Part shown: piece by piece, positions 1 to 64,000 of the stretch | Layout of the letters: each line of letters opens with the position of its first letter | Position numbering within the stretch: the first letter of the stretch is position 1 | Notes under the pieces: model-generated | Database searches by the model: none | Told to the model about the DNA's origin: nothing | What the model saw: the letters and a program-made list of their open reading frames with translations, nothing else | Assembly: GCA_002189035.1 (NCBI GenBank) | Contig: NEEC01000027.1 | Location: 62,001-126,000 of the forward strand | Source: Utricularia gibba | Taxonomy: Eukaryota > Streptophyta > Magnoliopsida > Lamiales > Lentibulariaceae | Length of the DNA: 64,000 nt | Direction: 5' to 3' | Program-made: the position numbers and the translations under genes

Positions 1-1568
1 TGATCCAGACGCAGGAGTGAAACCTAGAGCCGAGTTGCTATTGATCAGAGTAGGAGACTTCTCGGAAGAATGCTCCAGATTTTTTTCTTTCCCTGTTGCT
101 GAATCAGTTTTGCTCTTTACCTTTGCGCTACCATATACAAAACTGCAACCAACCACCTGCACAACACGAAGGTAGATAGAAGCCCTGAACTCTCTACAAT
201 GATGGATGCCATGCGGTGAGGTGTGAACTGTCTGCAATGATTTAAGCAATTTTACCTGAACAGGATCTGCGGCGATGAGCTTACCACCTATTGCACCCCC
301 AATGATATGACCATCAGGACTACAAACGGAAATACTTATACCCCCAGTTCGATCATGGGGAGCACCAGCTTCGGTGACCAAGTATGAGCCCGACAAGCAC
401 AGTATCTCGAAATGACCCTAAAGATGTTAATGTGTCTCAGGCATCTATGAGAAGTGGCGAGATCCTCAGGCAGTACTTTTACCTCATATGTTATGGTTTC
501 ACCAGTATTTGCTGGTTGGCGCAATGTGAGAGTAGAGACCGATCCATTTGCAGACATGATGCATAAGGCCCGTGGCCTTTGTTGTGCAAATGCAAGGATT
601 TTCCCAGAAATATCCTGCAAACAATTGTACAAAAAATTGCTTGAGCTTATCCAATATGTCTCAGACAAGGCCAACACACCTGCACCATACCTCTCCAACT
701 CCGACGCGCAAGACATGTGGAGTAAAAGCAAGTCCAGCGGAGCTGTTCATCCATTCACCTAGCAAGACAATGGCATATGAGGTTAAATGTTCAAAGAAGA
801 CCGCCAGTAAAAATTTGCATTGAGCAATAATGTACATTCCAGGATGTTGACATTATAATAGCTTGCACGAGAAAATTACTCACGATGGCAAGGCGAAAGG
901 CCTAGCCACTTGCATTTTCAAAAATGCTACCATAAGCACAAGCTATTACTTTTACTATACAAAGCATCTCCTACTTATTAATTCCTTTTACAGCCTCAAG
1001 AAATAAAATTCATACCATCAGTTTATTTAAGATTGAACAGCAAAAAGGAACACTCATAAACAGCGAGAACATACCCAGAGGAGCAAGTTTCTGCTTCCAG
1101 CCTGTTCCTGGAGGCCGCCCTCGACGTCCTTTTTCCCCAGGGCTGACCACCCAGAGGAAGAGGGCTTTGGAGCTGGTAATGGGGACAAACCTAAAGCCAT
1201 ATTTGCCCCACCAGGACCATATTTCCTAGGCCTACCCCTTTTCTTCTTCGAAGGCTGACTGTTTTGTGATCCAATTGGGACCGGTGCCGTATTTACGGCA
1301 TGCGGAAAACTAGGCTGTGAATTCTCAAGGGGAAAGGCTGAGTTGCTTGCAGCACCTCCACCAAGGCCAACATTGGTTTGAAAGGGAATGATGGGATTTG
1401 TATTGTTCTTGAAACTGGGAATTGGATGATGAATTCTACTAATCTGCGAAGAGGGCGACCCTCCCCACCACCGTGAACTGGCACTGGCCCTGTGCCGCCA
1501 GTACCGCTACCTCTACCAGGATAATAAGCAGCTGAACCTGCTAATGCCATTCCTTCTCTCCCATCCAT
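1..1568 (-). CDS. AHL: AT-hook motif nuclear-localized (AHL) protein, partial, two frame breaks
   Basis: Nuclear DNA-binding protein of the AHL1/AHL2 type. AHLs bind AT-rich matrix-attachment DNA through AT-hooks and assemble through the PPC/DUF296 domain to repress transcription. Exons (minus): 1075-1568, 691-758, 483-614, 256-417 and 1-156, the last running off the window. Start is MDGREGMAL. AT-hook 1 reads KKKRGRPRKYG and AT-hook 2 reads GRRGRPPGTGWKQ; the PPC domain follows (EWMNSSAGLAFTPHV, GKILAFAQQ, ALCIMSANGSVSTLTLRQ, FEILCLSGSYL). The conserved frame is lost twice in exon 1, at a C run at 1463-1466 and near 1150-1152; one extra base at each restores it. The C-terminal tail lies outside the window. 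Family is certain; the exact paralogue is not. Confidence 0.9.
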
Positions 1569-2733
1569 TCATTTACTAACTAAAATTCTAACTTTGGACT
1601 AAATTAATGCAACTCAAACTTCAAATGGTTCAAACGCGTCTGATGGGGAATCAAATGAAAGTTCAAGAGGAAAAAAAAAAAACATTGAGAAAACCAACAG
1701 TAACAAGCAGGACACTGGAATGCGAAAAGTTGAAATCTCTACGAGAAGCTTATGATGCGTTCTCTAGTTTGAACTGAAGTTAACGTGACTATAACTAGAA
1801 ATCGTTCTACTACGGATTACCGAGTCTGAAACTGAACTGCCCGAGAATTGAAAAGAAAAATTCTACTGACGTGACCAAATGAAACAGAAAAGGCACGTTC
1901 CAGAATACTAAAACTGGGAAAATCGAAAATTTTAGCAGAAGTTCTTAGAGTCTCCACAAACAATGGATGGAGTGAAGAATACAGCACGAATTACTCAACA
2001 CGTACCTGAGAATGGAGTTCAAAAAGATTCCTTGAACAAGGAAGCTCAAAATAAAAAAAAAATGATGGGAATACAAAGAAGCTCAAAATCCAGTCTCTGG
2101 CTCATACTAAGCGCAACCAGTAAACAAACGTAAGTTGTGGACACTCGACAGAACTGAAACCCTAGATATGGAGTGGGTAGAAGGAAAAAAAGAGCTGGGA
2201 AAAAGATGAGAAACGATAACGACAAAAGCGAGAATGAATGGTAAAAGTTGTGCTGTTAATTTAAAAGAAGCGAAGGAAAGGATTCCTTTTTCCCTTGTTT
2301 AAATTCCAAGCAAGCAATTGTGGGGTTTGAAACGAGACTGTGAAGGAACGGAGTTCTTATCCCAGGGCAGGGAGCCGATGTTGTAAGGATCTGACTCCAA
2401 CGCATTAAAGCCAGCCATTGGAGGAGTACAGTTGGTCTCAACTCAACCTTCCAGAGTAAGATGCTCTCATCACTGAATCTACCGACAGTTCATCAACTAT
2501 AACTCCATTCCCTTGCGCGAGTAACTTCAAAATTTTTCCTTTTCTTCTCTTTTGTAAGGTTATTACTAATTTCTTCGTCAAAGTTACAGAAGAAAACCAT
2601 CAAATTTCTTAGTTACAAATTCATATGCATACTACTTTCTAGGGGCAGGATGTTTCAGTACACTCCCCTCGCTGTAAATCGAATTCTGAACCCTATTACA
2701 ACATCTCTAACAATTTTACATTATCTCAGATCA
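1569..2733. other. Intergenic: AHL 5' leader/promoter and YqgF 3' flank
   Basis: AT-rich stretch upstream of the AHL start codon and downstream of the YqgF stop. It probably holds the AHL 5' UTR and promoter, possibly with a leader intron. Short open frames here match no family I know and contain no convincing exon. Confidence 0.5.
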
Positions 2734-3871
2734 TCATCGTGGAGCACCCTGGGAAAAGGGTTCATTTTTCTGTTCGCTCTTGTTCGCAAAGTCCAAGTAC
2801 CCCTGGGCATATGAATGGACATGCTATTAGTTTGACTACTTGACAGCAGAATGTGAGTGAGATCAGGGTTTGGACAACTCGCACCTGAAGGATTTGTACT
2901 GCAGCCAACTTGTCACTGATAGTCTTGGACTGCACAGGAGAGAAACTGAAGGGCTTCAAGAGAAAATCTATGTTCTTGAGGCCCAACAAAAATTTGTGTA
3001 TTAATTAGTAAACAAGCAATACAAGCACAACTTTTAAAGATAAATTAGCAACGTGTTGAAAACCTTGGATGTGAAGCATTCTTCCCAAAATGTATATTTT
3101 ATATCTTCGAGCTTCCGCGTCTTCCGGAGTTCATCAGCGAACATCTTCACATGCCCACCCTGCAAGGATGTAACACTGGTATTAGAATAGCAAACACAGG
3201 TTAAAGGAGTTATCATCCTTGGGAATGGAATGGGGACGTGTACAGGAAAAGATGGTGGAACACACATCTACGCTGTTTCTATCTCTATGACGAGGAATTC
3301 CAAAAACGAAGCCTGCAAGTGAAAATTCAGCGGCCTGCATGAGAGGATGAGAACATCAGCTGCTGATCTTTTCATTCATAAAACTGCCAACATCCATCTA
3401 AGCATGAAAGGATCTAGCATAGCCCGATTAAGGGCTTACCCGCTAAGCGGAATTTATAGATAACAGATGCATTTCAGCTCTCTATCACCGTAAGCACGAT
3501 CAGTCCCACTAACGTCAAAGAACATAACTTGGATTGGATTAAAAGAAGAGATTACTCACCAAGCACCTTAAATCAGCAGCAATTAAATCCATATTTGATT
3601 TTTTGCGAACAAGAACACTACAGGCAAGCAAACGAGTCCGTGCATTCAGGAATTCAACAAGCTTTCAAGCGTAACCATAGATCGTAAACGAAGAAGACGG
3701 TGTTTATGGAAGAAGCAGCACTGACCACAGGGGCGAAGCAATTTTATTATCTTCAGAGGAGATGGCGAGGCCCAAGTATTTGTCACCAATGTCAACTCCA
3801 AGCAAACGGCCACCCGTAATCACATTCGATTTCAGGAGTTGGAATAATCCCAATGGTTGCAAGTACTTCAT
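2734..3871 (-). CDS. YqgF/RuvX-like putative Holliday-junction resolvase / pre-16S rRNA nuclease
   Basis: Nuclear-encoded member of the YqgF RNase H-like family. Bacterial members mature 16S rRNA; the plant role is not settled. Six exons (minus): 3726-3871, 3560-3617, 3272-3334, 3064-3159, 2885-2974, 2734-2802, giving about 173 residues. Start chosen at MKYLQPL because relatives begin there; an in-frame Met lies 8 codons upstream (3895). Family signatures: LLGVDIGDKYLGLAIS (first acidic residue of the RNase H fold), NKIASPL, EFSLAGFVFG, KYTFWEECFTSK, and SPVQSKTISDKLAAV near the end. The exon at 3272-3334 was placed because it restores the EFSL block. No transit peptide is evident. Confidence 0.82.
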
Positions 3872-3895
3872 TCTTTCCTTGTTCTGTTTGGGCAA

Positions 3896-4473
3896 CAGTG
3901 AAATCTCGAGAAGAGAAGAGACGGATGGCGCCGCGGATCTGGGCTTCGAATTTTAGGTTTTCGATACCAGTTTTATTTATACCCACCCCGAAGCAGCAGC
4001 AAAAAGGTTGCCACGAGAATGTAAGCCCCGTTCTGTTAATCCATTTCATTGGACCAGGCAGATAACTGTCTAGTTAATCGACCAAGAGTCGCACCATCCC
4101 CATCACACGCCATGAGAGCTCCACACGTGTCTCAGCTCCTCCCCCCAACCACATGGGTCGGGGAGAGCGTCAATGGAATGGGCTATAACTCGTTTCCGAG
4201 TGCGCATCTCTGCACGTAACGGTCCGGGGACTTTCCTGAGCCCATGGCCCAAACCCTCACGGGATTGGACATTGCGACCCATCTGCCTCATCTCGTGGCG
4301 CACGCTTAACATCCATCCCCGCAATATAAACAAAGATCAATAAAAGTCTACTACCGATGTGGGCTCAAAAGATGTTTACACAAACTCCCTCCCCCTTATT
4401 TGTGGAGCGACAAGACCTGGTCGTCCTGAACAACCCCTCCCCGCCCTTCCAGCCCGTGGCGCTGGTGGTTAGG
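3896..4473. promoter_or_regulatory. YqgF upstream region with site II-like and telobox-like motifs
   Basis: About 580 bp between the YqgF start and the GSH1 stop, both minus. A GGCCCAAACCCT stretch near 4246-4257 joins a TCP-type site II core (GGCCCA) to a telobox-like AAACCCT, a combination common in promoters of plant translation and organelle genes. TGGGC also occurs near 4174. The open frames here match no known family. Confidence 0.35.
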
Positions 4474-7400
4474 TCAGTAGAGCAACTCCTCGAAAACAGG
4501 GTCTACGCATTGCGCCCACTTGCCATGGTACAGATCAAGGAGCCTCTCCGCAGGCGTCACTCCTGCATTAATATGTCCACGGACGACCAGGGCTTAGTGG
4601 AAACTTGCGACTAAAGAAACTATGATTATGAGAATGATATGATCACCAACCTGTATTAACCACTTGTGCCACTTCATTCAGGAATCCAGTTTCTTTGAAG
4701 CCGCGTCTTTCAAGGCCATCCTGTAAGGGAATGAATACGCAGGCATGAAACCACATTCTTCCCAGGCTCAACTGTTGAACAAAACACTTGGCAAACTTGA
4801 CAACTAGTACCTTGGCAAACTTGACAACTTCTTGGGCTATATGCTTCAACATGCCATCACGAAAGGGTGTCTTCAGGCCATGCTTGGGGACCTGAAAATA
4901 CTCCCTTTGATCAAAACTCAGTCGTGTGCACTGAGGCGAGGCAATATTATAACATAAAAGGCATCACAAACCTCATTTCTAAGCATCTGCCTTTCTTCTG
5001 AAGTCCAATCTGCTGTCAAGTCCAATACATTTTGTAAAGACACATCATCATACAAAATGCCAACCTGAAAGACAGATGATTCAGTGTCTGCACCCGCCAC
5101 CATGTGTAAAAAAACCAAATCCATATACTGGACTTGTTCCTTCAGGTTTACCAGAAAATCCCTAAATTCAGGAAAAAAAAAAAGTACCCAAAACGCAGGT
5201 AAGGCGCACAGCCTTCTCCAGGGTCCTCCATCAGCACCCCTCATCTCTAAGTACCTTTTAAGCCTTACCTGCGAAGTAAACATGTTGATTAAGATAACTG
5301 TATTCACATAAATACTATTGCAACTTTTGGAGATTATGACATCGGGAACCTCAGGAAATATTGTTGTCAAATGATTCTCCCAGTCATCAAGATTTGGATA
5401 TACGCCTGGAAGACAAGGCAGTTTCCCAGCCATAAAATCCTGGCAGCATTTGGATAAGCAAGATGAAATAAAAAAAGTAAACATGAGGAATTTATAAAAA
5501 ACAAAAGAGAGAGACTCAAGAATCGAGAAGAACCCGGAAAGACATCCCCGTGCAATTGACATATTTTTATTGCGGTAGACAAAGTACATAGGAACATCGA
5601 GTGCATAATCAACATACTGTTCAAACCTGTGCCAAACAAACAAACATGATCAAGTGATCGCCTGCTCTGATTGTAGATATCAGCAAGGAGAATCAAGTTA
5701 TAATGGAAGTTGTGAGTGTGCTGTCGCCAAAGAAGACTCACCCAAAAGACTCATCAAACACAAAGGGAAGCATTCCCGTGCGGGCATTGTCAGTGTCCGT
5801 CCATATCTGACTGTGATGGGAAAAAAAGCATATTTTTTTGAAATACAGGAAATGAAAGAAGCTTAGTAATCATAGAAGAGTAATAGCAAATACCTTCTCA
5901 TGCTCAGATAACCATTTGGTTTCCCATCGGTAAAAGGCGAATTTGCAAAAATTGCAGTTGCTATCTATTGTAATGGCAAGTTAGATAACGTAAACCATTA
6001 TATTTGTTGAAAAATGAGCAACTTACAGGTTGCAGGGCAAGGCCAGCACGAAACTTCCTTATCATATCCGACTCTGAACTAAAGTCTAGATTGACCTGGG
6101 ATACCAAGTGTAGAGACTGGTTCATGAATTGCGATTTCAGTGAACACTATAACTGAATCATCACAGAATCCATGCGCACCTGAACAGTACATGTCCGAAA
6201 CATCATGTCAAGTCCAAGTGAACCAACTTTAGGCATGTAATTCCTCATAATCTCGTACCGTCCCTGATTCAAGTTTTTTAAGTTAGAATAGTCATAGTTT
6301 ACCAATGAATGTTCCAAAAACTAATACATTAGGGAAATATAGACATCACACTCCAGCCCAGCACCGAAAATTCATGAGGTCAGGCACACACACTCGTGAA
6401 AATATTTAACATATAACTAGAATCCTCTGGAATGAACCAAAAGTAAAAGACAAAAAAAAAAAAGCTTATACAAATTCATATCAATACAACCTTGGGCATA
6501 ACTGGAATGTCCTCACGTCTCCATTTCGGTTGAAAACCAATTCCTAAAAACCCTAAGCCCATCTCCTCAGCAACAGCCTTAACCTGAGCATTATTTTTTT
6601 AAAAAAAATCAGCAGCAGCTGGAAGATTGGATTTTCAGGAAAACCAGTCCAATTAACCTGGTAAAGATGAGAGTTAACTTCGGCACAAGTTTGATGAAGT
6701 GTTTCAAGGGGCGCACCACTGAGTTCAAATTGGCCACCCGGCTCCAAGGATATACTCTGTTTCCCCTGGATCAAAAACAAACTTCAGAATTTAGTTTAAA
6801 AATATGGATCAGGAAGAAATAAAAAATTAAATGAATGCTTATGTTTGAAAATGGAGGATTTCCATGCGGCATGTAGGTTGTATTTTAAAAGAAATAATGA
6901 AAACATAGCATCATAACTGCTGCGCTGCATCAGTATCCAGTTCATTAATAAGAAGCTGAATGAGATGAAGAGCATGCCTGCTTTAGGCCAATAATGTTAT
7001 CATCTTCCATTATCTTATCCCATTCAAATCTCTCGGATATTCCGTTGAGTAGCTCTGCTATCTGCTCATATTTCATAGGCTGGAGAGTTTTAATTTCGAA
7101 CCCAAATTTTTCATGCTCGGTCCCTATCCTGAATGATGAGAATGCTAGATGTTCCTCAGGAGTTCAAAAGGCAGTAACATCAAAATCAAAATGAAAATCA
7201 AAATACTTGAAAACAGAAATCAGAAGTCATCTTGGATAATCAGGCGAAGGTAAATGGGGCGGAAAAAGGATATGAGAATAGTCTCTTCACTTCCTCAGAA
7301 GGAAAAAAAGAAAAAAGACATGAATAAAGTATACAAAGCAATACTTGACAAAAAATGAACCTCCATTTTTCCTTAGGCTTGCATCCAGAAGCAAGGTAAT

Positions 7401-7665
7401 TTAGGAGGTCTTCTCTTGTAACTGGTTCAGTAGAAAGAACAGCACCCTCTGTGGGAGGGCTGGCACCAACAATCAACTGATGCCTACACAAGCCGGTGTT
7501 TTGTGTGGTCAGCCTTGATGAATCCCATGAAGGAGAAAACAATTCCTTGCTTAACACAGTTTTTCGGGCAAGACTGCTAACTCCACCAATGCTAGATTTG
7601 CACCGTACAGTTTCAGACTGGATGTAGTGTAATGAACCCGGACAGGACATCAGCGCCATGGCCAA
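4474..7665 (-). CDS. GSH1: Glutamate-cysteine ligase (GSH1), chloroplastic
   Basis: First and rate-limiting step of glutathione synthesis: ATP-dependent joining of L-glutamate and L-cysteine in plastids. Fifteen exons (minus): 7361-7665, 6978-7128, 6658-6765, 6491-6583, 6180-6263, 6027-6095, 5894-5964, 5742-5810, 5534-5626, 5350-5439, 5188-5268, 4972-5064, 4811-4891, 4651-4720, 4474-4562; about 515 residues, normal for the family. The N-terminus ([11 protein letters not shown]) looks like a transit peptide. Conserved blocks: [70 protein letters not shown], ending [10 protein letters not shown]. Oddities: intron 2 begins CAG|GC; exon 9 lacks one base in an A run (5564-5568 on plus) before the [11 protein letters not shown] block; a 24-nt duplication spans the exon 13 donor. 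Upstream is the divergent BAH gene. Confidence 0.97.
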
Positions 7666-9539
7666 AAGCTAAAAATTACAGATGTAGATTAATCATTATA
7701 TATTAAAAAAAAAACAACTGCAATACGTCAAAACCAGTCACATATGCACATTCAAGTTGCACCTTTTCACACCCACCTTCCCACTAATATTTTTTCTGGT
7801 ATGGTAGCAAATATTCTAGAGGAAACAAGTGTGCGATTAGATGGGTGGTTGAGTTACAAAAAAAAAAAAAAAAAAGTCCGCAGTGGCGATCATCACTTTT
7901 GGAATTACTAGCAACGCAGATCACAATCCAAGTTAATGGTCAAAATTCACTCGCAAATCAGCACAAAACATGCTCAGTTGATATAGATCATGAAAAATCT
8001 TTTTACAGGGTATTCACCAGCTAACGATTCTCAAGAACACGGAAACAAGAATCAGAAGTTACGATCAAGAACAATTTTTCCGAGTGCATAAAAAGAATCC
8101 ATTTGAATTGGATTGAACAGCTGTAAGAAGAGTAAGCAAGAATACAGAAACAAGAATCGACGAGAGGTGAATTTCTTCCCTTGGGCAGGCGTCCCAGTTC
8201 CCAAAATGCTAACTTTTAAAAGGGAAAACAAAGGAAACGAAGAAAGAACCTCCACGTAATCCCCAGGAAAACTTTCGCCAACCCCAAAAGCTAAAATGCA
8301 CACGAAGCCGCGGTTGGAGCAGGATTCTGAAAGCGAACCGCCAGCCTACGTTTCTTGACTCCTTAAAAACGCCAGCTCAATTTCAGTGATTTCCCTAGGA
8401 ATCAATCAATTTATCATTCTTGTCTGAAACGCCTTCAATAAATAATGGCGGGGAAGGAAAGTGGCAGAAAGACGGATTCTTTTCCTATTTCCTCCAACTT
8501 GCATACTTACGTAAACACATACGTAATGGAGTTTCAAGGTATTTTTAACCCTAATTCTTATCACCATCAGTCATACATACTCCAACCAAGGACTTGTAAT
8601 TTGGAAATGGCAGGTCCAAAATTGCAGTCGGAAAAGCGCTTTGAAGGATACAACAGCCTCGAAATATTCAAAAAGGTTAAAACTTTTACTTCCTAATTGC
8701 ACCTTTGATGGTGTAATTTAGGGAAAACGGGAGACATTTTTCACTTCCTTCCACACTTTTACCGCGGTACGAAGACATCCTCCAGAATAAGAAACCCATT
8801 TCCAGAAAATCCGCAGTTCTTGGCATGCTCGACGAACGCCACAGCTTCGTAGCCTCCGAAGTTCAAAAACTAGGTGAGTACCATGCTCTTATTCTCGTGG
8901 TTTCCTCCTGGCGGTTTGCAATGTGATGAAAACTGATGTTCTATTTGCTTTGTTGCATATGTGGAGTTGAAGTTTTCTGGTTTCCTGCTTCCCCTTATAG
9001 GATATCAAGTGAAAGGGATTTTCTTTGATTCAAGCCCTCCCACGAGATGATACAGTCATTAACCCTAATTTGGGTGGTTCGGCTGTTTTAAACTTGATTT
9101 GGACTATAGTTTTTCAACTTCCGGCATTGAAAGGTATCGAGCTATTTTTCTTCCTCAATGTTCTGTAAATGCTTCTCTGTTGATTGGGTTTCTCTGTTGC
9201 GGAAAATACGGCTTGGATGTGATCATTTATTACCAAGGAGGAAAGATTTGGTATCATTCATGTATTTGTTTCCTATTCTCAGCTAAAATGAGAAGAATTT
9301 GGTTGATGTGGAATGATATTGGGTTAGTCGTCATAGAGTAGCATGGTTGAGATCTCATTTATTTTCTTTTAGTAGTGATATTTTTTCTTTCTACCGAACT
9401 TGTAGTTTCGTTTCATTTTGTATTTCTTAGACATTGATGCAACGTGTTTGCTGTTTGATAGTATTGCACTTCAGTCTAGATCTCTCTCTGAGCACGAAAG
9501 CCCTCAGTGCATCGTCAACTTCTAGTTTGAACTGTCGGG
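7666..9539. promoter_or_regulatory. Divergent promoter region between GSH1 and the BAH gene
   Basis: A 1.9 kb spacer separating two head-to-head genes. It should hold both promoters, 5' UTRs and possibly leader introns (for example plus-strand GTGAGT at 8873). An A run of about 17 bases lies near 7859-7875. Small frames at 8052-8303 (minus), 8445-8696 and 9099-9341 (plus) resemble no known protein. Confidence 0.5.
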
Positions 9540-12280
9540 ATGGGAAATAGGAGGTTAGCAAAGCTTACTTCAAGTGATGATGATGATGATGAAGTGCCAC
9601 GACGGCACCGCAATACCAACAATAATGAGGAGAAACGAGAAAGGAAGCGTAAAAGGCTGCATCTCTCCGATGAGGAGGAATACGAGGAGGAGAACTCGAA
9701 TAAACAGGATAAGGGGAAGATGGTTGATGTAGCCGAGCATGAGGATGGGGGTGAGAACGATGAGCATGAGGAGCCAGAAGCACAACCACTAGGTGATGTC
9801 ATTAAGATTTCTGGGAAGGGAAGAGGCAGAAGAAAGCATTACACAGCATTTGATTGTGACGGTCAGCAGTTCCACCTTGTATGTTTTTTGGCTTTGTTTT
9901 TAAACAGCACTTGGTTGTTTTCAGCTGTTTAGGGCTTTGAATAATTTCCAACATGTCACTGTTGTAGTTGGCGGGAAAGTTCTGATTTATTCTTCTGTAT
10001 GTTGGAACATTTTTTTGATTCAAGCCATTTGTCTTTTAGGAGGACTCGGTGCTTCTAGTTGCTGAGGGCACACGGCAGAAGCCATATGTGGCGATACTCA
10101 AGGTATGCTTGATTGGAGTCTCAAACTCTTTTTTGAAGAACACATATTAAAGAAAAAATGTCATATGGTTTTTTTGTTCGATTCTGTAATCCACTTATAG
10201 AATCAATGCTCTTACTCTCTTTTAGTCTACTCCGTGAATGAAATTCAAGTCTTAGCTGATAGAATCTATTCTCTATTTGACAGGACATTTCACAAAGGGT
10301 TGATGGGGCTGTAATGGTCACAGGCCAGTGGTTTTATCGCCCAGAAGAGGCTGAAAAAGAGGTGGTGGAAACTGGCAATCAAGTGATACGCGGGAACTCT
10401 TTTACAGTTTCCACAGGGATGAAGTTCCCGCTGAATCTGTCATGCATAAATGCATCGTGCATTTTGTTCCTCAACATAAGCAGATTCCAACTCGCAAGCA
10501 GCATCCTGGTTTCATTGTGCAAAAAGTATATGACACTGAACAGAGGCGCCTTTTTAAATTAACAGATAAGGACTACGAAGACAATAAACAGCAAGAGATT
10601 GATCTTCTTGTTCATAAAACACTCGCCAGAGTGGGTGACCTTCCCGACCTTGAGACAGAGGATGCTCCATTGGATCGTAAAGATCCTGTGAAGAATAAAA
10701 GACTACATAAAAGGAAACTTCCACCTTTGGAAGTGACCAAGGAAGATGAAGGCCTTACTAGATCTCAATCATTTAAAGCTGAAACTCCTGGGAGTGCTGG
10801 CGTTAGTTCACCAGAGCATTACTTGATTCTCTCAAATTTTAATAAACTAACTGGGGAATCACAACGTGACAAATGGCTGGAGAAGCTTCTTCAATCGATC
10901 CAGACTTCCTGCTTTCCTGCTGTCAATAAGGAGAACGCTACTGTGGATCATGGACCTGAATCTGAAGAAAAGGTTGTAGTGGTGTGTGGATTTTTCCTGA
11001 TATTTAGATTTTTCTTAATAGTTCCAGCACTCATACTGTATATCCTCTATAATTTTTAGGGTGATGCGTCTTCTGGATGGCCAGATTCAGCTGTGCATGT
11101 GGTGGCTGCTCTTGAAAGTGTTGCTCATGATACACTTTCATCAGATTTTCTTAAGTATAACCAAAAGATGCGCTCACTAGCCTTCAATCTTAAGGTAGCT
11201 TTTACGTAGTGCCATGATCGGTTTTAGAGATCTTGACATTGACTAATCCATGTTTTCCCTATTTATGAAAGATCAACTCTGTGTTAGCCAGTCGCCTTCT
11301 AAAGGGAGAACTGGAACCTACTCAGATACTGAGTATGTCACCAGAAGAGCTGAAGGTGAGGCCTTTTCTTCAAAACAATGTCATCTTCTATTTTCTTTTC
11401 TGTTTGATCTATTCCTGTTTTTGGCATCGGAGTATAGCATTGATGGTGATTTGTAGCCATGTGCTTCCATTGTAATTGTTCTCGTGTTTCCCATTTTAAA
11501 TGTATGGAACATACAGATGGAAATGATGTCACAATAATAGTCATATGTTACGTTTCTCCGAAAAATGCTTCACATAAATGGAATTGGTTTCATTATGCCA
11601 CATAATTTCATCTTTTTCTCTCGGAATGGACAGGGCTCCATCTCAGGCCTGATACAAGGGCTTGTTTTGCTTCTTTACATAATTTATTCGCACATAAAAA
11701 CTTCAAATTTGAAAATTTGGATTTAAAATTTCAGCTGGATTATGCAGGCCGGCTTGACAGCAGAGGAAATTGGAAGAAGGGAGCCTGAGGAGTCGGATAG
11801 AATGCAGGTTGCGCTTGTGCTTTCTCAAGGAAATGTGATATATATAGATATTGCCTGGATAGCATACAACCCATGCTTGTCTCGGCTTCTGTCGCATGAA
11901 CTGAGACAGAAGCCCATACTAACGTAATACATGAACCATCCTTGTTTCTTAACCACAGATGACAGATGCTCGGTGCAAAATATGCAACCAGAAACAAGTT
12001 GGTCTGAAGGATATAATTCAAGCTGGACATGGAGATCGCTATCAGGTATTTTATGCAGACAGGCCTATGATAACTTCATCTATTTTCCTGCATTGTCTAA
12101 GCTTCTTCATTTGCCGGGTTCCCTTAGTTGGAATGCGTTGCTTGTGGGAATACATGGTTTGCATCTAGAGATGATGCTCCCACCTTTACCCTTGATGCCC
12201 CAACTTCTGCCAAAAAAACCAAGTCGATGATAACACCCACTGCGAATGCCCCTGATGCTTCTCCAAGCGAAGCCCTGTAG
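9540..12280 (+). CDS. BAH domain and TFIIS central-domain protein (AIPP3/BDT1-like)
   Basis: Chromatin protein like Arabidopsis At4g11560 (AIPP3/BDT1), whose BAH domain reads H3K27me3 and which represses flowering genes with PHD and CPL2 partners. Eight exons: 9540-9878, 10040-10102, 10284-10981, 11060-11194, 11272-11355, 11748-11807, 11959-12045, 12128-12280; about 539 residues. Residues 1-95 are acidic/basic low complexity (SSDDDDDE, RERKRKR). The BAH domain covers VLLVAEGTRQKPYVAILK, MVTGQWFYRPEEAE and HKCIVHFVPQHKQIP. A TFIIS central-like helical domain follows (DKWLEKLLQSIQ, SLAFNLKINSVLASRLLKGE), then CKIC...CVAC, a possible zinc ribbon. One base appears missing in an A run at 10354-10358, inside the BAH domain; restoring it gives the expected GGGNWQSSDTRELFYSFH. 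Confidence 0.9.
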
Positions 12281-13715
12281 TGGGACAAGGGCGCTTTTTG
12301 ACTCCGATTTTGGGGAGCATTTTGTACTTGTAGCTTATGTTGATAGCTTTTTCTATCTTCCTTGTGAGTGTATGTCGCAGCAAGCAAAAGCAGGGCCTAA
12401 TTACTCCCAACTCAAACTTGATTAACAAAATGGAGTGATGTCTGTTAGAGAACTTGAGATTCAGCTCCACCCCAATATGCCAAGTTACGGATTGCGGCCT
12501 TCCCACCAACTGATTAATCCATCGCTTCAATGAATGACCTTTCTTTTTTCAAACATCATAAAATTTCGCATGTTTAAAACGAATGTTTTCTGGCATTTTT
12601 TATGCAAACGAAAACAAAACATGTTGGCCAATCACTAACTATTTAGACAGTTCCTTAGCTCACCAAATTCCAACGGACAAAAGTTGAACAAAACCAGGGT
12701 CTCGAGTTCTCTGCAGGCAGACTAACATAATTTTGTGTTGGTCAAGGGAAGCTCTCGAGGAAAAGACTAAAATGCCACTGCGAACAGTCAATATGATGAG
12801 ATGTTTCCGGATATATTTATGTCATTAGCCAAATGCCCAAAAGCAACGTCCTCTAAAAGCGTTGGAGCCAAAAAACAGACGGCAGTCAAAAGAAAGAGTG
12901 ACTTTTTAATGCTGCTTTTCGGCAGCTCTCTGCCAGATCAGTCTCTATGATTCTGATGATCTTTGAACATCAGTTTTCATCTGGAATCCTCGTGGTAAAG
13001 TGTGATAATGAATGCCGTATGCTATATCCGGCGGTTACTACTCTTTTTTCGCTAACGGGAATTTGTCTGGAGAGTGCCGAGAGCTGGATCATGCGGTTGC
13101 TCCTAGGGGTTTCGTTTTGGCTCCAGTTCGGTGAGATCTGAAGAGGTACGTCGGTCGTTAATGACTTCATTGGTTCTTTTAGATTTTTGAGTCAAAGGGA
13201 AACAAACGTAGGAGACAAGAATCGATTTATTGTGATCTTGAATTTTGCTGAAGCGTGATCAAACTTGGGCGTAGCACTGCCTTCATTTATAAATGAGACA
13301 TCCGTCGATTATCTGAAACTCGGCTGTTTTAGGCATAAAGACTGGATTTTTCTTTATTAATCATCACATGAATATGGAGTTTCAAAATTAATTGTCGGTG
13401 CTGGAAGTTTTCTATTTAGTTGTAAGATATCGATAGTGATGTTCACGTGCACCCACATCTGGATTCCGTGCTTTCATTCTAATTGCTTTGGTAGCTATCG
13501 CTTTTTCTTGATTAACCGCAGGAAAATGAGTGATTACACACCTCCTCCGTTACAGTGATTTTTCTTGCTTTATCTTGATTTATGGTGTAGTACATGCTCA
13601 TGATGCCTGCATCCAAGATGACTGTGGCATTGGTTCATTCTTATCACCATTTTGGTGTGTTTTACAAATATGATGCCTTCTTTCTGATTTGGAATGAGTG
13701 TTTTTGGATATCAGT
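12281..13715. other. Intergenic: BAH gene 3' end and DUF3527 gene leader
   Basis: About 1.4 kb between two co-oriented genes. It should hold the BAH 3' UTR and, from about 12.9 kb, the promoter, 5' UTR and perhaps a leader intron of the DUF3527 gene. I see no coding exon or repeat. Confidence 0.45.
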
Positions 13716-15522
13716 ATGGATCTAGACTTCAACAAGTACTGCATTTTGGATGGAAGCCCCACAACTGTGCTCCGTGTCCCTCGAAGTAGATCAAAATCAA
13801 GTGGAAAGCATAGTTCGCAGAATCAAACACAGAGGCTCAAGGAGGGCTTCTATGAGATCAGCTTTAATCGTCTTCATAGTGCATCATGTACAGATGCTGC
13901 CATGAACAGACACACTCACGAGAGTGGTGAAGAGGTGAAACGAGTATCAGTGTATTAATGCTCCACTGAGTTGAGGTTACACAAGAGAAATGGTAGCATG
14001 GTTGATAGGAAAAAGATCGAGGTCTCAAGGGAAAGGAAACTGGAATTCCTAGAAAGTGTCGACTCCTTGTGTTGCTCAGACGAGCATAGCTCAATCAAGG
14101 AAAGGAATAGGGTGTCGATGATGTCCATCTCCGACCAAAGCACGAGTATTTCTAGTGATAACTTAATGGAATTGCGTTGTCTTGATCCTCTTGCACCCTT
14201 TGAGGTCATCTCGAGAAGCGATGGGTTTATAAGTGAAGAGATATTTGATAACCTCGTTAAATCCAGGTCTTCGGAATTTACTAAAGATTGTATGCAGTAC
14301 AGCCATGGGAATGAAGGGAATGACAAGCATGATATGTCCTCTGTGTCCCACCGCCACGGTGTCTTCAAGTTCGAAAGTCGAAAAGACGGTTCATTTTTTG
14401 AGTTTTCAGTTGAATCACCTGAAGGGTCTTATGTTGCCAGGACTTGGAAGGCAGATAATTCCTTATCTTGGATCTACACCTTCCACAGTCTTCATAGCGG
14501 AAGAAAAGGTAATGCGAATGGATGGTGGTTCAAAGACAACAGCAAACAAGCCACCGCAGTTGGAAAAATGCTTGTATCATATTCACGTTGCACCAAAGCA
14601 AAAGAGACCGGAGCTTTTATCGATTCCATGGTGACAGAGTTCGTGCTTTATGATGTTGATCAATCAAGGAGAAGTTCATGGGGGCCTGTAGTTTTGAATG
14701 AGACCATGGAGCAGGTTAGATTTCCCCATCTTCTGAGGGATGCAGAGATGCGCCCTGAGCTGGAGATTGGTGCAATTGTTATACAAGTCCCGTTCAAGAC
14801 AACAGAGAGCCTGAAACTCAAAGATAGCAAGACCCGAAAGATAAATGTCGTGTTCCCTGCTGGAATTCATGGTTCCCCGACGAGCAATGATGCCTTGGGC
14901 CCTTCACCCTTGCTAAAAAGATGGAGGACTGGTGGTGTATGTGACTGTGGAGGATGGGATATGGCTTGTGCACTGGATGTTTATGGGAATCCCGATTCTT
15001 TGATGGATCATGCGCATCCAGGAATGCTCTTTGATCAGGTAACCAACCTTGTCCGTTCGGATATGAACATCCATTCATGGAATCTCGTTTCGTGTGATGT
15101 TTTTTTTTTTTTTTTGTTTTTTTCGTGGTTTTGATGTTTTGCCAACGTCTGTGTAGGGAAGAAGAGGTGGCCCTCTGGCATTTTCCATGCACGCAGTTGA
15201 AGATGGGAAGTACGCTGTAAATTTCCACGCCAAATTGTCTGCCCTTCAAGCATTCTCAATCTGCATTGCGTTCCTTCACTCAGCACAGAACAACTCCACC
15301 ATGTACTGTCAAGACAAAGGCCGAGATTCGTTGCATAATGATTCTCTTAAGATTTTCTCGGAGGAGATTGCAAATTTGATGGATGCAGTTGCAGAAGGAG
15401 AAGATGCAGAAGAAGAGCATTTTGAACCCAAAACTGCTATGAAACAAGCCATCCCGCCTCTTGCCCTGCATAATTTCCTGGACACAGAGCAGAATCCCTG
15501 CATAAAACTACTCGTGCCTTGA
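13716..15522 (+). CDS. DUF3527 domain protein with an in-frame premature stop
   Basis: Plant-specific protein of unknown function. Two exons, 13716-15038 and 15157-15522, about 562 codons from MDLDFNKYCILDG to IKLLVP. The C-terminal half is the DUF3527 region: FKFESRKDGSFFEFSVE, YVARTWKADNSLSWIYTFHS, WGPVVLNETME, LLKRWRTGGVCDCGGWDMAC, GPLAFSMHAVEDGKYAVNF. An in-frame TAA at 13956-13958 interrupts codon 81, in a block where relatives read roughly SVYQSS-E. The same frame continues as CSTELRLHKRNGSMVDRKKIE, so CAA to TAA is the simplest explanation. If real, translation would have to restart downstream, for example at MVDRKKIE (codon 92), or the allele is null. Domain assignment is firm; biochemical role unknown. 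Confidence 0.85.
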
Positions 15523-16206
15523 AGGGTATGTGATCATTCATTCATACTCTGTGAGGGAGAGAGGTGGGAGAATTCAGTTACATAAAATGAAGGAATCCTT
15601 TTGTTTGGTCAGGAAAAAAGGATGGATGATGTCAACTTGTTACTGGGTGCAACAGCCAGATTGATATTGGCTATCCGAATAGGACTTGGACGCTGTCCAG
15701 AGATCCACGTCACGAGGCCACACTGAGCGGCTCCCCAGTTGGTGGTATGACGCGCTGGCTAGTCAGGAGTAGGAGGGGAATCTGGATGTGGGATATGCTA
15801 TTTGGGCAACCACCAGGCCAGCCCCCGTCATAATGAGAACAAATTGACGTGCAGAAAAAGGCCAAACTCTCTCTCAAAGCATCGTTTCGTATCGGAGGCA
15901 CAGTTGTCACCTCGTCATCATCATTGGACCCCCTCCCCTCCCCTCCCTAGATAGAGCGCATCATCACTGGATTTTGATCACCCTGCACACCCAGAAAGGT
16001 AAGGTAAGGTAAGCGGCACACTGCAGCCTGCCCTGCCCTGCCCTGCTCATTCCACTGTACCGGATTTTTACGAGGAAGGGGAGGGGAGGGCACGTCGACG
16101 TCCAGAAAAGAAACAGAAAGCGTGGTGAATCCAGGCACGCTTATCAGGTGGTTGGAGTGCGTGGACAGAAGGAGGCCACGTTGGCATTCTCGCGGCCACC
16201 CCTCAC

Positions 16207-16227
16207 TGTGTGTGTGTGTGTGTGTGT
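16207..16227. repeat. (TG)n microsatellite
   Basis: About ten TG dinucleotides, followed by TTGTGTGT. Length is likely polymorphic. Confidence 0.9.
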
Positions 16228-16686
16228 TGTGTGTATCCACAAGGAATTCAATCTTTGGCTGCAGGCAAGAGAGGCATCCTTCTCCTCCTCATTCCCACTG
16301 ATGGATCGGATAGAGAGCAGCAGGAGTAGGGGCATTGGCAGCATTCCTATTCCTACTCCTTGGGGTGGGGTGGGTGCGTATTATGGGATGGGATGTAGCG
16401 AGGGAAGGGAAGGGGAGGACTTGGGGATTATAATAATAATCTCTATTTCATAAATGCCTACTGCTGCTCCGCTCCACTTCACCTCCGGCAGGGCCAGGGC
16501 CAGGGGACCGCCACTGCACTGCAATCATAAATATCATTTTTTTAGTTTACGGGAAAAATTCCAAATGTAATGCATGAGAAGGACGTCGACTCGACAAAAT
16601 GAGATCCAACCACGTCATCGTATTCTGTTACAAGCTTGCTAGCTTGCTAGCTATCTTCTTCTTAAGATATCTGGTGTCCTTGGGCG

Positions 16687-16750
16687 CAGGGCGGGGCAGG
16701 GCAGGGCAGGGCAGGGCTCTTGCAGCAAACTAATCTAATCTAATCTAATC
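16687..16750. repeat. GGGCA and TAATC short tandem repeats
   Basis: Tandem GGGCA pentamers (16687-16717) are followed after a short gap by four TAATC pentamers (16731-16750). Confidence 0.85.
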
Positions 16751-17310
16751 GCGGGATCGGAGAGAGTACTCCCATCTCATTCTGTCCCAAAATGGAGCAC
16801 CCTAGCTAGCTAACATCACCCCACCAGTGTGTTTAGTGATTTCCCATGGCGCGGCAGTTCAACTTTCTGCTGGGGTCGGTCCTTCCTCATGTCATGTCAT
16901 GGCGGATGGAGCCTAGAATAAAACAGATGATCCTTTATGCACCAACTCTTTCTTACAACACTTGGGTTCGTCCCGGCCCGGGGCAAGGCACTGCCACTGG
17001 CAACGGAGAAACGATTGCTTAATCCCCACATGGCTACGCGGAGGCCATGGGAGTGGGACATCATTTACGCAATTATTGAGCAGTTGATGACGTCCCATTT
17101 ATCTTTCCTCCTCATTTTTCTTTTGTGCTTTGGTAGGCACAGCCTTGGCTTCTTCTGCATACTTTTTTCTGTTTAAAATGCGCCGGTACTTGTCAAGATT
17201 ATAAACTCCCACTCGCTCACACATACTTCCGTCTCATTTGTTTTTTTGTTGGTATAATCGGATGTGTATATATCTATATATATGAATCACTTGGCAACCA
17301 GTGCTCAAGA

Positions 17311-20009
17311 ATGGAACTTGAAGACCAAAAGGAAATCCCACAAAATCTGAGGGAGCAGCTAGCTCTTGCTGTGAGAAGCATCCGGTGGAGTTATGCAATT
17401 TTTTGGTCACGCTCTCCTCTGGACAACGGGTAAGTTACCAGTTTGCTGGAAACCGTTCCCAAAGCATAGATCCAGTTGGGGTTTGGAAGGAAAATCAGCT
17501 ACTCTTGTTTTTCTCTGACTCCCAACTTTTTCTTGTCTTCATGCGATATTTTTTTCTTTCTGGGGTGGGAATGAAGTGGGTTCGTAGCGTTTGCAGAAAA
17601 AAAACAACTGTCTAGTAGCTATCGTTTGCAAGGACTCCCTTCTGCACAAATCGTGTCTCCAGGAAATCCTTGGGTTGAACTCCTTAAGGTTTCTGTTTCG
17701 CATAGCAGCCTCTCGATTGATCTGCTGTATTCCTTCTGAGAATCTGCTTACTGGAAGAGTAATGGTTTCTAAGTGGTCCGTCCTTTCTTTAACTGAAATT
17801 GCGAAAATTGATCTTTGAAGGAGATTGGAATGGTATGACGGGTACTACAACGGAGAAATTAAAACGAGAAAGACCGTTCAGTCGACGGAGGCGAACACCG
17901 ATCAACTGGGATTGCAGAGAACTGATCAGTTGCAAGAACTTTACGAGTCTCTTTCACTCGGAGAAACCAATCATCAAGCAAAACGGCCGACCGCAGCTTT
18001 GATACCTGAAGATCTCTCAAATGCTGAGTGGTACTTCTTGGTCTGTATGTCATTTAGGTTCGACATCGGACAAGGGTAATTCTTGTGTTCTCCACTTGGT
18101 TTGTCAACCATTTGTTCCGAAGTTCTACTTTGTCATACTTCTCAAGAAATGAATTACCTTTTGAAGGCTCCCTGGGATGACATTGGATAAGAACGAGGCA
18201 ATCTGGTTGTGCAATGCTCACCGTGCAGACACAAGATTCTTCTCTCGTTCTCTGCTCGCCAAGGCAAGTAGAAAAAGAACACTTTCTTAAAGTCTACAAC
18301 TTTGCTCCCTGCAGTGAACTAAAGATTTTCTTCCTGTTGCCTTGCATCCCACAGAGTGCAGCAATTAAGGTACTGCTCATCTTCTCTTGAACGAGCACTA
18401 AGCATAACGCAAATTTGAGTTCTAAGACTAATCGGATGCCGTAATCTTGTCTCAGACAATCGTCTGCTTTCCTCACTTGGGTGGAGTGGTGGAGCTGGGA
18501 ACATCCGAATTAGTACGAGCATTGCACATGCTCCTGTTTAGTTTTAGTTCCCGGAAACTAAGTTTTTTGTTTTTTTTTTTTTCTGTTGGTATTTGAAGGT
18601 TCAGGAGGATATGAATCTGATTCACCATGTGAAGATGATTTTTTTGAAGAATCCGAACGTTGATCATGAGAGCATTTTCAACAACGACCATGTCATCGAT
18701 TGCCAAGTTCCTGGCCCAGAAAACACACCCCTTGATTGTCCAAGTGAGGAACATTCACCGAACGACTGTTCTGATGATTTCGTGGACAATCTGCTGCGAG
18801 AAAAATCAAACTTGGTTGACGATGCCGAAGGTGAGACGGCTGCTTCTCAGATACTCAACTTTCAATTCTTGGATGATGCAAATAGCAATTGTCTCAACAA
18901 CCCAATGAGCTCCAGTGACTGTGCTTCCGAAACTTATCAAGATCCGGAGCCAGTCCTCCCGCAAATTGAGGTGAAAGGAGTACGGAATAGAACCCGGGAA
19001 TGTGATCGGAACAACTCCCGTGATATGAAAAAGATGGACACGCACTACCACAGCGTGCTATCCAGTTTGCTCAAGAGCTCCCACCAATTGATTCTCGGAC
19101 CATATTTCAGAAATGCTAATCCGGAGTCGAGCTTCATCAGCTGGATGAGGGACGGCCCTACCGGAAATCAGGTGCATAACTGTGTAGAACCGCAAAGGTT
19201 GCTAAAGAAAGCGCTGATCGAAGTTCCAAGATTGCATTTAAGTTTGAGGTCTGAGGGAGCTAAAAAGAGCAGTAACTCCAGACAGGAGGTTGATGAAACG
19301 GACAGGAATCATGTCTTGTCCGAGCGGAAGCGCCGTGAGAAAATAAACGAGCGCTTCCTCATTCTGGGGTCCATTATTCCGTCGGGTGGAAAGGTCGACA
19401 AGGTTTCAATCCTCGATCATACAATAGAGTACTTGAGGGAGCTGGAGAGGAAACTGGAAGGGTTAGAGTCCTACAAACAAGCAATGGAGCTAGAGAGACC
19501 TGTAGATGCTGTCGAGAGGACGTCTGATAACTATGGCTCCAACACCATTGATCATAGCACCAAGAAGGCTTCAACGAGCAGGAGAAGCATCCATGATGCC
19601 GATAAATCAGGAGGCAAAAACAAGAGACCGAAGTTCAGAGATTCCTCAGCAGACGATGTAACAGTTCAGGTCTCAGACAGGGAAGTTTTGATCGAGAGTC
19701 AATGCTCATGGACAGAAAATATGATCATCGAATTCGTGGGGGCAGTGAGTAAGCTGCGCTTGGATATTCAGACATTCGATTCCTCCAACGTCAATGGGAT
19801 TCTGTCCATGAAAATGAAGGCCAAGGTGCGTATGCTATAAATCTGAAGACAGTAATTTTATGAGCTAAAACGCTGTTTGAACCTGATATTTACGTAAATG
19901 ATCTCTGTGTTTACAGTGCAAGGGACTGAAAGCTCCATCAGCAAGTGTGATCAGGCAAGCACTTCACAAAGTGATTTCACAAGAAATGAAGAAGCTGGGA
20001 ATTGTATAA
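17311..20009 (+). CDS. EGL3: bHLH subgroup IIIf transcription factor (EGL3/GL3-like)
   Basis: bHLH partner of R2R3-MYB and WD40 proteins (MBW complex) controlling flavonoid pigment and epidermal cell fate. Seven exons: 17311-17429, 17821-18075, 18167-18263, 18355-18369, 18456-18512, 18599-19825, 19917-20009; 620 residues, normal for the group. N-terminal MYB-interacting region: LREQLALAVRSIRWSYAIFW, LEWYDGYYNGEIKTRKTVQ, LQELYESLS, WYFLVCMSF, VCFPHLGGVVELGTSE. An acidic middle follows, then the bHLH (HVLSERKRREKINERFLILG; the H-E-R contact residues are present) and an ACT-like C-terminus. It is closer to EGL3/GL3 than TT8 by the LVCMSF and KTRKTVQ blocks. Exon 4 is a 15-nt microexon (SAAIK), and the preceding intron is GC-AG (AAG|GCAAGT). 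Confidence 0.93.
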
Positions 20010-20950
20010 GATTGTCAATGGTGTAAAACTGTGGCTGAGTTAGTCAAATGCTCGTTTTTTTCTTCCTCATTCTCCAGTTCATGATCCCCGATAAATCTAC
20101 AACTAAGGGCTAAATGTGGATTGTCATCGTTCATTAATTGGTTCTGTTTCTTTTGGAACCCACAAACACTAATAAGTATTAACCTTAACCTTGTCGTGGC
20201 CAGAGATGCATTTTACACTTGCTGTGAAGCGTCGTCATTGTTCTACAAATAATGCAGTGAAATGGAACACTGACGGACAACCAGCAAGGTTTCAGAGTTG
20301 CATGCCTCGGCTTCCGGGCAAACATTTGTTCTCTTTTTTCAGTGTGTTTGCACAGGTATCCCCGTTGTATAATGATTCCACAAAATCAAGCAGTGTGCAT
20401 CTACATGTAATCTTATCTGAATGTTCCAACAGCTGTCGAAATCTCCTAAAGCCTAACAAATCTTATCTACAGGGATGGCATCAACTGTGTTCGTTATCTG
20501 TGTTGGAAAAACTGATGCTGACAAAATCTGCGTGGTTGTGGTCGCATGAACTTGTTGTGGGCACCAGAAGCAACAAATGGACTGGACCCGAGAGAAACAT
20601 GTGCGCGCAGTGCATTCTTCCCTGCAAATTCTCGCTCCCATCTTAGCCTGTAGGCCAAGGCTAGGCACCCGCCCCGCTCATTTATTTGTCTGGCTCCAAA
20701 ATCTGCTGATCACCCATGCAAGCTGAGGTTGTTGGTCCAGAATGGATGAGAAAGTTGGTCTAAGGGGAAGGGATTCTTAGTTTGTAGGATGAAAACAAGG
20801 TTGCTGTAGAGATTTATGTTCACATTATGTGTGCATGTGAATCAAAAGAAAGTTATTATTAACAGGGAAGGCAAAACTTATGTTAATTTATTAAAATGTG
20901 GGAGAAGAGGACTTGGACAAAAAGAAAAAGAAAAGAGAAATGAAAAAAAA
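20010..20950. other. Convergent intergenic region
   Basis: Separates the 3' ends of the bHLH (plus) and XTNX (minus) genes and should hold both 3' UTRs. An open frame at 20191-20646 shows no recognisable domain. Nothing else seen. Confidence 0.5.
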
Positions 20951-23872
20951 CTAGCAACCATTGTGGTGATCTTGGGCGCTAGCAGAAATAAGCCTTGTGA
21001 ACTTGTTCAAAGTTTCTCTAGCGGAGACCGTGTCTTGATGATTCTCACCACAAATGGAGATTCTGATGTAAACAACCTTTCGTATAAGGTCTTCTCCAAC
21101 GTCCAGCATCCCGCCTCTAAGCATTAGCTTCGCCCTGACTTCAAGAACGCTGGCTCTTGTCAACGCCAGCTCCTGCCAGAGGCTAGGATTGAGTTGTGCA
21201 TTTGTGGGAATCGAACCCCAGCACCTTGACTTGTCGAACCATTTGTCAACTGGGGTAACCAGCTCTTGGTCTGTGGCTTCTAGTGCTTCTGTTGCAAGGC
21301 GCAGCAGCTCCATAGCGGCATTACATCTGGAGAAAGTGATGAATGTCCTTATGGCTAGTGGTAGGATCACTTCTTTGACGAGACGGAGGAGCTCTTGGAC
21401 CTTGAGTTCTACTACTATGGGGTCTTTCCCAAACCCGAGAAGCAAAAAGCATGCTGCCCAGGCATGCTCATGGGCTGGAGATTTCAAGCCGTGGCTAATC
21501 AAAGCTTGCACCATGGCTTGAGCCACTCCCGAGGTTCCCTTCTTTCGTGCATAGAGCTTCGTAAGATGGTTGAAATGTATGAAGCCTTCGGACGTGGATG
21601 CTCTGGCCATGTTGAATCTCAGCAGCAATGCCGATGCTTCCGTTTCTGATTTGCGAGCATACGATGATGTGCAGACACATGCTAGAGAACCCAATATCCT
21701 CCTCCATAAATGCCTGCGATGCCGCTTTTCGGGTACTTTTTGCGCAGCAAGAGCCAAGACAGACACAGGAATCCTAGCAGGACCAAACCAACCACTAGCG
21801 AGAACCATTCTGGTTGCTAGACTTCTTGCTCCGTTGGCCTGATCAAAGATGGAAAAGCAAACCTCAAAAAGCTGCAGGAGAAATGTATTCTTTCGTAGTG
21901 CATGATTTCCACGGTTGCTCCAGGTTACCACCCGTGAAGATGCCCGGTTGATCGTATCCAGCAATCGACTCGGACTGATTGGAAGCTCGGAGAGAATGGA
22001 ACCCACAATGGCAAGTCCCAGAGTTAGCCTTGCAAGCTTCTCTTCAATAACTCGGAGTGCATCAAACTCACCATTTGACTGGTCCCTTGAGGTGTTGCTG
22101 CTACTGCTACCTTGCATCAGCAGCATTGCCTCTGCAGCTGATAGGTAAGACAGCCGCAGCGGTTCAATGCTCCTTATCTGAGAAAGTCGTGTTGATATGA
22201 TGGCATGTGACTCGCCTCCGAATCGGGGCAACAGATCCATTACGTTCTTGTGATCCCACCAGTCTCTTTCACTCTCTAAACTGTCTATAACAACAAGGAA
22301 GGGGATGTTTTTCATCAGCTCCTTGCGAATCCTGGCAATGGCTGCTTCCTCTTGCTCGTCAAAGCTCTTGGGGCGAGCGTTCCCACTGATGCACTTATTA
22401 ACTTCCGCGTCTGTTTCCAGATATGACCACAGATTCATGTAGTTTTGACGGATGTATCTGCTTTCTCCACCTATCCAAAGAACCATTTTGTACCTCTGAT
22501 GAAACCTGTAAGCAAACTCCAAAACCAATTCCGTTTTCCCAATACCAGATTCTCCGGATACGCAGGCAATTCCCTTTCCATAAGCAGCTTTTATGGGTCT
22601 TCTCCTCCCACTCTTTCCACTTCTCTGCATCTCAATCTCCTTGTCTGATTCCTTCCACACAACTGGCTCCTTCTCCTTCTCCTTCCCTTTCCTTCTTTCA
22701 TCAACAGAACTACTCCTTCCCCATGCCACAGTCAGATTCTTGCGCCTTGGCCTCGTTTTCAGCTCAAAAAAATCGCGCTCACCATCACCGGTGACATCAC
22801 CAAACAATATGAACTCCAACCTTGATAGCTCCCTTCTCCGGCCAACAAAGTTTTCATTTCGTGGAAAAGGGAACTCATTCTTCTCTGCCTTGTCACGCCA
22901 TTTGTTCAGTCTGTCTACGATGCTCCTCCGACCCATTCGTAATGCCAGCAGCGTAACAGCTCTGAAAATGCAGTCCCTCCATTTCCCATCCTGTGCCTCG
23001 AGCTTCCATTCGTCCACACGAGAAAGGGTACCGACGGCATCTCTCCATTCCTTCTCAAGCCCTCCATAAACCAACCATAGCTCACCTCCATGTTTCTCCC
23101 AGATCTCACCTCTCTTCTCAATTATATCTCTAGCTAGACAATCATCTGGTCCGAGGTCGAAGTACACCGGCACTAAATTCTTCTTGCTAGAGAAAAATCG
23201 CAACTCCTCTATGCTGTAAGGATTCCTGAATGACTTCCTGGTTAGGACTACAACACCAAATGTACAAGAGTCTACAGCTTTCTCAACAACGCTGTGCTTC
23301 CGAGAATTTCTACATCTAGCTCTATCTGCAGCAAAACAGGTGAAACCATGAACCTCTAACTCTGCACGTAACCAATTTGTGAACCGGCGCAGCAATGGCT
23401 TCCGGCCATGATACCCTATGTACACATCATAGCTTCTTGATCTAGCAGCAAAAGATAATGGATCAACAGATTCGACCAATCTCCCCACTCTCCTAGCTTT
23501 ACCCTTGCTTCCATTATGACAAAAACCTTCATTGGTTGACAATGGTTGATCATCCAAATTCGGCTGAGTGCTGGTTTCTCCACGAGGGTACACATCTGCC
23601 GACGAAAAACGGGTGTTTGTCAACAACTCAAATCCTACGTTTCTCAACTCAGCATCATTCTCTTCCACATTTTTTCCTGCAGTATTCTTGGGCAGAGGAG
23701 CATTGGGCGATCTTGGCGAGAAGAAGGGAGACTGACTTGCTGACAAGAAAGCTGATGATGAGGACGATAGATTCCTAGATGTTGTACAAGGTACCTGTCT
23801 GAACCTATTACATTCTTCTCGAAGATCCATCTTCGCATTGTCTACATTTCCATCTCTTGCATTCTGAGACAA
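20951..23872 (-). CDS. XTNX: XTNX-type TIR-NBS protein, single exon
   Basis: Uninterrupted 973-codon frame. Residues 1-145 are Ser/Pro-rich and poorly structured. The TIR domain starts near 147 (SYDVYIGYHGRKPLL, GFTCFAAD) and keeps the catalytic-type Glu near 222-223 (YSIEELRFF); TIR domains of this kind can be NADases. NBS signatures: NFVGRRREL near 341, P-loop GESGIGKTE at 440-448, kinase-2 FLVVIDSLE, RNBS-B-like AIISTRLSQIRS, and TLGLAIVGS in the GLPL position. The C-terminus is alpha-helical and TPR-like (YIRISICGENHQDTVSARE) with no LRR. This architecture, length and lack of introns match the conserved XTNX/TN clade (At4g23440 and At5g56220 from memory), which unlike classical TNLs is low-copy across angiosperms including monocots. 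It is not typical variable NLR; the role in immunity is uncertain. Confidence 0.93.
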   Translation of the reverse strand: MSQNARDGNVDNAKMDLREECNRFRQVPCTTSRNLSSSSSAFLSASQSPFFSPRSPNAPLPKNTAGKNVEENDAELRNVGFELLTNTRFSSADVYPRGETSTQPNLDDQPLSTNEGFCHNGSKGKARRVGRLVESVDPLSFAARSRSYDVYIGYHGRKPLLRRFTNWLRAELEVHGFTCFAADRARCRNSRKHSVVEKAVDSCTFGVVVLTRKSFRNPYSIEELRFFSSKKNLVPVYFDLGPDDCLARDIIEKRGEIWEKHGGELWLVYGGLEKEWRDAVGTLSRVDEWKLEAQDGKWRDCIFRAVTLLALRMGRRSIVDRLNKWRDKAEKNEFPFPRNENFVGRRRELSRLEFILFGDVTGDGERDFFELKTRPRRKNLTVAWGRSSSVDERRKGKEKEKEPVVWKESDKEIEMQRSGKSGRRRPIKAAYGKGIACVSGESGIGKTELVLEFAYRFHQRYKMVLWIGGESRYIRQNYMNLWSYLETDAEVNKCISGNARPKSFDEQEEAAIARIRKELMKNIPFLVVIDSLESERDWWDHKNVMDLLPRFGGESHAIISTRLSQIRSIEPLRLSYLSAAEAMLLMQGSSSSNTSRDQSNGEFDALRVIEEKLARLTLGLAIVGSILSELPISPSRLLDTINRASSRVVTWSNRGNHALRKNTFLLQLFEVCFSIFDQANGARSLATRMVLASGWFGPARIPVSVLALAAQKVPEKRHRRHLWRRILGSLACVCTSSYARKSETEASALLLRFNMARASTSEGFIHFNHLTKLYARKKGTSGVAQAMVQALISHGLKSPAHEHAWAACFLLLGFGKDPIVVELKVQELLRLVKEVILPLAIRTFITFSRCNAAMELLRLATEALEATDQELVTPVDKWFDKSRCWGSIPTNAQLNPSLWQELALTRASVLEVRAKLMLRGGMLDVGEDLIRKVVYIRISICGENHQDTVSARETLNKFTRLISASAQDHHNGC

Positions 23873-26090
23873 GGATCAAACAAAGAGGTGCCCAGGGGCA
23901 ATCCGCCAATTCGAGGAATGCAGAGGCGGAGACGCACAGAGAAGAAGCAACCCACTCGGGGAAACAAGACAAGAAAAAAGGGGGGGAAATCCAAGTTACC
24001 ACTTTGGCAAAATACAGAATCTTCTCCACTAAATCTAAAGCGAAGGATGAAGTTCAGATCTAAAATACCACCTTTTCACACAGTTCAAAATCCAAGAATC
24101 GAGTTCATTTTTTCGGTGACAGAATCGGAATTCCCACCCACAATCATTTTCCTTGAAAAGACAAACCCCTGTGGCAACCTGTGAGGAAAGACAAGCTTCG
24201 ATTTTCTTAGAGGAGAATTCACGACAGTGTCGAAGGTATCTTGTCGAAACCAGAAGCGGTTTAATCTGTGGAAGTAGATAATTCAAATAAAATGGAAAAG
24301 CTTTTGAAAAATGAGGGAAAATCGGCAACGCATTAGAGACCAATGAGTTGTAAAAAGTAGCAATCTTGAAATATGTCGTTACTTTCTGGGCAGTCCGCCA
24401 TCGCAGAGTGTGACATGATTAAAGACCATAAGAAACCCACACCATAAAGACGACGACGAAAAATCGGTTTTTGATAGGGAAAGATCCTTTCTTTATCTTC
24501 TGTTCTGTGATACACATCACGAGAGCCGCTCGATAGACAAAAGGTTGTCCAATACTCGAAAAAAAAAAAAGAAAAACCATTCACAGACCATGGAATACGA
24601 ATACTCATAGGCAGGCACGATGGTGTATGATGAAATAGAATGGTTTTGTGGGCTGGGCAGTTTTCACTTTTCCTCTAATCAATTGTTGTGTGTGTTTGGG
24701 GAGATTGATTGGATTACATACGAGTTTCCGAACCACCACCATTATACCTTGGAGTATCAGTTGAAAGAGCACCTCCAACTTCCTTCCTCCCTCCCTCCCT
24801 CCCTCCCATGGAGCAAGTACTGTTTGACGTTTGTGTGTTGGGGACAGAATATAGTAGCGAGTGGAGTGTGGGAGTCCCACTTTCAATGTCACTCCACTGC
24901 CAAGGCAAGGCAAGGCGGGGAAAAGGGAAAACAAAACAAAACCAAAAAACCAGGATAATTCACATGCCTTTAGCTTCCAATCATTTCCAGTACCATACAC
25001 CGAAATTTTCTGAGAAATCTGCTTTTCCTTATTTACTTATCGGAAAATGGCTACGGCTTTATTCATAAGAATGGAAGAAACATGTGGCCGCTGTAAGCAG
25101 CGATCAGAAAAACCGGTCCTCCAGTGGGCCGGCGGCATCATCTTGTCCGCCGCTGCGTTTTCCAACATGCTTACATTTTTCAAATTTCACAGTCCCCTCC
25201 CCCCTCCCTGTAAGAAAAAGAAAAAGCATATTCCTAACACCAGTTTACTTTCTTGTGTATATTTTTTTGATTTGAGGTGGGTGATGAGAATGGGTTGACT
25301 TTTTAGGATAGTGCATTGAGGATCTGTCAACGTGAGTCCAGTGAACCCCCCGGTTGCTATAAATCCAACCCCACATGCCCCCATGTGATGGAGCACATCA
25401 TCAATGACTCTGAGATCATCCGTCCGTTCATCTATCTATCTGCCCACTCTCTAACCAACGGCCCCCGTATTTTTGAAATGACTTACAATGGATTTTAAGA
25501 TCACATGAATGATTGCTGGCTTTGTAATTATACGTCTAACTTGATTGAAATGAGTGTGTTGGTGAGCATGAGCAGTCGCATTCCCTTGTTGTTGCGTTGG
25601 CGGATGGAAAGCTGAGAGAATGCTGATCCACTGCTGCGTTAAGGAGGCGGGGTCTCGAATTAGGTGACGACGAAGAGGAAAATAAAGGTGAAAGGACAGC
25701 TTTTGTAGCTCTTTTTTGGATCCACATTTATTTTGGAGTTGAAGCATACTCGACAACCTACTTTTCCTTGCAAAGCCCTTGTTAAATTAATGACGAACCC
25801 AGACAAGCATCATCTCATCCCAGCTCATTCACACTTTAACCAAAATCAGCTCCCACCCAGCCGCAGGGCCTCACCAGAGCAGTGCGCATCCATTGGCGGG
25901 AGAAGGGATGATGAGGGTGGCGCCGTGCGGGAAAGGAAAGCATGTGTGCTGCTGCTGCTGCTGCCGCCGCCGTTGGAGCTCCAGCTCCCCTCCCTCCCCC
26001 GTCGGAGGACCAGCTGCTTTAATGATCACTCTGCTTGTTAGCGCCATGTATTGAAGTCGGTGGTCCCCACGTTTCAAGGAGGGGCGAGTG
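23873..26090. other. Intergenic between XTNX and RHB1A-type genes
   Basis: Part of a 3.6 kb divergent spacer. The XTNX 5' UTR and promoter probably occupy its first kilobase. A CCCT repeat (24787-24807), CTG/CCG trinucleotide stretches near 25950-25975 and a CT/TC-rich block lie here. I see no coding exon; scattered frames show no family resemblance. Confidence 0.5.
24787..24807. repeat. (CCCT)n microsatellite
   Basis: About five CCCT tetramers in a pyrimidine-rich stretch. Confidence 0.85.
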
Positions 26091-26093
26091 CCG

Positions 26094-26246
26094 AATGGGC
26101 CTCTTCACATCCGGCCCATTTCTCCGACACTGGGCCCATCAACAGTCTGGCCCAGTTATTATTTTCATACGTATATATCCAATGATCTGATTCAAATTTT
26201 ATCCCCCACTGGAATCTTTGAGCAGCCGCAGGGGATTGTATAAATA
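26094..26246 (+). promoter_or_regulatory. Core promoter: site II cluster plus TATA box for the RHB1A-like gene
   Basis: Four TGGGCC/GGCCCA (site II, TCP-binding type) motifs lie between about 26096 and 26157, followed by a good TATA box, TATAAATA at 26239-26246. Transcription would start near 26.27 kb, leaving a leader of about 1.2 kb before the start codon at 27517, which probably contains an intron. Confidence 0.6.
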
Positions 26247-27516
26247 GCTTTGGGATTTATTTGATTCCGAGGGCCTTCCTAATTATGTACATATTTATAA
26301 TACCCATATGATTCCTTGCGTTCGCTGCTTCACTGCCTGCGTGCGCTGCTCGTCTTCCCCGGTCAGACTTCTTCTCGCACCACGCCACTCTTTGGTGTTG
26401 GGGTAGGTTAAAGATGCATAGCCTTGCAAGGCGTGCGTGTGTTTTTGTGCGCGCGCGCGTGTGTGTATGTGGGAGGGGGGAGATGATATGTCCATCGTCT
26501 GGTGATGTTAAGCTACTACTGATGTTCTAGGAGTATTGAATTTTACTTTGGTTTCGGCTCTTTGTCCAGGCTGTTGATTGCTTTTGTTGATTCACCTGGT
26601 AATTCGAATTCATATTTCTGATATTGTGTGAATTGGCTGGATGCTTTTCCTTTTTGTGGGAATGTATTGATTGGATATTTGTACCCTAGGGAGATGAGTC
26701 AGTTTATTTCTGGGTCGCGCAGATGGTGCGCGGGTAGTGATGTGGAGTAGTCACTCCTTGCTAGCGAGTTAAGCCAAAGAGAAGAATCAGTTATTGTTAC
26801 TTGTCTTTTGGATGTTCTCTCTATTTATTATGTTTATCCGGCATTTGCCACACCACGCCTCTTAACTTCACTCGCAGTGCTTGCCGCTGAAGTATTTATA
26901 TCAGAGTTTTGCTGTTATTATTTATCTTGATGTCTGGTGTATTTATTGATTTACCTTTTCCTCGCGAGTACACTTTCTCATTGATACTTAATACGAGAGC
27001 GTTGACTTTTTGGGCTGATGTCCTTACTTGCTTCATGATGTTTTTGGTGCTGTGTGTGAGGACTGTTCTTTCTGGATGCTCATTCTGGTTAAGAGTGCCC
27101 GCATGTTGATTGATCTTGTTCAATGTAAAAAAGTGGTTGCTGAAGAAACTGTTGTTGGGTCAAACACTGGTTTCACAGCAGTGGTGATGATAATTGATTT
27201 TTCTTATAGCTAATATTGATTTCTTAAATTGTCCATACATGCATTCAATCCTTCCATGTGCTTCATTTACTCTGTTCAATTGTGTGGTTCTCTACCATTT
27301 ACCTCTGGAGAGTAGAGCCTTTTCTCTTTGTTCAGTTAATGAATCGTACTTCTCGATATGAGCCGGAGAAGTTGGGGTGCTCGTATCTGATGTATAAAAA
27401 TATATGCACCGACTCTCTTATCATTCTTTTAGTATACTGATATTTCAACGTCTCCATCTGAAGGAGAATCTGAACGCCTAGTTTGAGGAGCTTCCGTTGG
27501 ATGATGCATGCGAAGA

Positions 27517-28550
27517 ATGGGCGGATGTTGTTGCTGTCCAACAAGGAGCTCTGAAGTTACCGGTTCATCAGCATTATTTCATGTGAGATCTCTTGTTACA
27601 TCACTTCTCAGGAAAAATAAAAAACCAGCTTTCATGTGGATTTTTTTTTTTCCTGAATCACTGTAATCTTGTATTTCGCAAAGTGTTTCTTCATGGTATT
27701 CCTGGATAACAAGATCGTAATCAACTCCCGTTGCGGGCGTGCAGAATTTTCTATTCTAATGTAGCTGCACATTTAAATGCAGTATGCTGTCTCAGAAGAA
27801 GTTGAACCCTTGTCATCCCATAATGTAGCTGTGTCTACTCTCGCCGGTGGACTTTTGGTAGATACCAACCTTGAGACTTCAACCCCAGACACATATCGGC
27901 CTCCTCCTGTCCCTGTGCCATATGAAACAGATGTGCAACAATCTGCACCCTCAGGAAATCTAATCTATGGACAAAAGACCAAAGTGATCCCTCAGAGCAG
28001 CAATACTCAGCCTCATGAAAATTTGAATCCGGATACCAGCGTACAAAGCAAGATAAAGAACCTGGATTCTAACCAAATGGCCGGAGATTATGATAATCTG
28101 GACCCATCCAAGGATGTTGATCAGGAAAAAGCTGATAACTTAAAAAAGTCGGATGTACCGGTGCTTCTCCAAGATGAGGAAGATGTCTGCCCCACCTGTC
28201 TGGAAGGTGCTCCAAAATACTACACGATTACCTGCTGGTATTTTTCTCCACATGCTTCTCATTCTGATGTGAATTCCTTTTTGTATGGCTCTGAGAACAG
28301 AATACGATGCTGAGAACCCTAAGATTCCTACAAAATGTGACCACCACTTTCATCTTTCCTGCATTCTCGAATGGATGGAAAGAAGCAATACGTGTCCAGT
28401 TTGTGATCAGGTACGTTGTTTGTTGTTGTATTTTGATGAGTATCTGATGAGGTACCTTTGACTACTGAACTCCGCTGGCAGCACGCCTGGTAATCCTTTT
28501 ATTGCATTGAAATGCAGGAGATGGTTTACAGCTTGAGTTCTGCAGGATAG
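27517..28550 (+). CDS. RHB1A: RING-H2 E3 ubiquitin ligase, RHB1A/AIRP1 type
   Basis: Membrane-anchored E3 ligase candidate. Exons: 27517-27582, 27783-28206, 28301-28410, 28518-28550; about 210 residues. Exon 1 encodes MGGCCCCPTRSSEV: the Gly2 context suits N-myristoylation and the Cys cluster palmitoylation, which decides this start. A diagnostic block follows (GGLLVDTNLETSTPDTYRPP), then an acidic linker. The RING-H2 is C-terminal: EDVCPTCLEEYDAENP, TKCDHHFHLSCILEWMERS, NTCPVC. The closest remembered relative is RHB1A. AIRP1, a positive ABA regulator, is a shorter cousin and sits beside XTNX in Arabidopsis. The long leader may hold uORFs. Confidence 0.92.
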
Positions 28551-29162
28551 TTGTTCATCCTCAGGGGCCGGGCCCGGAGTCAGTGGAACAAACAAAAATG
28601 ATAGAAAGCGAAAAATTCTTTGAAGCAGCTTCAGTGAAAAGCACAAAACAGCGTTTGGTTATGCATGGTTTCCCTTTTTCAGATCCAGGAATGTTTACGA
28701 GTAGAGTTGGTTGCTGTTTTAATAAGGTGTGTACAGACAGACAGACAGACAGACGTCAAAGAAAAGGTTAAGAATCTATTTTGTTTTGTTTTTCAAAACA
28801 TAAAATCATCCCATTCATTCAGGAAATATGAATTGGATTTTCCAGAGCACCATAAATCAACATGAAGAGGTACAACATAGCCTCCCCACAACTCCTCATT
28901 CATTGAAAATCCAAATAAATTACATGTATTATTTTAATATATATTTACGTGTGTGATAGGTAGGTTTGTAAATAATAATTTGTTATTCAGCCACGTGGAA
29001 GGGGCGCATTGGTTTCCGCGTAGATTTCAAAGTCCCATTTTGTTTCTTTTTTTTTTTTTTACACACCAGGTCGCCGCTTGAAGGTCTTCCCTTCCAAATA
29101 TATTCCTCGCAGATTTCAGATTCAGTCACACCGGGGAGGGGAATTGGAGTAGATAAGGCGAA
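28551..29162. other. Intergenic with (ACAG)n repeat
   Basis: RHB1A-like 3' UTR and promoter of the PLAC8 gene. An (ACAG)n microsatellite lies at 28733-28753. Nothing else recognised. Confidence 0.55.
28733..28753. repeat. (ACAG)n microsatellite
   Basis: Five ACAG tetramers. Confidence 0.88.
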
Positions 29163-31216
29163 ATGACAACTCAGGCGTCGCTGGAAAAGATGGAGTTGCG
29201 GAAGAATTACCGCAATTTGTGGCACACCGATCTTATGAGTACAATACAGCAGGATCCCCCCTGTATGTATGATGAGGGCGATGAGTCTCATTTTTCTCGT
29301 TGGGAGTCCGGTTGCTTATATGCTTGTTAGTTCGTATAGGCTGATTTGTGTTCGGTTTTGCAGATTGCTGCTTGGCGCTGTGGTGGTAAGTGAAAGATCG
29401 TTATTTGGCTTCAGTCTGTGTTTCGCTTCTCTCTTTCGATGAGATGTGTGCTCTAACTTCAAATTGGGTCCCGATATGTTTCCATGTCTCAAGGATCTGA
29501 TGATTTCCCTTGTTTTTCATTGACTAATTCGCTCCTACATGCCGTTCTCGTAAGGGCTTTGCTTGAGATTTAGACGTTTAATGACCAGCGTTGACCTTGT
29601 TGTCCTACCCGCATTTCGTGGCTCTGCTTCCTCTAACCGTCTATTTTATTGAAAACTACTTGGAACAAATGTGCACTTGATCATCCCAGCCATTAGAAGC
29701 ACAATGCTATGCAAGTATAAAAAGGTGAAGAACCATACGCTTCATACTGGATCATTTTTTGAAGTTGACCATGAAAGGAATCTCTTTGGAAAATGCGCGG
29801 CTTTAGGTTAATTGGGAGAGCAAAGAAAGCACCTGTTCCATCCTTTCTACCGATTGTGTCAACTTGTGTGTTCGAACCAGTCTAGTGTCTGAATGCTGAA
29901 ACGGGAAATCCATTAAGCAGTTAGTTCAAGGCATATTTTTTGACAACAGATACCGTGGCCCTGTTGTGCAGTGACGAATTTTTGTGCACGCTACCTTTTC
30001 TTGGTGTTCCTGTCTGTGTAACCATATATGTTTTTTTTTTTGGCTTACAGTGGTCCTTGTGTATCGTATATGCTTCGCAAAAGGGCTTTGTATCATGACA
30101 TGAGCAGGTGATTGTTCTAGTTTTAGCTTCTAATTTAGGCTTGTGAACTATGCATTTGCAATGTCGATATCTTTATTCGTTCCGCAGGTATGTTTGTTGT
30201 GCTGGATATCTTCCCTGCAGTGGTCGATGCGGTGAAAGCAAATGCCCTGAGTTTTGCCTAGCCACCGAGGTATAAATTTGCACTTAGTAAGTTTCAAGGA
30301 AGTTTGAACAGCATCTTTAAGTAGTTGCAATTTCAGGTATTCCTGTGCTTTGCAAACTCAGTGGCTTCAACACGGTTTTTGTTGCAAGATGAATTCAACA
30401 TACAGACTACACAGTGCGATAACTGCATAATTGTAATATACTGTCCCGCTGTTGTCCTCCCCGCAGCTGTCTTTCATGGTCTTAGCTCCTAGTTCATATG
30501 ACTGATTTGCAACTTGCAGGGTTTCATGTTCTGCCTCAGCCAGATTGCGTGCATATTTTCCTTGATTGCTTGCCTTGTTGGAGGTGAGGAATTATCCGAA
30601 GCTGCTCAAATTCTGTCGTGCTTATCAGATCTGGTATATTTCACGTAAGTATCAGCATTAGCTCGATTCATTTCATCACTAACTTATGCAGCTGAGTTTT
30701 AAAGCACCTCAAAATTCTGTCGCTTACGTTTTCCTCTTCTTTTTCTTCCTCCTCCTCCTCTCGTTTTGTAGGGTATGCGCATGCATGCAGGTCAGCTTTT
30801 ACTTTATGTAGTAAATCATGTAGTGCATCGACCAATCTCACATACCCGCGTATCCTTTTGATGACACTCCTTCCTTTCATCTCCAGACACAACACAAGAT
30901 CGAATTGGACAAGCGAGATGGCAAGTTCGGACCACAACCTCAAATGACTGCGCCACAGCGTCAGCAAATGTCTCGCATTGACCAGGCCATCCCCCCCAAT
31001 GTGGATGCTTACGGTCATTATCAACATGGCCAGCCATATTACCCTCCTGCTCAGCCTGGCCAGCCGTACTACACTCCTCCTGCTCAGCCTGGCCAGCCGT
31101 ACTACACTCCTCCTGCTCTGCCTGGCCAGCCGTACTACCCTCCTCTTGCTCAGCATGGCCAGCCGTACTACCCTCCTGCCCAGCATGGCCAGCCATATTA
31201 CCCTCCTGCTCAGTGA
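29163..31216 (+). CDS. PLAC8 family protein with Gln-Pro-Tyr-rich tail
   Basis: Cysteine-rich membrane-associated protein of the At4g23470/At5g41390 type, function unproven. Eight exons: 29163-29262, 29364-29385, 30051-30107, 30188-30269, 30337-30432, 30520-30644, 30772-30790, 30887-31216; about 276 residues. The start MTTQASLEKMELRKNYRNLW matches relatives. The PLAC8 core includes CCLALWCGPCVSYMLRKRAL, YVCCAGYLPCSGRCGESKCP, STRFLLQDEFNIQTTQCDNC, a hydrophobic stretch (FMFCLSQIACIFSLIACLVG) and CACMQTQHKIELDKRDG. Two exons are tiny (22 and 19 nt). The tail is six tandem copies of a GQPYY-P-PAQ unit (31022-31213), low-complexity and probably disordered. Confidence 0.93.
31022..31213 (+). repeat. 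Coding minisatellite, unit about 30-33 nt, six copies
   Basis: Tandem units encode variations of GQPYYTPPAQP/H at the C-terminus of the PLAC8 protein. Units differ by single bases and by three-base length changes, suggesting expansion by unequal exchange. Confidence 0.9.
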
Positions 31217-31680
31217 TTGGTTGAGACTTGGGTTTGAAATTATATTCGTGTGTGCATACAGTGAATGATGCTGAAGATTTGCAAGAGCTGTGTGTTATTT
31301 AAGGCGTGCGAGAAGACTTGAAGAGAGAGAGAGGTCCAGGCTCTCTAGCTCGTCCACTTGATCATGTTTAGCTCGTCCTTGCCATAGTTGCTTGGGTTGG
31401 CCCCTCCACTCTCCCCATCATACTGGGATGGGGAAGGAAGGAAGGAAGCATGGCCGGCCACCTCCGCTAATAATAGGACTCTTGTCTGTCTTTTCGACCC
31501 CAACGCGATGCCGATGCCGATGCCGATGCGGATACACCGCACGCAAACCTGTGTTTCCTATGGCCAAGTGAAGCAGGGAGATGCTTCAAAGCAGTATCCT
31601 CTTTGGAGCCCAACTAAATGCTTACACGTGAAGTCAGTCAATGGACCAACTTCAAGAAAGAAAGAAAGAAATTCGAGGAG
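31217..31680. other. Convergent spacer between PLAC8 and BRH1-like genes
   Basis: Both 3' UTRs should lie here. A (GAAA)n run at 31655-31672 and a GATGCC repeat near 31507-31528 are visible. No coding exon. Confidence 0.5.
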
Positions 31681-32196
31681 CTACAAAAATCCGGATGCGG
31701 TTATGGGAGAGTAATCGGCATTGAGATCGGGGGCCCCGGCGGCGATCCAGAGGCGCTCGTTGAAGGCGTCTTGTTTGTCCTCGGGAATGAAGGGGGTCCG
31801 GCAAAGCGGGCACGTTTTCTGATCGTGGTCCATCCAACGGTCCAGACAGCTCCGGTGAAATATATGCCGGCAATTCGTCAGCCGTCGGATCTCGTCGTCG
31901 TCGCTGAACTCGTACAAGCACACCGCGCATCTCTCCGGTGGGTCCGACACCAATTCCCCTTCCAACTCCGAGAATTTCACGACCGGCAGGAGCTCCCGGA
32001 TCAGGACCGCCGCCACCGACGATGGCTCCGGCAAAGGGGTTTCCTGATAGGAGAGGGGCTCCGGCGCCAGAAAATCGTGGACACCGATGAGTGAGAGCAT
32101 GGCGCGGACGAATCTGCGGATGAGTCCGAGCGCGGTGAGAAAATACAAGAGCAATCTGGGGAGAAAGAGGTCGGTGTAGCCGACCGGGAAACCCAT
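31681..32196 (-). CDS. BRH1: RING-H2 protein, BRH1/RHA1-like
   Basis: Single-exon, 171-residue RING-H2 E3 ligase candidate like the brassinosteroid-responsive BRH1 and RHA1a/b. The start MGFPVGYTDLFLPRLLLYFL is the family signature; the frame stays open 44 codons upstream, but relatives begin here. A hydrophobic anchor (about residues 9-35) is followed by a linker (LPVVKFSELE) and the RING-H2: RCAVCLYEFSDDDEIRRLTN, CRHIFHRSCLDRWM, KTCPLCRTPF. All eight zinc ligands are present. A TATA-like CTATTTAAG on the minus strand lies about 75 bp upstream (32271-32279). Confidence 0.93.
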   Translation of the reverse strand: MGFPVGYTDLFLPRLLLYFLTALGLIRRFVRAMLSLIGVHDFLAPEPLSYQETPLPEPSSVAAVLIRELLPVVKFSELEGELVSDPPERCAVCLYEFSDDDEIRRLTNCRHIFHRSCLDRWMDHDQKTCPLCRTPFIPEDKQDAFNERLWIAAGAPDLNADYSPITASGFL

Positions 32197-33715
32197 TGGC
32201 GTGCAGGGAGCAGAGGGCTGAGGAGGGCGAGATAAGATGGATAGATGCGGTGGTTGTCTCCAAGGTTTAAGCTTAAATAGAGGAAGAGATGGGCGGGCAG
32301 ATCTTGTGGAGTTCCGGCCCCGCAGCAAATCAATTAATTTTTATTTCACGAGTCTGAAGCTGAAACGGCACCTTCCGCCTCCAGGCTCCAGCGTCGCCGT
32401 CGCCGTCGCCGTCGGCTTCTGCAGAACAGCAACCTCTCTCCATCCATCCAGCATCATTCATCGGACACCGCCCGTGTTTTGTTATTAAATCAAGGGGGGG
32501 AATGTGCACCTAACTTCTTCTCCATCATTCCGCTCCCTTGACCGGTCAAGCATGCAGCAGTCACCATCCCCACTATTTAAGCTTTTCCTTGTGTTGCATG
32601 TCCTTGTCCCGATTTCAAGCCGGATCATGGGGCGGCGGAGATCAAAGGCAGCAAGAAATTTGTGCAGGCACAGAATGTACAGCTAATGAGTTTCTTCCTG
32701 TCAGACGAGATTCCAATTCCAATTCCAATTGCGGGAGGATGGATGGTCGAGTCCAAAACGAAGCATCTGTGTGTTGTGTTGCTGGAAGAATGAGGGTGGT
32801 GGTGTGTGCTGAATTGCATATTTTTTCTTGATTGGTAATCATCCTCACATGCCGGTGCTTCCTTCCAGTTCCAAGTTTGGTTGGCGTGAATGTACGCCAT
32901 GGTTTCTTAAATGCAGCGCATGTGGGGGAGGGAGCAATGAATGCTCCTCACATGCACCAGCAGCAGCATCCTCCATTCCATTCCAACCTCTATAAATTCT
33001 TCTCTTATGTTACAAAGACAAGCCATTCGGGAAAGAGCGAGCACACACCTGTCGTCACCAAACCAAGGACCACCTTTCTTTACCCAACATCGTCTCTCTG
33101 TCCGTCTGTGTGATACAGGGGGTGGGGTGGGGGCACTGAAGTTGCAATGATACCGGAGTGGTAGTGGGCGAGGAGAAGGAAAGGAAATGAGTCGTGGGGA
33201 AGCTGCACGTGGGGTGTCGCTCATAAATAAATTGAATGGGTCTGCTCTGTCCAATCGTAAGATATCCGATCAAGTGGCACTGGCACCGGCACCGGCACTT
33301 GGCAGGAGGAATGAATCTTCATCCCTCACAATGAACACAACACAACACCAAGCAATGAAACAAATCTGCATGCCGCCAGGTACCCACACCCGCACTTTTA
33401 TTAGGCCGGGTTCATGGAGCACAAGGAAGGAGCCAGCCATCTTTGCGTCTTCCTTCCCCAGCTGCACAGGATCCTCCGCATGGTTAACAGATAGCAGCAC
33501 AAACGCAGCAAGTGGCCTTATACCTCAATAACCTCGCCTTCCCTACATAGCCCAACATCGATCACCACACTTTTCTTTGCCGAGCTCACGATCCTACAGC
33601 AGTTTCTTCTCGGAGACTGTTGGGAACAAAACCAAAACTCGTGAAAATGCTGCAAAGATGCACCGCACGCTGGGTCCTGTTTCTAGCATACAACTCGACC
33701 AACTTTGATGCTGTT
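32197..33715. promoter_or_regulatory. BRH1-like upstream region
   Basis: A 1.5 kb non-coding stretch between the BRH1-like start and the DUF604 stop (both minus). GTCGCC repeats lie near 32393-32413. A plus-strand TATAAAT at about 32992 has no gene downstream that I can recognise, though a non-coding transcript is possible. A CACGTG G-box lies near 33206. Confidence 0.4.
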
Positions 33716-35754
33716 TCACATAAAGTTGTCTCGGTTTCGATACCAAAAGCAGAACTCAAGTGCCGCGGAATCCGTAAGGTGAAAATATGGACATAACTCG
33801 AACATGTTAAATAGACGTACCCTGTCCCAAAGATGTGGATCCGGCTTCTTGTGAACTTCCACTATCTGGATATCGCTGGGATCAGCCATCGCCCATGTGC
33901 AAACAGGATGTTGAACATGATGGCGTGTGTATTCGCTCAACGTTTGTGATCCGTTGGTGTCCATCCTTGCATTGGAGAGATAGAAAACAAAAGGCTTTTG
34001 GCAGGGATTCCTCGCTACAGGTCTGGTGTTGAACGCATAGGCCGTGTAGTCAGCTCTTTTGTACCAGTTCAAGAATGTCCTTGAGGTCATCTCCAGTTCG
34101 CGTGGGGACAACACTCCACGGAATATCTGGACCGCAAAGCCCCAAGAAACTGAGATAGACCATCTGCGTGCCCTGTCATAGCAAATGGACTGTTGCAGAA
34201 GCCCAGCTGAATCCAGTTCCATTGGAATCAGCAGCTTTCGAAGGGCTTCTACTTGAGTTTTGTTGGGGAATATTGGATCCACGACCTCTACGTGATGCAA
34301 GGATACAAACGGAGTCACAGGGTGTGCCGCAAGGAGTCCGAATAAGTCGCCATAAACATCATACTGAGTCAATATAAAATAAAGAACACGATTAGTAGCA
34401 CTCAACCTCGGATTGCTGAAATGAGGAGATAAACCCATTCATACATCAGAAACAAAACCGCAACACTTGAAGTGACTTCAGCTCAAATTTAAGCACACGA
34501 TGAAAAACAGTCGTACCATTTCAAAAACAAAAAAACAAAAAACCAAAGCAAGTCTTCTTAAGAATAAGCCAACCTAAAAACCTTGTTTTTTTCTTCCAAC
34601 ACATACTACCTTGACATCAAATAGAGCAATTCATCTCCGTGCACCTCCCATTATAAGTGGTAGAGGGGCATAATATTTAAAAGTGAACCAACTTTCAATT
34701 TTCAAATTCACCATGGAACAAAAAGGGCACTGCTTCCCTCCAAATTCAGCATATCTGTCAAACATAAACAAAGCAAATGCACCAAAATACAGCATCTGAG
34801 TCAGAGATCAATCCTTGCCTGATGAAAGCCAACTTCTTTAGTTAGCGGAATGCCAAGCTCTGCCATACATGCCTGCATCCGGTCATCGGAGCCGTACAAT
34901 CCAGGATACCTCTGAATACACCTGTCTTGCATCTTCTCAATGGCTTTAGCCAAGGGAAAGCTTATTGCAAATCCTCCTCCACCATAAGCCATGTTGTAGG
35001 AGAAATGAATGTTCTGCAAATGGCTCTCACTCGAACTTCCAATGTAGAAAAACTGGGTATGATCATACTTGTTCAAAACTCTCACTAAATTATCTGTTAC
35101 AAAGATGGTGTCATCATCCCCCATCACGAACCACCGCACATTATCCGTGTTTCGACTCCGTAGAGTCTCTGAAAGAATTCTTGAAATCCGAATTGCAGAT
35201 CTATGGCCCTTGTTGTTTTTATAAGCAAATTTAGAGATGTCTCCAGAAATCCTAAGCTTCGGGAGGCTCCGACTCTCGTTTCCTGCGGTTTTTACAGGTT
35301 TGTCTAGCCAGACTATCCCACGCATTCGTTTCTCCGGGCGCCACCACAGCTTTATATACTCTTTTCGTCTCTCCCATAGATCAGAAGAAGCGGCTATCCC
35401 AAAAACTATGTTTTCCAAGGTTGTTTGATTTGAGTTTTTATCCCCAATTTCCTGGAAATCTCGCAGTTCTTCAGCGGAATTTTTAGCTAAAGCAGCCACT
35501 TCTTTTTTGGTACCGACAACAAAAGTCTCTTTCCTGGGTGAAACAAGAGCTCGGTCTTCGTCGCAAGAAACATGAGAAGAGGAAACGAGCTTCAACAAAT
35601 AGAAAGCGTAGGTAGCTAAAACGAATATAAACATCAACAACATCAGCTTCGAGGAAGCTCTCCATTGCCAAGAAGATGGAGTTCTCATCGATTCATACAC
35701 TATCTTTTCCTGACAGTTTTTCGCTGCTTTCATATTCCTAAAAAATCCCACCAA
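33716..35754 (-). CDS. DUF604 fringe-related glycosyltransferase
   Basis: Type II membrane glycosyltransferase-like protein (GT31/fringe-related), expected in the Golgi; substrate unknown. Two exons, 34819-35754 and 33716-34363, 527 residues. A short cytosolic tail is followed by a signal anchor (LMLLMFIFVLATYAFYLLKL, about residues 37-56) and a Ser/Lys-rich stem. The catalytic domain includes IVFGIAASSDLWERRKEYIK, LWWRP, VRWFVMGDDDTIFVTDNLVR with a DDD metal-binding motif, GGGGFAISFPLA, YGSDDRMQACMAELG, GLLAAHPVTPFVSLHH. The single intron starts CAG|GCAAGG, a GC-AG intron; the reading frame resumes at YDVYGDLFG. At4g23490 is the remembered relative. Confidence 0.93.
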
Positions 35755-36691
35755 CCCAGATTCCAGAACTCGAGATCAAACAGAAACGCGAAACACGAAA
35801 TACCTCAGCTCACCGAACTGGGTCATCCCTGATTTTCTCGTTTCCAGATCCAATTACAAAGCAAGCGTCTTAAGCAAAGAAGCTTGAGTTTTTATGGCAT
35901 GCAAAGATGTCGTCCCACAGTCGCTTCCTGTCACAAAACAGGAGCAATTAAATCATCAAAAAAATGATTGCTTTTATGCCCAAAAGCCTAAGCGTCGCCA
36001 TCATCCGCGTTCCGCATAATGGGCGGATGCCGGGACTGCATATCTCTGTGTTTCTTGGCGTAAAAACAATTGAGTTAGCCAAAAGGAGAAGAAACAAGAA
36101 ACGAAAAAAAAAAAAAGATCTCGGAAGGATTTGGAAGATAGGCAGGCAGCTGCTGAAAATACCCCGGCGATCGGGTTGTTATACTACGATTCGCCAACGA
36201 TGGTGTGAACGGAGCCAGATAAAAGCGTAGGGTTTTCAAAGTTTGTTCTTTTTTTAGACATGGCGGAATTGCAGTCCCTTTTAATTGGCGTATTTACCAA
36301 GTCTGTTAAATATGTAATATAAAATACACAATAGCACTAGGAAACAGAATGCCCCGAATGGGCTGGTTTAACCGCCTCCTCTCTGGACTGGTTAATGACT
36401 GGTTTAGGCTCAAGTTATCCCATCGGTTTCAGGTACCGGGAAGGGACGACCGGACGGCGAACCAAAATGGGCTGGTGCTGCGCGTCCCGTCAAACCGATG
36501 TAAATAGGCAGGTTTGTTTTTTATTAATATGAAGTAAAAACTGGCTAAAAGCAGCAGCTATATTAATTCCTTGCCTACTGTCCCTTTTTCGTCGGCTTTC
36601 ATCAGTAAATGGAGGCTCAGACTGCGCTTAAATGTAGGAAAAGCATTGCATTGTTGCTGGACTTGGGTGTGTGAATCTTCCTCGGCGACAA
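35755..36691. promoter_or_regulatory. Divergent promoter between DUF604 and polygalacturonase genes
   Basis: About 940 bp between two head-to-head genes; both promoters and leaders must lie here. An A-rich run at about 36103-36116. No exon recognised. Confidence 0.45.
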
Positions 36692-38822
36692 ATGGAGTTC
36701 TCTCGAATCCTCCTCCCCCACGCCCAGGTACCGTGGAGAGTTCCCCAGCTGCACTTGCGTGCTTCGTTCTCAGTGGCTCTAACCATGACTGTTGAGTTCT
36801 CTTAGGTGGTTTTCATCGTTGCCGTGGCGGTTTTGCTTGAATCGTGCGGTGTCCAGAGTGTGCGTAGCTTCCACTACGCGGCTGTGACTTGTAGAGCCCA
36901 TGGTGCGTCTTTGACGGACTTCGGTGGCGTTGGAGACGGGAGGACGTCCAATACGGAGGCTTTTAGGGCCGCAATAGATTATCTCAGCCACTTCGGATCC
37001 AAGGGCGGATCCGTACTTTTCGTCCCCCTGGGAAATGGCTAACGGGGAGCTTTAACCTCACCAGCCATTTTACGCTCTATCTCCATAGAGAAGCTGTTCT
37101 GCTCGCCACCCAGGTTCGAATCTAAATCGTTTCCCCACTCTTGCAACCGTCCAAAACTCAATCTTTGTGTGTGTTGCGTCGTGCGATGTAGAACGAGCGT
37201 GAGTGGAAGGTAATCGAGCCCCTGCCTTCTTACGGACGTGGACGAGATACCGTCGGAGGAAGATACATCAGTCTCATTTTCGGCACTAACCTTACAGACG
37301 TGGTTATAACAGGCAAGTTGCTCTCATTTTTTGGTTGCACACGTCAAAACAAAAAACGGTGTGTTTAGGAATCTAGAAATGATAGTGCAAGTGCAGATTC
37401 GACCGCCCTTTGAAATAGTTTGAAGTGTGGTTTGTCAGGGGAGCAACTTGTGTGGGGTGTATTCAGACCCACCATATCTTTTCTCAAGTTGCGCAGCTCA
37501 GTATTTGTTTGTTTGTTTGTGTCTCATAACTCATCACAGATTTTTAGGCGTTGTAATCTTGTGTTGGTTCTGGTTCAGGGGACAATGGGACGATTGATGG
37601 GCAGGGGAAATCATGGTGGGACAAGTTTCACAAGGGAGAGCTGCAGTACACGCGGCCCTACCTCATTGAGATTCTGCATTCCCGCGATGTGGAGATCTCA
37701 AATCTCACCCTAGTAAACTCCCCTAACTGGAATGTCCACCCTACGTATTGCACGTAAGAACAAGTTCTTTCTTTTTTATAGTTCATATGCAGTTTTGAGG
37801 GAGTGTAGAACCATCAGTGGGGTTGGGAAAAATAGATTGAATTCGTGATGCTTGAGGATGATGGTGCTGGTTGAAATTGCAGGAATGTAGTTGTGCGAGG
37901 CCTGACGATCCTGGCTCCGGTGCGCTCTCCGAACACAGATGGCATCAACCCAGGTGGGTGGGTGGGTCTAGCTTCTATGTCCTGGTTTGGTTTCATTGAA
38001 GCAGGAGCTTGTGAAGGAAGAATGGGTTGTTAGTTAATTAGCCTCTGCACCGAACATGTCACAGATTCTTGTACCAACACCCGAATTGAGGACTGCTACA
38101 TAGTCTCCGGTGATGATTGCGTTGCCGTGAAGAGTGGGTGGGATGAGTACGGCATAGCATACGGGATGCCGACCAAGACGGTGGTGATCAAACGGCTCAC
38201 CTGCATTTCTCCTACCAGTGCCGTAATCGCCATGGGAAGCGAGATGTCCGGTGGGATCGAGGATGTGAGGGCTGAGGACATCACAGCCATCCACTCGGAA
38301 TCCGGCGTTCGAATCAAGACATCTGTCGGAAGAGGAGGATACGTGAAGGACGTGTACGTCCAGAGGATGAATATGAAGACAATGAGGTGGGTGTTTTGGA
38401 TGACGGGGAACTACGGTTCTCATGCAGACAATCGCTTCGACCCGAAGGCGCTTCCACAGATCCACAACATCAACTACCGCGATATGGTCGCTGAGAATGT
38501 TACCATGGCCGGCCGGCTCGAGGGGATTCCGGGGGACCCCTTTCATGGGATATGCATATCCAACGTCACCGTTAAGATGGCAGCGAGTGCCAAATTATTC
38601 TGGAACTGTACCGATGTCCAGGGGATTTCCATGGATGTAGTCCCTCGTCCGTGCCATGCGCTGCCGGAGCCGGCGAGCAGTGGGGGGCGGTGCCGTTTTC
38701 CGGAGGAGGGTCTTCATCTGGAAAATGACGTGTCGAGGACATGTTCCTACCGGAGGAATGCGAAGAATTACCATGCTGCTAGTGCTACTCTCATCAAAGC
38801 TGCAGCAGCAGCAGGGCACTAG
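36692..38822 (+). CDS. Glycoside hydrolase 28 (polygalacturonase-like)
   Basis: Secreted pectin-acting enzyme of the GH28 fold. Exons: 36692-36727, 36806-37113, 37192-37312, 37579-37753, 37883-37953, 38065-38822; about 488 residues. The start MEFSRILLPHAQ joins across intron 1 to a hydrophobic signal peptide (VVFIVAVAVLLES). Motifs: SLTDFGGVGDGRTSNT, FNLTSHFTLYLH, WNVHPTYCTNVVVRG, catalytic NTD in SPNTDGINPDSC, the DD pair in SGDDCVAVKSGWDEYG, and RIK in GVRIKTSVGRGG. The GHG motif is replaced by GSEMSGG, as in this plant subfamily (At4g23500 from memory). One C seems missing in the run at 37024-37028, which turns GKWLTGSF into a stop. Intron 3 is GC-AG (CAG|GCAAGT). Confidence 0.92.
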
Positions 38823-39057
38823 AACATGATACTACTACGTTGTGCTGGATGTGAACTACGTACTACCTAATCACTACTTTCTTATCTTCTCCAGAGAGCA
38901 TGGTTACTCGAATCACAGGTTTCTGAGTCCATGTCTGTGATGTATACATATGAATCTGGTTCTGGTTTCAAAGCGGAGAGCTAGGGGAGGTACACGAGGT
39001 GGTGCCTCGTCGAGATTCTTCTAATAACAAAAACAAATTCTTGATTCAAATCGTCCA
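38823..39057. other. Short convergent spacer
   Basis: 235 bp shared by the 3' ends of the polygalacturonase (plus) and ROH1-like (minus) genes; UTRs may overlap. Confidence 0.5.
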
Positions 39058-40166
39058 TCAGTAAAGAACGGGAGCGGATTGCCTGGCGATTTGTTCCACC
39101 ATCTCTAAAACCTCAGCTCTACTTCTCACCATCCTGTGAAAAACTTCCCTAACCTGACGCCGGAGCGGATCCACACCTTCCTCCATTTTCCGGCAAACAT
39201 CAACCATCTCCCCAGCTGGGCCTCCAGCTCTGCAGCGTTCTCCTCCTCCAGAGGAAACACAAATTTTTCCGAAAACTCCACCAACGAATTTGCTACTCTC
39301 TCCATTTTCACCACCTCCTGCAATAACCCAGACCCACCTTTCTTCTCCTTTTTCTTCCATTCATCCCCAATTTTGTCCTGTAATCCGATTATGTTCTGGG
39401 TCCAACTCATATTCCGGGGAACTTGGAAATGAGTGGTTAGTCCCGTTCTTTCTTGGCAGGGAATCGCGGCCACCAATACCCACATCACGAAAACGATCAC
39501 CGTGTTCATAACGAATACCGCAGTCGCCGGTCCGTTCGCCTCTCCCCATCGCGGTTGAGATATATTTGCCGACATCGCCTGGATCTGCTTCGCCGCTGAC
39601 CATGATTTCGCTATAGAACACGACAATGACCGGAAGTTTCCGGCTCCAGTTGCCCTGCGTCCGAGAGATTTGCTCCTCTCCGTCGATTTCCCGTGGAAAC
39701 TACCGCCGGAATTCTCCTTATCATCGAAGCTCATCGACGCCAAAAGAATATCGAGTGCCTTTTTGGCGCGGCGAATTTGACCCTCACCGACAGGCTTCTG
39801 ATTCAACGAGGTCACAACAATCTGCGCGAGCCTTTGCCAGTGGATGAGAAGGTCGATGCCGTGAGTGACGGCGTTACAGACGTCCAAAGCCTTGACGTGA
39901 CGGTCAAGATGATCGGGAATTAATCGGTCCAACGGCGGTTTGGAGAATTGCGACGGATCCCGGTCGGAAAGTATAATAGCTTTAAACTCTGCCTCGCAGC
40001 AGAGGAATGCGTCGAGGAGGTAACGGAGCCAGGAGGCGGAGAGAAGCGGTGGTGGTAGCGTAACATCGTGGGTGTCCTCGTCGGGATGCGAGGAGAAGAG
40101 ATCGGAAAAGCGATTGGCGACGTTTTTCTGGAAGAGTTCGATGTCTTGCAGTTGTGGGTCCTCCAT
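39058..40166 (-). CDS. ROH1: ROH1/DUF793 family protein (BYPASS1-related)
   Basis: Plant protein related to ROH1, an Exo70-interacting factor affecting secretion of seed mucilage. One exon. The start MEDPQLQDIELFQKNVANRF matches relatives; the frame stays open further upstream. Conserved: SWLRYLLDAFLCCEAEFKAI, KALDVCNAVTHGIDLLIHWQ, and a hydrophobic segment (AVFVMNTVIVFVMWVLVAAI) before the C-terminal coiled coil. The frame breaks at a C run at 39210-39213 on plus; one extra base restores ...EMVDVCRKMEEGVDPLRRQV and REVFHRMVRSRAEVLEM, which the family conserves, and moves the stop from 39126 to 39058. Corrected length 369 residues. Confidence 0.9.
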
Positions 40167-40609
40167 CGGCGGTTGATTCAAGAAATGGCGGCCTGTCTTT
40201 GGATTGCCGGCACAGCTTTGAAGGTCCTTTGATGGCGGATTTCTTGGGGGGTGAGTTGCGTTTATGGTGCTGGAGAATTTGGAGCGTTCCCATAGGCAAG
40301 GCACCTTCACCGGAGCTCCATCCGTTCCGCCTTCTAATATCTCTGACTTGTGTTTTTGTTTTATAATTAATTACGCCTAATCGTGCATTCGCATTTGATT
40401 ACGGCGCATAGTTTTAAGAGAATTATGATGCCTAATCCCCGTGTCTGGATGGGTGCAGCAGCAACTCTTCTGGGGTGGGGTGCTTCACCCGGACTTGGCG
40501 TATTTGGTTTAAAATGTCGTCTTTGAGACAAGGAATTTTTCCATCTTTTCTTTTATTGGGTAAGAAGACAAGATATAAATGTTGGCTTGGGTGTTAGGGC
40601 AGGGCATGT

Positions 40610-40627
40610 AAACCCTAACCCTAACCC
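40610..40627 (+). promoter_or_regulatory. Telobox / interstitial telomere-like motif
   Basis: AAACCCTAA followed by two more CCCTAA-type units. In plants a telobox recruits TRB or PRC2-linked factors and marks many promoters; the short length argues against an old telomere fusion. Confidence 0.55.
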
Positions 40628-40631
40628 ACAC

Positions 40632-40674
40632 GCTGCTGCTACTGCTACTGCTACGGCTACGGCTACGGCTACTG
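40632..40674. repeat. GCTACT/GCTACG hexamer tandem array
   Basis: About seven six-base units in which only the final base alternates between T and G. Confidence 0.8.
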
Positions 40675-41276
40675 CAACTCCAAGGAAGAAGGGCAGAGCA
40701 TGCGCATGCACGCACTCGGTCATTCTAGGATACATAGGAGAGAGCACCCCAGCGCCCACCGCCGTGGAATCTACGGAGGTGAGGCAGGTGTTAGGCACCC
40801 AGAGAAATTTAATTTCATTCCTGCTCCCCAAGCGAGCGAGCGAGGCCACTGCAATGCAATGCATAGACACACCCCATCCATTTCACTACTATTCAAGAGA
40901 TATAATAAATATATTATTAATTGCTTTGCTTTGGTGCCTGCGCACGCAACTCCTCAAAATCTGGTGCACTGTGGCGGGTCAAGGAGCCGACTCGCATTCT
41001 CATTCGTGTCTGCCCTGCCCTGCCCCCTCCTAATCCCAAAGCGTGTGGGTTTCTGCTTCATCCACTTTGACTCCCACCAAAAGTCAAACCCCGCAAATTT
41101 ACGTTATATAAAAAAAAAAAAAACACTGCAGATGGAAATGAGCTGGCAAGGGAAGGCCATTGCTTTCTCTCTCTGTCTACATATATACATATATATGCAT
41201 CCTCGAGTTAACAGACAGACCTCTTCTCCCTTTCAACAACTACATAGTCAACCCCAAACCGGGTGCCCTCCCTTTG

Positions 41277-42339
41277 ATGGCCGGATTCAAGATCGGCGCC
41301 GAGGATTGGGGTTTGCATGCCATAGTTCGTGAATCCAGTGGCGAATTCCCAAAATTTTGTGATCTGGAAACAAATGATGATCATTATTCCGCAAGTCCAT
41401 TGTTTGATTTATCCGCCGGCGCTGTCAGCGATCATGACTTCTTCCCCCTTTTTCCGGAGGTTTTTGAAACCTCCAAGGATGACCAACTGGAGGATCTCTA
41501 CAAGCCCTTTTACCAGGTTCCGCCTCATCCTCTTCCCTCGAGCACGGTGATCGATTTCCAGGAGCGAAACCCCGACGATGAGATGAAATCTTCCTCCGGC
41601 AGCGACGCCACCGCCACGGCTCCAGACTACACCCCCAAGTACAAGCGAAGGTAGCTACTGATAAAAAATAAAAGCATAAAATCCTCAGTTCTTATATGAA
41701 TCGTATGGTTGCGGGTGGATATCCAGGAAGAGCCATCAGAAGAGAGTAGTGATTCAGGTTTCTGCAGAAGGGCTGACTTCGGATATGTGGGCATGGCGAA
41801 AGTACGGACAAAAGCCAATCAAAGGCTCCCCATATCCAAGGTACTACTTTGTGTGTAGAACAAAAGAAAAAAAAATCTGTTTTTGCATATCAACTTCTGA
41901 TATATCATTTGTGACGAAATCCAGGAGCTATTACAGGTGTAGTAGTTCAAAAGGGTGTTTAGCGAGGAAGCAGGTGGAGCAAAGCTGCACCGATCCTGAA
42001 AAATTCATCATCACATACACGGCGGAGCATAGCCACAGCCAGCCAACGAGGCGGAATTCGCTGGCCGGGACCGTGAGGCAGAAGTTCCCTCCGGGTAAAA
42101 TCACGCTCAAGAAGGAAAATCTCGACGGCGAGTCGCCGAAAACCCTCCATCATCATCGTCATGAATCACCAGCATCGGCGTGGCCTCTGGCAAGAAGAGA
42201 GACGAACAACAAACAACATGTGTCCGAAAACCAGGTATTTGTTAAGACGGAAGAAGAAGAAGAAGATCATCTGCCTGTGTCTGATCTCATATTCAACCAG
42301 GACTTCTCCGGATTGGAAGAGTTCGACGACTTTTTCTAG
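41277..42339 (+). CDS. WRKY22: WRKY transcription factor, group IIe (WRKY22/29-like)
   Basis: Nuclear W-box-binding factor; Arabidopsis WRKY22 and WRKY29 act downstream of FLS2-MAPK immune signalling. Exons: 41277-41650, 41727-41840, 41925-42339; about 300 residues. Start MAGFKIGAEDWGLHAIV; acidic N-terminal half; basic KYKRRKSHQKRVV before the WRKY domain. The domain has WAWRKYGQKPIKGSPYPR (intact WRKYGQK), SYYRCSSSKGCLARKQVEQS and a C-x5-C...HSH zinc site (EHSHSQ). The intron sits after the PR codons, the position typical of this clade. The acidic C-terminus (EEEEEDHLPVSD) may activate transcription. Confidence 0.94.
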
Positions 42340-43584
42340 AAGTTGTTTCTTTTTTGTTCTTTTTTACACATTAACAATACATACATTACTCATCTGATTC
42401 AACAGGGAAAAAAAAAGGAAGATGGAGCATTCTAAGAATAAATTGTGATTTCATATGTACAAGTACTTGATGATCTTATTATCAGTTTCTTTCTCCCCAG
42501 GGAGTGCAGCAACGTCGTATATGGACATTAAATTACGTCCAACGAATGAATAGTTTTCCTCCATTAATGCTATTCTGGTGTGGACTGTGGAGTGTAAATA
42601 GGTGAATCTGGTTTCTTGTCCGCCTTTTTTTTTTTTGTTGTTTTTTCTGATGAAGATAAGATTAAGGAATACTGTGGCAAGAGCTTAGCACGTGTGTAGC
42701 AGAGCGGGCACAGCCCCAAGGAAGGAAGGCCTTGCTGCTCCGGATGGCATGTAGCCGGCGGCGAGTGGGTGTAATCAGACAGAGCTAGACTCCATCCTCC
42801 AAGTCCAAGCAGGCCGCTCTGGCGGGGGTGCTCGGATGCAGTGCAAAACAAACCCCCACTGAGATGCACATGGAAAAGTCTTCCCACACGAGGTAGGCTG
42901 CCTAAACTATGAAGAAAACAAATACCGATTTGTGGAATATGGACTAAGCTATAAATAGACCAACTCATACCCTAACAAACTTGCAAAATATAATTACGTA
43001 GAGGTAGAGAGGGCCAGGGCCAGGGCCACTCTATTATTTTCAAGTCATTATTGTCCATGTATCTGTCTGTACCCGTTCCAAGTTCCAAGTTCCATCCCCA
43101 TGGTGTCAAGCCTCTCAAAGCTACAACCATCACAACTGCCATGCTCAAATGATGGTCAAAGGTACCAATCCGGATCGAACGCCCCCGTCTGGAGCACAGG
43201 AAAAGAACCACACAATTACTGGAGGAGGGCAGCCAGCCAGCCAGCCAGCCCGCAGACCCAGACCATCTTGGTATTAAAACCCCTAATCAGGCCCCCCACC
43301 CCCACCTCGGCATATGCAACTTAGTAGTGGGAGTACTTTTTTTCTCTCATTGTAAGTAAAATTAAAAGGAAACTGCAGTAGGAGAGGTTGGGCGCCCAAT
43401 ACACATGCGGCCACGCACACGCCTGCCCCAAGAAGTTGAGCGGATCGAAACTAAGTGGTTGAACAGTTGTTAGCTTCCCGCAATCAAGCACTATATAGAA
43501 GAGGAGAACACTCGGCCCTCCAGTCTAACACTTTTTTTTTTCATGTATGATTGAGCGAGCAGCGAGGTCTCGCATTCCCATCAC
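42340..43584. promoter_or_regulatory. Spacer between two WRKY genes; TATA box for the second
   Basis: WRKY22-like 3' UTR and promoter of the group IIc WRKY. GCCA-type repeats at 43230-43250. A TATA box (ACTATATAGAAG) at about 43491-43502 lies some 90 bp before the next start codon. No exon seen. Confidence 0.55.
43230..43250. repeat. (GCCA)n microsatellite
   Basis: Five AGCC/GCCA tetramers. Confidence 0.85.
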
Positions 43585-44221
43585 ATGGAGCCCCAATTTA
43601 CGCACGTTTCCGATGCGTTCGACACGTCCCTGTCGGTGAGTGAAGCTTCTCCGGATGTGTTAGGCCGAACCTCACTTGAGCAGCCACTATCTCGCACTGA
43701 TCCAAGGGGTCCCTTGTCGTCCATCCCCAGCATCGACCGAATTCCAGTCGATTCACCAGTTCCTGGAGATGCAGAGATGGTCGGGGAAACCACGGAGAGA
43801 ACTGGCAAGAAGAAGAAGATGCACACTCCTGGAATTGCAAGGGTGGCTTTCCATACCACAAGTGCGGAGGATGTTCTGGATGACGGATACAAATGGAGAA
43901 AATACGGCCAAAAATCTGTGAAGAACACTTCACATCCAAGGTACCAACGAAGATCCTTCCGTTCCACGTAAGTTAACTATACCATGAGTGTACAGTACGT
44001 AGTCACGCCTTAACTTGATGTTCTGGAATGACCACACCCAAAGGAGCTATTATCGCTGCGCCCATCACACTTGCCTCGTCAAGAAACAAATCCAAAGACT
44101 GTCCAAGGACACGAGCATTGTCGTGACCACGTACGAAGGAATACACAACCATCCCTGCGAGAAGCTCATGGAGACAATGAGTCCATTGCTCAAGCAACTC
44201 CAGTTTCTCTGCGGACTCTGA
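43585..44221 (+). CDS. WRKY transcription factor, group IIc (WRKY24/56/43-like)
   Basis: Short WRKY factor, about 177 residues, exons 43585-43940 and 44044-44221. The WRKY domain is complete: [40 protein letters not shown]-x4-C and HNH zinc ligands (THE-type [11 protein letters not shown]). The intron falls after the PR codons as in other single-domain WRKYs. The C-terminal [13 protein letters not shown] block is characteristic of the WRKY24/56/43 clade. It sits about 1.2 kb from a group IIe WRKY, so the two are neighbours but not recent tandem duplicates. Confidence 0.93.
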
Positions 44222-44393
44222 GCAGGTGCTGGAGACATTGACGTCTGACTTGTGAGGTTTCGTGTTGTATTTAGACTTTGAAGGCCACCAACAAGTAATT
44301 GTATTTACAACAAGCATTTACGAAGGCAAGAAGAAAACTGAGATAATCAACAAATTGTGCGAGAGCATGCATGGCTGGGTTGTGGCTGGACCT

Positions 44394-46113
44394 TCATTTC
44401 ATCAGATCTAAGAACACGAACCCATTCCACAAACTGTGCAAGAGCATGCACGGCACCAGGTTCCTCGACCGTGAGTACGTTACACCCATCACGGTTCCGA
44501 GAAAAATCAATGGCAGCATTCTTTGGATGTTGAAATGCGCCAAGGCGAAAGCAACGGAACTGACTAAGATGGACAACCCCACGGGCATGTACCTGGTTAA
44601 CGAGGGTAGAAGGAAGCCTCGGAACACGACTTCCTCCCACAGGGGAGCACACACGACTAAAACCAAAGCATACAGGGACATTGCAATTGGATCACGTGCC
44701 ATGATGGACTGCTCAACGCTAGAAAGGGTAACCGGAGTGGAGGGCAGGACAGGCAGTAAGTTCATGTTGAATTGAGAGAGGTGGTTAACTAATGGAAACA
44801 TGAAGCATCCTACCAGAACATCAACAACCCAGTTCCCCCTCAGAGTGAACTTGAACCAGTCTGGTGGAAGAGGTCGGAACCGAGATAAACAACGATGAAG
44901 GATTAGGATTCCTGCTACACCCTCTGCTACATCAGTTAGCAGACTGAACAGTGCCTGCCCTCGAAAAGTAAGTGCTTCCTTTCTGAAACCAAATAAATGA
45001 GCTCCCACAGGGATCATCCAGGAGCCAACAAGCCAGAATGACGTGATCCACAGGAGCACTACCTGTGGCATCAGGGTTTTATCCATTCACCGCAATATTC
45101 ATCTTTAACTTCAAGCCCTAAACAACCAAGAAATAGAATTCTTATTTTACCTGAGCAATAGTCTCAGCAGTCCATGGGACAGACCACGGTTTTCCAACTA
45201 CTCTAAAAAGCACACCGACAGCCTGCAAAAGGATTTCATAACCTCAGTGAGAGACATCTATCATAGGCCGGTCTCGCCCTTCCTATGTTTCTTAATGAAC
45301 TGATTCCCGCGTTTATCAACCTTCTGTTGCAAAAATATAAACTTGAAGTGATTGTGCTGGCATACTAACGAACTAAGAGATCAACACTAAATAAACACTC
45401 ATTTCTCAGGAACTGTGAGCATGCAACTGACTGCGCCAACTATAAGTGCGAAGAGGGTACAGTATCTTCACCTCCTTAAAACTGGTAAGAAGATTTCTTT
45501 TCTCAACACTTGATTGCTTAGTCTCTCTGTTTTGTGAATGGATGCACAGTTCCTCGGCTGTCTCTGGATTAGGAGTGACAGAAGGAACTTCGTCATGCTG
45601 AAAGGATGAGACTTTCCACCTCTGAAACACAAAAAAATGTACAGCCAAACACTATCAGTACAGATGGATCGAGGATGTGCAAAAAAGCCTATTAGTCAAT
45701 AGATTTTCCTCAGACCTCAGAAACGTCTACTCACACAAACGAAAAAGAAAGTCCAAGGCACTGAATCATATTTCTTAAAGATTATCAAATCGTAGCGGTT
45801 TCAAAGATACAATGCGGATCGCGTGTAAACCCCGAAAGACTGGACGACCACAGAACATGGGAAAAAAAGGCAGATTGCTAAACGTTTGTTCGATTTCCGA
45901 ATGCAAACATAAGCAAGGGCAGCCAAATTTTTCCTCAAAAATACAAACAATCACCTTGTTCGAGAACTTGAGCTGAGTTTCAGAATCACTACCAACTCTC
46001 CAAGGAGGAGAAAGAAAACACCTGGAGGAGAGCCCGGGAGGCCATAATTTACGGTTCGAAGTAGATATGAGAGGGCGCAAGTGTCGAAATTGAACACAGT
46101 TTGAGCCAAGCAT
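44394..46113 (-). CDS. CPBP (CAAX-like) intramembrane protease family protein, probably plastidial
   Basis: Multi-pass membrane protein of the CPBP/Abi family, like At1g14270. Exons (minus): 45955-46113, 45472-45621, 45151-45222, 44394-45062; 349 residues. The N-terminus is Ser/Arg-rich and acid-poor, consistent with a plastid transit peptide. Several membrane segments precede the active-site motifs: EEVVFRG (EExxxR), FALAH (FxxxH) and HSLWNGF (HxxxN). These are the Glu/His residues used by Rce1-type glutamate proteases. Only 172 bp separate its stop from the WRKY stop. Confidence 0.9.
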
Positions 46114-46806
46114 CAGATTGCTGATGGAAGGCAGAAGTAAAGACTAGATCTTGGGGACGACGGGTGGCCTAAATTCTGTGCATGTTGCGCATGGCAGAAA
46201 CCCTAATTTCTCAACAATTGGGCGCCTCTCGATCGATGCGGTAAAGAGCAGCCAGCCATTTGTCCGCATCCGCAAAAAGATTGTCTGGATACCGTGAGGA
46301 AAAAAAAAGAAATATATATACAAAAAGAGAAAAGAATGTAGAATCCAATAAGTAACAAGCCAAGCCTATGTGTAGCTTAAGGCATATCACAGGACAGGAC
46401 GGGAAGGGAGCAACCAGAACTCATGAAACAGTCTTCTCCTCCAGCGAACTAACCCAGACCAGACCAGACCAGACCAGACCAGATCAGACCCGCATTCGCA
46501 TTTGCATTTGCATTTGCATTTGTTTGTTGTTGTGCAAACTTACAATGTGGGACCCAGCTCCGGATTAGGTGGGAAGAGCAGCACCCAGTCCCATCCCATG
46601 TGCCACCCAGTGCGCCACATTTATTGTATAATGACATGCGCAAACTGTATATCAACATCTAGTCTAGTCTCCGCCTCCGGAGGGCGCGTCAAATTTGAAC
46701 ACTACTGGACCACACAGGAAAAAAAAAAAAAAGGGAGGACAACAACATCTTCCCAATCAAGTGGAGCAAAGAAGCAGTTGGATCATGGACGAGCATCCAC
46801 ATACTA
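46114..46806. other. Intergenic with pentamer and hexamer repeats
   Basis: Promoter of the CPBP gene and 3' flank of the dirigent gene (both minus). Contains AGACC pentamers (46455-46482) and GCATTT hexamers (46497-46522). No coding exon. Confidence 0.55.
46455..46522. repeat. AGACC pentamer and TTTGCA hexamer arrays
   Basis: About five AGACC units followed within 20 bp by about four TTTGCA units. Confidence 0.85.
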
Positions 46807-47370
46807 TCACCAGCATTCGTACAGCTTGATTTCTACGCGAAGCCTGAAGTAGATGCTTCCCTCAAAGGAGTCCGTCATCAGAGTGGCCACACCTCGAGCC
46901 ATGAGGAAGTCGCCCGTCCCTCCGATCACCGAAATGTCCCTCGTCTTCTCCATCAGCGGATCCGCTCCCGCGAAGTTGATGGACCCCCGATGATGGGTCG
47001 AGTTGAGGACGAAGGAGAATCCCAGCCACGCAGTGAAAACATCCTTCCGATCGTACAAGTAGAACCCTTGTGCTCTACCCACCTGCGGCGAATGCAGGTT
47101 GTTGTCTAGCGTGATCGGGTCGTCGAAAACCACCACGTTGCCAAAGTGCCCTTGGTCGGAAAGGGTGGTGTGGTTGCCCCAAGAAGGGGCGCCCACTATG
47201 GCCGACGTTGCGTTATGCCCATTCTCACCGTTGTACAGAATGTCGTGGAAGTACAACACCAGCTGCTTGCATGGGACGCGGCTGCGGTGATTCAACCCGG
47301 TTGCGTTGACGGGGCCGGAGCCACCACCACCGAGGAGGAGGAGGAGGAGGAGGAGGAAGTGCAGAGCCAT
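46807..47370 (-). CDS. Dirigent protein
   Basis: Single exon, 187 residues. Starts with a signal peptide ([16 protein letters not shown]), so secreted to the apoplast, where dirigent proteins steer coupling of phenoxy radicals in lignan or lignin chemistry. Motifs: [13 protein letters not shown] (with the conserved Asp), [69 protein letters not shown]. Several N-glycosylation sites. The stereochemical class cannot be read from these motifs. The poly-Leu run comes from CTC/CCT repeats on the DNA. Confidence 0.95.
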
Positions 47371-47739
47371 TGTGGAAGAGGATCCAGGTGCCAGTACTTA
47401 TGGGTGGAGCCTGGTGCCCGGAGGTCCTCATAATGGCATCGGTTTCGGATGCCTCTTCTTTCGATCACCCGTCGGTTTCAGGGAGGTTGCGAGGTAATTT
47501 GCCGGACACGCATTCGTGGGGTCCACCGATGCTACTCCTTTGAAATAAATGGGGGCCCAATGCCAAACCTTATTGGGCCTAAATCTGCCTCCTCTCTACT
47601 TTTGATCCGCCCAAATCAACCCCACTGGCCACTGGCGCTGTCTGGGGGGGAGATCCTCGCGGAAGGGATTCCTTCAAACTGCTCCTCTTTAATTGCTCAA
47701 ACGAGAGCTATGTGAAGGGCGATTTTGCATGCCATTGCC
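47371..47739. promoter_or_regulatory. Divergent promoter (dirigent / RsgA-like) with two site II motifs
   Basis: About 370 bp. GGGCCCAA (47553-47560) and TTGGGCCT (47573-47580) form a paired site II element on the RsgA side, as in many organelle and ribosome-related plant genes. Confidence 0.5.
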
Positions 47740-49773
47740 ATGAACGTAGCTTCGATTTCCTCTCGTCTTCGAGTGAAGTTTCCACAAGCGTTATTCGCAG
47801 CGCGCCGATTCGTCGTTCTCGCTGGTTCTCGATATCACCAGGGAAGCGCCAATGTCGGAAAGCGACAGCAACAGCTTCAAAAAAACGTATCGAGAGCTCG
47901 AGATACGATCAGGAAGCAGTTTTCATCGCTCGCCCCGGTTCTTTCTACCGATGAAAAGCTTTCGCTCATGGATAATCAAGCCGTCGGTATGGTTGCGGCT
48001 TCGCAAGCTAATTTTATGCGTGTGATCGTGAATTCAGGGCCTGAAGACGAGGAATCTGGTGGCCTGGGTGTGGAACTTCTTTGCGTGGTGAAGGCTGTAC
48101 TGAAGAAGATAAAGAGGCGAGTGGTTGTTGGAGATCGGGTGTTAGTAGGGTCAATTGATTGGATTGATAGGAGAGGAATGATTGAGAATGTGTTTGAAAG
48201 GAAGACTGAGCTTCTGGATCCTCCAGTAGCGAATGTGGATGGTTTGCTTCTGCTCTTTTCCTTCGAGCAACCAAAACTTGAGCCGTTTACACTAACAAGG
48301 TTTCTTGTTGAGGCTGAATCAAGTGGAATTGAGTTCTCTCTTGCATTGAACAAGGCAGAGCTCGCTGATAAGTCGGTAAGAATATGCTACTCTGGAGCAT
48401 TGATTGCTTTAGTGACTCCTCATTCTATTTTGGTTTAGGATTATAGACTTTCAACAGTATCCAAACGGTTGCTAACATGAAATTTGCATCGATTGAGTAT
48501 ATTTGAATTTAGTCGTACATTGGCGTCCTGTAGGTCATCATTTCAGATTACCTTTTATACAAAATATATTTGAATTAGCTTCTTCATTGAGCTGATTTCA
48601 GTAGCTCGAGTAGGTGATTGGTTCACCTAACAACTTTGATAGCACTAAGTGATTAGTTTCATTTTGAAGTGAAAAGGTGCCGAGTTTTTTTCGCAAACTG
48701 ATGGCCTGCTGTTCGGGCACTTGTTTGTCATCTCTTGAGTTATCATCTCATTTTGCTGCATATCCTCCCTATCAAAAGACCTTGAGCGATTGGAAAGCAC
48801 GTCTTCGAAGCTGGGGATATGAACCAGTAATCTGTAGTATTGACACAAATCAAGGCCTGGATACACTCCAATTCAGACTAAGAGACAGGACTTCTGTAAT
48901 TGTCGGGCCAAGCGGTGTTGGAAAATCTAGTTTGATCAATGCTTTGAGAAGCAGCAAGTGTAGTCTAGATACTGCTGATAATTGGTTTGAATCAGTAAGT
49001 TTTCACTTTTTTTTTTTGAGTTTTTCTATCCTTCTCATTTCCTCATGTCCTTACGAAGGCCGTCCCCCTTTTTGTTCAGGTATTAGGTAGCAAGTGGTAT
49101 GAAGAGCAACTTGTTGGGGAAGTATCCAAGCGCAGTGGAAAAGGCAAGCATACGACTCGAAATGTGTCATTGCTTCCATTGTCTGGTGGAGGATATCTTG
49201 CAGACACTCCAGGATTCAACCAGCCCAGTCTGTTGAAAGTCACGAAACAGTCACTGGCTAAATATTTTCCGGAGGTACCATCCCCTTAATTTCGTCCTTA
49301 CATCCCCATCCAACTTCCATCCACCGGGTGCCTGAACCCTCTTTTCTTCAGATACAAAAAATGTTGGAAGCTCAGGAGCCGCTAAAGTGCGGATTTAAGG
49401 GATGTTTGCATCTAGGGGAACCTGGGTGTCTCGTCAAGGGTGACTGGGAAAGATACCCCTACTACTTTCAACTTTTAGATGAAATCAAGGTAAGAGAGGA
49501 GTTTCAGCTGAGGACAGTAGGAACTAAACGTGAAGGTGACGTGAGGTATATTCGTTCCAATGAATTCTTTACAAAGTTATGTGCAGTTCTAAAGAGTTAC
49601 TGCTATCTTGACGGGGTGGGTACCCTGGAACTCGATTTAGGATCAAGGTTGGAGAACTTGGTGTACAGCATGCCGAGCCTAGACTCGAGCCAAAGAAGCA
49701 TAGAAGACAATCCCGGAAGACGGTGAACCAATCCTTGCTTGAAGAGCTGTATGAACTCGAGGATGACGATTAG
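47740..49773 (+). CDS. RSGA: RsgA/YjeQ-like circularly permuted GTPase, organellar
   Basis: GTPase for late small-subunit ribosome assembly, probably in chloroplast or mitochondrion. Exons: 47740-48375, 48779-48994, 49080-49274, 49352-49545, 49641-49773; about 457 residues. The Arg/Ser-rich N-terminus (MNVASISSRLRVKFPQALFA) fits a transit peptide. Then the OB fold (RRVVVGDRVLVGSIDW) and the permuted GTPase: G4 ALNKAEL, G1 VGPSGVGKSSLINAL, G3 DTPGF, and the zinc-binding tail (CGFKGCLHLGEPGC). The basic C-terminus (VQHAEPRLEPKKHRRQSRK) matches plant relatives. The exon 2 acceptor (48777-48778) is the least certain border. Confidence 0.9.
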
Positions 49774-50215
49774 CCCAAGCCACAGGATGGAAGAACCCGC
49801 TATCCAGTTACTGGGATCAAACCAGGCTCGCACCTCACGACATGTTAGTTAGTGTACATAATCTCTACTTTCAAGCACCCTGCTGACAAATGAAACAAGC
49901 ATTTTCATCCCACTCAAGTTTTCAATTTGAAAACGTCTTGCATATATGACTGACTCCCTGCCTGCCTGCCTGCCTGTTCGATTTCGTGCTCTCAAACTTG
50001 GTGTTTTTTTTTTTTGCCCTTTATTCGCTCCCTTCTAAAGCGCGATTTATTACGCTGAGAACTCAATTACAATATGGAAAGGGTTCAAGGCACAATCTTT
50101 TTATTAATTTAAGCAAACAATGCAACGCGAGGGAGTGCAAGATCCAACAGGAGAAAAAAACAAGTGAAGTGAAGCTCACTCATGAACCGCAGCAACAAAT
50201 TCAGCATTTGCTGCG
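49774..50215. other. Convergent spacer
   Basis: 3' ends of the RsgA-like (plus) and 6PGDH (minus) genes. CTGC tetramers at about 49958-49976. Otherwise unremarkable. Confidence 0.5.
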
Positions 50216-51690
50216 CTAAAGTCTGGCCTTCCTAGCAAGCTTGGACCACTCAGTATGGTAAGAGCCAGGGAGATCAATCCTCTGGTAAGTATGAGCCCAA
50301 AGTAATCCCTTTGAGCTTGCACCAGATTAGCTGGAAGTCTTTCTTGGCAATATGCATCAAAATATTGCAGACTTGCAGACATTCCCGGAACGCTGATCCT
50401 TTTCTGGATTGCCAAGCTTACCACTCTCCGCCAAGCTGCCTCTCTCTGCATCATCTCCCTTGAGAACTCGGCATCGATCAGTAGGTTCTCCAGCTCTGGA
50501 TTCCTCTGGTAAGCTTTCTTGATCCTATCCAAGAATACGGCCCTAATTATGCAGCCACCTTTCCAAATCCTTGCCAACTCTCCCAAATCCAAACCCCACT
50601 CTTTCTCTATACTCTTGGCCCTCAACAAGTTCATTCCTTGAGCATAACTACAAACCTTGGATGCATACAGAGCTTGCCTGACATCATCTACCAACTTCTT
50701 TTTATCAACTGAATCCAAACCATTTATCTCCTTCACAGCTCCACTTCTCAAGATCTTCGCTGCCTTTTCCCTCTGTTCCTTCAACCCGCTTATGTATCTC
50801 ATATCCAGTGAAGCTGCAATCGTAGGAGCCGCGATTGATAACTCGGCCGCTTCCTGCACTGTCCATTTCCCAGTTCCTTTCATCCCCGTTTTGTCCAAAA
50901 CTTTATCTACCAAAAACCCATCACCTACTTCCTCATCTTTCACCCTAAAAATATCCGATGTTATCTCAATCAAGAAGCTCTCCAACTCCCCAGAATTCCA
51001 CTCGTCAAAAATCTCACCCAACTCTTCGTTTCCCAGGCCCCCAACATTCTTTAGCACGTCATACGCCTCTGAAATCAACTGCATATCACCATACTCAATC
51101 CCATTGTGCACCATTTTCACAAAATTCCCAGACCCACCTTTTCCTATGTATGTAACACAAGGCCCATCATCCACCTGCGCCGCGACTTTGTCAAGAATAC
51201 TGCGGATGTTCAGGTAAGCTTGATGCGAACCTCCAGGCATTAAAGAAGGGCCGTAACGAGCTCCTTCTTCGCCGCCGGAAACACCCATCCCCAGGTACAG
51301 TAAACCCTTAGACGAAGCTTCGGCAATGCGGCGCTCGGTATTCTCGTACCACTCATTGCCCCCGTCAATGATGGTGTCTCCGGGTTCCATGTACGCGGAG
51401 AGGGCAGCGATGGTTTGGTCCACTGGGGCTCCGGCTTTCACCAAGATAATGATAGAGCGAGGCCGTGAAATGGAGAGAACGAAATCCTTGGGATTGTATT
51501 TTCCAAAGAGAGGGAGATGGCCTTCACGGTTGGCGCGGTCCACGGTTTCATCGACTTTGGATGTGGTGCGGTTATAGACGGAGATGGGGAAGCCTTTCTC
51601 GGCAATGTTAAGAGCTAGGTTTTGCCCCATGACCGCGAGGCCGGCGAGACCAATTTGGGATATCGCAGCGGCTGATTCCATCCCCGTCAA
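50216..51690 (-). CDS. PGD: 6-phosphogluconate dehydrogenase, decarboxylating
   Basis: Oxidative pentose phosphate enzyme: 6-phosphogluconate + NADP+ to ribulose-5-phosphate + CO2 + NADPH. Intronless, like plant PGD genes. Motifs: NADP-binding GLAGLAVMGQNLALNIAEKG with the NRT that follows (VYNRTTSK), DGGNEWYENTERR, LGMGVSGGEEGARYGPSLMP, the catalytic Lys/Asn block GGSGNFVKMVHNGIEYGDMQ, and QRDYFG near the end. A G is missing in the C run at 50296-50298 (plus strand), so the observed frame ends in an unrelated tail at 50176; one extra base restores GAHTYQRIDLPGSYHTEW and a stop at 50216, giving 491 residues. No clear transit peptide, so cytosolic or peroxisomal; the restored end (KARL) resembles a weak PTS1. 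Confidence 0.96.
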
Positions 51691-52351
51691 AGTTGGCGAT
51701 GGTAGACGACGGAAACGAAAGGGAGGGTTTTAGATACAAATAGGTAGGCGAGGTTTCCGACTGGCGGACTTGTCGAGGAAGCGAAAAGGCAGCTAGATCC
51801 GACTCGAAACGACGCCGTATGTGGTTATTCATTCACAATTGAATTCTGGAATTCCTAGCAACTGACAGAACTGCCCAGATGCACATACGCCTGCTTATTA
51901 ACTCCCTCTTAACTGTTCCCAAGGCACCTCATCACCCATCACCACAACTCCCCAGTACAAGAAAAGCAAGCACAAGAACCAACACAGCATTCCAAACTAA
52001 CAAAGAATTTGAACCAACGAAAGGTGGATGCTGGACAGAGAATAGGGGCAGCGCAGAGCAGATGCACCGCAAGTTGATTGCATTGATCTTCATCCACAAA
52101 TCCAGCTCCTAGCTGTCTGGATGCTGCTTGCACACCTGCAGGTCGTCTGCTATGTTCGTGGAGCCTTTTTGCATGTGCAGCGGATCAAGCAAAGCCAACC
52201 AGCCTACAAGCCGCCTTGTGATGGATGCTATCTGTGAAATCCCTCGCTTTAATCCCGGATCCTAGTGCCTGCCAATAAAATCTGAGAGCGTCAGACCTCC
52301 TATGAGGACCTCCCAGGGCAACGTGTTGAGGGATGCAATATTTCTAACTCT
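51691..52351. other. Intergenic: 6PGDH promoter and DHHC gene 3' flank
   Basis: About 660 bp between two minus-strand genes. No coding exon or repeat seen. Confidence 0.45.
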
Positions 52352-54158
52352 TTACTTCTCATGCCTTTTCTGTGCTTTCATGAAATTAGGGAAATACATA
52401 GTAACACCAAGAGGGAAACCAAAAAATCTCATGATATTCTGGCAATCCTTTTCTGTTACTTCTTCGCTGTCAACTGAGCTCAGACGACTCAAGTAGGTTT
52501 TCCCAGTGTATACATAATAGAGTTGCTGCCACAAGAGGACGCTTAAGCCACTCCCTACTGAGATACTGCACATAAAGAGGTATACAAGAACAAGTCCTCT
52601 CATGGGTAAGAGAAGTACTGATCCCAAAAGAGCAAGCAATTTGTCTTCCAGTAATTGGAGAGCCCACTTCACCTCACCTAATTCATTTATTCTGTTGAGA
52701 GTTCTTCTTTTGAGAGGAGGCCAGATGGAGAATACCGAAAACAAAGCCATAATAGCGACATAGAGTATACTGACAAGTGTAAAGATTAGGAAGTAAACAA
52801 AACTCCGATGGTTTGCAGCGCCAACACAGTTCCCAATCTGCATGTGGAAACAAAAAATTTACGTGACATGGAAATGAAATGCCTTGAGCTAGAAATAATG
52901 GAATGAGGCGTTATCAAAATTTAAATAACTAGTTCTCAGATGTTTTCTTACACACATCCTACACGAGCGATGATCCATGTCCAATACACACAGAAAAAAA
53001 TCTAAACTTACAAAGGGGCAGTGATGATCCATGTCCAATACACACATCCTACACGAGCGACAGTGATGTGCTCTAGGTGGCTTTGGCTTTGAACAATAGT
53101 GGCAGAATGTATAGTTCTCCAGGGCACCTTTTTCCACAGCTGGATAGCTACCCCAAATGACAATGGGTGGGAAACCAGCAGGTTGGAAGGCCACCACAAA
53201 AAAAGATGACAACGTGCAAACGGATAGGATTGCTGCAACTGTCAAGTGGACAACTCCATAAAAGTAACTAACTGAGAAGATTACAGGATAGACTGCCCAA
53301 ACTCCCGCACCTGTATCACGGTCATCGGAGCTCCAGTGTGAATACAAAGAAAATGCCAAGTATTTATCAAGAATCCTATCCATTTTCAAGTATTTGATTT
53401 GTAATGCATCAATTTGACATTGCCATCCACTATATCAGTTGGACTGAGAAATTGAAGGGGTCATAGTACTTACATATGAAAAATGCCATGAATAAAACCA
53501 CAATGCCAACAAAAATCCGATCTCGGGACCATCTCCACCGGACCCATTTGTCATCACTTCTCGAGGAGTTTTCCTTCGTTATAGCTCCACACCAGCCGCA
53601 TTTAAAAGAAGATGAATAATCAGAGACAATAACATGAAGACCACAACCCCAACATATGTGCTCTAGACTAACAGAGGCTGGAGTAGTGTCCTCCTGCAGT
53701 TCAGCATATGAAGAAACTCATATCCGGTCACTCAGAGACATGATAAATCGTTACTTTTAAGGGAAAAAAACACATGATCATGTTCATGTAGAACCGATAA
53801 AAGGCAGACAAATCCCAATCCCTTAGAAAGAAAAATTAATCTTTAATTCTTTAGCCACCACAAAAGGTCAACACAACATCTCTACAAATCCTCAGCGAAC
53901 AATCTATGTCCAACGCCCATGTCACAACTATGGACAGATAGAATCCAGAAATCTCCGAACAATAATGAAATTTGTTCTTGCTTGATGACTTGGGAGTAAG
54001 GAAAGAAAAACATCATAAATCATGAGGCGTGTGGAGGAGCTACAAATGGATATCCAGTTACGCCAAAGCCTTACCACCGGGACGACGACGTAGTTACCGG
54101 CGGTGGAGCTAGGCCCGGCGGAGTTGACAAAATCCATTTCACGCCTGACGAACAACAC
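52352..54158 (-). CDS. DHHC protein S-acyltransferase (palmitoyltransferase)
   Basis: Multi-pass membrane enzyme attaching palmitate to protein cysteines; like the plant PAT group of At3g18620. Exons (minus): 54075-54158, 53474-53693, 53012-53310, 52352-52837; about 362 residues. The first Met gives MLFVRREMDF; MDFVNS is an alternative. An N-terminal zinc-ribbon-like region (EHICWGCGLHVIVSDYSSSF, CGWCGAITKEN) precedes four hydrophobic segments. The catalytic cysteine-rich domain is CHYCSKPKPPRAHHC...CRMCVLDMDHHCPF, continued after the intron by IGNCVG. The intron just after the DHHC codons contains duplicated pieces of those same codons (52951-52991). Confidence 0.94.
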
Positions 54159-54765
54159 CGTGTACTGTACAAGAGGCGGAAATTAGGGATTTATATGTAA
54201 ATTGAATTACATTAAATAAACCAATTTCCAGCATTTAAATTAATTCAAATTCATTATTTTCCGTGTATATATGTTAAAAAAAAGATTTCTAGATAAAAAT
54301 AATTGTCCTTGTTCAAATCATTGGAATTGCCACTCCACGGAGGGTTCTTGTTTCCCATAAGAGCAGTGGCGTCTTGTAGTTCTTCGTTTTCCTCCGTTTT
54401 CGTGAGAAATGGGGGCGACGGGCTGTCTCTTTTCTTCTGCACAAAGTGCAAGTATCTCCCCACCAGCGTACGATTGTTGATGGAACGAAGAACAAGACAA
54501 GATGCTGCATTCCATCTCTTTCCCTCAGAAAAAAATCCCGACTTTTGACTCATTTTGAAATGCGCGAGCTCCATTATTAAAGCCTACTCATACTGCATTC
54601 TGCATATTACGCATATCTTTTAGCAGGCACAGTTCTAAATTTGTTGCTTTTACTCAATGCCTTCCACCTTTTTCTTGCAAAGAAGATAGGTTCTTTATTT
54701 TGAAAAACTACTGGGTGGAGTTGAAGTTTCTATATTGGAACCCAGAAGCCCCTCCCGTTCTTGTT
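54159..54765. promoter_or_regulatory. Divergent promoter (DHHC / LRR kinase)
   Basis: About 600 bp; AT-rich near 54180-54310. Frames at 54254-54574 show no family signal. Promoters of both flanking genes are expected here. Confidence 0.45.
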
Positions 54766-56766
54766 ATGGAGAAGCGTCGCCCTCCTACGAGGCTCGTGCT
54801 TCTTTTTTCCCTGGTTTTAATTTTTGTTGATGGGGAAGTTCTTCAAGCCGACAAGCGAGCGTTGATGGATTTTGCAAGCAGACATGTGCACAAACGTCGT
54901 TTGAATTGGAACGAAAACTACCAGGTATGCACCAACTGGACAGGAGTTTCTTGCAATGAAGACGGTACCAGAGTCATATCACTACGGCTTCCAGGGTTTG
55001 GCTTTCGTGGCCCCATTCCTGAGGAAACTTTGGGCTGTTTGTCGGCATTGCAGATTCTGAGTCTAAGATCGAATATAATAACTGGGAATTTGCCCAAGGA
55101 CTTTGGTAATCTGAAAAATTTGAGCTTTTTGTATCTTCAGCGCAACCGTTTTTCAGGCCCCCTGCGTCTCAATTTCCTTGCTTGGAGCAATTTGACTGTA
55201 GTTGACTTATCCAACAATGCCTTCAATGGCAGTATAAAGGGCTCCTTGGAAATGCTGAACCATCTTGTCTCCTTGAATCTTGCCAACAATTCACTTTCTG
55301 GAGAGATTCCTGATCTACATCTTGCAAACTTACAGTCCTTGAACTTGTCTTTCAATAAGCTTGTTGGTAAAGTACCCAAATCACTTCAGAGATTTCCGAA
55401 GTCTGCGTTCATGGGAAACGATAAAGCTTTATTAGAGTATTCAGTCAGTGATTCTCCTTCTGTTGTAGCTCCGCCTGAACAGAAACCGAAATTGAGCCGG
55501 GGGCTTTGATTGGGATCATAATTGGTTGTTCTGCTTTCGGGTTACTAGGCTGTGGGTTTCTGATACTTGTTTGTATACTTCGAATAGAAGCCTCGGATCA
55601 TGATTTTCCAGGGAGATCCGCAAAAGGGAACGCGTCTCCAGAGAAATCCATCACTCGCATTGAAGAAGCCAAAAATAAATTGGTGTTCTTTCAGGGATGT
55701 GACTACGCATTTGATTTGGAGGATTTGCTGAGAGCTTCAGCAGAAGTGCTGGGGAAAGGTACATTTGGAACGTCGTACAAGGCGATACTGGAGGATGCCA
55801 CAATGGTGGTGGTGAAGAGAGTGAAAGAGGTGAGTGTCGGAAAGCGGGAATTCGAGCTACAAATGAATCTCATCGGAAGCATCAAACATGAGAATGTGAC
55901 TGAGATGAGGGCTTACTATTACTCAAAGGATGAAAAGCTTATGGTCTACGACTTCTTTGCTCAAGGCTCTGTAGCAGCAATGCTTCATGGTACCGACCAT
56001 CCTTCTTCTTTGTTAAAGAGCTGTGCGATGTGCATTGAATCTGATCGTGATCACCCTTCTCATTGTTACAGGTCAACGGGAAGGGAGGAGATTCCTCGAC
56101 TGGAACTCCCGGTTAAACATTGCTCTTGGCACTGCAAGAGGCCTCGCCCGCATCCATGAGGAGAACAACGGGAAGCTGATCCATGGAAATGTAAAATCGT
56201 CCAACGTTTTCCTTAATTCGGAAGGATTCGGGTGCGTATCTGACCTCGGCCTTTCAGCCATAATGAGCTCGTTATCTCCTCCGATGGCTCGTGCTGCCGG
56301 TTACCGAGCACCGGAGGTAACAGACACCCGAAAGGCGACTCAAGCATCCGATGTCTACAGCTTCGGAGTGATGGTACTGGAACTTGTCACAGGTAAATCG
56401 CCGGTGCAGACCACTCACGGCGACGAAATAGTCCACTTGGTCAGGTGCGCGTCACCCCTACCCCTGATTGCAAGCGCATTGCCGGAAAGAAATTCAAGCG
56501 CATTACCTGATTGTATGTAGGTATGTGTTGACTTGTGTGTTGTTAGGTGGGTGCATTCTGTGGTGAGGGAAGAGTGGACGGCTGAAGTATTCGACGTGGA
56601 GCTGCTCCGTGTACCGGGGATCGAGGAGGAGCTGGTGGAGATGCTGCAGATTGCGCTGGCTTGCGTAACGAGGGTGCCGGAGCAGCGGCTGAAGATGGCG
56701 GAGGTGGTGAGGATGATCGAGAACGTGAGAGCGTGTGATTCCACCTCCAAGACGGCGGAATCCTGA
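54766..56766 (+). CDS. LRR-III receptor-like kinase, probable pseudokinase
   Basis: Plasma-membrane receptor-like protein of the At4g23740/At1g64210 type. Exons: 54766-55989, 56072-56444, 56547-56766; about 605 residues. Signal peptide ([14 protein letters not shown]), LRRNT ([11 protein letters not shown]), about five LRRs ([20 protein letters not shown]), then a transmembrane segment ([20 protein letters not shown]). The kinase domain has a Gly loop ([12 protein letters not shown]) and the VVVKR lysine, but the catalytic HRD is replaced by [10 protein letters not shown] and DFG by DLG, so it is probably inactive. One base is missing in the G run at 55499-55503, just before the membrane segment, creating a false stop at 55507. 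Next gene is a CRF, as in Arabidopsis. Confidence 0.92.
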
Positions 56767-57677
56767 GTTTGATTCATGGCTCCGTATGAAAGAAAAACAA
56801 GGGAGGGGGTCCCTGCCTGCGCGGGCGGGCGGCCAGTGGATCAATGATTGCAGGATTCCACGTTCCTTCTTTCACCTCGTAGGAGGCCGCAACGCAACAC
56901 AACGCATTAACTAATGCATTCCATTTCAATAACTGAAGTTAGGGTGAGTTATTAGTATTCAGACAGTCTGGTGGGAGTACTCATCATTGATTGCATCACC
57001 CCGACTTCCCCTTCCTTCCACACAGCCCTGCCCCTGCCCCTGGGCCAGAAGGAAGTTAAGTTAGTTTCCCCCTGGCGCCGGACTGCGAGAGACGATGATG
57101 CACATCACCAAGCTCCTATTGGCACCAGGAGTTCCTCTGGTTTTATAATAAATCAAATCCCAAGGCGCAACTGTTACCTACAGGATGTCCTCTGCGTTCT
57201 GGGGCTGGATGGGTTGAAGTGGGAGCCCGATTCTTGGTGCATGCGTAAGTGTGGCGATCATTAAAGTCCTCCCACAAATGCTCAGCCCTCACTTCACCCG
57301 CTGTTCCGTGCCAGGATTTTACTCACTGCAACATAACGGAACTGCTGCTGGGATTTGAATTCCAGTTTTGACCCCCCAAGGAGCCGAACAGCCGGGGAGG
57401 AGGTGGTGCATCATAAAGAACGACTGCCGCTCTGCATCATTTTCTCTGATTCTATAAAAATCCTACCATTCATCTTCTTCTGTCGCTCCGATCCAACGGA
57501 GGAGATAGCAAAAGAAGGGGAGACACTAGGACATCTGAATACAGAAGCCAGAAAAAGCTTCCTCTCTTGCTAGATCTATCTCCTTCTGGCAGAGGTTGCT
57601 GGTCTTTTTGAGTCCCTGAACCCTTTTTCGAGTTTGCCTTTCACGAATGAGAATCTGAAGCAGCAGCAATCAGAAAT
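56767..57677. other. Spacer between LRR kinase and CRF gene
   Basis: About 910 bp holding the kinase 3' UTR and CRF promoter/leader. A TATA-like TCTATAAAA at about 57453-57461 lies about 215 bp before the CRF start. No other exon recognised. Confidence 0.5.
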
Positions 57678-58575
57678 ATGTCGTTTCCTTGTGGAGTCAG
57701 GTTCAGTGAGCATGTCACTCGGACCACGGCTGTTTCCGGTTTCTTGCGGAGGACTTTACGTATTTCCGTAACTGACCAAGACGCGACTGATTCGTCTAGT
57801 GATGAGGAGGGCGTGTCTCTCAAGCGCCGCCATGTGCGCCGGTATGTGAATGAAGTCGTCGTACTCAAGCCCGAGAAGGGAGGCGGTAACTTCCTTCGCA
57901 GGGCGAATGCCGGGAAGCAGAAGAAGGAGGCGGTGGATGTTGATAAGAAGTTCCGTGGAGTGCGGCGGAGGCCGTGGGGAAATGGGCGGCGGAGATTCGA
58001 GATCCCCTGCGGCGCACTAGGCTTTGGTTGGGTACCTACGAAACAGCGGAGGAAGCCGCTAAGGTGTACGACCGCGCGGCCGTTCAACTCCGTGGCCCCA
58101 ACGCTCTCACCAACTTCTCTAATCTCCCGACGAAGGCGCTTAAAACTACCTCCGGCGAAGAAGACTCGCAAAGCAGTGACAAGTCACCCAGCTCCGTACT
58201 CCGCTGCGTAACGCGCGAAAATCCCCCCAACTCACCGTCCAAGAAAGACATCTTCGCCGACATCGGAAACCCTGTGCTCATACCCGAGCAGATCGACCTA
58301 ACGACGGGCTTCTTGGATGATGCCTTCTGTTTGGACGATATCTCTAATGATGATATTGTCTTCGGATCCAACCTCGTTATCGGATCCGGGTCCCCCTTTG
58401 GCCATACGACGACTACTTCAAACAAGATATCTGCGACGTTTTTGGGTCGGATATCAAACCAGGAGCGTTGGAGTTGGGTATTTCAAAATATCCACAGGAA
58501 AATTCCACTGCCCAGACCAAAATTCCATCTCCCACAGAGACACAAAAGTCGCACGCCACCCTCTCCAAGGCCTAA
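57678..58575 (+). CDS. CRF2: AP2/ERF transcription factor, cytokinin response factor (CRF) type
   Basis: Single exon. The CRF-specific N-terminal domain ([26 protein letters not shown]) is followed by the AP2/ERF domain ([40 protein letters not shown]) and a SPSSVL segment, a putative phosphorylation site. CRFs act in cytokinin and auxin responses; CRF2 is TMO3. Two single-base losses break the frame: a G run at 57976-57979 inside the AP2 domain, and most likely the C run at 58392-58396. Adding one base at each restores the AP2 domain and a CRF-like end ([15 protein letters not shown]), with stop at 58573-58575 and 299 residues. The second correction is less certain than the first. Confidence 0.9.
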
Positions 58576-58620
58576 ATACCTTCGTTCCTAGTTTCTTGGC
58601 TGCTGGTTTGAATTCCGATA

Positions 58621-59853
58621 CTATTCCTTTACGCCGGTGTGGAGAATGCTTGCTTGGTTGTTCCACAGCTGAGAAGAGACGAATTTTGAGATAGCTTGCG
58701 CAGCTAAGCTGTCAGCCGTTTCCTGATCATGCCCCGGATGCTGATGCTTCTTGGCTATCTTGAAAGAGTGATCACCTCCTTCAACCACATGCAGTTCATT
58801 GATACAACCCATTCTCGTCCTCACAGCTTCCAGCTTCTCCAGAGAACACATCCCGTCCTTGTTGCCCTGTGACCAGGCATCTCACGCCAATGTTTTTTAG
58901 ATGTTGAAAGGTCGAAAGATGCACAAAAAGGTCTAATCGTTTACAATGCTCGTACTTGGACAAACATTGCAGGGACAGTGAGTCGCAGAAGTACGTCATC
59001 CCGCACAGCCCCATTCATTCCCTAACAAGTGTTTTTAATAGAAGTGATCATAAAAGTGCAGAACAAAAACATAATTGTGATGTATGTGGGGATGAAACCT
59101 GCAAGGGATATCCCAGACAAACAATCGCTGATGCTTTAATATCCTTCTGTGCTGCAACCATGCAACTGACCCTGGATATTGTGCAGGAAGACAAATGAAT
59201 GGAAATATTGCTTTTAGGGGGCCAAAGCATAGTGAAGGACAAACCTTGATCCCATCGATTTCCCAATCAAGACCAATGGATGGCCAGGGTGCTTTGCCAC
59301 AGCACGACGGACTATATCTGTATGAAAATCAACCAACTTTTCTGCCTTAGGAGGTGGCCTCCGTTTCTCCCCAGAAAAGTCTGATTCAAAAGTTCCATAC
59401 AACACAAAAGTTGTGAAATTTCTCTCATATGAGACAGCACTGTCATCCATACTCCGAAAAATTATATAATCAATGGGAATAAACTTCAACAGCATGCACT
59501 CACATGGATAATCGAAGGTGATCACCTCAACAGCATCCAGTTCAGAGGCCAGTAAGCCTTTCCACCTGCAGCAAAAGGTGCAATCAAAGAAAAGAAACTT
59601 CATCCGGAATCTAAAGATGCGAAACAATGTCCACCCTGTAGTAAGCCAACCTAATCATCCAATCCGAGGAGGAGGGAGCCCCAGCCCCATGAGCGAAGAC
59701 TACAACAGGAGACTTCTTTATCGTCTCACCACCACTCAATCTCTCCGTTCCCACGTCACGGGTTTCAGCGTCCTCGCCTTCTGGAGACCCCGTAACTTCT
59801 TGGAATTGTTCCGGGGCAGCGCGCTTTCTCTTTCGACGGGGTTCCCCAGCCAT
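58621..59853 (-). CDS. TEX30/KANL3-like alpha/beta hydrolase
   Basis: Alpha/beta hydrolase-fold protein of the TEX30/KAT8-NSL3 group; substrate unknown. Six exons (minus): 59651-59853, 59504-59565, 59245-59380, 59099-59171, 58956-59021, 58621-58866; about 261 residues. Motifs: PVVVFAHGAGAPSSSDWM (oxyanion region), EVITFDYP, nucleophile elbow LVLIGKSMGSR (GxSxG, Ser), VCLGYPL, PAMFVQGNKDGMC, and HVVEGGDHSFKI with the catalytic His. Start chosen at MAGEPRRKRKRAA, but the frame is open for 108 more codons upstream, so the true start could lie earlier. It ends 45 bp from the CRF stop on the opposite strand. At5g41850 is the remembered relative. Confidence 0.88.
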
Positions 59854-60362
59854 TACCCCTGCAACAAGCAGATTACCCCGAGACGGAACACCATAATCAA
59901 AGAAGCAGAAGCCTAGACTCCAGTTTTGGCGGTAAAAGGAAGGGGGTCGAAACGGGCCTTCAGGTTGAAGCCCATGAAAAAGCCTGGCCCTTACTAGGAT
60001 AAAAGTCATTTCGCGCCAACCCACCCCCAATGAGATGACGCCAGCAAGAGCCAGAAGACAACCAATCATATGATGGCAGCAAGAGAGACGCGGGGGATTT
60101 GACCGGTCTCTCAGCTTTTCCGTATCTCGTCTTTTCAAAAGAATTAAAAAAACTACATTCTTGAAATAAGCAGCCAAATCTCCTAATTAACACAAACAGT
60201 TGCAGGGCAGGGCGAAACACAGGAGGAGGAGGGAAGGAGGAGCAGACGACGAAGGCCAACCAAAAATGGCCCTCTCACTGCTTGCTTATTCATCCCATCC
60301 CATCCCATCCCATCCTCGTCAAAAATACTAAACACAAAAATGCATCTTCATTCAATGTGTTT
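59854..60362. other. Upstream region of the hydrolase gene with (CCCAT)n
   Basis: About 510 bp. A CCCAT pentamer array lies at 60291-60314. The first 324 bp stay open in frame with the hydrolase gene. Nothing else recognised. Confidence 0.5.
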
Positions 60363-60870
60363 TCACGAGAGCTCTTGGTTTTTCTCCACGATCCTCACTT
60401 CCTTGGCAGATCTGAGCACATTTGCCTGACAACGCAATCACCCAACAAATTAAGTGGTTGAGTAAACATCTCCTCAGCGTGCCTCAAGGAAAAAAGATGC
60501 TCAGGCACCCCAGGAATGCGGGCTTGATGATGTGTGCTGGTTAGTTAGTTAGGTGACGTACTTGGTGATCCGTGATTTCGACGGCGAACCCATCGACGAT
60601 GACGAGGGAGATGGTCTTGTTGTAAGTACCCGGCAGGAGGTTGTCGGCGAGCACCCTGTCATGCTTCTTGCTCAGGTACGAATCCAGCAGGTGCGCTCCC
60701 CTCTTGCTTCTGCGACCCAAGTTGGATCGATCACCAAGCGACAACACAGGAGTAGGAGAGGACTAGGAGGAGGGAGGGGGCACTTACTTGTCGGACCGGA
60801 GGCGCTCGTACTCCGGATCGTAGTTCATAAATACGAAGTGAAGGTGAGGCTCCGCGTCAATATTATTCAT
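60363..60870 (-). CDS. Stand-alone I9 (subtilisin propeptide-like) inhibitor domain protein
   Basis: Small protein, about 97 residues, exons (minus) 60788-60870, 60562-60709, 60363-60425. It consists of one domain resembling the I9 propeptide of plant subtilases: EPHLHFVFMNYDPEYERLRS, HLLDSYLSKKHDRVLADNLL, YNKTISLVIVDGFAVEITDH, then VLRSAKEVRIVEKNQELS. The order HxxLL-like helix, -Y--(V/I)DGFAV-I-, Q--(V/L)-----V--VEK is that of the propeptide, but no protease domain follows. Plants have similar free inhibitors of subtilases (SPI-1, At1g71950). No signal peptide is visible in this model; an upstream exon is possible, since the frame remains open before the Met. Confidence 0.72.
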
Positions 60871-61479
60871 CTCCAACCCCCGGTGCTGTCTTCAGGGGGA
60901 TGAATATTCGGAATGGAATGGAATGGAAAGAAAGGGGGAAGAAGCCATTGATTGATGACATTAAAAAGGCTGGCTGGCAGAAAGGCAGGCAGGCAGGCAG
61001 GCTCGCCCCTGAATCATTGCATTGCATTGCATTGCACTACCCCCCTCTGGTGGGTGGGCCTCAGGTACTCGTGTCCAAATTTAGAACTCCATGCTTTTCA
61101 GATTCGGCTTATTGGAGCACCTCAACCTTAAACCACGCTAATGATTCAGAATACTTGCTGCTTTACTGTTGAGTTTCACCCACAGCAACCATGGAATGGA
61201 AGGATGCGTTCAGAAACACTGACTGCAGTTAAAAATGTGTTGAGGTAAAAACAAAAATACTCAGGAATATTTGTAATAGTGGCGTGTGGTCCCGACATCA
61301 CGTGCGTGACCCCCGGTCCCCACCCACAACAGCCACAGCCAGCCCCCTCACGTGTCGGCAGATGATTGATCAGAAAGAGAGAGAGGCTCACCTGGCCATG
61401 GTGTGCCTAATCAGTCACTCCACCGGCACCGGGCTCATATTTTATCACTTCTACAAACGGTGTACATCCCTCCCATTCG
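60871..61479. other. Upstream region of I9 gene with simple repeats
   Basis: Holds GGCA tetramers (60983-61001) and ATTGC pentamers (61015-61036), and ACGTG motifs at 61300-61304 and 61349-61353. No exon recognised. Confidence 0.5.
60983..61036. repeat. GGCA and ATTGC microsatellites
   Basis: About five GGCA units then, 14 bp later, four ATTGC units. Confidence 0.85.
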
Positions 61480-61484
61480 CCGGT

Positions 61485-61940
61485 CACCAGACAGCTGAGA
61501 GCACGCCCCAGGGGTTGACCTCAACCGCCGCGCCGGACACGTCGGAACACTCAGGATCCAGCTGGTAAAGGGTGCTTCTTTCACGCCATGGATGAGGCCT
61601 GCTTCTAGAACATTCTTGATTGCCATTCCTATCGAAATACTCGTCTGATGGTCTCCGGCATCCCCCAGCGATCTGGATTCCTTGCCTTGCATTCTCCATG
61701 TAAAGGTTCGATACCCGTTATTCCGGATCACGCCTGCCCTGCCGATGGTTGTACACAGCTATATATGTTCAGCTAGGACATCTTCCACTCCACCACAAGT
61801 TTCGATCCCGACTGCGACTCCGGAAAAAGGCGATGATCCGCACCGTATTCATCCCCGCCACTCTTAATGGGTACCAGATCCTCCATCTCCCGCGGAAATG
61901 TACGAATCTCCAATACATACGTCGGTGCCTGAATCTACAG
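61485..61940 (-). pseudogene. Decayed GH28 polygalacturonase fragment
   Basis: Pieces of a polygalacturonase appear in order but in shifting frames: DSGTDVCIGDSYISAGDG, IKSGGDEYGADH, PFSGVAVGIETCGGVEDVLA, a stop (TAG) after EHI, IGRAGVIRNN, MENARQGIQIAGG, EYFDRNG, IKNVLEAGLIHGVKEAPFT, CSDVSGAAVEVNPW. Compared with GH28 proteins, about 14 codons are missing after DEYG and more around the RIK region. There are at least five frame changes plus a stop, including an insertion, so this is true decay and not the homopolymer error seen in other genes. It is not a copy of the intact gene at 36.7-38.8 kb: the ENARxGIxIAG and SDVSGAAVEVNPW blocks belong to another subfamily. Confidence 0.8.
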
Positions 61941-62711
61941 CAATTAGTTGATACCCCAGAAGAACCAACCAGGGAAGTGTCATTCCGTTGCAGAGTGTAG
62001 AATGGAAAGGGGCCAACACGGTCACGTGGGCGGATCACAACATGGCTGTCTAGCATGTACCTCTGAAACGCAAGCAATGTAGCGAGGTTCACATTTTCTT
62101 TCAGTTCCTGCACACACACAGGGTGTGTGTACCAGAAGGGCGAGTCTTGGAAGACAAGATCGGAGGGTCATGATGGTTCCTGGAATGAATGCCAACCTCC
62201 CAAATGACGATCTGTTATGTATCAGTGATGGTATGAATTTATTAGCTTCAGCATTCAACGTGAGCAGCGACGGCCCACGCCTGAGCTGACCCTCCCTCAT
62301 TCAGGCTCCTAATTCAGTTTACTGCCCAATGGTGCTTCTGTTGCACATCAACATCCACGGCTGTCGCTGTGGATGGCATGTGATCGACGGCCCGCAGGGC
62401 AGGGGAGGGCCCCAGAGCCCATGTGCTCTTGGTCTTATTCTTCATTTAAATCATGGTCCCTTTCTTCCCAAGGGACTGCATAAACCACCCACCCCACACA
62501 GTCTCATCCAAAATGTTGGTAATTAGACGAGGGAAATGCACAAGGCAAGTAAGGTTCGGTACATACAAGATGGGTAGGAATGGTGGACGATCTCTCTCCC
62601 TCCCACCTTGGGCATGTATGCGCTTACTAGCTACTCAACTCCAGGTAAAAGATACAGTAAGTAGGTACAACAAAGCAACGCCCATAGATGATGCTCAAGA
62701 GCTCCATGAGT
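61941..62711. other. Region between GH28 pseudogene and PYL gene
   Basis: May include further eroded polygalacturonase sequence up to about 62110, but I cannot align it. It contains a CACGTG G-box (TCACGTGGGC, about 62022-62031). No intact exon. Confidence 0.4.
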
Positions 62712-63553
62712 TCAGGCAATGTCGACCTGGCCCTGGACGGCAAGGCGCTCGGATACATCAGCCAGAGACTTGAGGTTGCAGTTGATCAATGCCTCAACAA
62801 AGTAACACGTTTCGTCCCTCGTGTTTCCTTCAGGCACATCTACAACAAATGACTCGATCACCATCGTTCCCGGCCTCCCATCGATTACCTCTGGATGAGC
62901 AGTGATGACCGAGGAGTAGTTCTGAAATAAATACAAGTAAACGAGGGCCGAGAGTTATAGGGCAGTCTCCGCGTATAACTCTACACAGAAGCAAATCACA
63001 GCGTACGGGTGTGACAACTTCCACCGATCAAGCATATCATTTTTAAAGCCAAAAAAAAATCAGATTTTTAACTGAGAGGGTACTAGAAATTAAGACATCC
63101 AGTCAATACCTTGAGGCGATGATCCCCACCAACGATCCTCATGCTGAAGATGTGCTCCTCATCGTCCAAGAGCTCCAGTCTTTCGTGACTGATGGTTGCG
63201 GGAAGCCCTGACTTGACGCTAATCTCTCTAACAGTTCCAATCTTCAAATCTCCTTTCATAGTACACCGACTCACAAACGGCTTGTACCTCTGCGGCTGAT
63301 CGAATCTGCGAACCAAGGACCATACCTAAATGGAAGCGACAAGGACAGCATCAAAACCTAGAATTCAAAGCGGAATCGGGCCAGAAAAAAACCCCAATTT
63401 CACGGGAATCAAAAAGGGGCTCACGATGGGCAGAGGGGCCTTGATGTGCTTGACCAGCGAAGAGGAGCACTGGTTGTCTCCGACATCATGCCTATGGTGC
63501 CTCTTGATAAAATCGGACTCCGGTGCGCCGATGCGGCTCATCTGGCAGTGCAT
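62712..63553 (-). CDS. PYL9: PYR/PYL/RCAR abscisic acid receptor (PYL8/9-like)
   Basis: Soluble ABA receptor that, when hormone-bound, inhibits clade A PP2Cs. Three exons (minus): 63425-63553, 63110-63325, 62712-62921; 184 residues (a Met four codons in is an alternative start). START-fold signatures are intact: [20 protein letters not shown] with the ABA-contacting Lys, the gate [19 protein letters not shown] (SGLPA), the latch GGDHRLKNY (HRL), and [20 protein letters not shown] with the pocket Asn. The three-exon structure and length fit the monomeric PYL7-10 clade. A TATA-like AATATATT lies about 120 bp upstream. Confidence 0.95.
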
Positions 63554-64000
63554 TTTTCCAAGTAGATGAGCCAATTTTTCCGGCGATCGAGACGAGTGGG
63601 GAAGGGAAAGGAAGAGCAGAGAAGAGTGATGGAGAATCCAAGTTGGAATGCGGCTGACCGACCGCCAATCCACAACCAAATATATTCCTTTTCTTTTTAC
63701 TAAAAAATTAATAATAATAAGAATAATAATACATTTGTTCTGAAATAAAAGAAGGTACCGTTTTGGAAATGGTGCTAAAAAAGAAATAAAAAAGAAGTGG
63801 GGAAGCAGAGAAAACATTTGATGAAATATTCCCCACGCCAAAGAGATGAAAATATTCAGAAACAGAAATTAAAAACAAAAAAGACTTGAGGCCTTTTTTG
63901 GTATGATGACGAGCAGCATGTGCCTGAAAACGCCATTCTCAAAACCTGACAAAAACGTGTTTTTTTTTTTTTTGTTGTACCTGGAAGGCTGGAACTAGGA
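63554..64000. promoter_or_regulatory. PYL upstream region
   Basis: AT-rich 450 bp at the right edge; AATAATAAT trinucleotide stretches at about 63712-63730 and a T run near 63959-63973. No coding exon seen. Confidence 0.5.

Follow-up and report, generated by a model that had tools for sequence, protein, structure and literature searches.

Two plant genomes offer the closest described counterparts of the locus reported here. In grape, chromosome 15 (scaffold 0046) carries the genes of PYL9 (VIT_15s0046g01050), WRKY24 (VIT_15s0046g02150), WRKY22 (VIT_15s0046g02190) and the bHLH protein VvMYCA1 (VIT_15s0046g02560); the stretch from PYL9 to g02070 measures 740 kb, and the RING genes listed for this scaffold include five of the C3H2C3 type. 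For Arabidopsis, the source passages covered here identify At4g23440 as XTNX, At4g23550 as a WRKY gene, AT4G23690 as a member of the dirigent family and At4g23750 as an AP2/EREBP gene, they give At1g64190 as PGD1 and At5g41670 as PGD3, and in them At1g64000 and At5g41570 appear alongside group IIc WRKYs. Utricularia gibba itself is described, in the passages of its genome paper covered here, as having a genome of 101 Mb and three whole-genome duplications after gamma (PMC6982007).

Gene content of the window

The window, i.e. the whole 64-kb stretch of U. gibba DNA that was analysed, is an ordinary plant chromosome stretch with 26 protein genes and one RNase MRP RNA gene according to our own gene models. 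A first gene-finder run fused genes and was discarded, the parameters were retuned, and the models were checked with Pfam and a PDB sequence search; 21 of the protein genes are firmly supported in databases, four more weakly, and one is doubtful. The curated Pfam cut-off was passed by 20 of the 26. From left to right these are AHL (AT-hook, PCC/PPC domain; 1..1506, minus strand, possibly extending beyond the left edge; PCC 25.1 bits, cut-off 25), a BAH-domain gene (9540..11927, plus; 31.9 bits, cut-off 30.8), a DUF3527 gene (13998..15522, plus; 170 bits), a bHLH gene of the GL3/EGL3/VvMYCA1 type (17311..20026, plus; bHLH-MYC_N, HLH and ACT-like), an XTNX-type TIR-NBS gene (20951..23875, minus; TIR_2 33.2 bits, above the cut-off of 28, NB-ARC 23.3, below 23.5), the AIRP1-like RING gene 1 (27777..28410, plus, later exons undefined; zf-RING_2 51.7 bits with the exons joined), the BRH1/RHA1-like RING gene 2 (31681..32196, minus; zf-RING_2), a Fringe-like DUF604 gene (33270..35826, minus; 121.9 bits), a polygalacturonase gene of family GH28 (36395..38822, plus; 49.9 bits), a ROH1-like gene (39126..40370, minus; 398.8 bits) and a WRKY22/29-type gene (41277..42339, plus). 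They continue with a group IIc WRKY gene of the WRKY24/56 type (43585..44218, plus; WRKY 52.6 bits for the second exon, 91.2 for the joined exons), the genes of an Rce1-like (CAAX-type) membrane protease (44397..46269, minus; 81.4 bits), a dirigent protein (46810..47397, minus; 127 bits), an RsgA GTPase (47716..49773, plus; 50 bits), a 6-phosphogluconate dehydrogenase (6PGD; 50176..51681, minus; 387.8 bits), a DHHC S-acyltransferase (52185..53717, minus; 44.8 bits) and an LRR receptor-like kinase (54766..56766, plus; kinase 37.6 bits, the LRR part by reading), and, further right, a TEX30-like alpha/beta hydrolase (58621..60069, minus; Abhydrolase_11 106.1 bits) and a PYL9-type abscisic acid receptor with a PYL-type START domain (62712..63541, minus; Polyketide_cyc2 33.3 bits, cut-off 27.4; PDB match to PYL9, 8.7e-35).

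Four genes stay under their own Pfam cut-offs, namely a RuvX/YqgF-like gene (2300..3952, minus; RuvX 23.0 bits, cut-off 29.2), a PLAC8-family gene (29163..31216, plus; 22.8 bits, E 0.00018, cut-off 34.4), a CRF-type AP2 gene (57651..58590, plus; AP2 32.8 bits, cut-off 33.3), in which the reading shifts frame within the AP2 domain, and a small Inhibitor_I9 (subtilisin propeptide-like) gene (60363..60870, minus; 21.1 bits, cut-off 21.2). GSH1 (4474..7668, minus, ends approximate, the 5' part possibly reaching about 8.87 kb) matches glutamate-cysteine ligase in the PDB with one exon (3.2e-24), and this match was preferred over an unrelated Pfam match of a GSH1 exon to LEAFY-SAM that stayed below its cut-off. 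The doubtful gene (61438..62300, minus), read as perhaps a broken polygalacturonase-like gene, had no match in Pfam, nor in the PDB with the one piece searched. The RNase MRP RNA gene (4009..4301, minus) scores 75.8 bits with Rfam RF00030 (cut-off 50) and is the sole match in the genome among the 24 of 706 candidates that were scored; a reading frame at 4103-4312 was rejected because it overlaps this gene. The protein genes named in an earlier sequence-only reading of the window are indeed present in the order it claimed, though for PLAC8 and CRF the evidence is weaker, as given above. Its list did not contain the genes of RuvX, DUF3527, the Rce1-like protease, dirigent, RsgA, DHHC, I9, PYL and the MRP RNA.

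A homeologous segment and older copies

The genome that was searched totals 100,091,633 bases, and its COX1, on contig C515, reads LLLLCCSAL, with adjacent cysteines in helix 3, a mark of Utricularia. Searches of this whole genome found a segment on contig C1 (8422225-8470197) that runs collinear, in reverse orientation, to the CRF-AHL part of the window. Matches on C1 were found for 15 of the 22 window genes between AHL and CRF. Eleven of these match along much of their length (AHL, BAH, DUF3527, bHLH, both RING genes, WRKY22/29, the Rce1-like protease, dirigent, the kinase and CRF) and four are broken or relics, namely 6PGD, XTNX (106 codons), PLAC8 (first exon) and RuvX (last exon). The other seven were not traced on C1 in the genome searches; these are GSH1, polygalacturonase, ROH1, the group IIc WRKY gene, RsgA, DHHC and DUF604, the last with only an out-of-order match of 28 bases (E 0.001). 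The matched stretches are 66-90% identical, and Ks has a median of 0.57 (range 0.30-1.06) over 21 entries, several of which are exons of a single gene; the RsgA entry among them is an artefact of a model that took in frames opposite the dirigent gene, and separate tblastn and blastn searches found no RsgA on C1. A non-coding element at 42867..42971 (no strand assigned) is conserved as well, with 88% identity to C1:8433963-8434068. As a relic of a GH9 exon it was rejected, since its translation does not fit, and as a known RNA because the best Rfam score, 8.8, falls short of the gathering score of 70. Beyond CRF, the four window genes were not found on C1, and other genes stand there instead. 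The C1 segment is the homeolog of the window from AHL to CRF.

Older and sparser paralogous segments lie on contigs C413, C4 and C244. On C413 (3.829-3.884 Mb), RING2, DUF604 (3839506-3841303), WRKY and I9 (3883202-3883622) follow each other in the order and orientation of the window. AHL was rejected as a fifth anchor there, its single DNA match having 143 bp (C413:3798846) and a protein search at that place giving nothing at 1e-4, and therefore four anchors are counted. C413 also has a second copy of the WRKY22/29-type gene and a 6PGD paralogue (C413:5235790), C4 has copies of RING2 and WRKY22/29, and C244 has copies of the bHLH gene and CRF; C413 and C4 form a second pair that is somewhat more diverged. 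Ks of the older copies runs from 0.74 to 2.72, with one value saturated, and is too high or too uneven for dating. It also does not cleanly part all older copies from C1, as the 3' part of CRF has values of 0.96 (C1) and 0.85 (C244); for the 5' part of the bHLH gene the C244 value is 0.74.

Gene loss on both sides

Inside the block on C1 there are GH9, DUF4378 and EamA genes for which no match was found in the window at E 0.001, and DUF4378 and EamA also flank the bHLH gene on C244. The GH9 gene would belong to the ancestral block if At4g23560 is a GH9 gene beside WRKY29 in Arabidopsis. Between AHL and CRF, 11 losses on C1, broken genes and relics included, stand against three in the window among the genes recognised on C1 (p = 0.057, two-sided). 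The count is uneven in that models on C1 with a score below 8 had been left out before the comparison, tandem EamA models were taken as one gene and every window gene was assumed to be ancestral. With this p value, subgenome dominance is not claimed. An allopolyploid origin in which the window stems from the dominant parent's subgenome, with C1 as the sister that lost more, is a tentative idea that we consider rather doubtful; if it were true, a genome-wide tally of loss bias could map both parents. With its relics, the pair of window and C1 offers a worked example on which subgenome bias can be tested in so small a genome.

Origin of the arrangement

The sequence-only reading had seen in the window an unbroken block of pre-duplication order, in which gene sets from the At4g22770-At4g23750, At5g41 and At1g63-64 regions are interleaved. 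Four grape genes, placed by published gene IDs, keep the window's order, so that the 'At4g22-23' and 'At5g41/At1g63-64' sets were probably interleaved in this way already in the ancestral eudicot order. The same order would also be expected if the block had stayed ancestral and unduplicated in a lineage branching off ahead of the Arabidopsis duplications, with fractionation in Arabidopsis alone. This is very unlikely in view of the C1 homeolog and the older copies on C413, C4 and C244, which are observed directly, as are the relics and the losses on both sides. Nor is the block unbroken. GH9, DUF4378 and EamA are kept on C1 and were not found in the window, a WRKY46/53-type gene (g01140) that lies between PYL9 and WRKY24 on grape scaffold 0046 is missing (the window has two WRKY motifs, the grape interval three WRKY genes), and the distance from PYL to WRKY24 is about 20 kb in the window as compared to more than 740 kb in grape. 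The genome is small and has been doubled repeatedly; the window is one among several duplicates in it and has also shed genes of its own, so that it is not an intact ancestral block.

The identical gene order could suggest that C1 is not a homeolog but another haplotype of the window or its duplicate in the assembly, and this can be dismissed with near certainty: 66-90% identity, a median Ks of about 0.57, relics and two-sided losses make the two too diverged for alleles, for which near-99% identity would be expected, and the somewhat more diverged pair of C413 and C4 also speaks against it. Selection that keeps the cluster together, through common control of bHLH, WRKY and cell-wall genes, would agree with the order retained from grape and with the non-coding element common to window and C1, but no pathway evidently unites all 26 genes, on C1 half of those from AHL to CRF are broken or untraced, and an inherited order requires no selection, so that we give this explanation little chance. 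It is very likely instead that the window is a homeologous copy of an old eudicot block of the grape chromosome 15 type, partly lost and compacted. An old block resembling grape chromosome 15 (scaffold 0046) would have given rise to two homeologous copies, the window and C1, in the last whole-genome duplication; the window would then have retained the old order while part of the block was lost and the rest compacted, and C1 would have lost other genes, some of which persist as relics. In Arabidopsis, the same genes would have been dispersed over several regions because of its own later duplications (presumably beta and alpha) and subsequent complementary gene loss. No function would be needed to keep the genes together, as their order would simply be inherited.

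Comparison with grape, Arabidopsis and the published U. gibba genome

The likeness to grape scaffold 0046 consists in the order PYL9-WRKY24-WRKY22-bHLH, which is that of the window in reverse for all four placed genes, these being four of the 26 window genes. None of the five listed grape RING genes lies between WRKY22 and bHLH, the place expected for RING1 and RING2. Three Arabidopsis regions in one place can appear in lineages outside the Arabidopsis duplications, grape included, and are no mark of an intact ancestral block. As to Arabidopsis, within the source passages covered the window order XTNX-WRKY-dirigent-CRF agrees with 23440-23550-23690-23750, and PGD and group IIc WRKY genes occur on both At1g64 and At5g41. 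Arabidopsis differs in that the genes of the block appear to be split among regions, and in that the presumed GH9 gene At4g23560 has a counterpart on C1 and none in the window. The passages covered of the U. gibba genome paper do not mention the window block (PMC6982007); they agree with the present findings in a genome of about 100 Mb, in duplicated blocks and in genes that have returned to single copy, and fractionation following repeated whole-genome duplication is already published for this species.

The gene order of the window is old and ordinary, and the window itself is a duplicated, shrunken copy.

Gene content of the window

The window occupies C496:62001-126000 in a genome that comprises 100,091,633 bases in 516 contigs, and the U. 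gibba genome is given as 101 Mb in the excerpt of PMC6982007. Home-made gene models, combined with Pfam, PDB and Rfam searches, yielded models of 26 protein-coding genes and an RNA gene; further genes may have escaped the modelling. From the left, these encode AHL, a RuvX-like protein, RNase MRP RNA, GSH1, BAH, DUF3527, a GL3-type bHLH, an XTNX-type TIR-NBS protein, RING1, PLAC8, RING2, DUF604, polygalacturonase, ROH1, WRKY22/29-type and WRKY24/56-type proteins, an Rce1-like protease, dirigent, RsgA, 6PGD, DHHC, an LRR kinase and CRF, followed at the right end by a TEX30-like gene, Inhibitor_I9, a doubtful gene and PYL. The curated Pfam cut-off was passed by 20 of the 26 protein genes; RuvX, PLAC8, CRF and I9 fall below it, the identity of GSH1 is backed by a PDB sequence search, and the doubtful gene (61.4-62.3 kb) matched nothing in Pfam or PDB. 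The labels WRKY22/29-type, GL3-type, AIRP1-like and XTNX-type reflect our own reading together with domain hits. In CRF (57651-58590) the reading frame shifts within the AP2 domain, which reflects either a real pseudogene or an assembly error, and a tandem GQPYY-type repeat lies at the end of the PLAC8 gene (30968-31216).

The RNase MRP RNA gene (4009-4301, minus strand, promoter to about 4365) scored 75.8 bits in Rfam and was the sole genomic match reported, with 24 of 706 candidates scored. An element at 4365-4355 with one mismatch to the plant upstream sequence element is followed, after 24 bases, by the TATA-like TTTATATT (4330-4323). Past the 3' end of the gene comes a T5 run, and we take this layout to be that of plant polymerase III small-RNA genes. 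At one mismatch, the window has 3 occurrences of the upstream element, against 1.5 expected by chance. Elsewhere in this genome, the mitochondrial cox1 (C515:183547-185854) is matched in two parts, between which a LAGLIDADG-like frame was read, and COX1 contains LLLLCCSAL; most plants have serines at the site of these adjacent cysteines, which are presumably a mark of Utricularia.

Duplicate segments in the same genome

The genome was searched with the whole window as DNA in four pieces and with parts of it also as protein. A second, reversed segment, the homeolog on contig C1 (C1:8,422,225-8,470,197), matches the window from CRF to AHL with a median Ks of 0.57 (range 0.30-1.06, 21 entries), the highest values being those of dirigent and the 3' part of CRF. 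Half of the 22 genes from AHL to CRF are matched along much of their length (AHL, BAH, DUF3527, bHLH, RING1, RING2, WRKY22/29, Rce1-like, dirigent, LRR kinase, CRF), and four are broken or relics: the 6PGD copy (C1:8426537-8427756), with an unmatched inner stretch and reported in-frame stops, looks like a decaying duplicate, XTNX is reduced to 106 codons, PLAC8 to its first exon and RuvX to its last. The remaining seven (GSH1, DUF604, polygalacturonase, ROH1, WRKY24/56, RsgA, DHHC) were not traced on C1, DUF604 giving just a 28-base match, out of order, at E 0.001. Beyond CRF, C1:8,400,001-8,422,225 is occupied by WRC, DCD-domain and NDK genes, and the searches did not find the four right-hand window genes there.

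At E 1e-5 the genome search reported, besides the window's own gene, no XTNX-type match other than the relic on C1, a result that does not show absence; the published excerpt gives Arabidopsis one such gene in each of two clades. A non-coding element of 105 bases (window 42867-42971) is 88% identical to C1:8433963-8434068, one flanking gene being WRKY24/56 in the window and GH9 on C1; it had no convincing Rfam match and no further genomic copy was found.

Three kinds of gene lie inside the block on C1 and have no match within the window at E 0.001: the WRKY gene and the protease are separated there by a GH9 endoglucanase, the bHLH has a DUF4378 gene as its neighbour, and EamA transporters occupy the stretch from BAH to AHL. 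In the window, WRKY24/56 takes the slot of GH9, between WRKY22/29 and the protease; the GH9 gene adjoining WRKY29 in Arabidopsis is, we assume, At4g23560. Gene loss is reciprocal between window and C1, and the 11 losses on C1 versus 3 in the window (p = 0.057) hint at biased fractionation, which they do not demonstrate.

Older copies are also present. On C413:3,829,419-3,883,622, RING2, DUF604, a WRKY and I9 keep the order and orientation of the window; a 143-base AHL DNA match lies further out in the expected place (C413:3,798,846), and as the protein search did not find AHL there, it was left out of the count. C4:801,758-815,926 has solely a WRKY and RING2. The C413 and C4 copies share 72% and 68% protein identity with each other, versus 53-62% with the window; judged by sequence, C413 and C4 would fit a second homeologous pair. 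On C244:2,545,308-2,558,117, DUF4378, bHLH and EamA genes stand side by side, and some 36 kb from them, in C1 order, lies a gene of CRF type (C244:2,509,075); since DUF4378 and EamA flank the bHLH here too, both are old there. Lone further paralogues on C413 are a WRKY at 1.24 Mb and a 6PGD at 5.24 Mb.

Comparison with grape and Arabidopsis

The sequence-only reading took the window for an unbroken, pre-duplication block interleaving three Arabidopsis regions. Its observation largely stands, and half of its interpretation holds: the gene order is old, but the block is not unbroken, given GH9, DUF4378 and EamA on C1, nor single-copy, given the segments on C1, C413, C4 and C244. Excerpts of the literature give U. 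gibba three duplications after gamma, the last by allopolyploidy (PMC6982007), or at least three (PMC10663240).

As far as the published excerpts go, grape PYL9 (VIT_15s0046g01050; PMC11593594), WRKY24 (g02150) and WRKY22 (g02190; PMC11172563) and the bHLH VvMYCA1 (g02560; PMC5226110) lie on one scaffold in the relative order of PYL, WRKY24/56, WRKY22/29 and bHLH in the window. By our arithmetic, agreement in order alone arises by chance in 1 of 12 cases for four genes, and the placement on one scaffold adds weight beyond the order itself. The interleaved order is thus probably ancestral. Grape is not known to have duplicated since gamma, and the simplest account of the Arabidopsis regions is therefore that later duplications in the Arabidopsis lineage itself produced them. 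Against an ancestral order speaks that none of the five C3H2C3 RING genes listed for the scaffold in the excerpt of PMC8447581 (g00930, g01820, g01880, g02070, g03770) sits in the stretch from WRKY22 to the bHLH, the place expected for RING1 and RING2. In the excerpts, PYL9 starts at 18,133,272 on chromosome 15 (PMC11593594) and g02070 at 18,873,629, 740 kb apart, and as gene numbers rise with position (PMC8447581), WRKY24 should sit past g02070; from PYL to WRKY24 the window measures 19,956 bases. This grape interval includes g01140, a WRKY46/53-type gene (PMC11172563, in excerpt) without counterpart in the window. The whole window has two WRKY motifs, allowing up to one mismatch.

Arabidopsis locus numbers for window genes other than those given here are presumed. 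In the excerpts, XTNX (At4g23440), WRKY (At4g23550), dirigent (AT4G23690) and AP2 (At4g23750) follow the window order. The pairs At5g41570/At5g41670 and At1g64000/At1g64190, each a group IIc WRKY with a PGD gene, agree with it too, and GL3 and EGL3 are listed together with At5g41315 and At1g63650. One Setaria dirigent gene is given as collinear with AT4G11180, AT4G23690 and AT5G42500 (PMC10548141, in excerpt), a pairing that fits a single ancestral block behind At4g11, At4g23 and At5g42.
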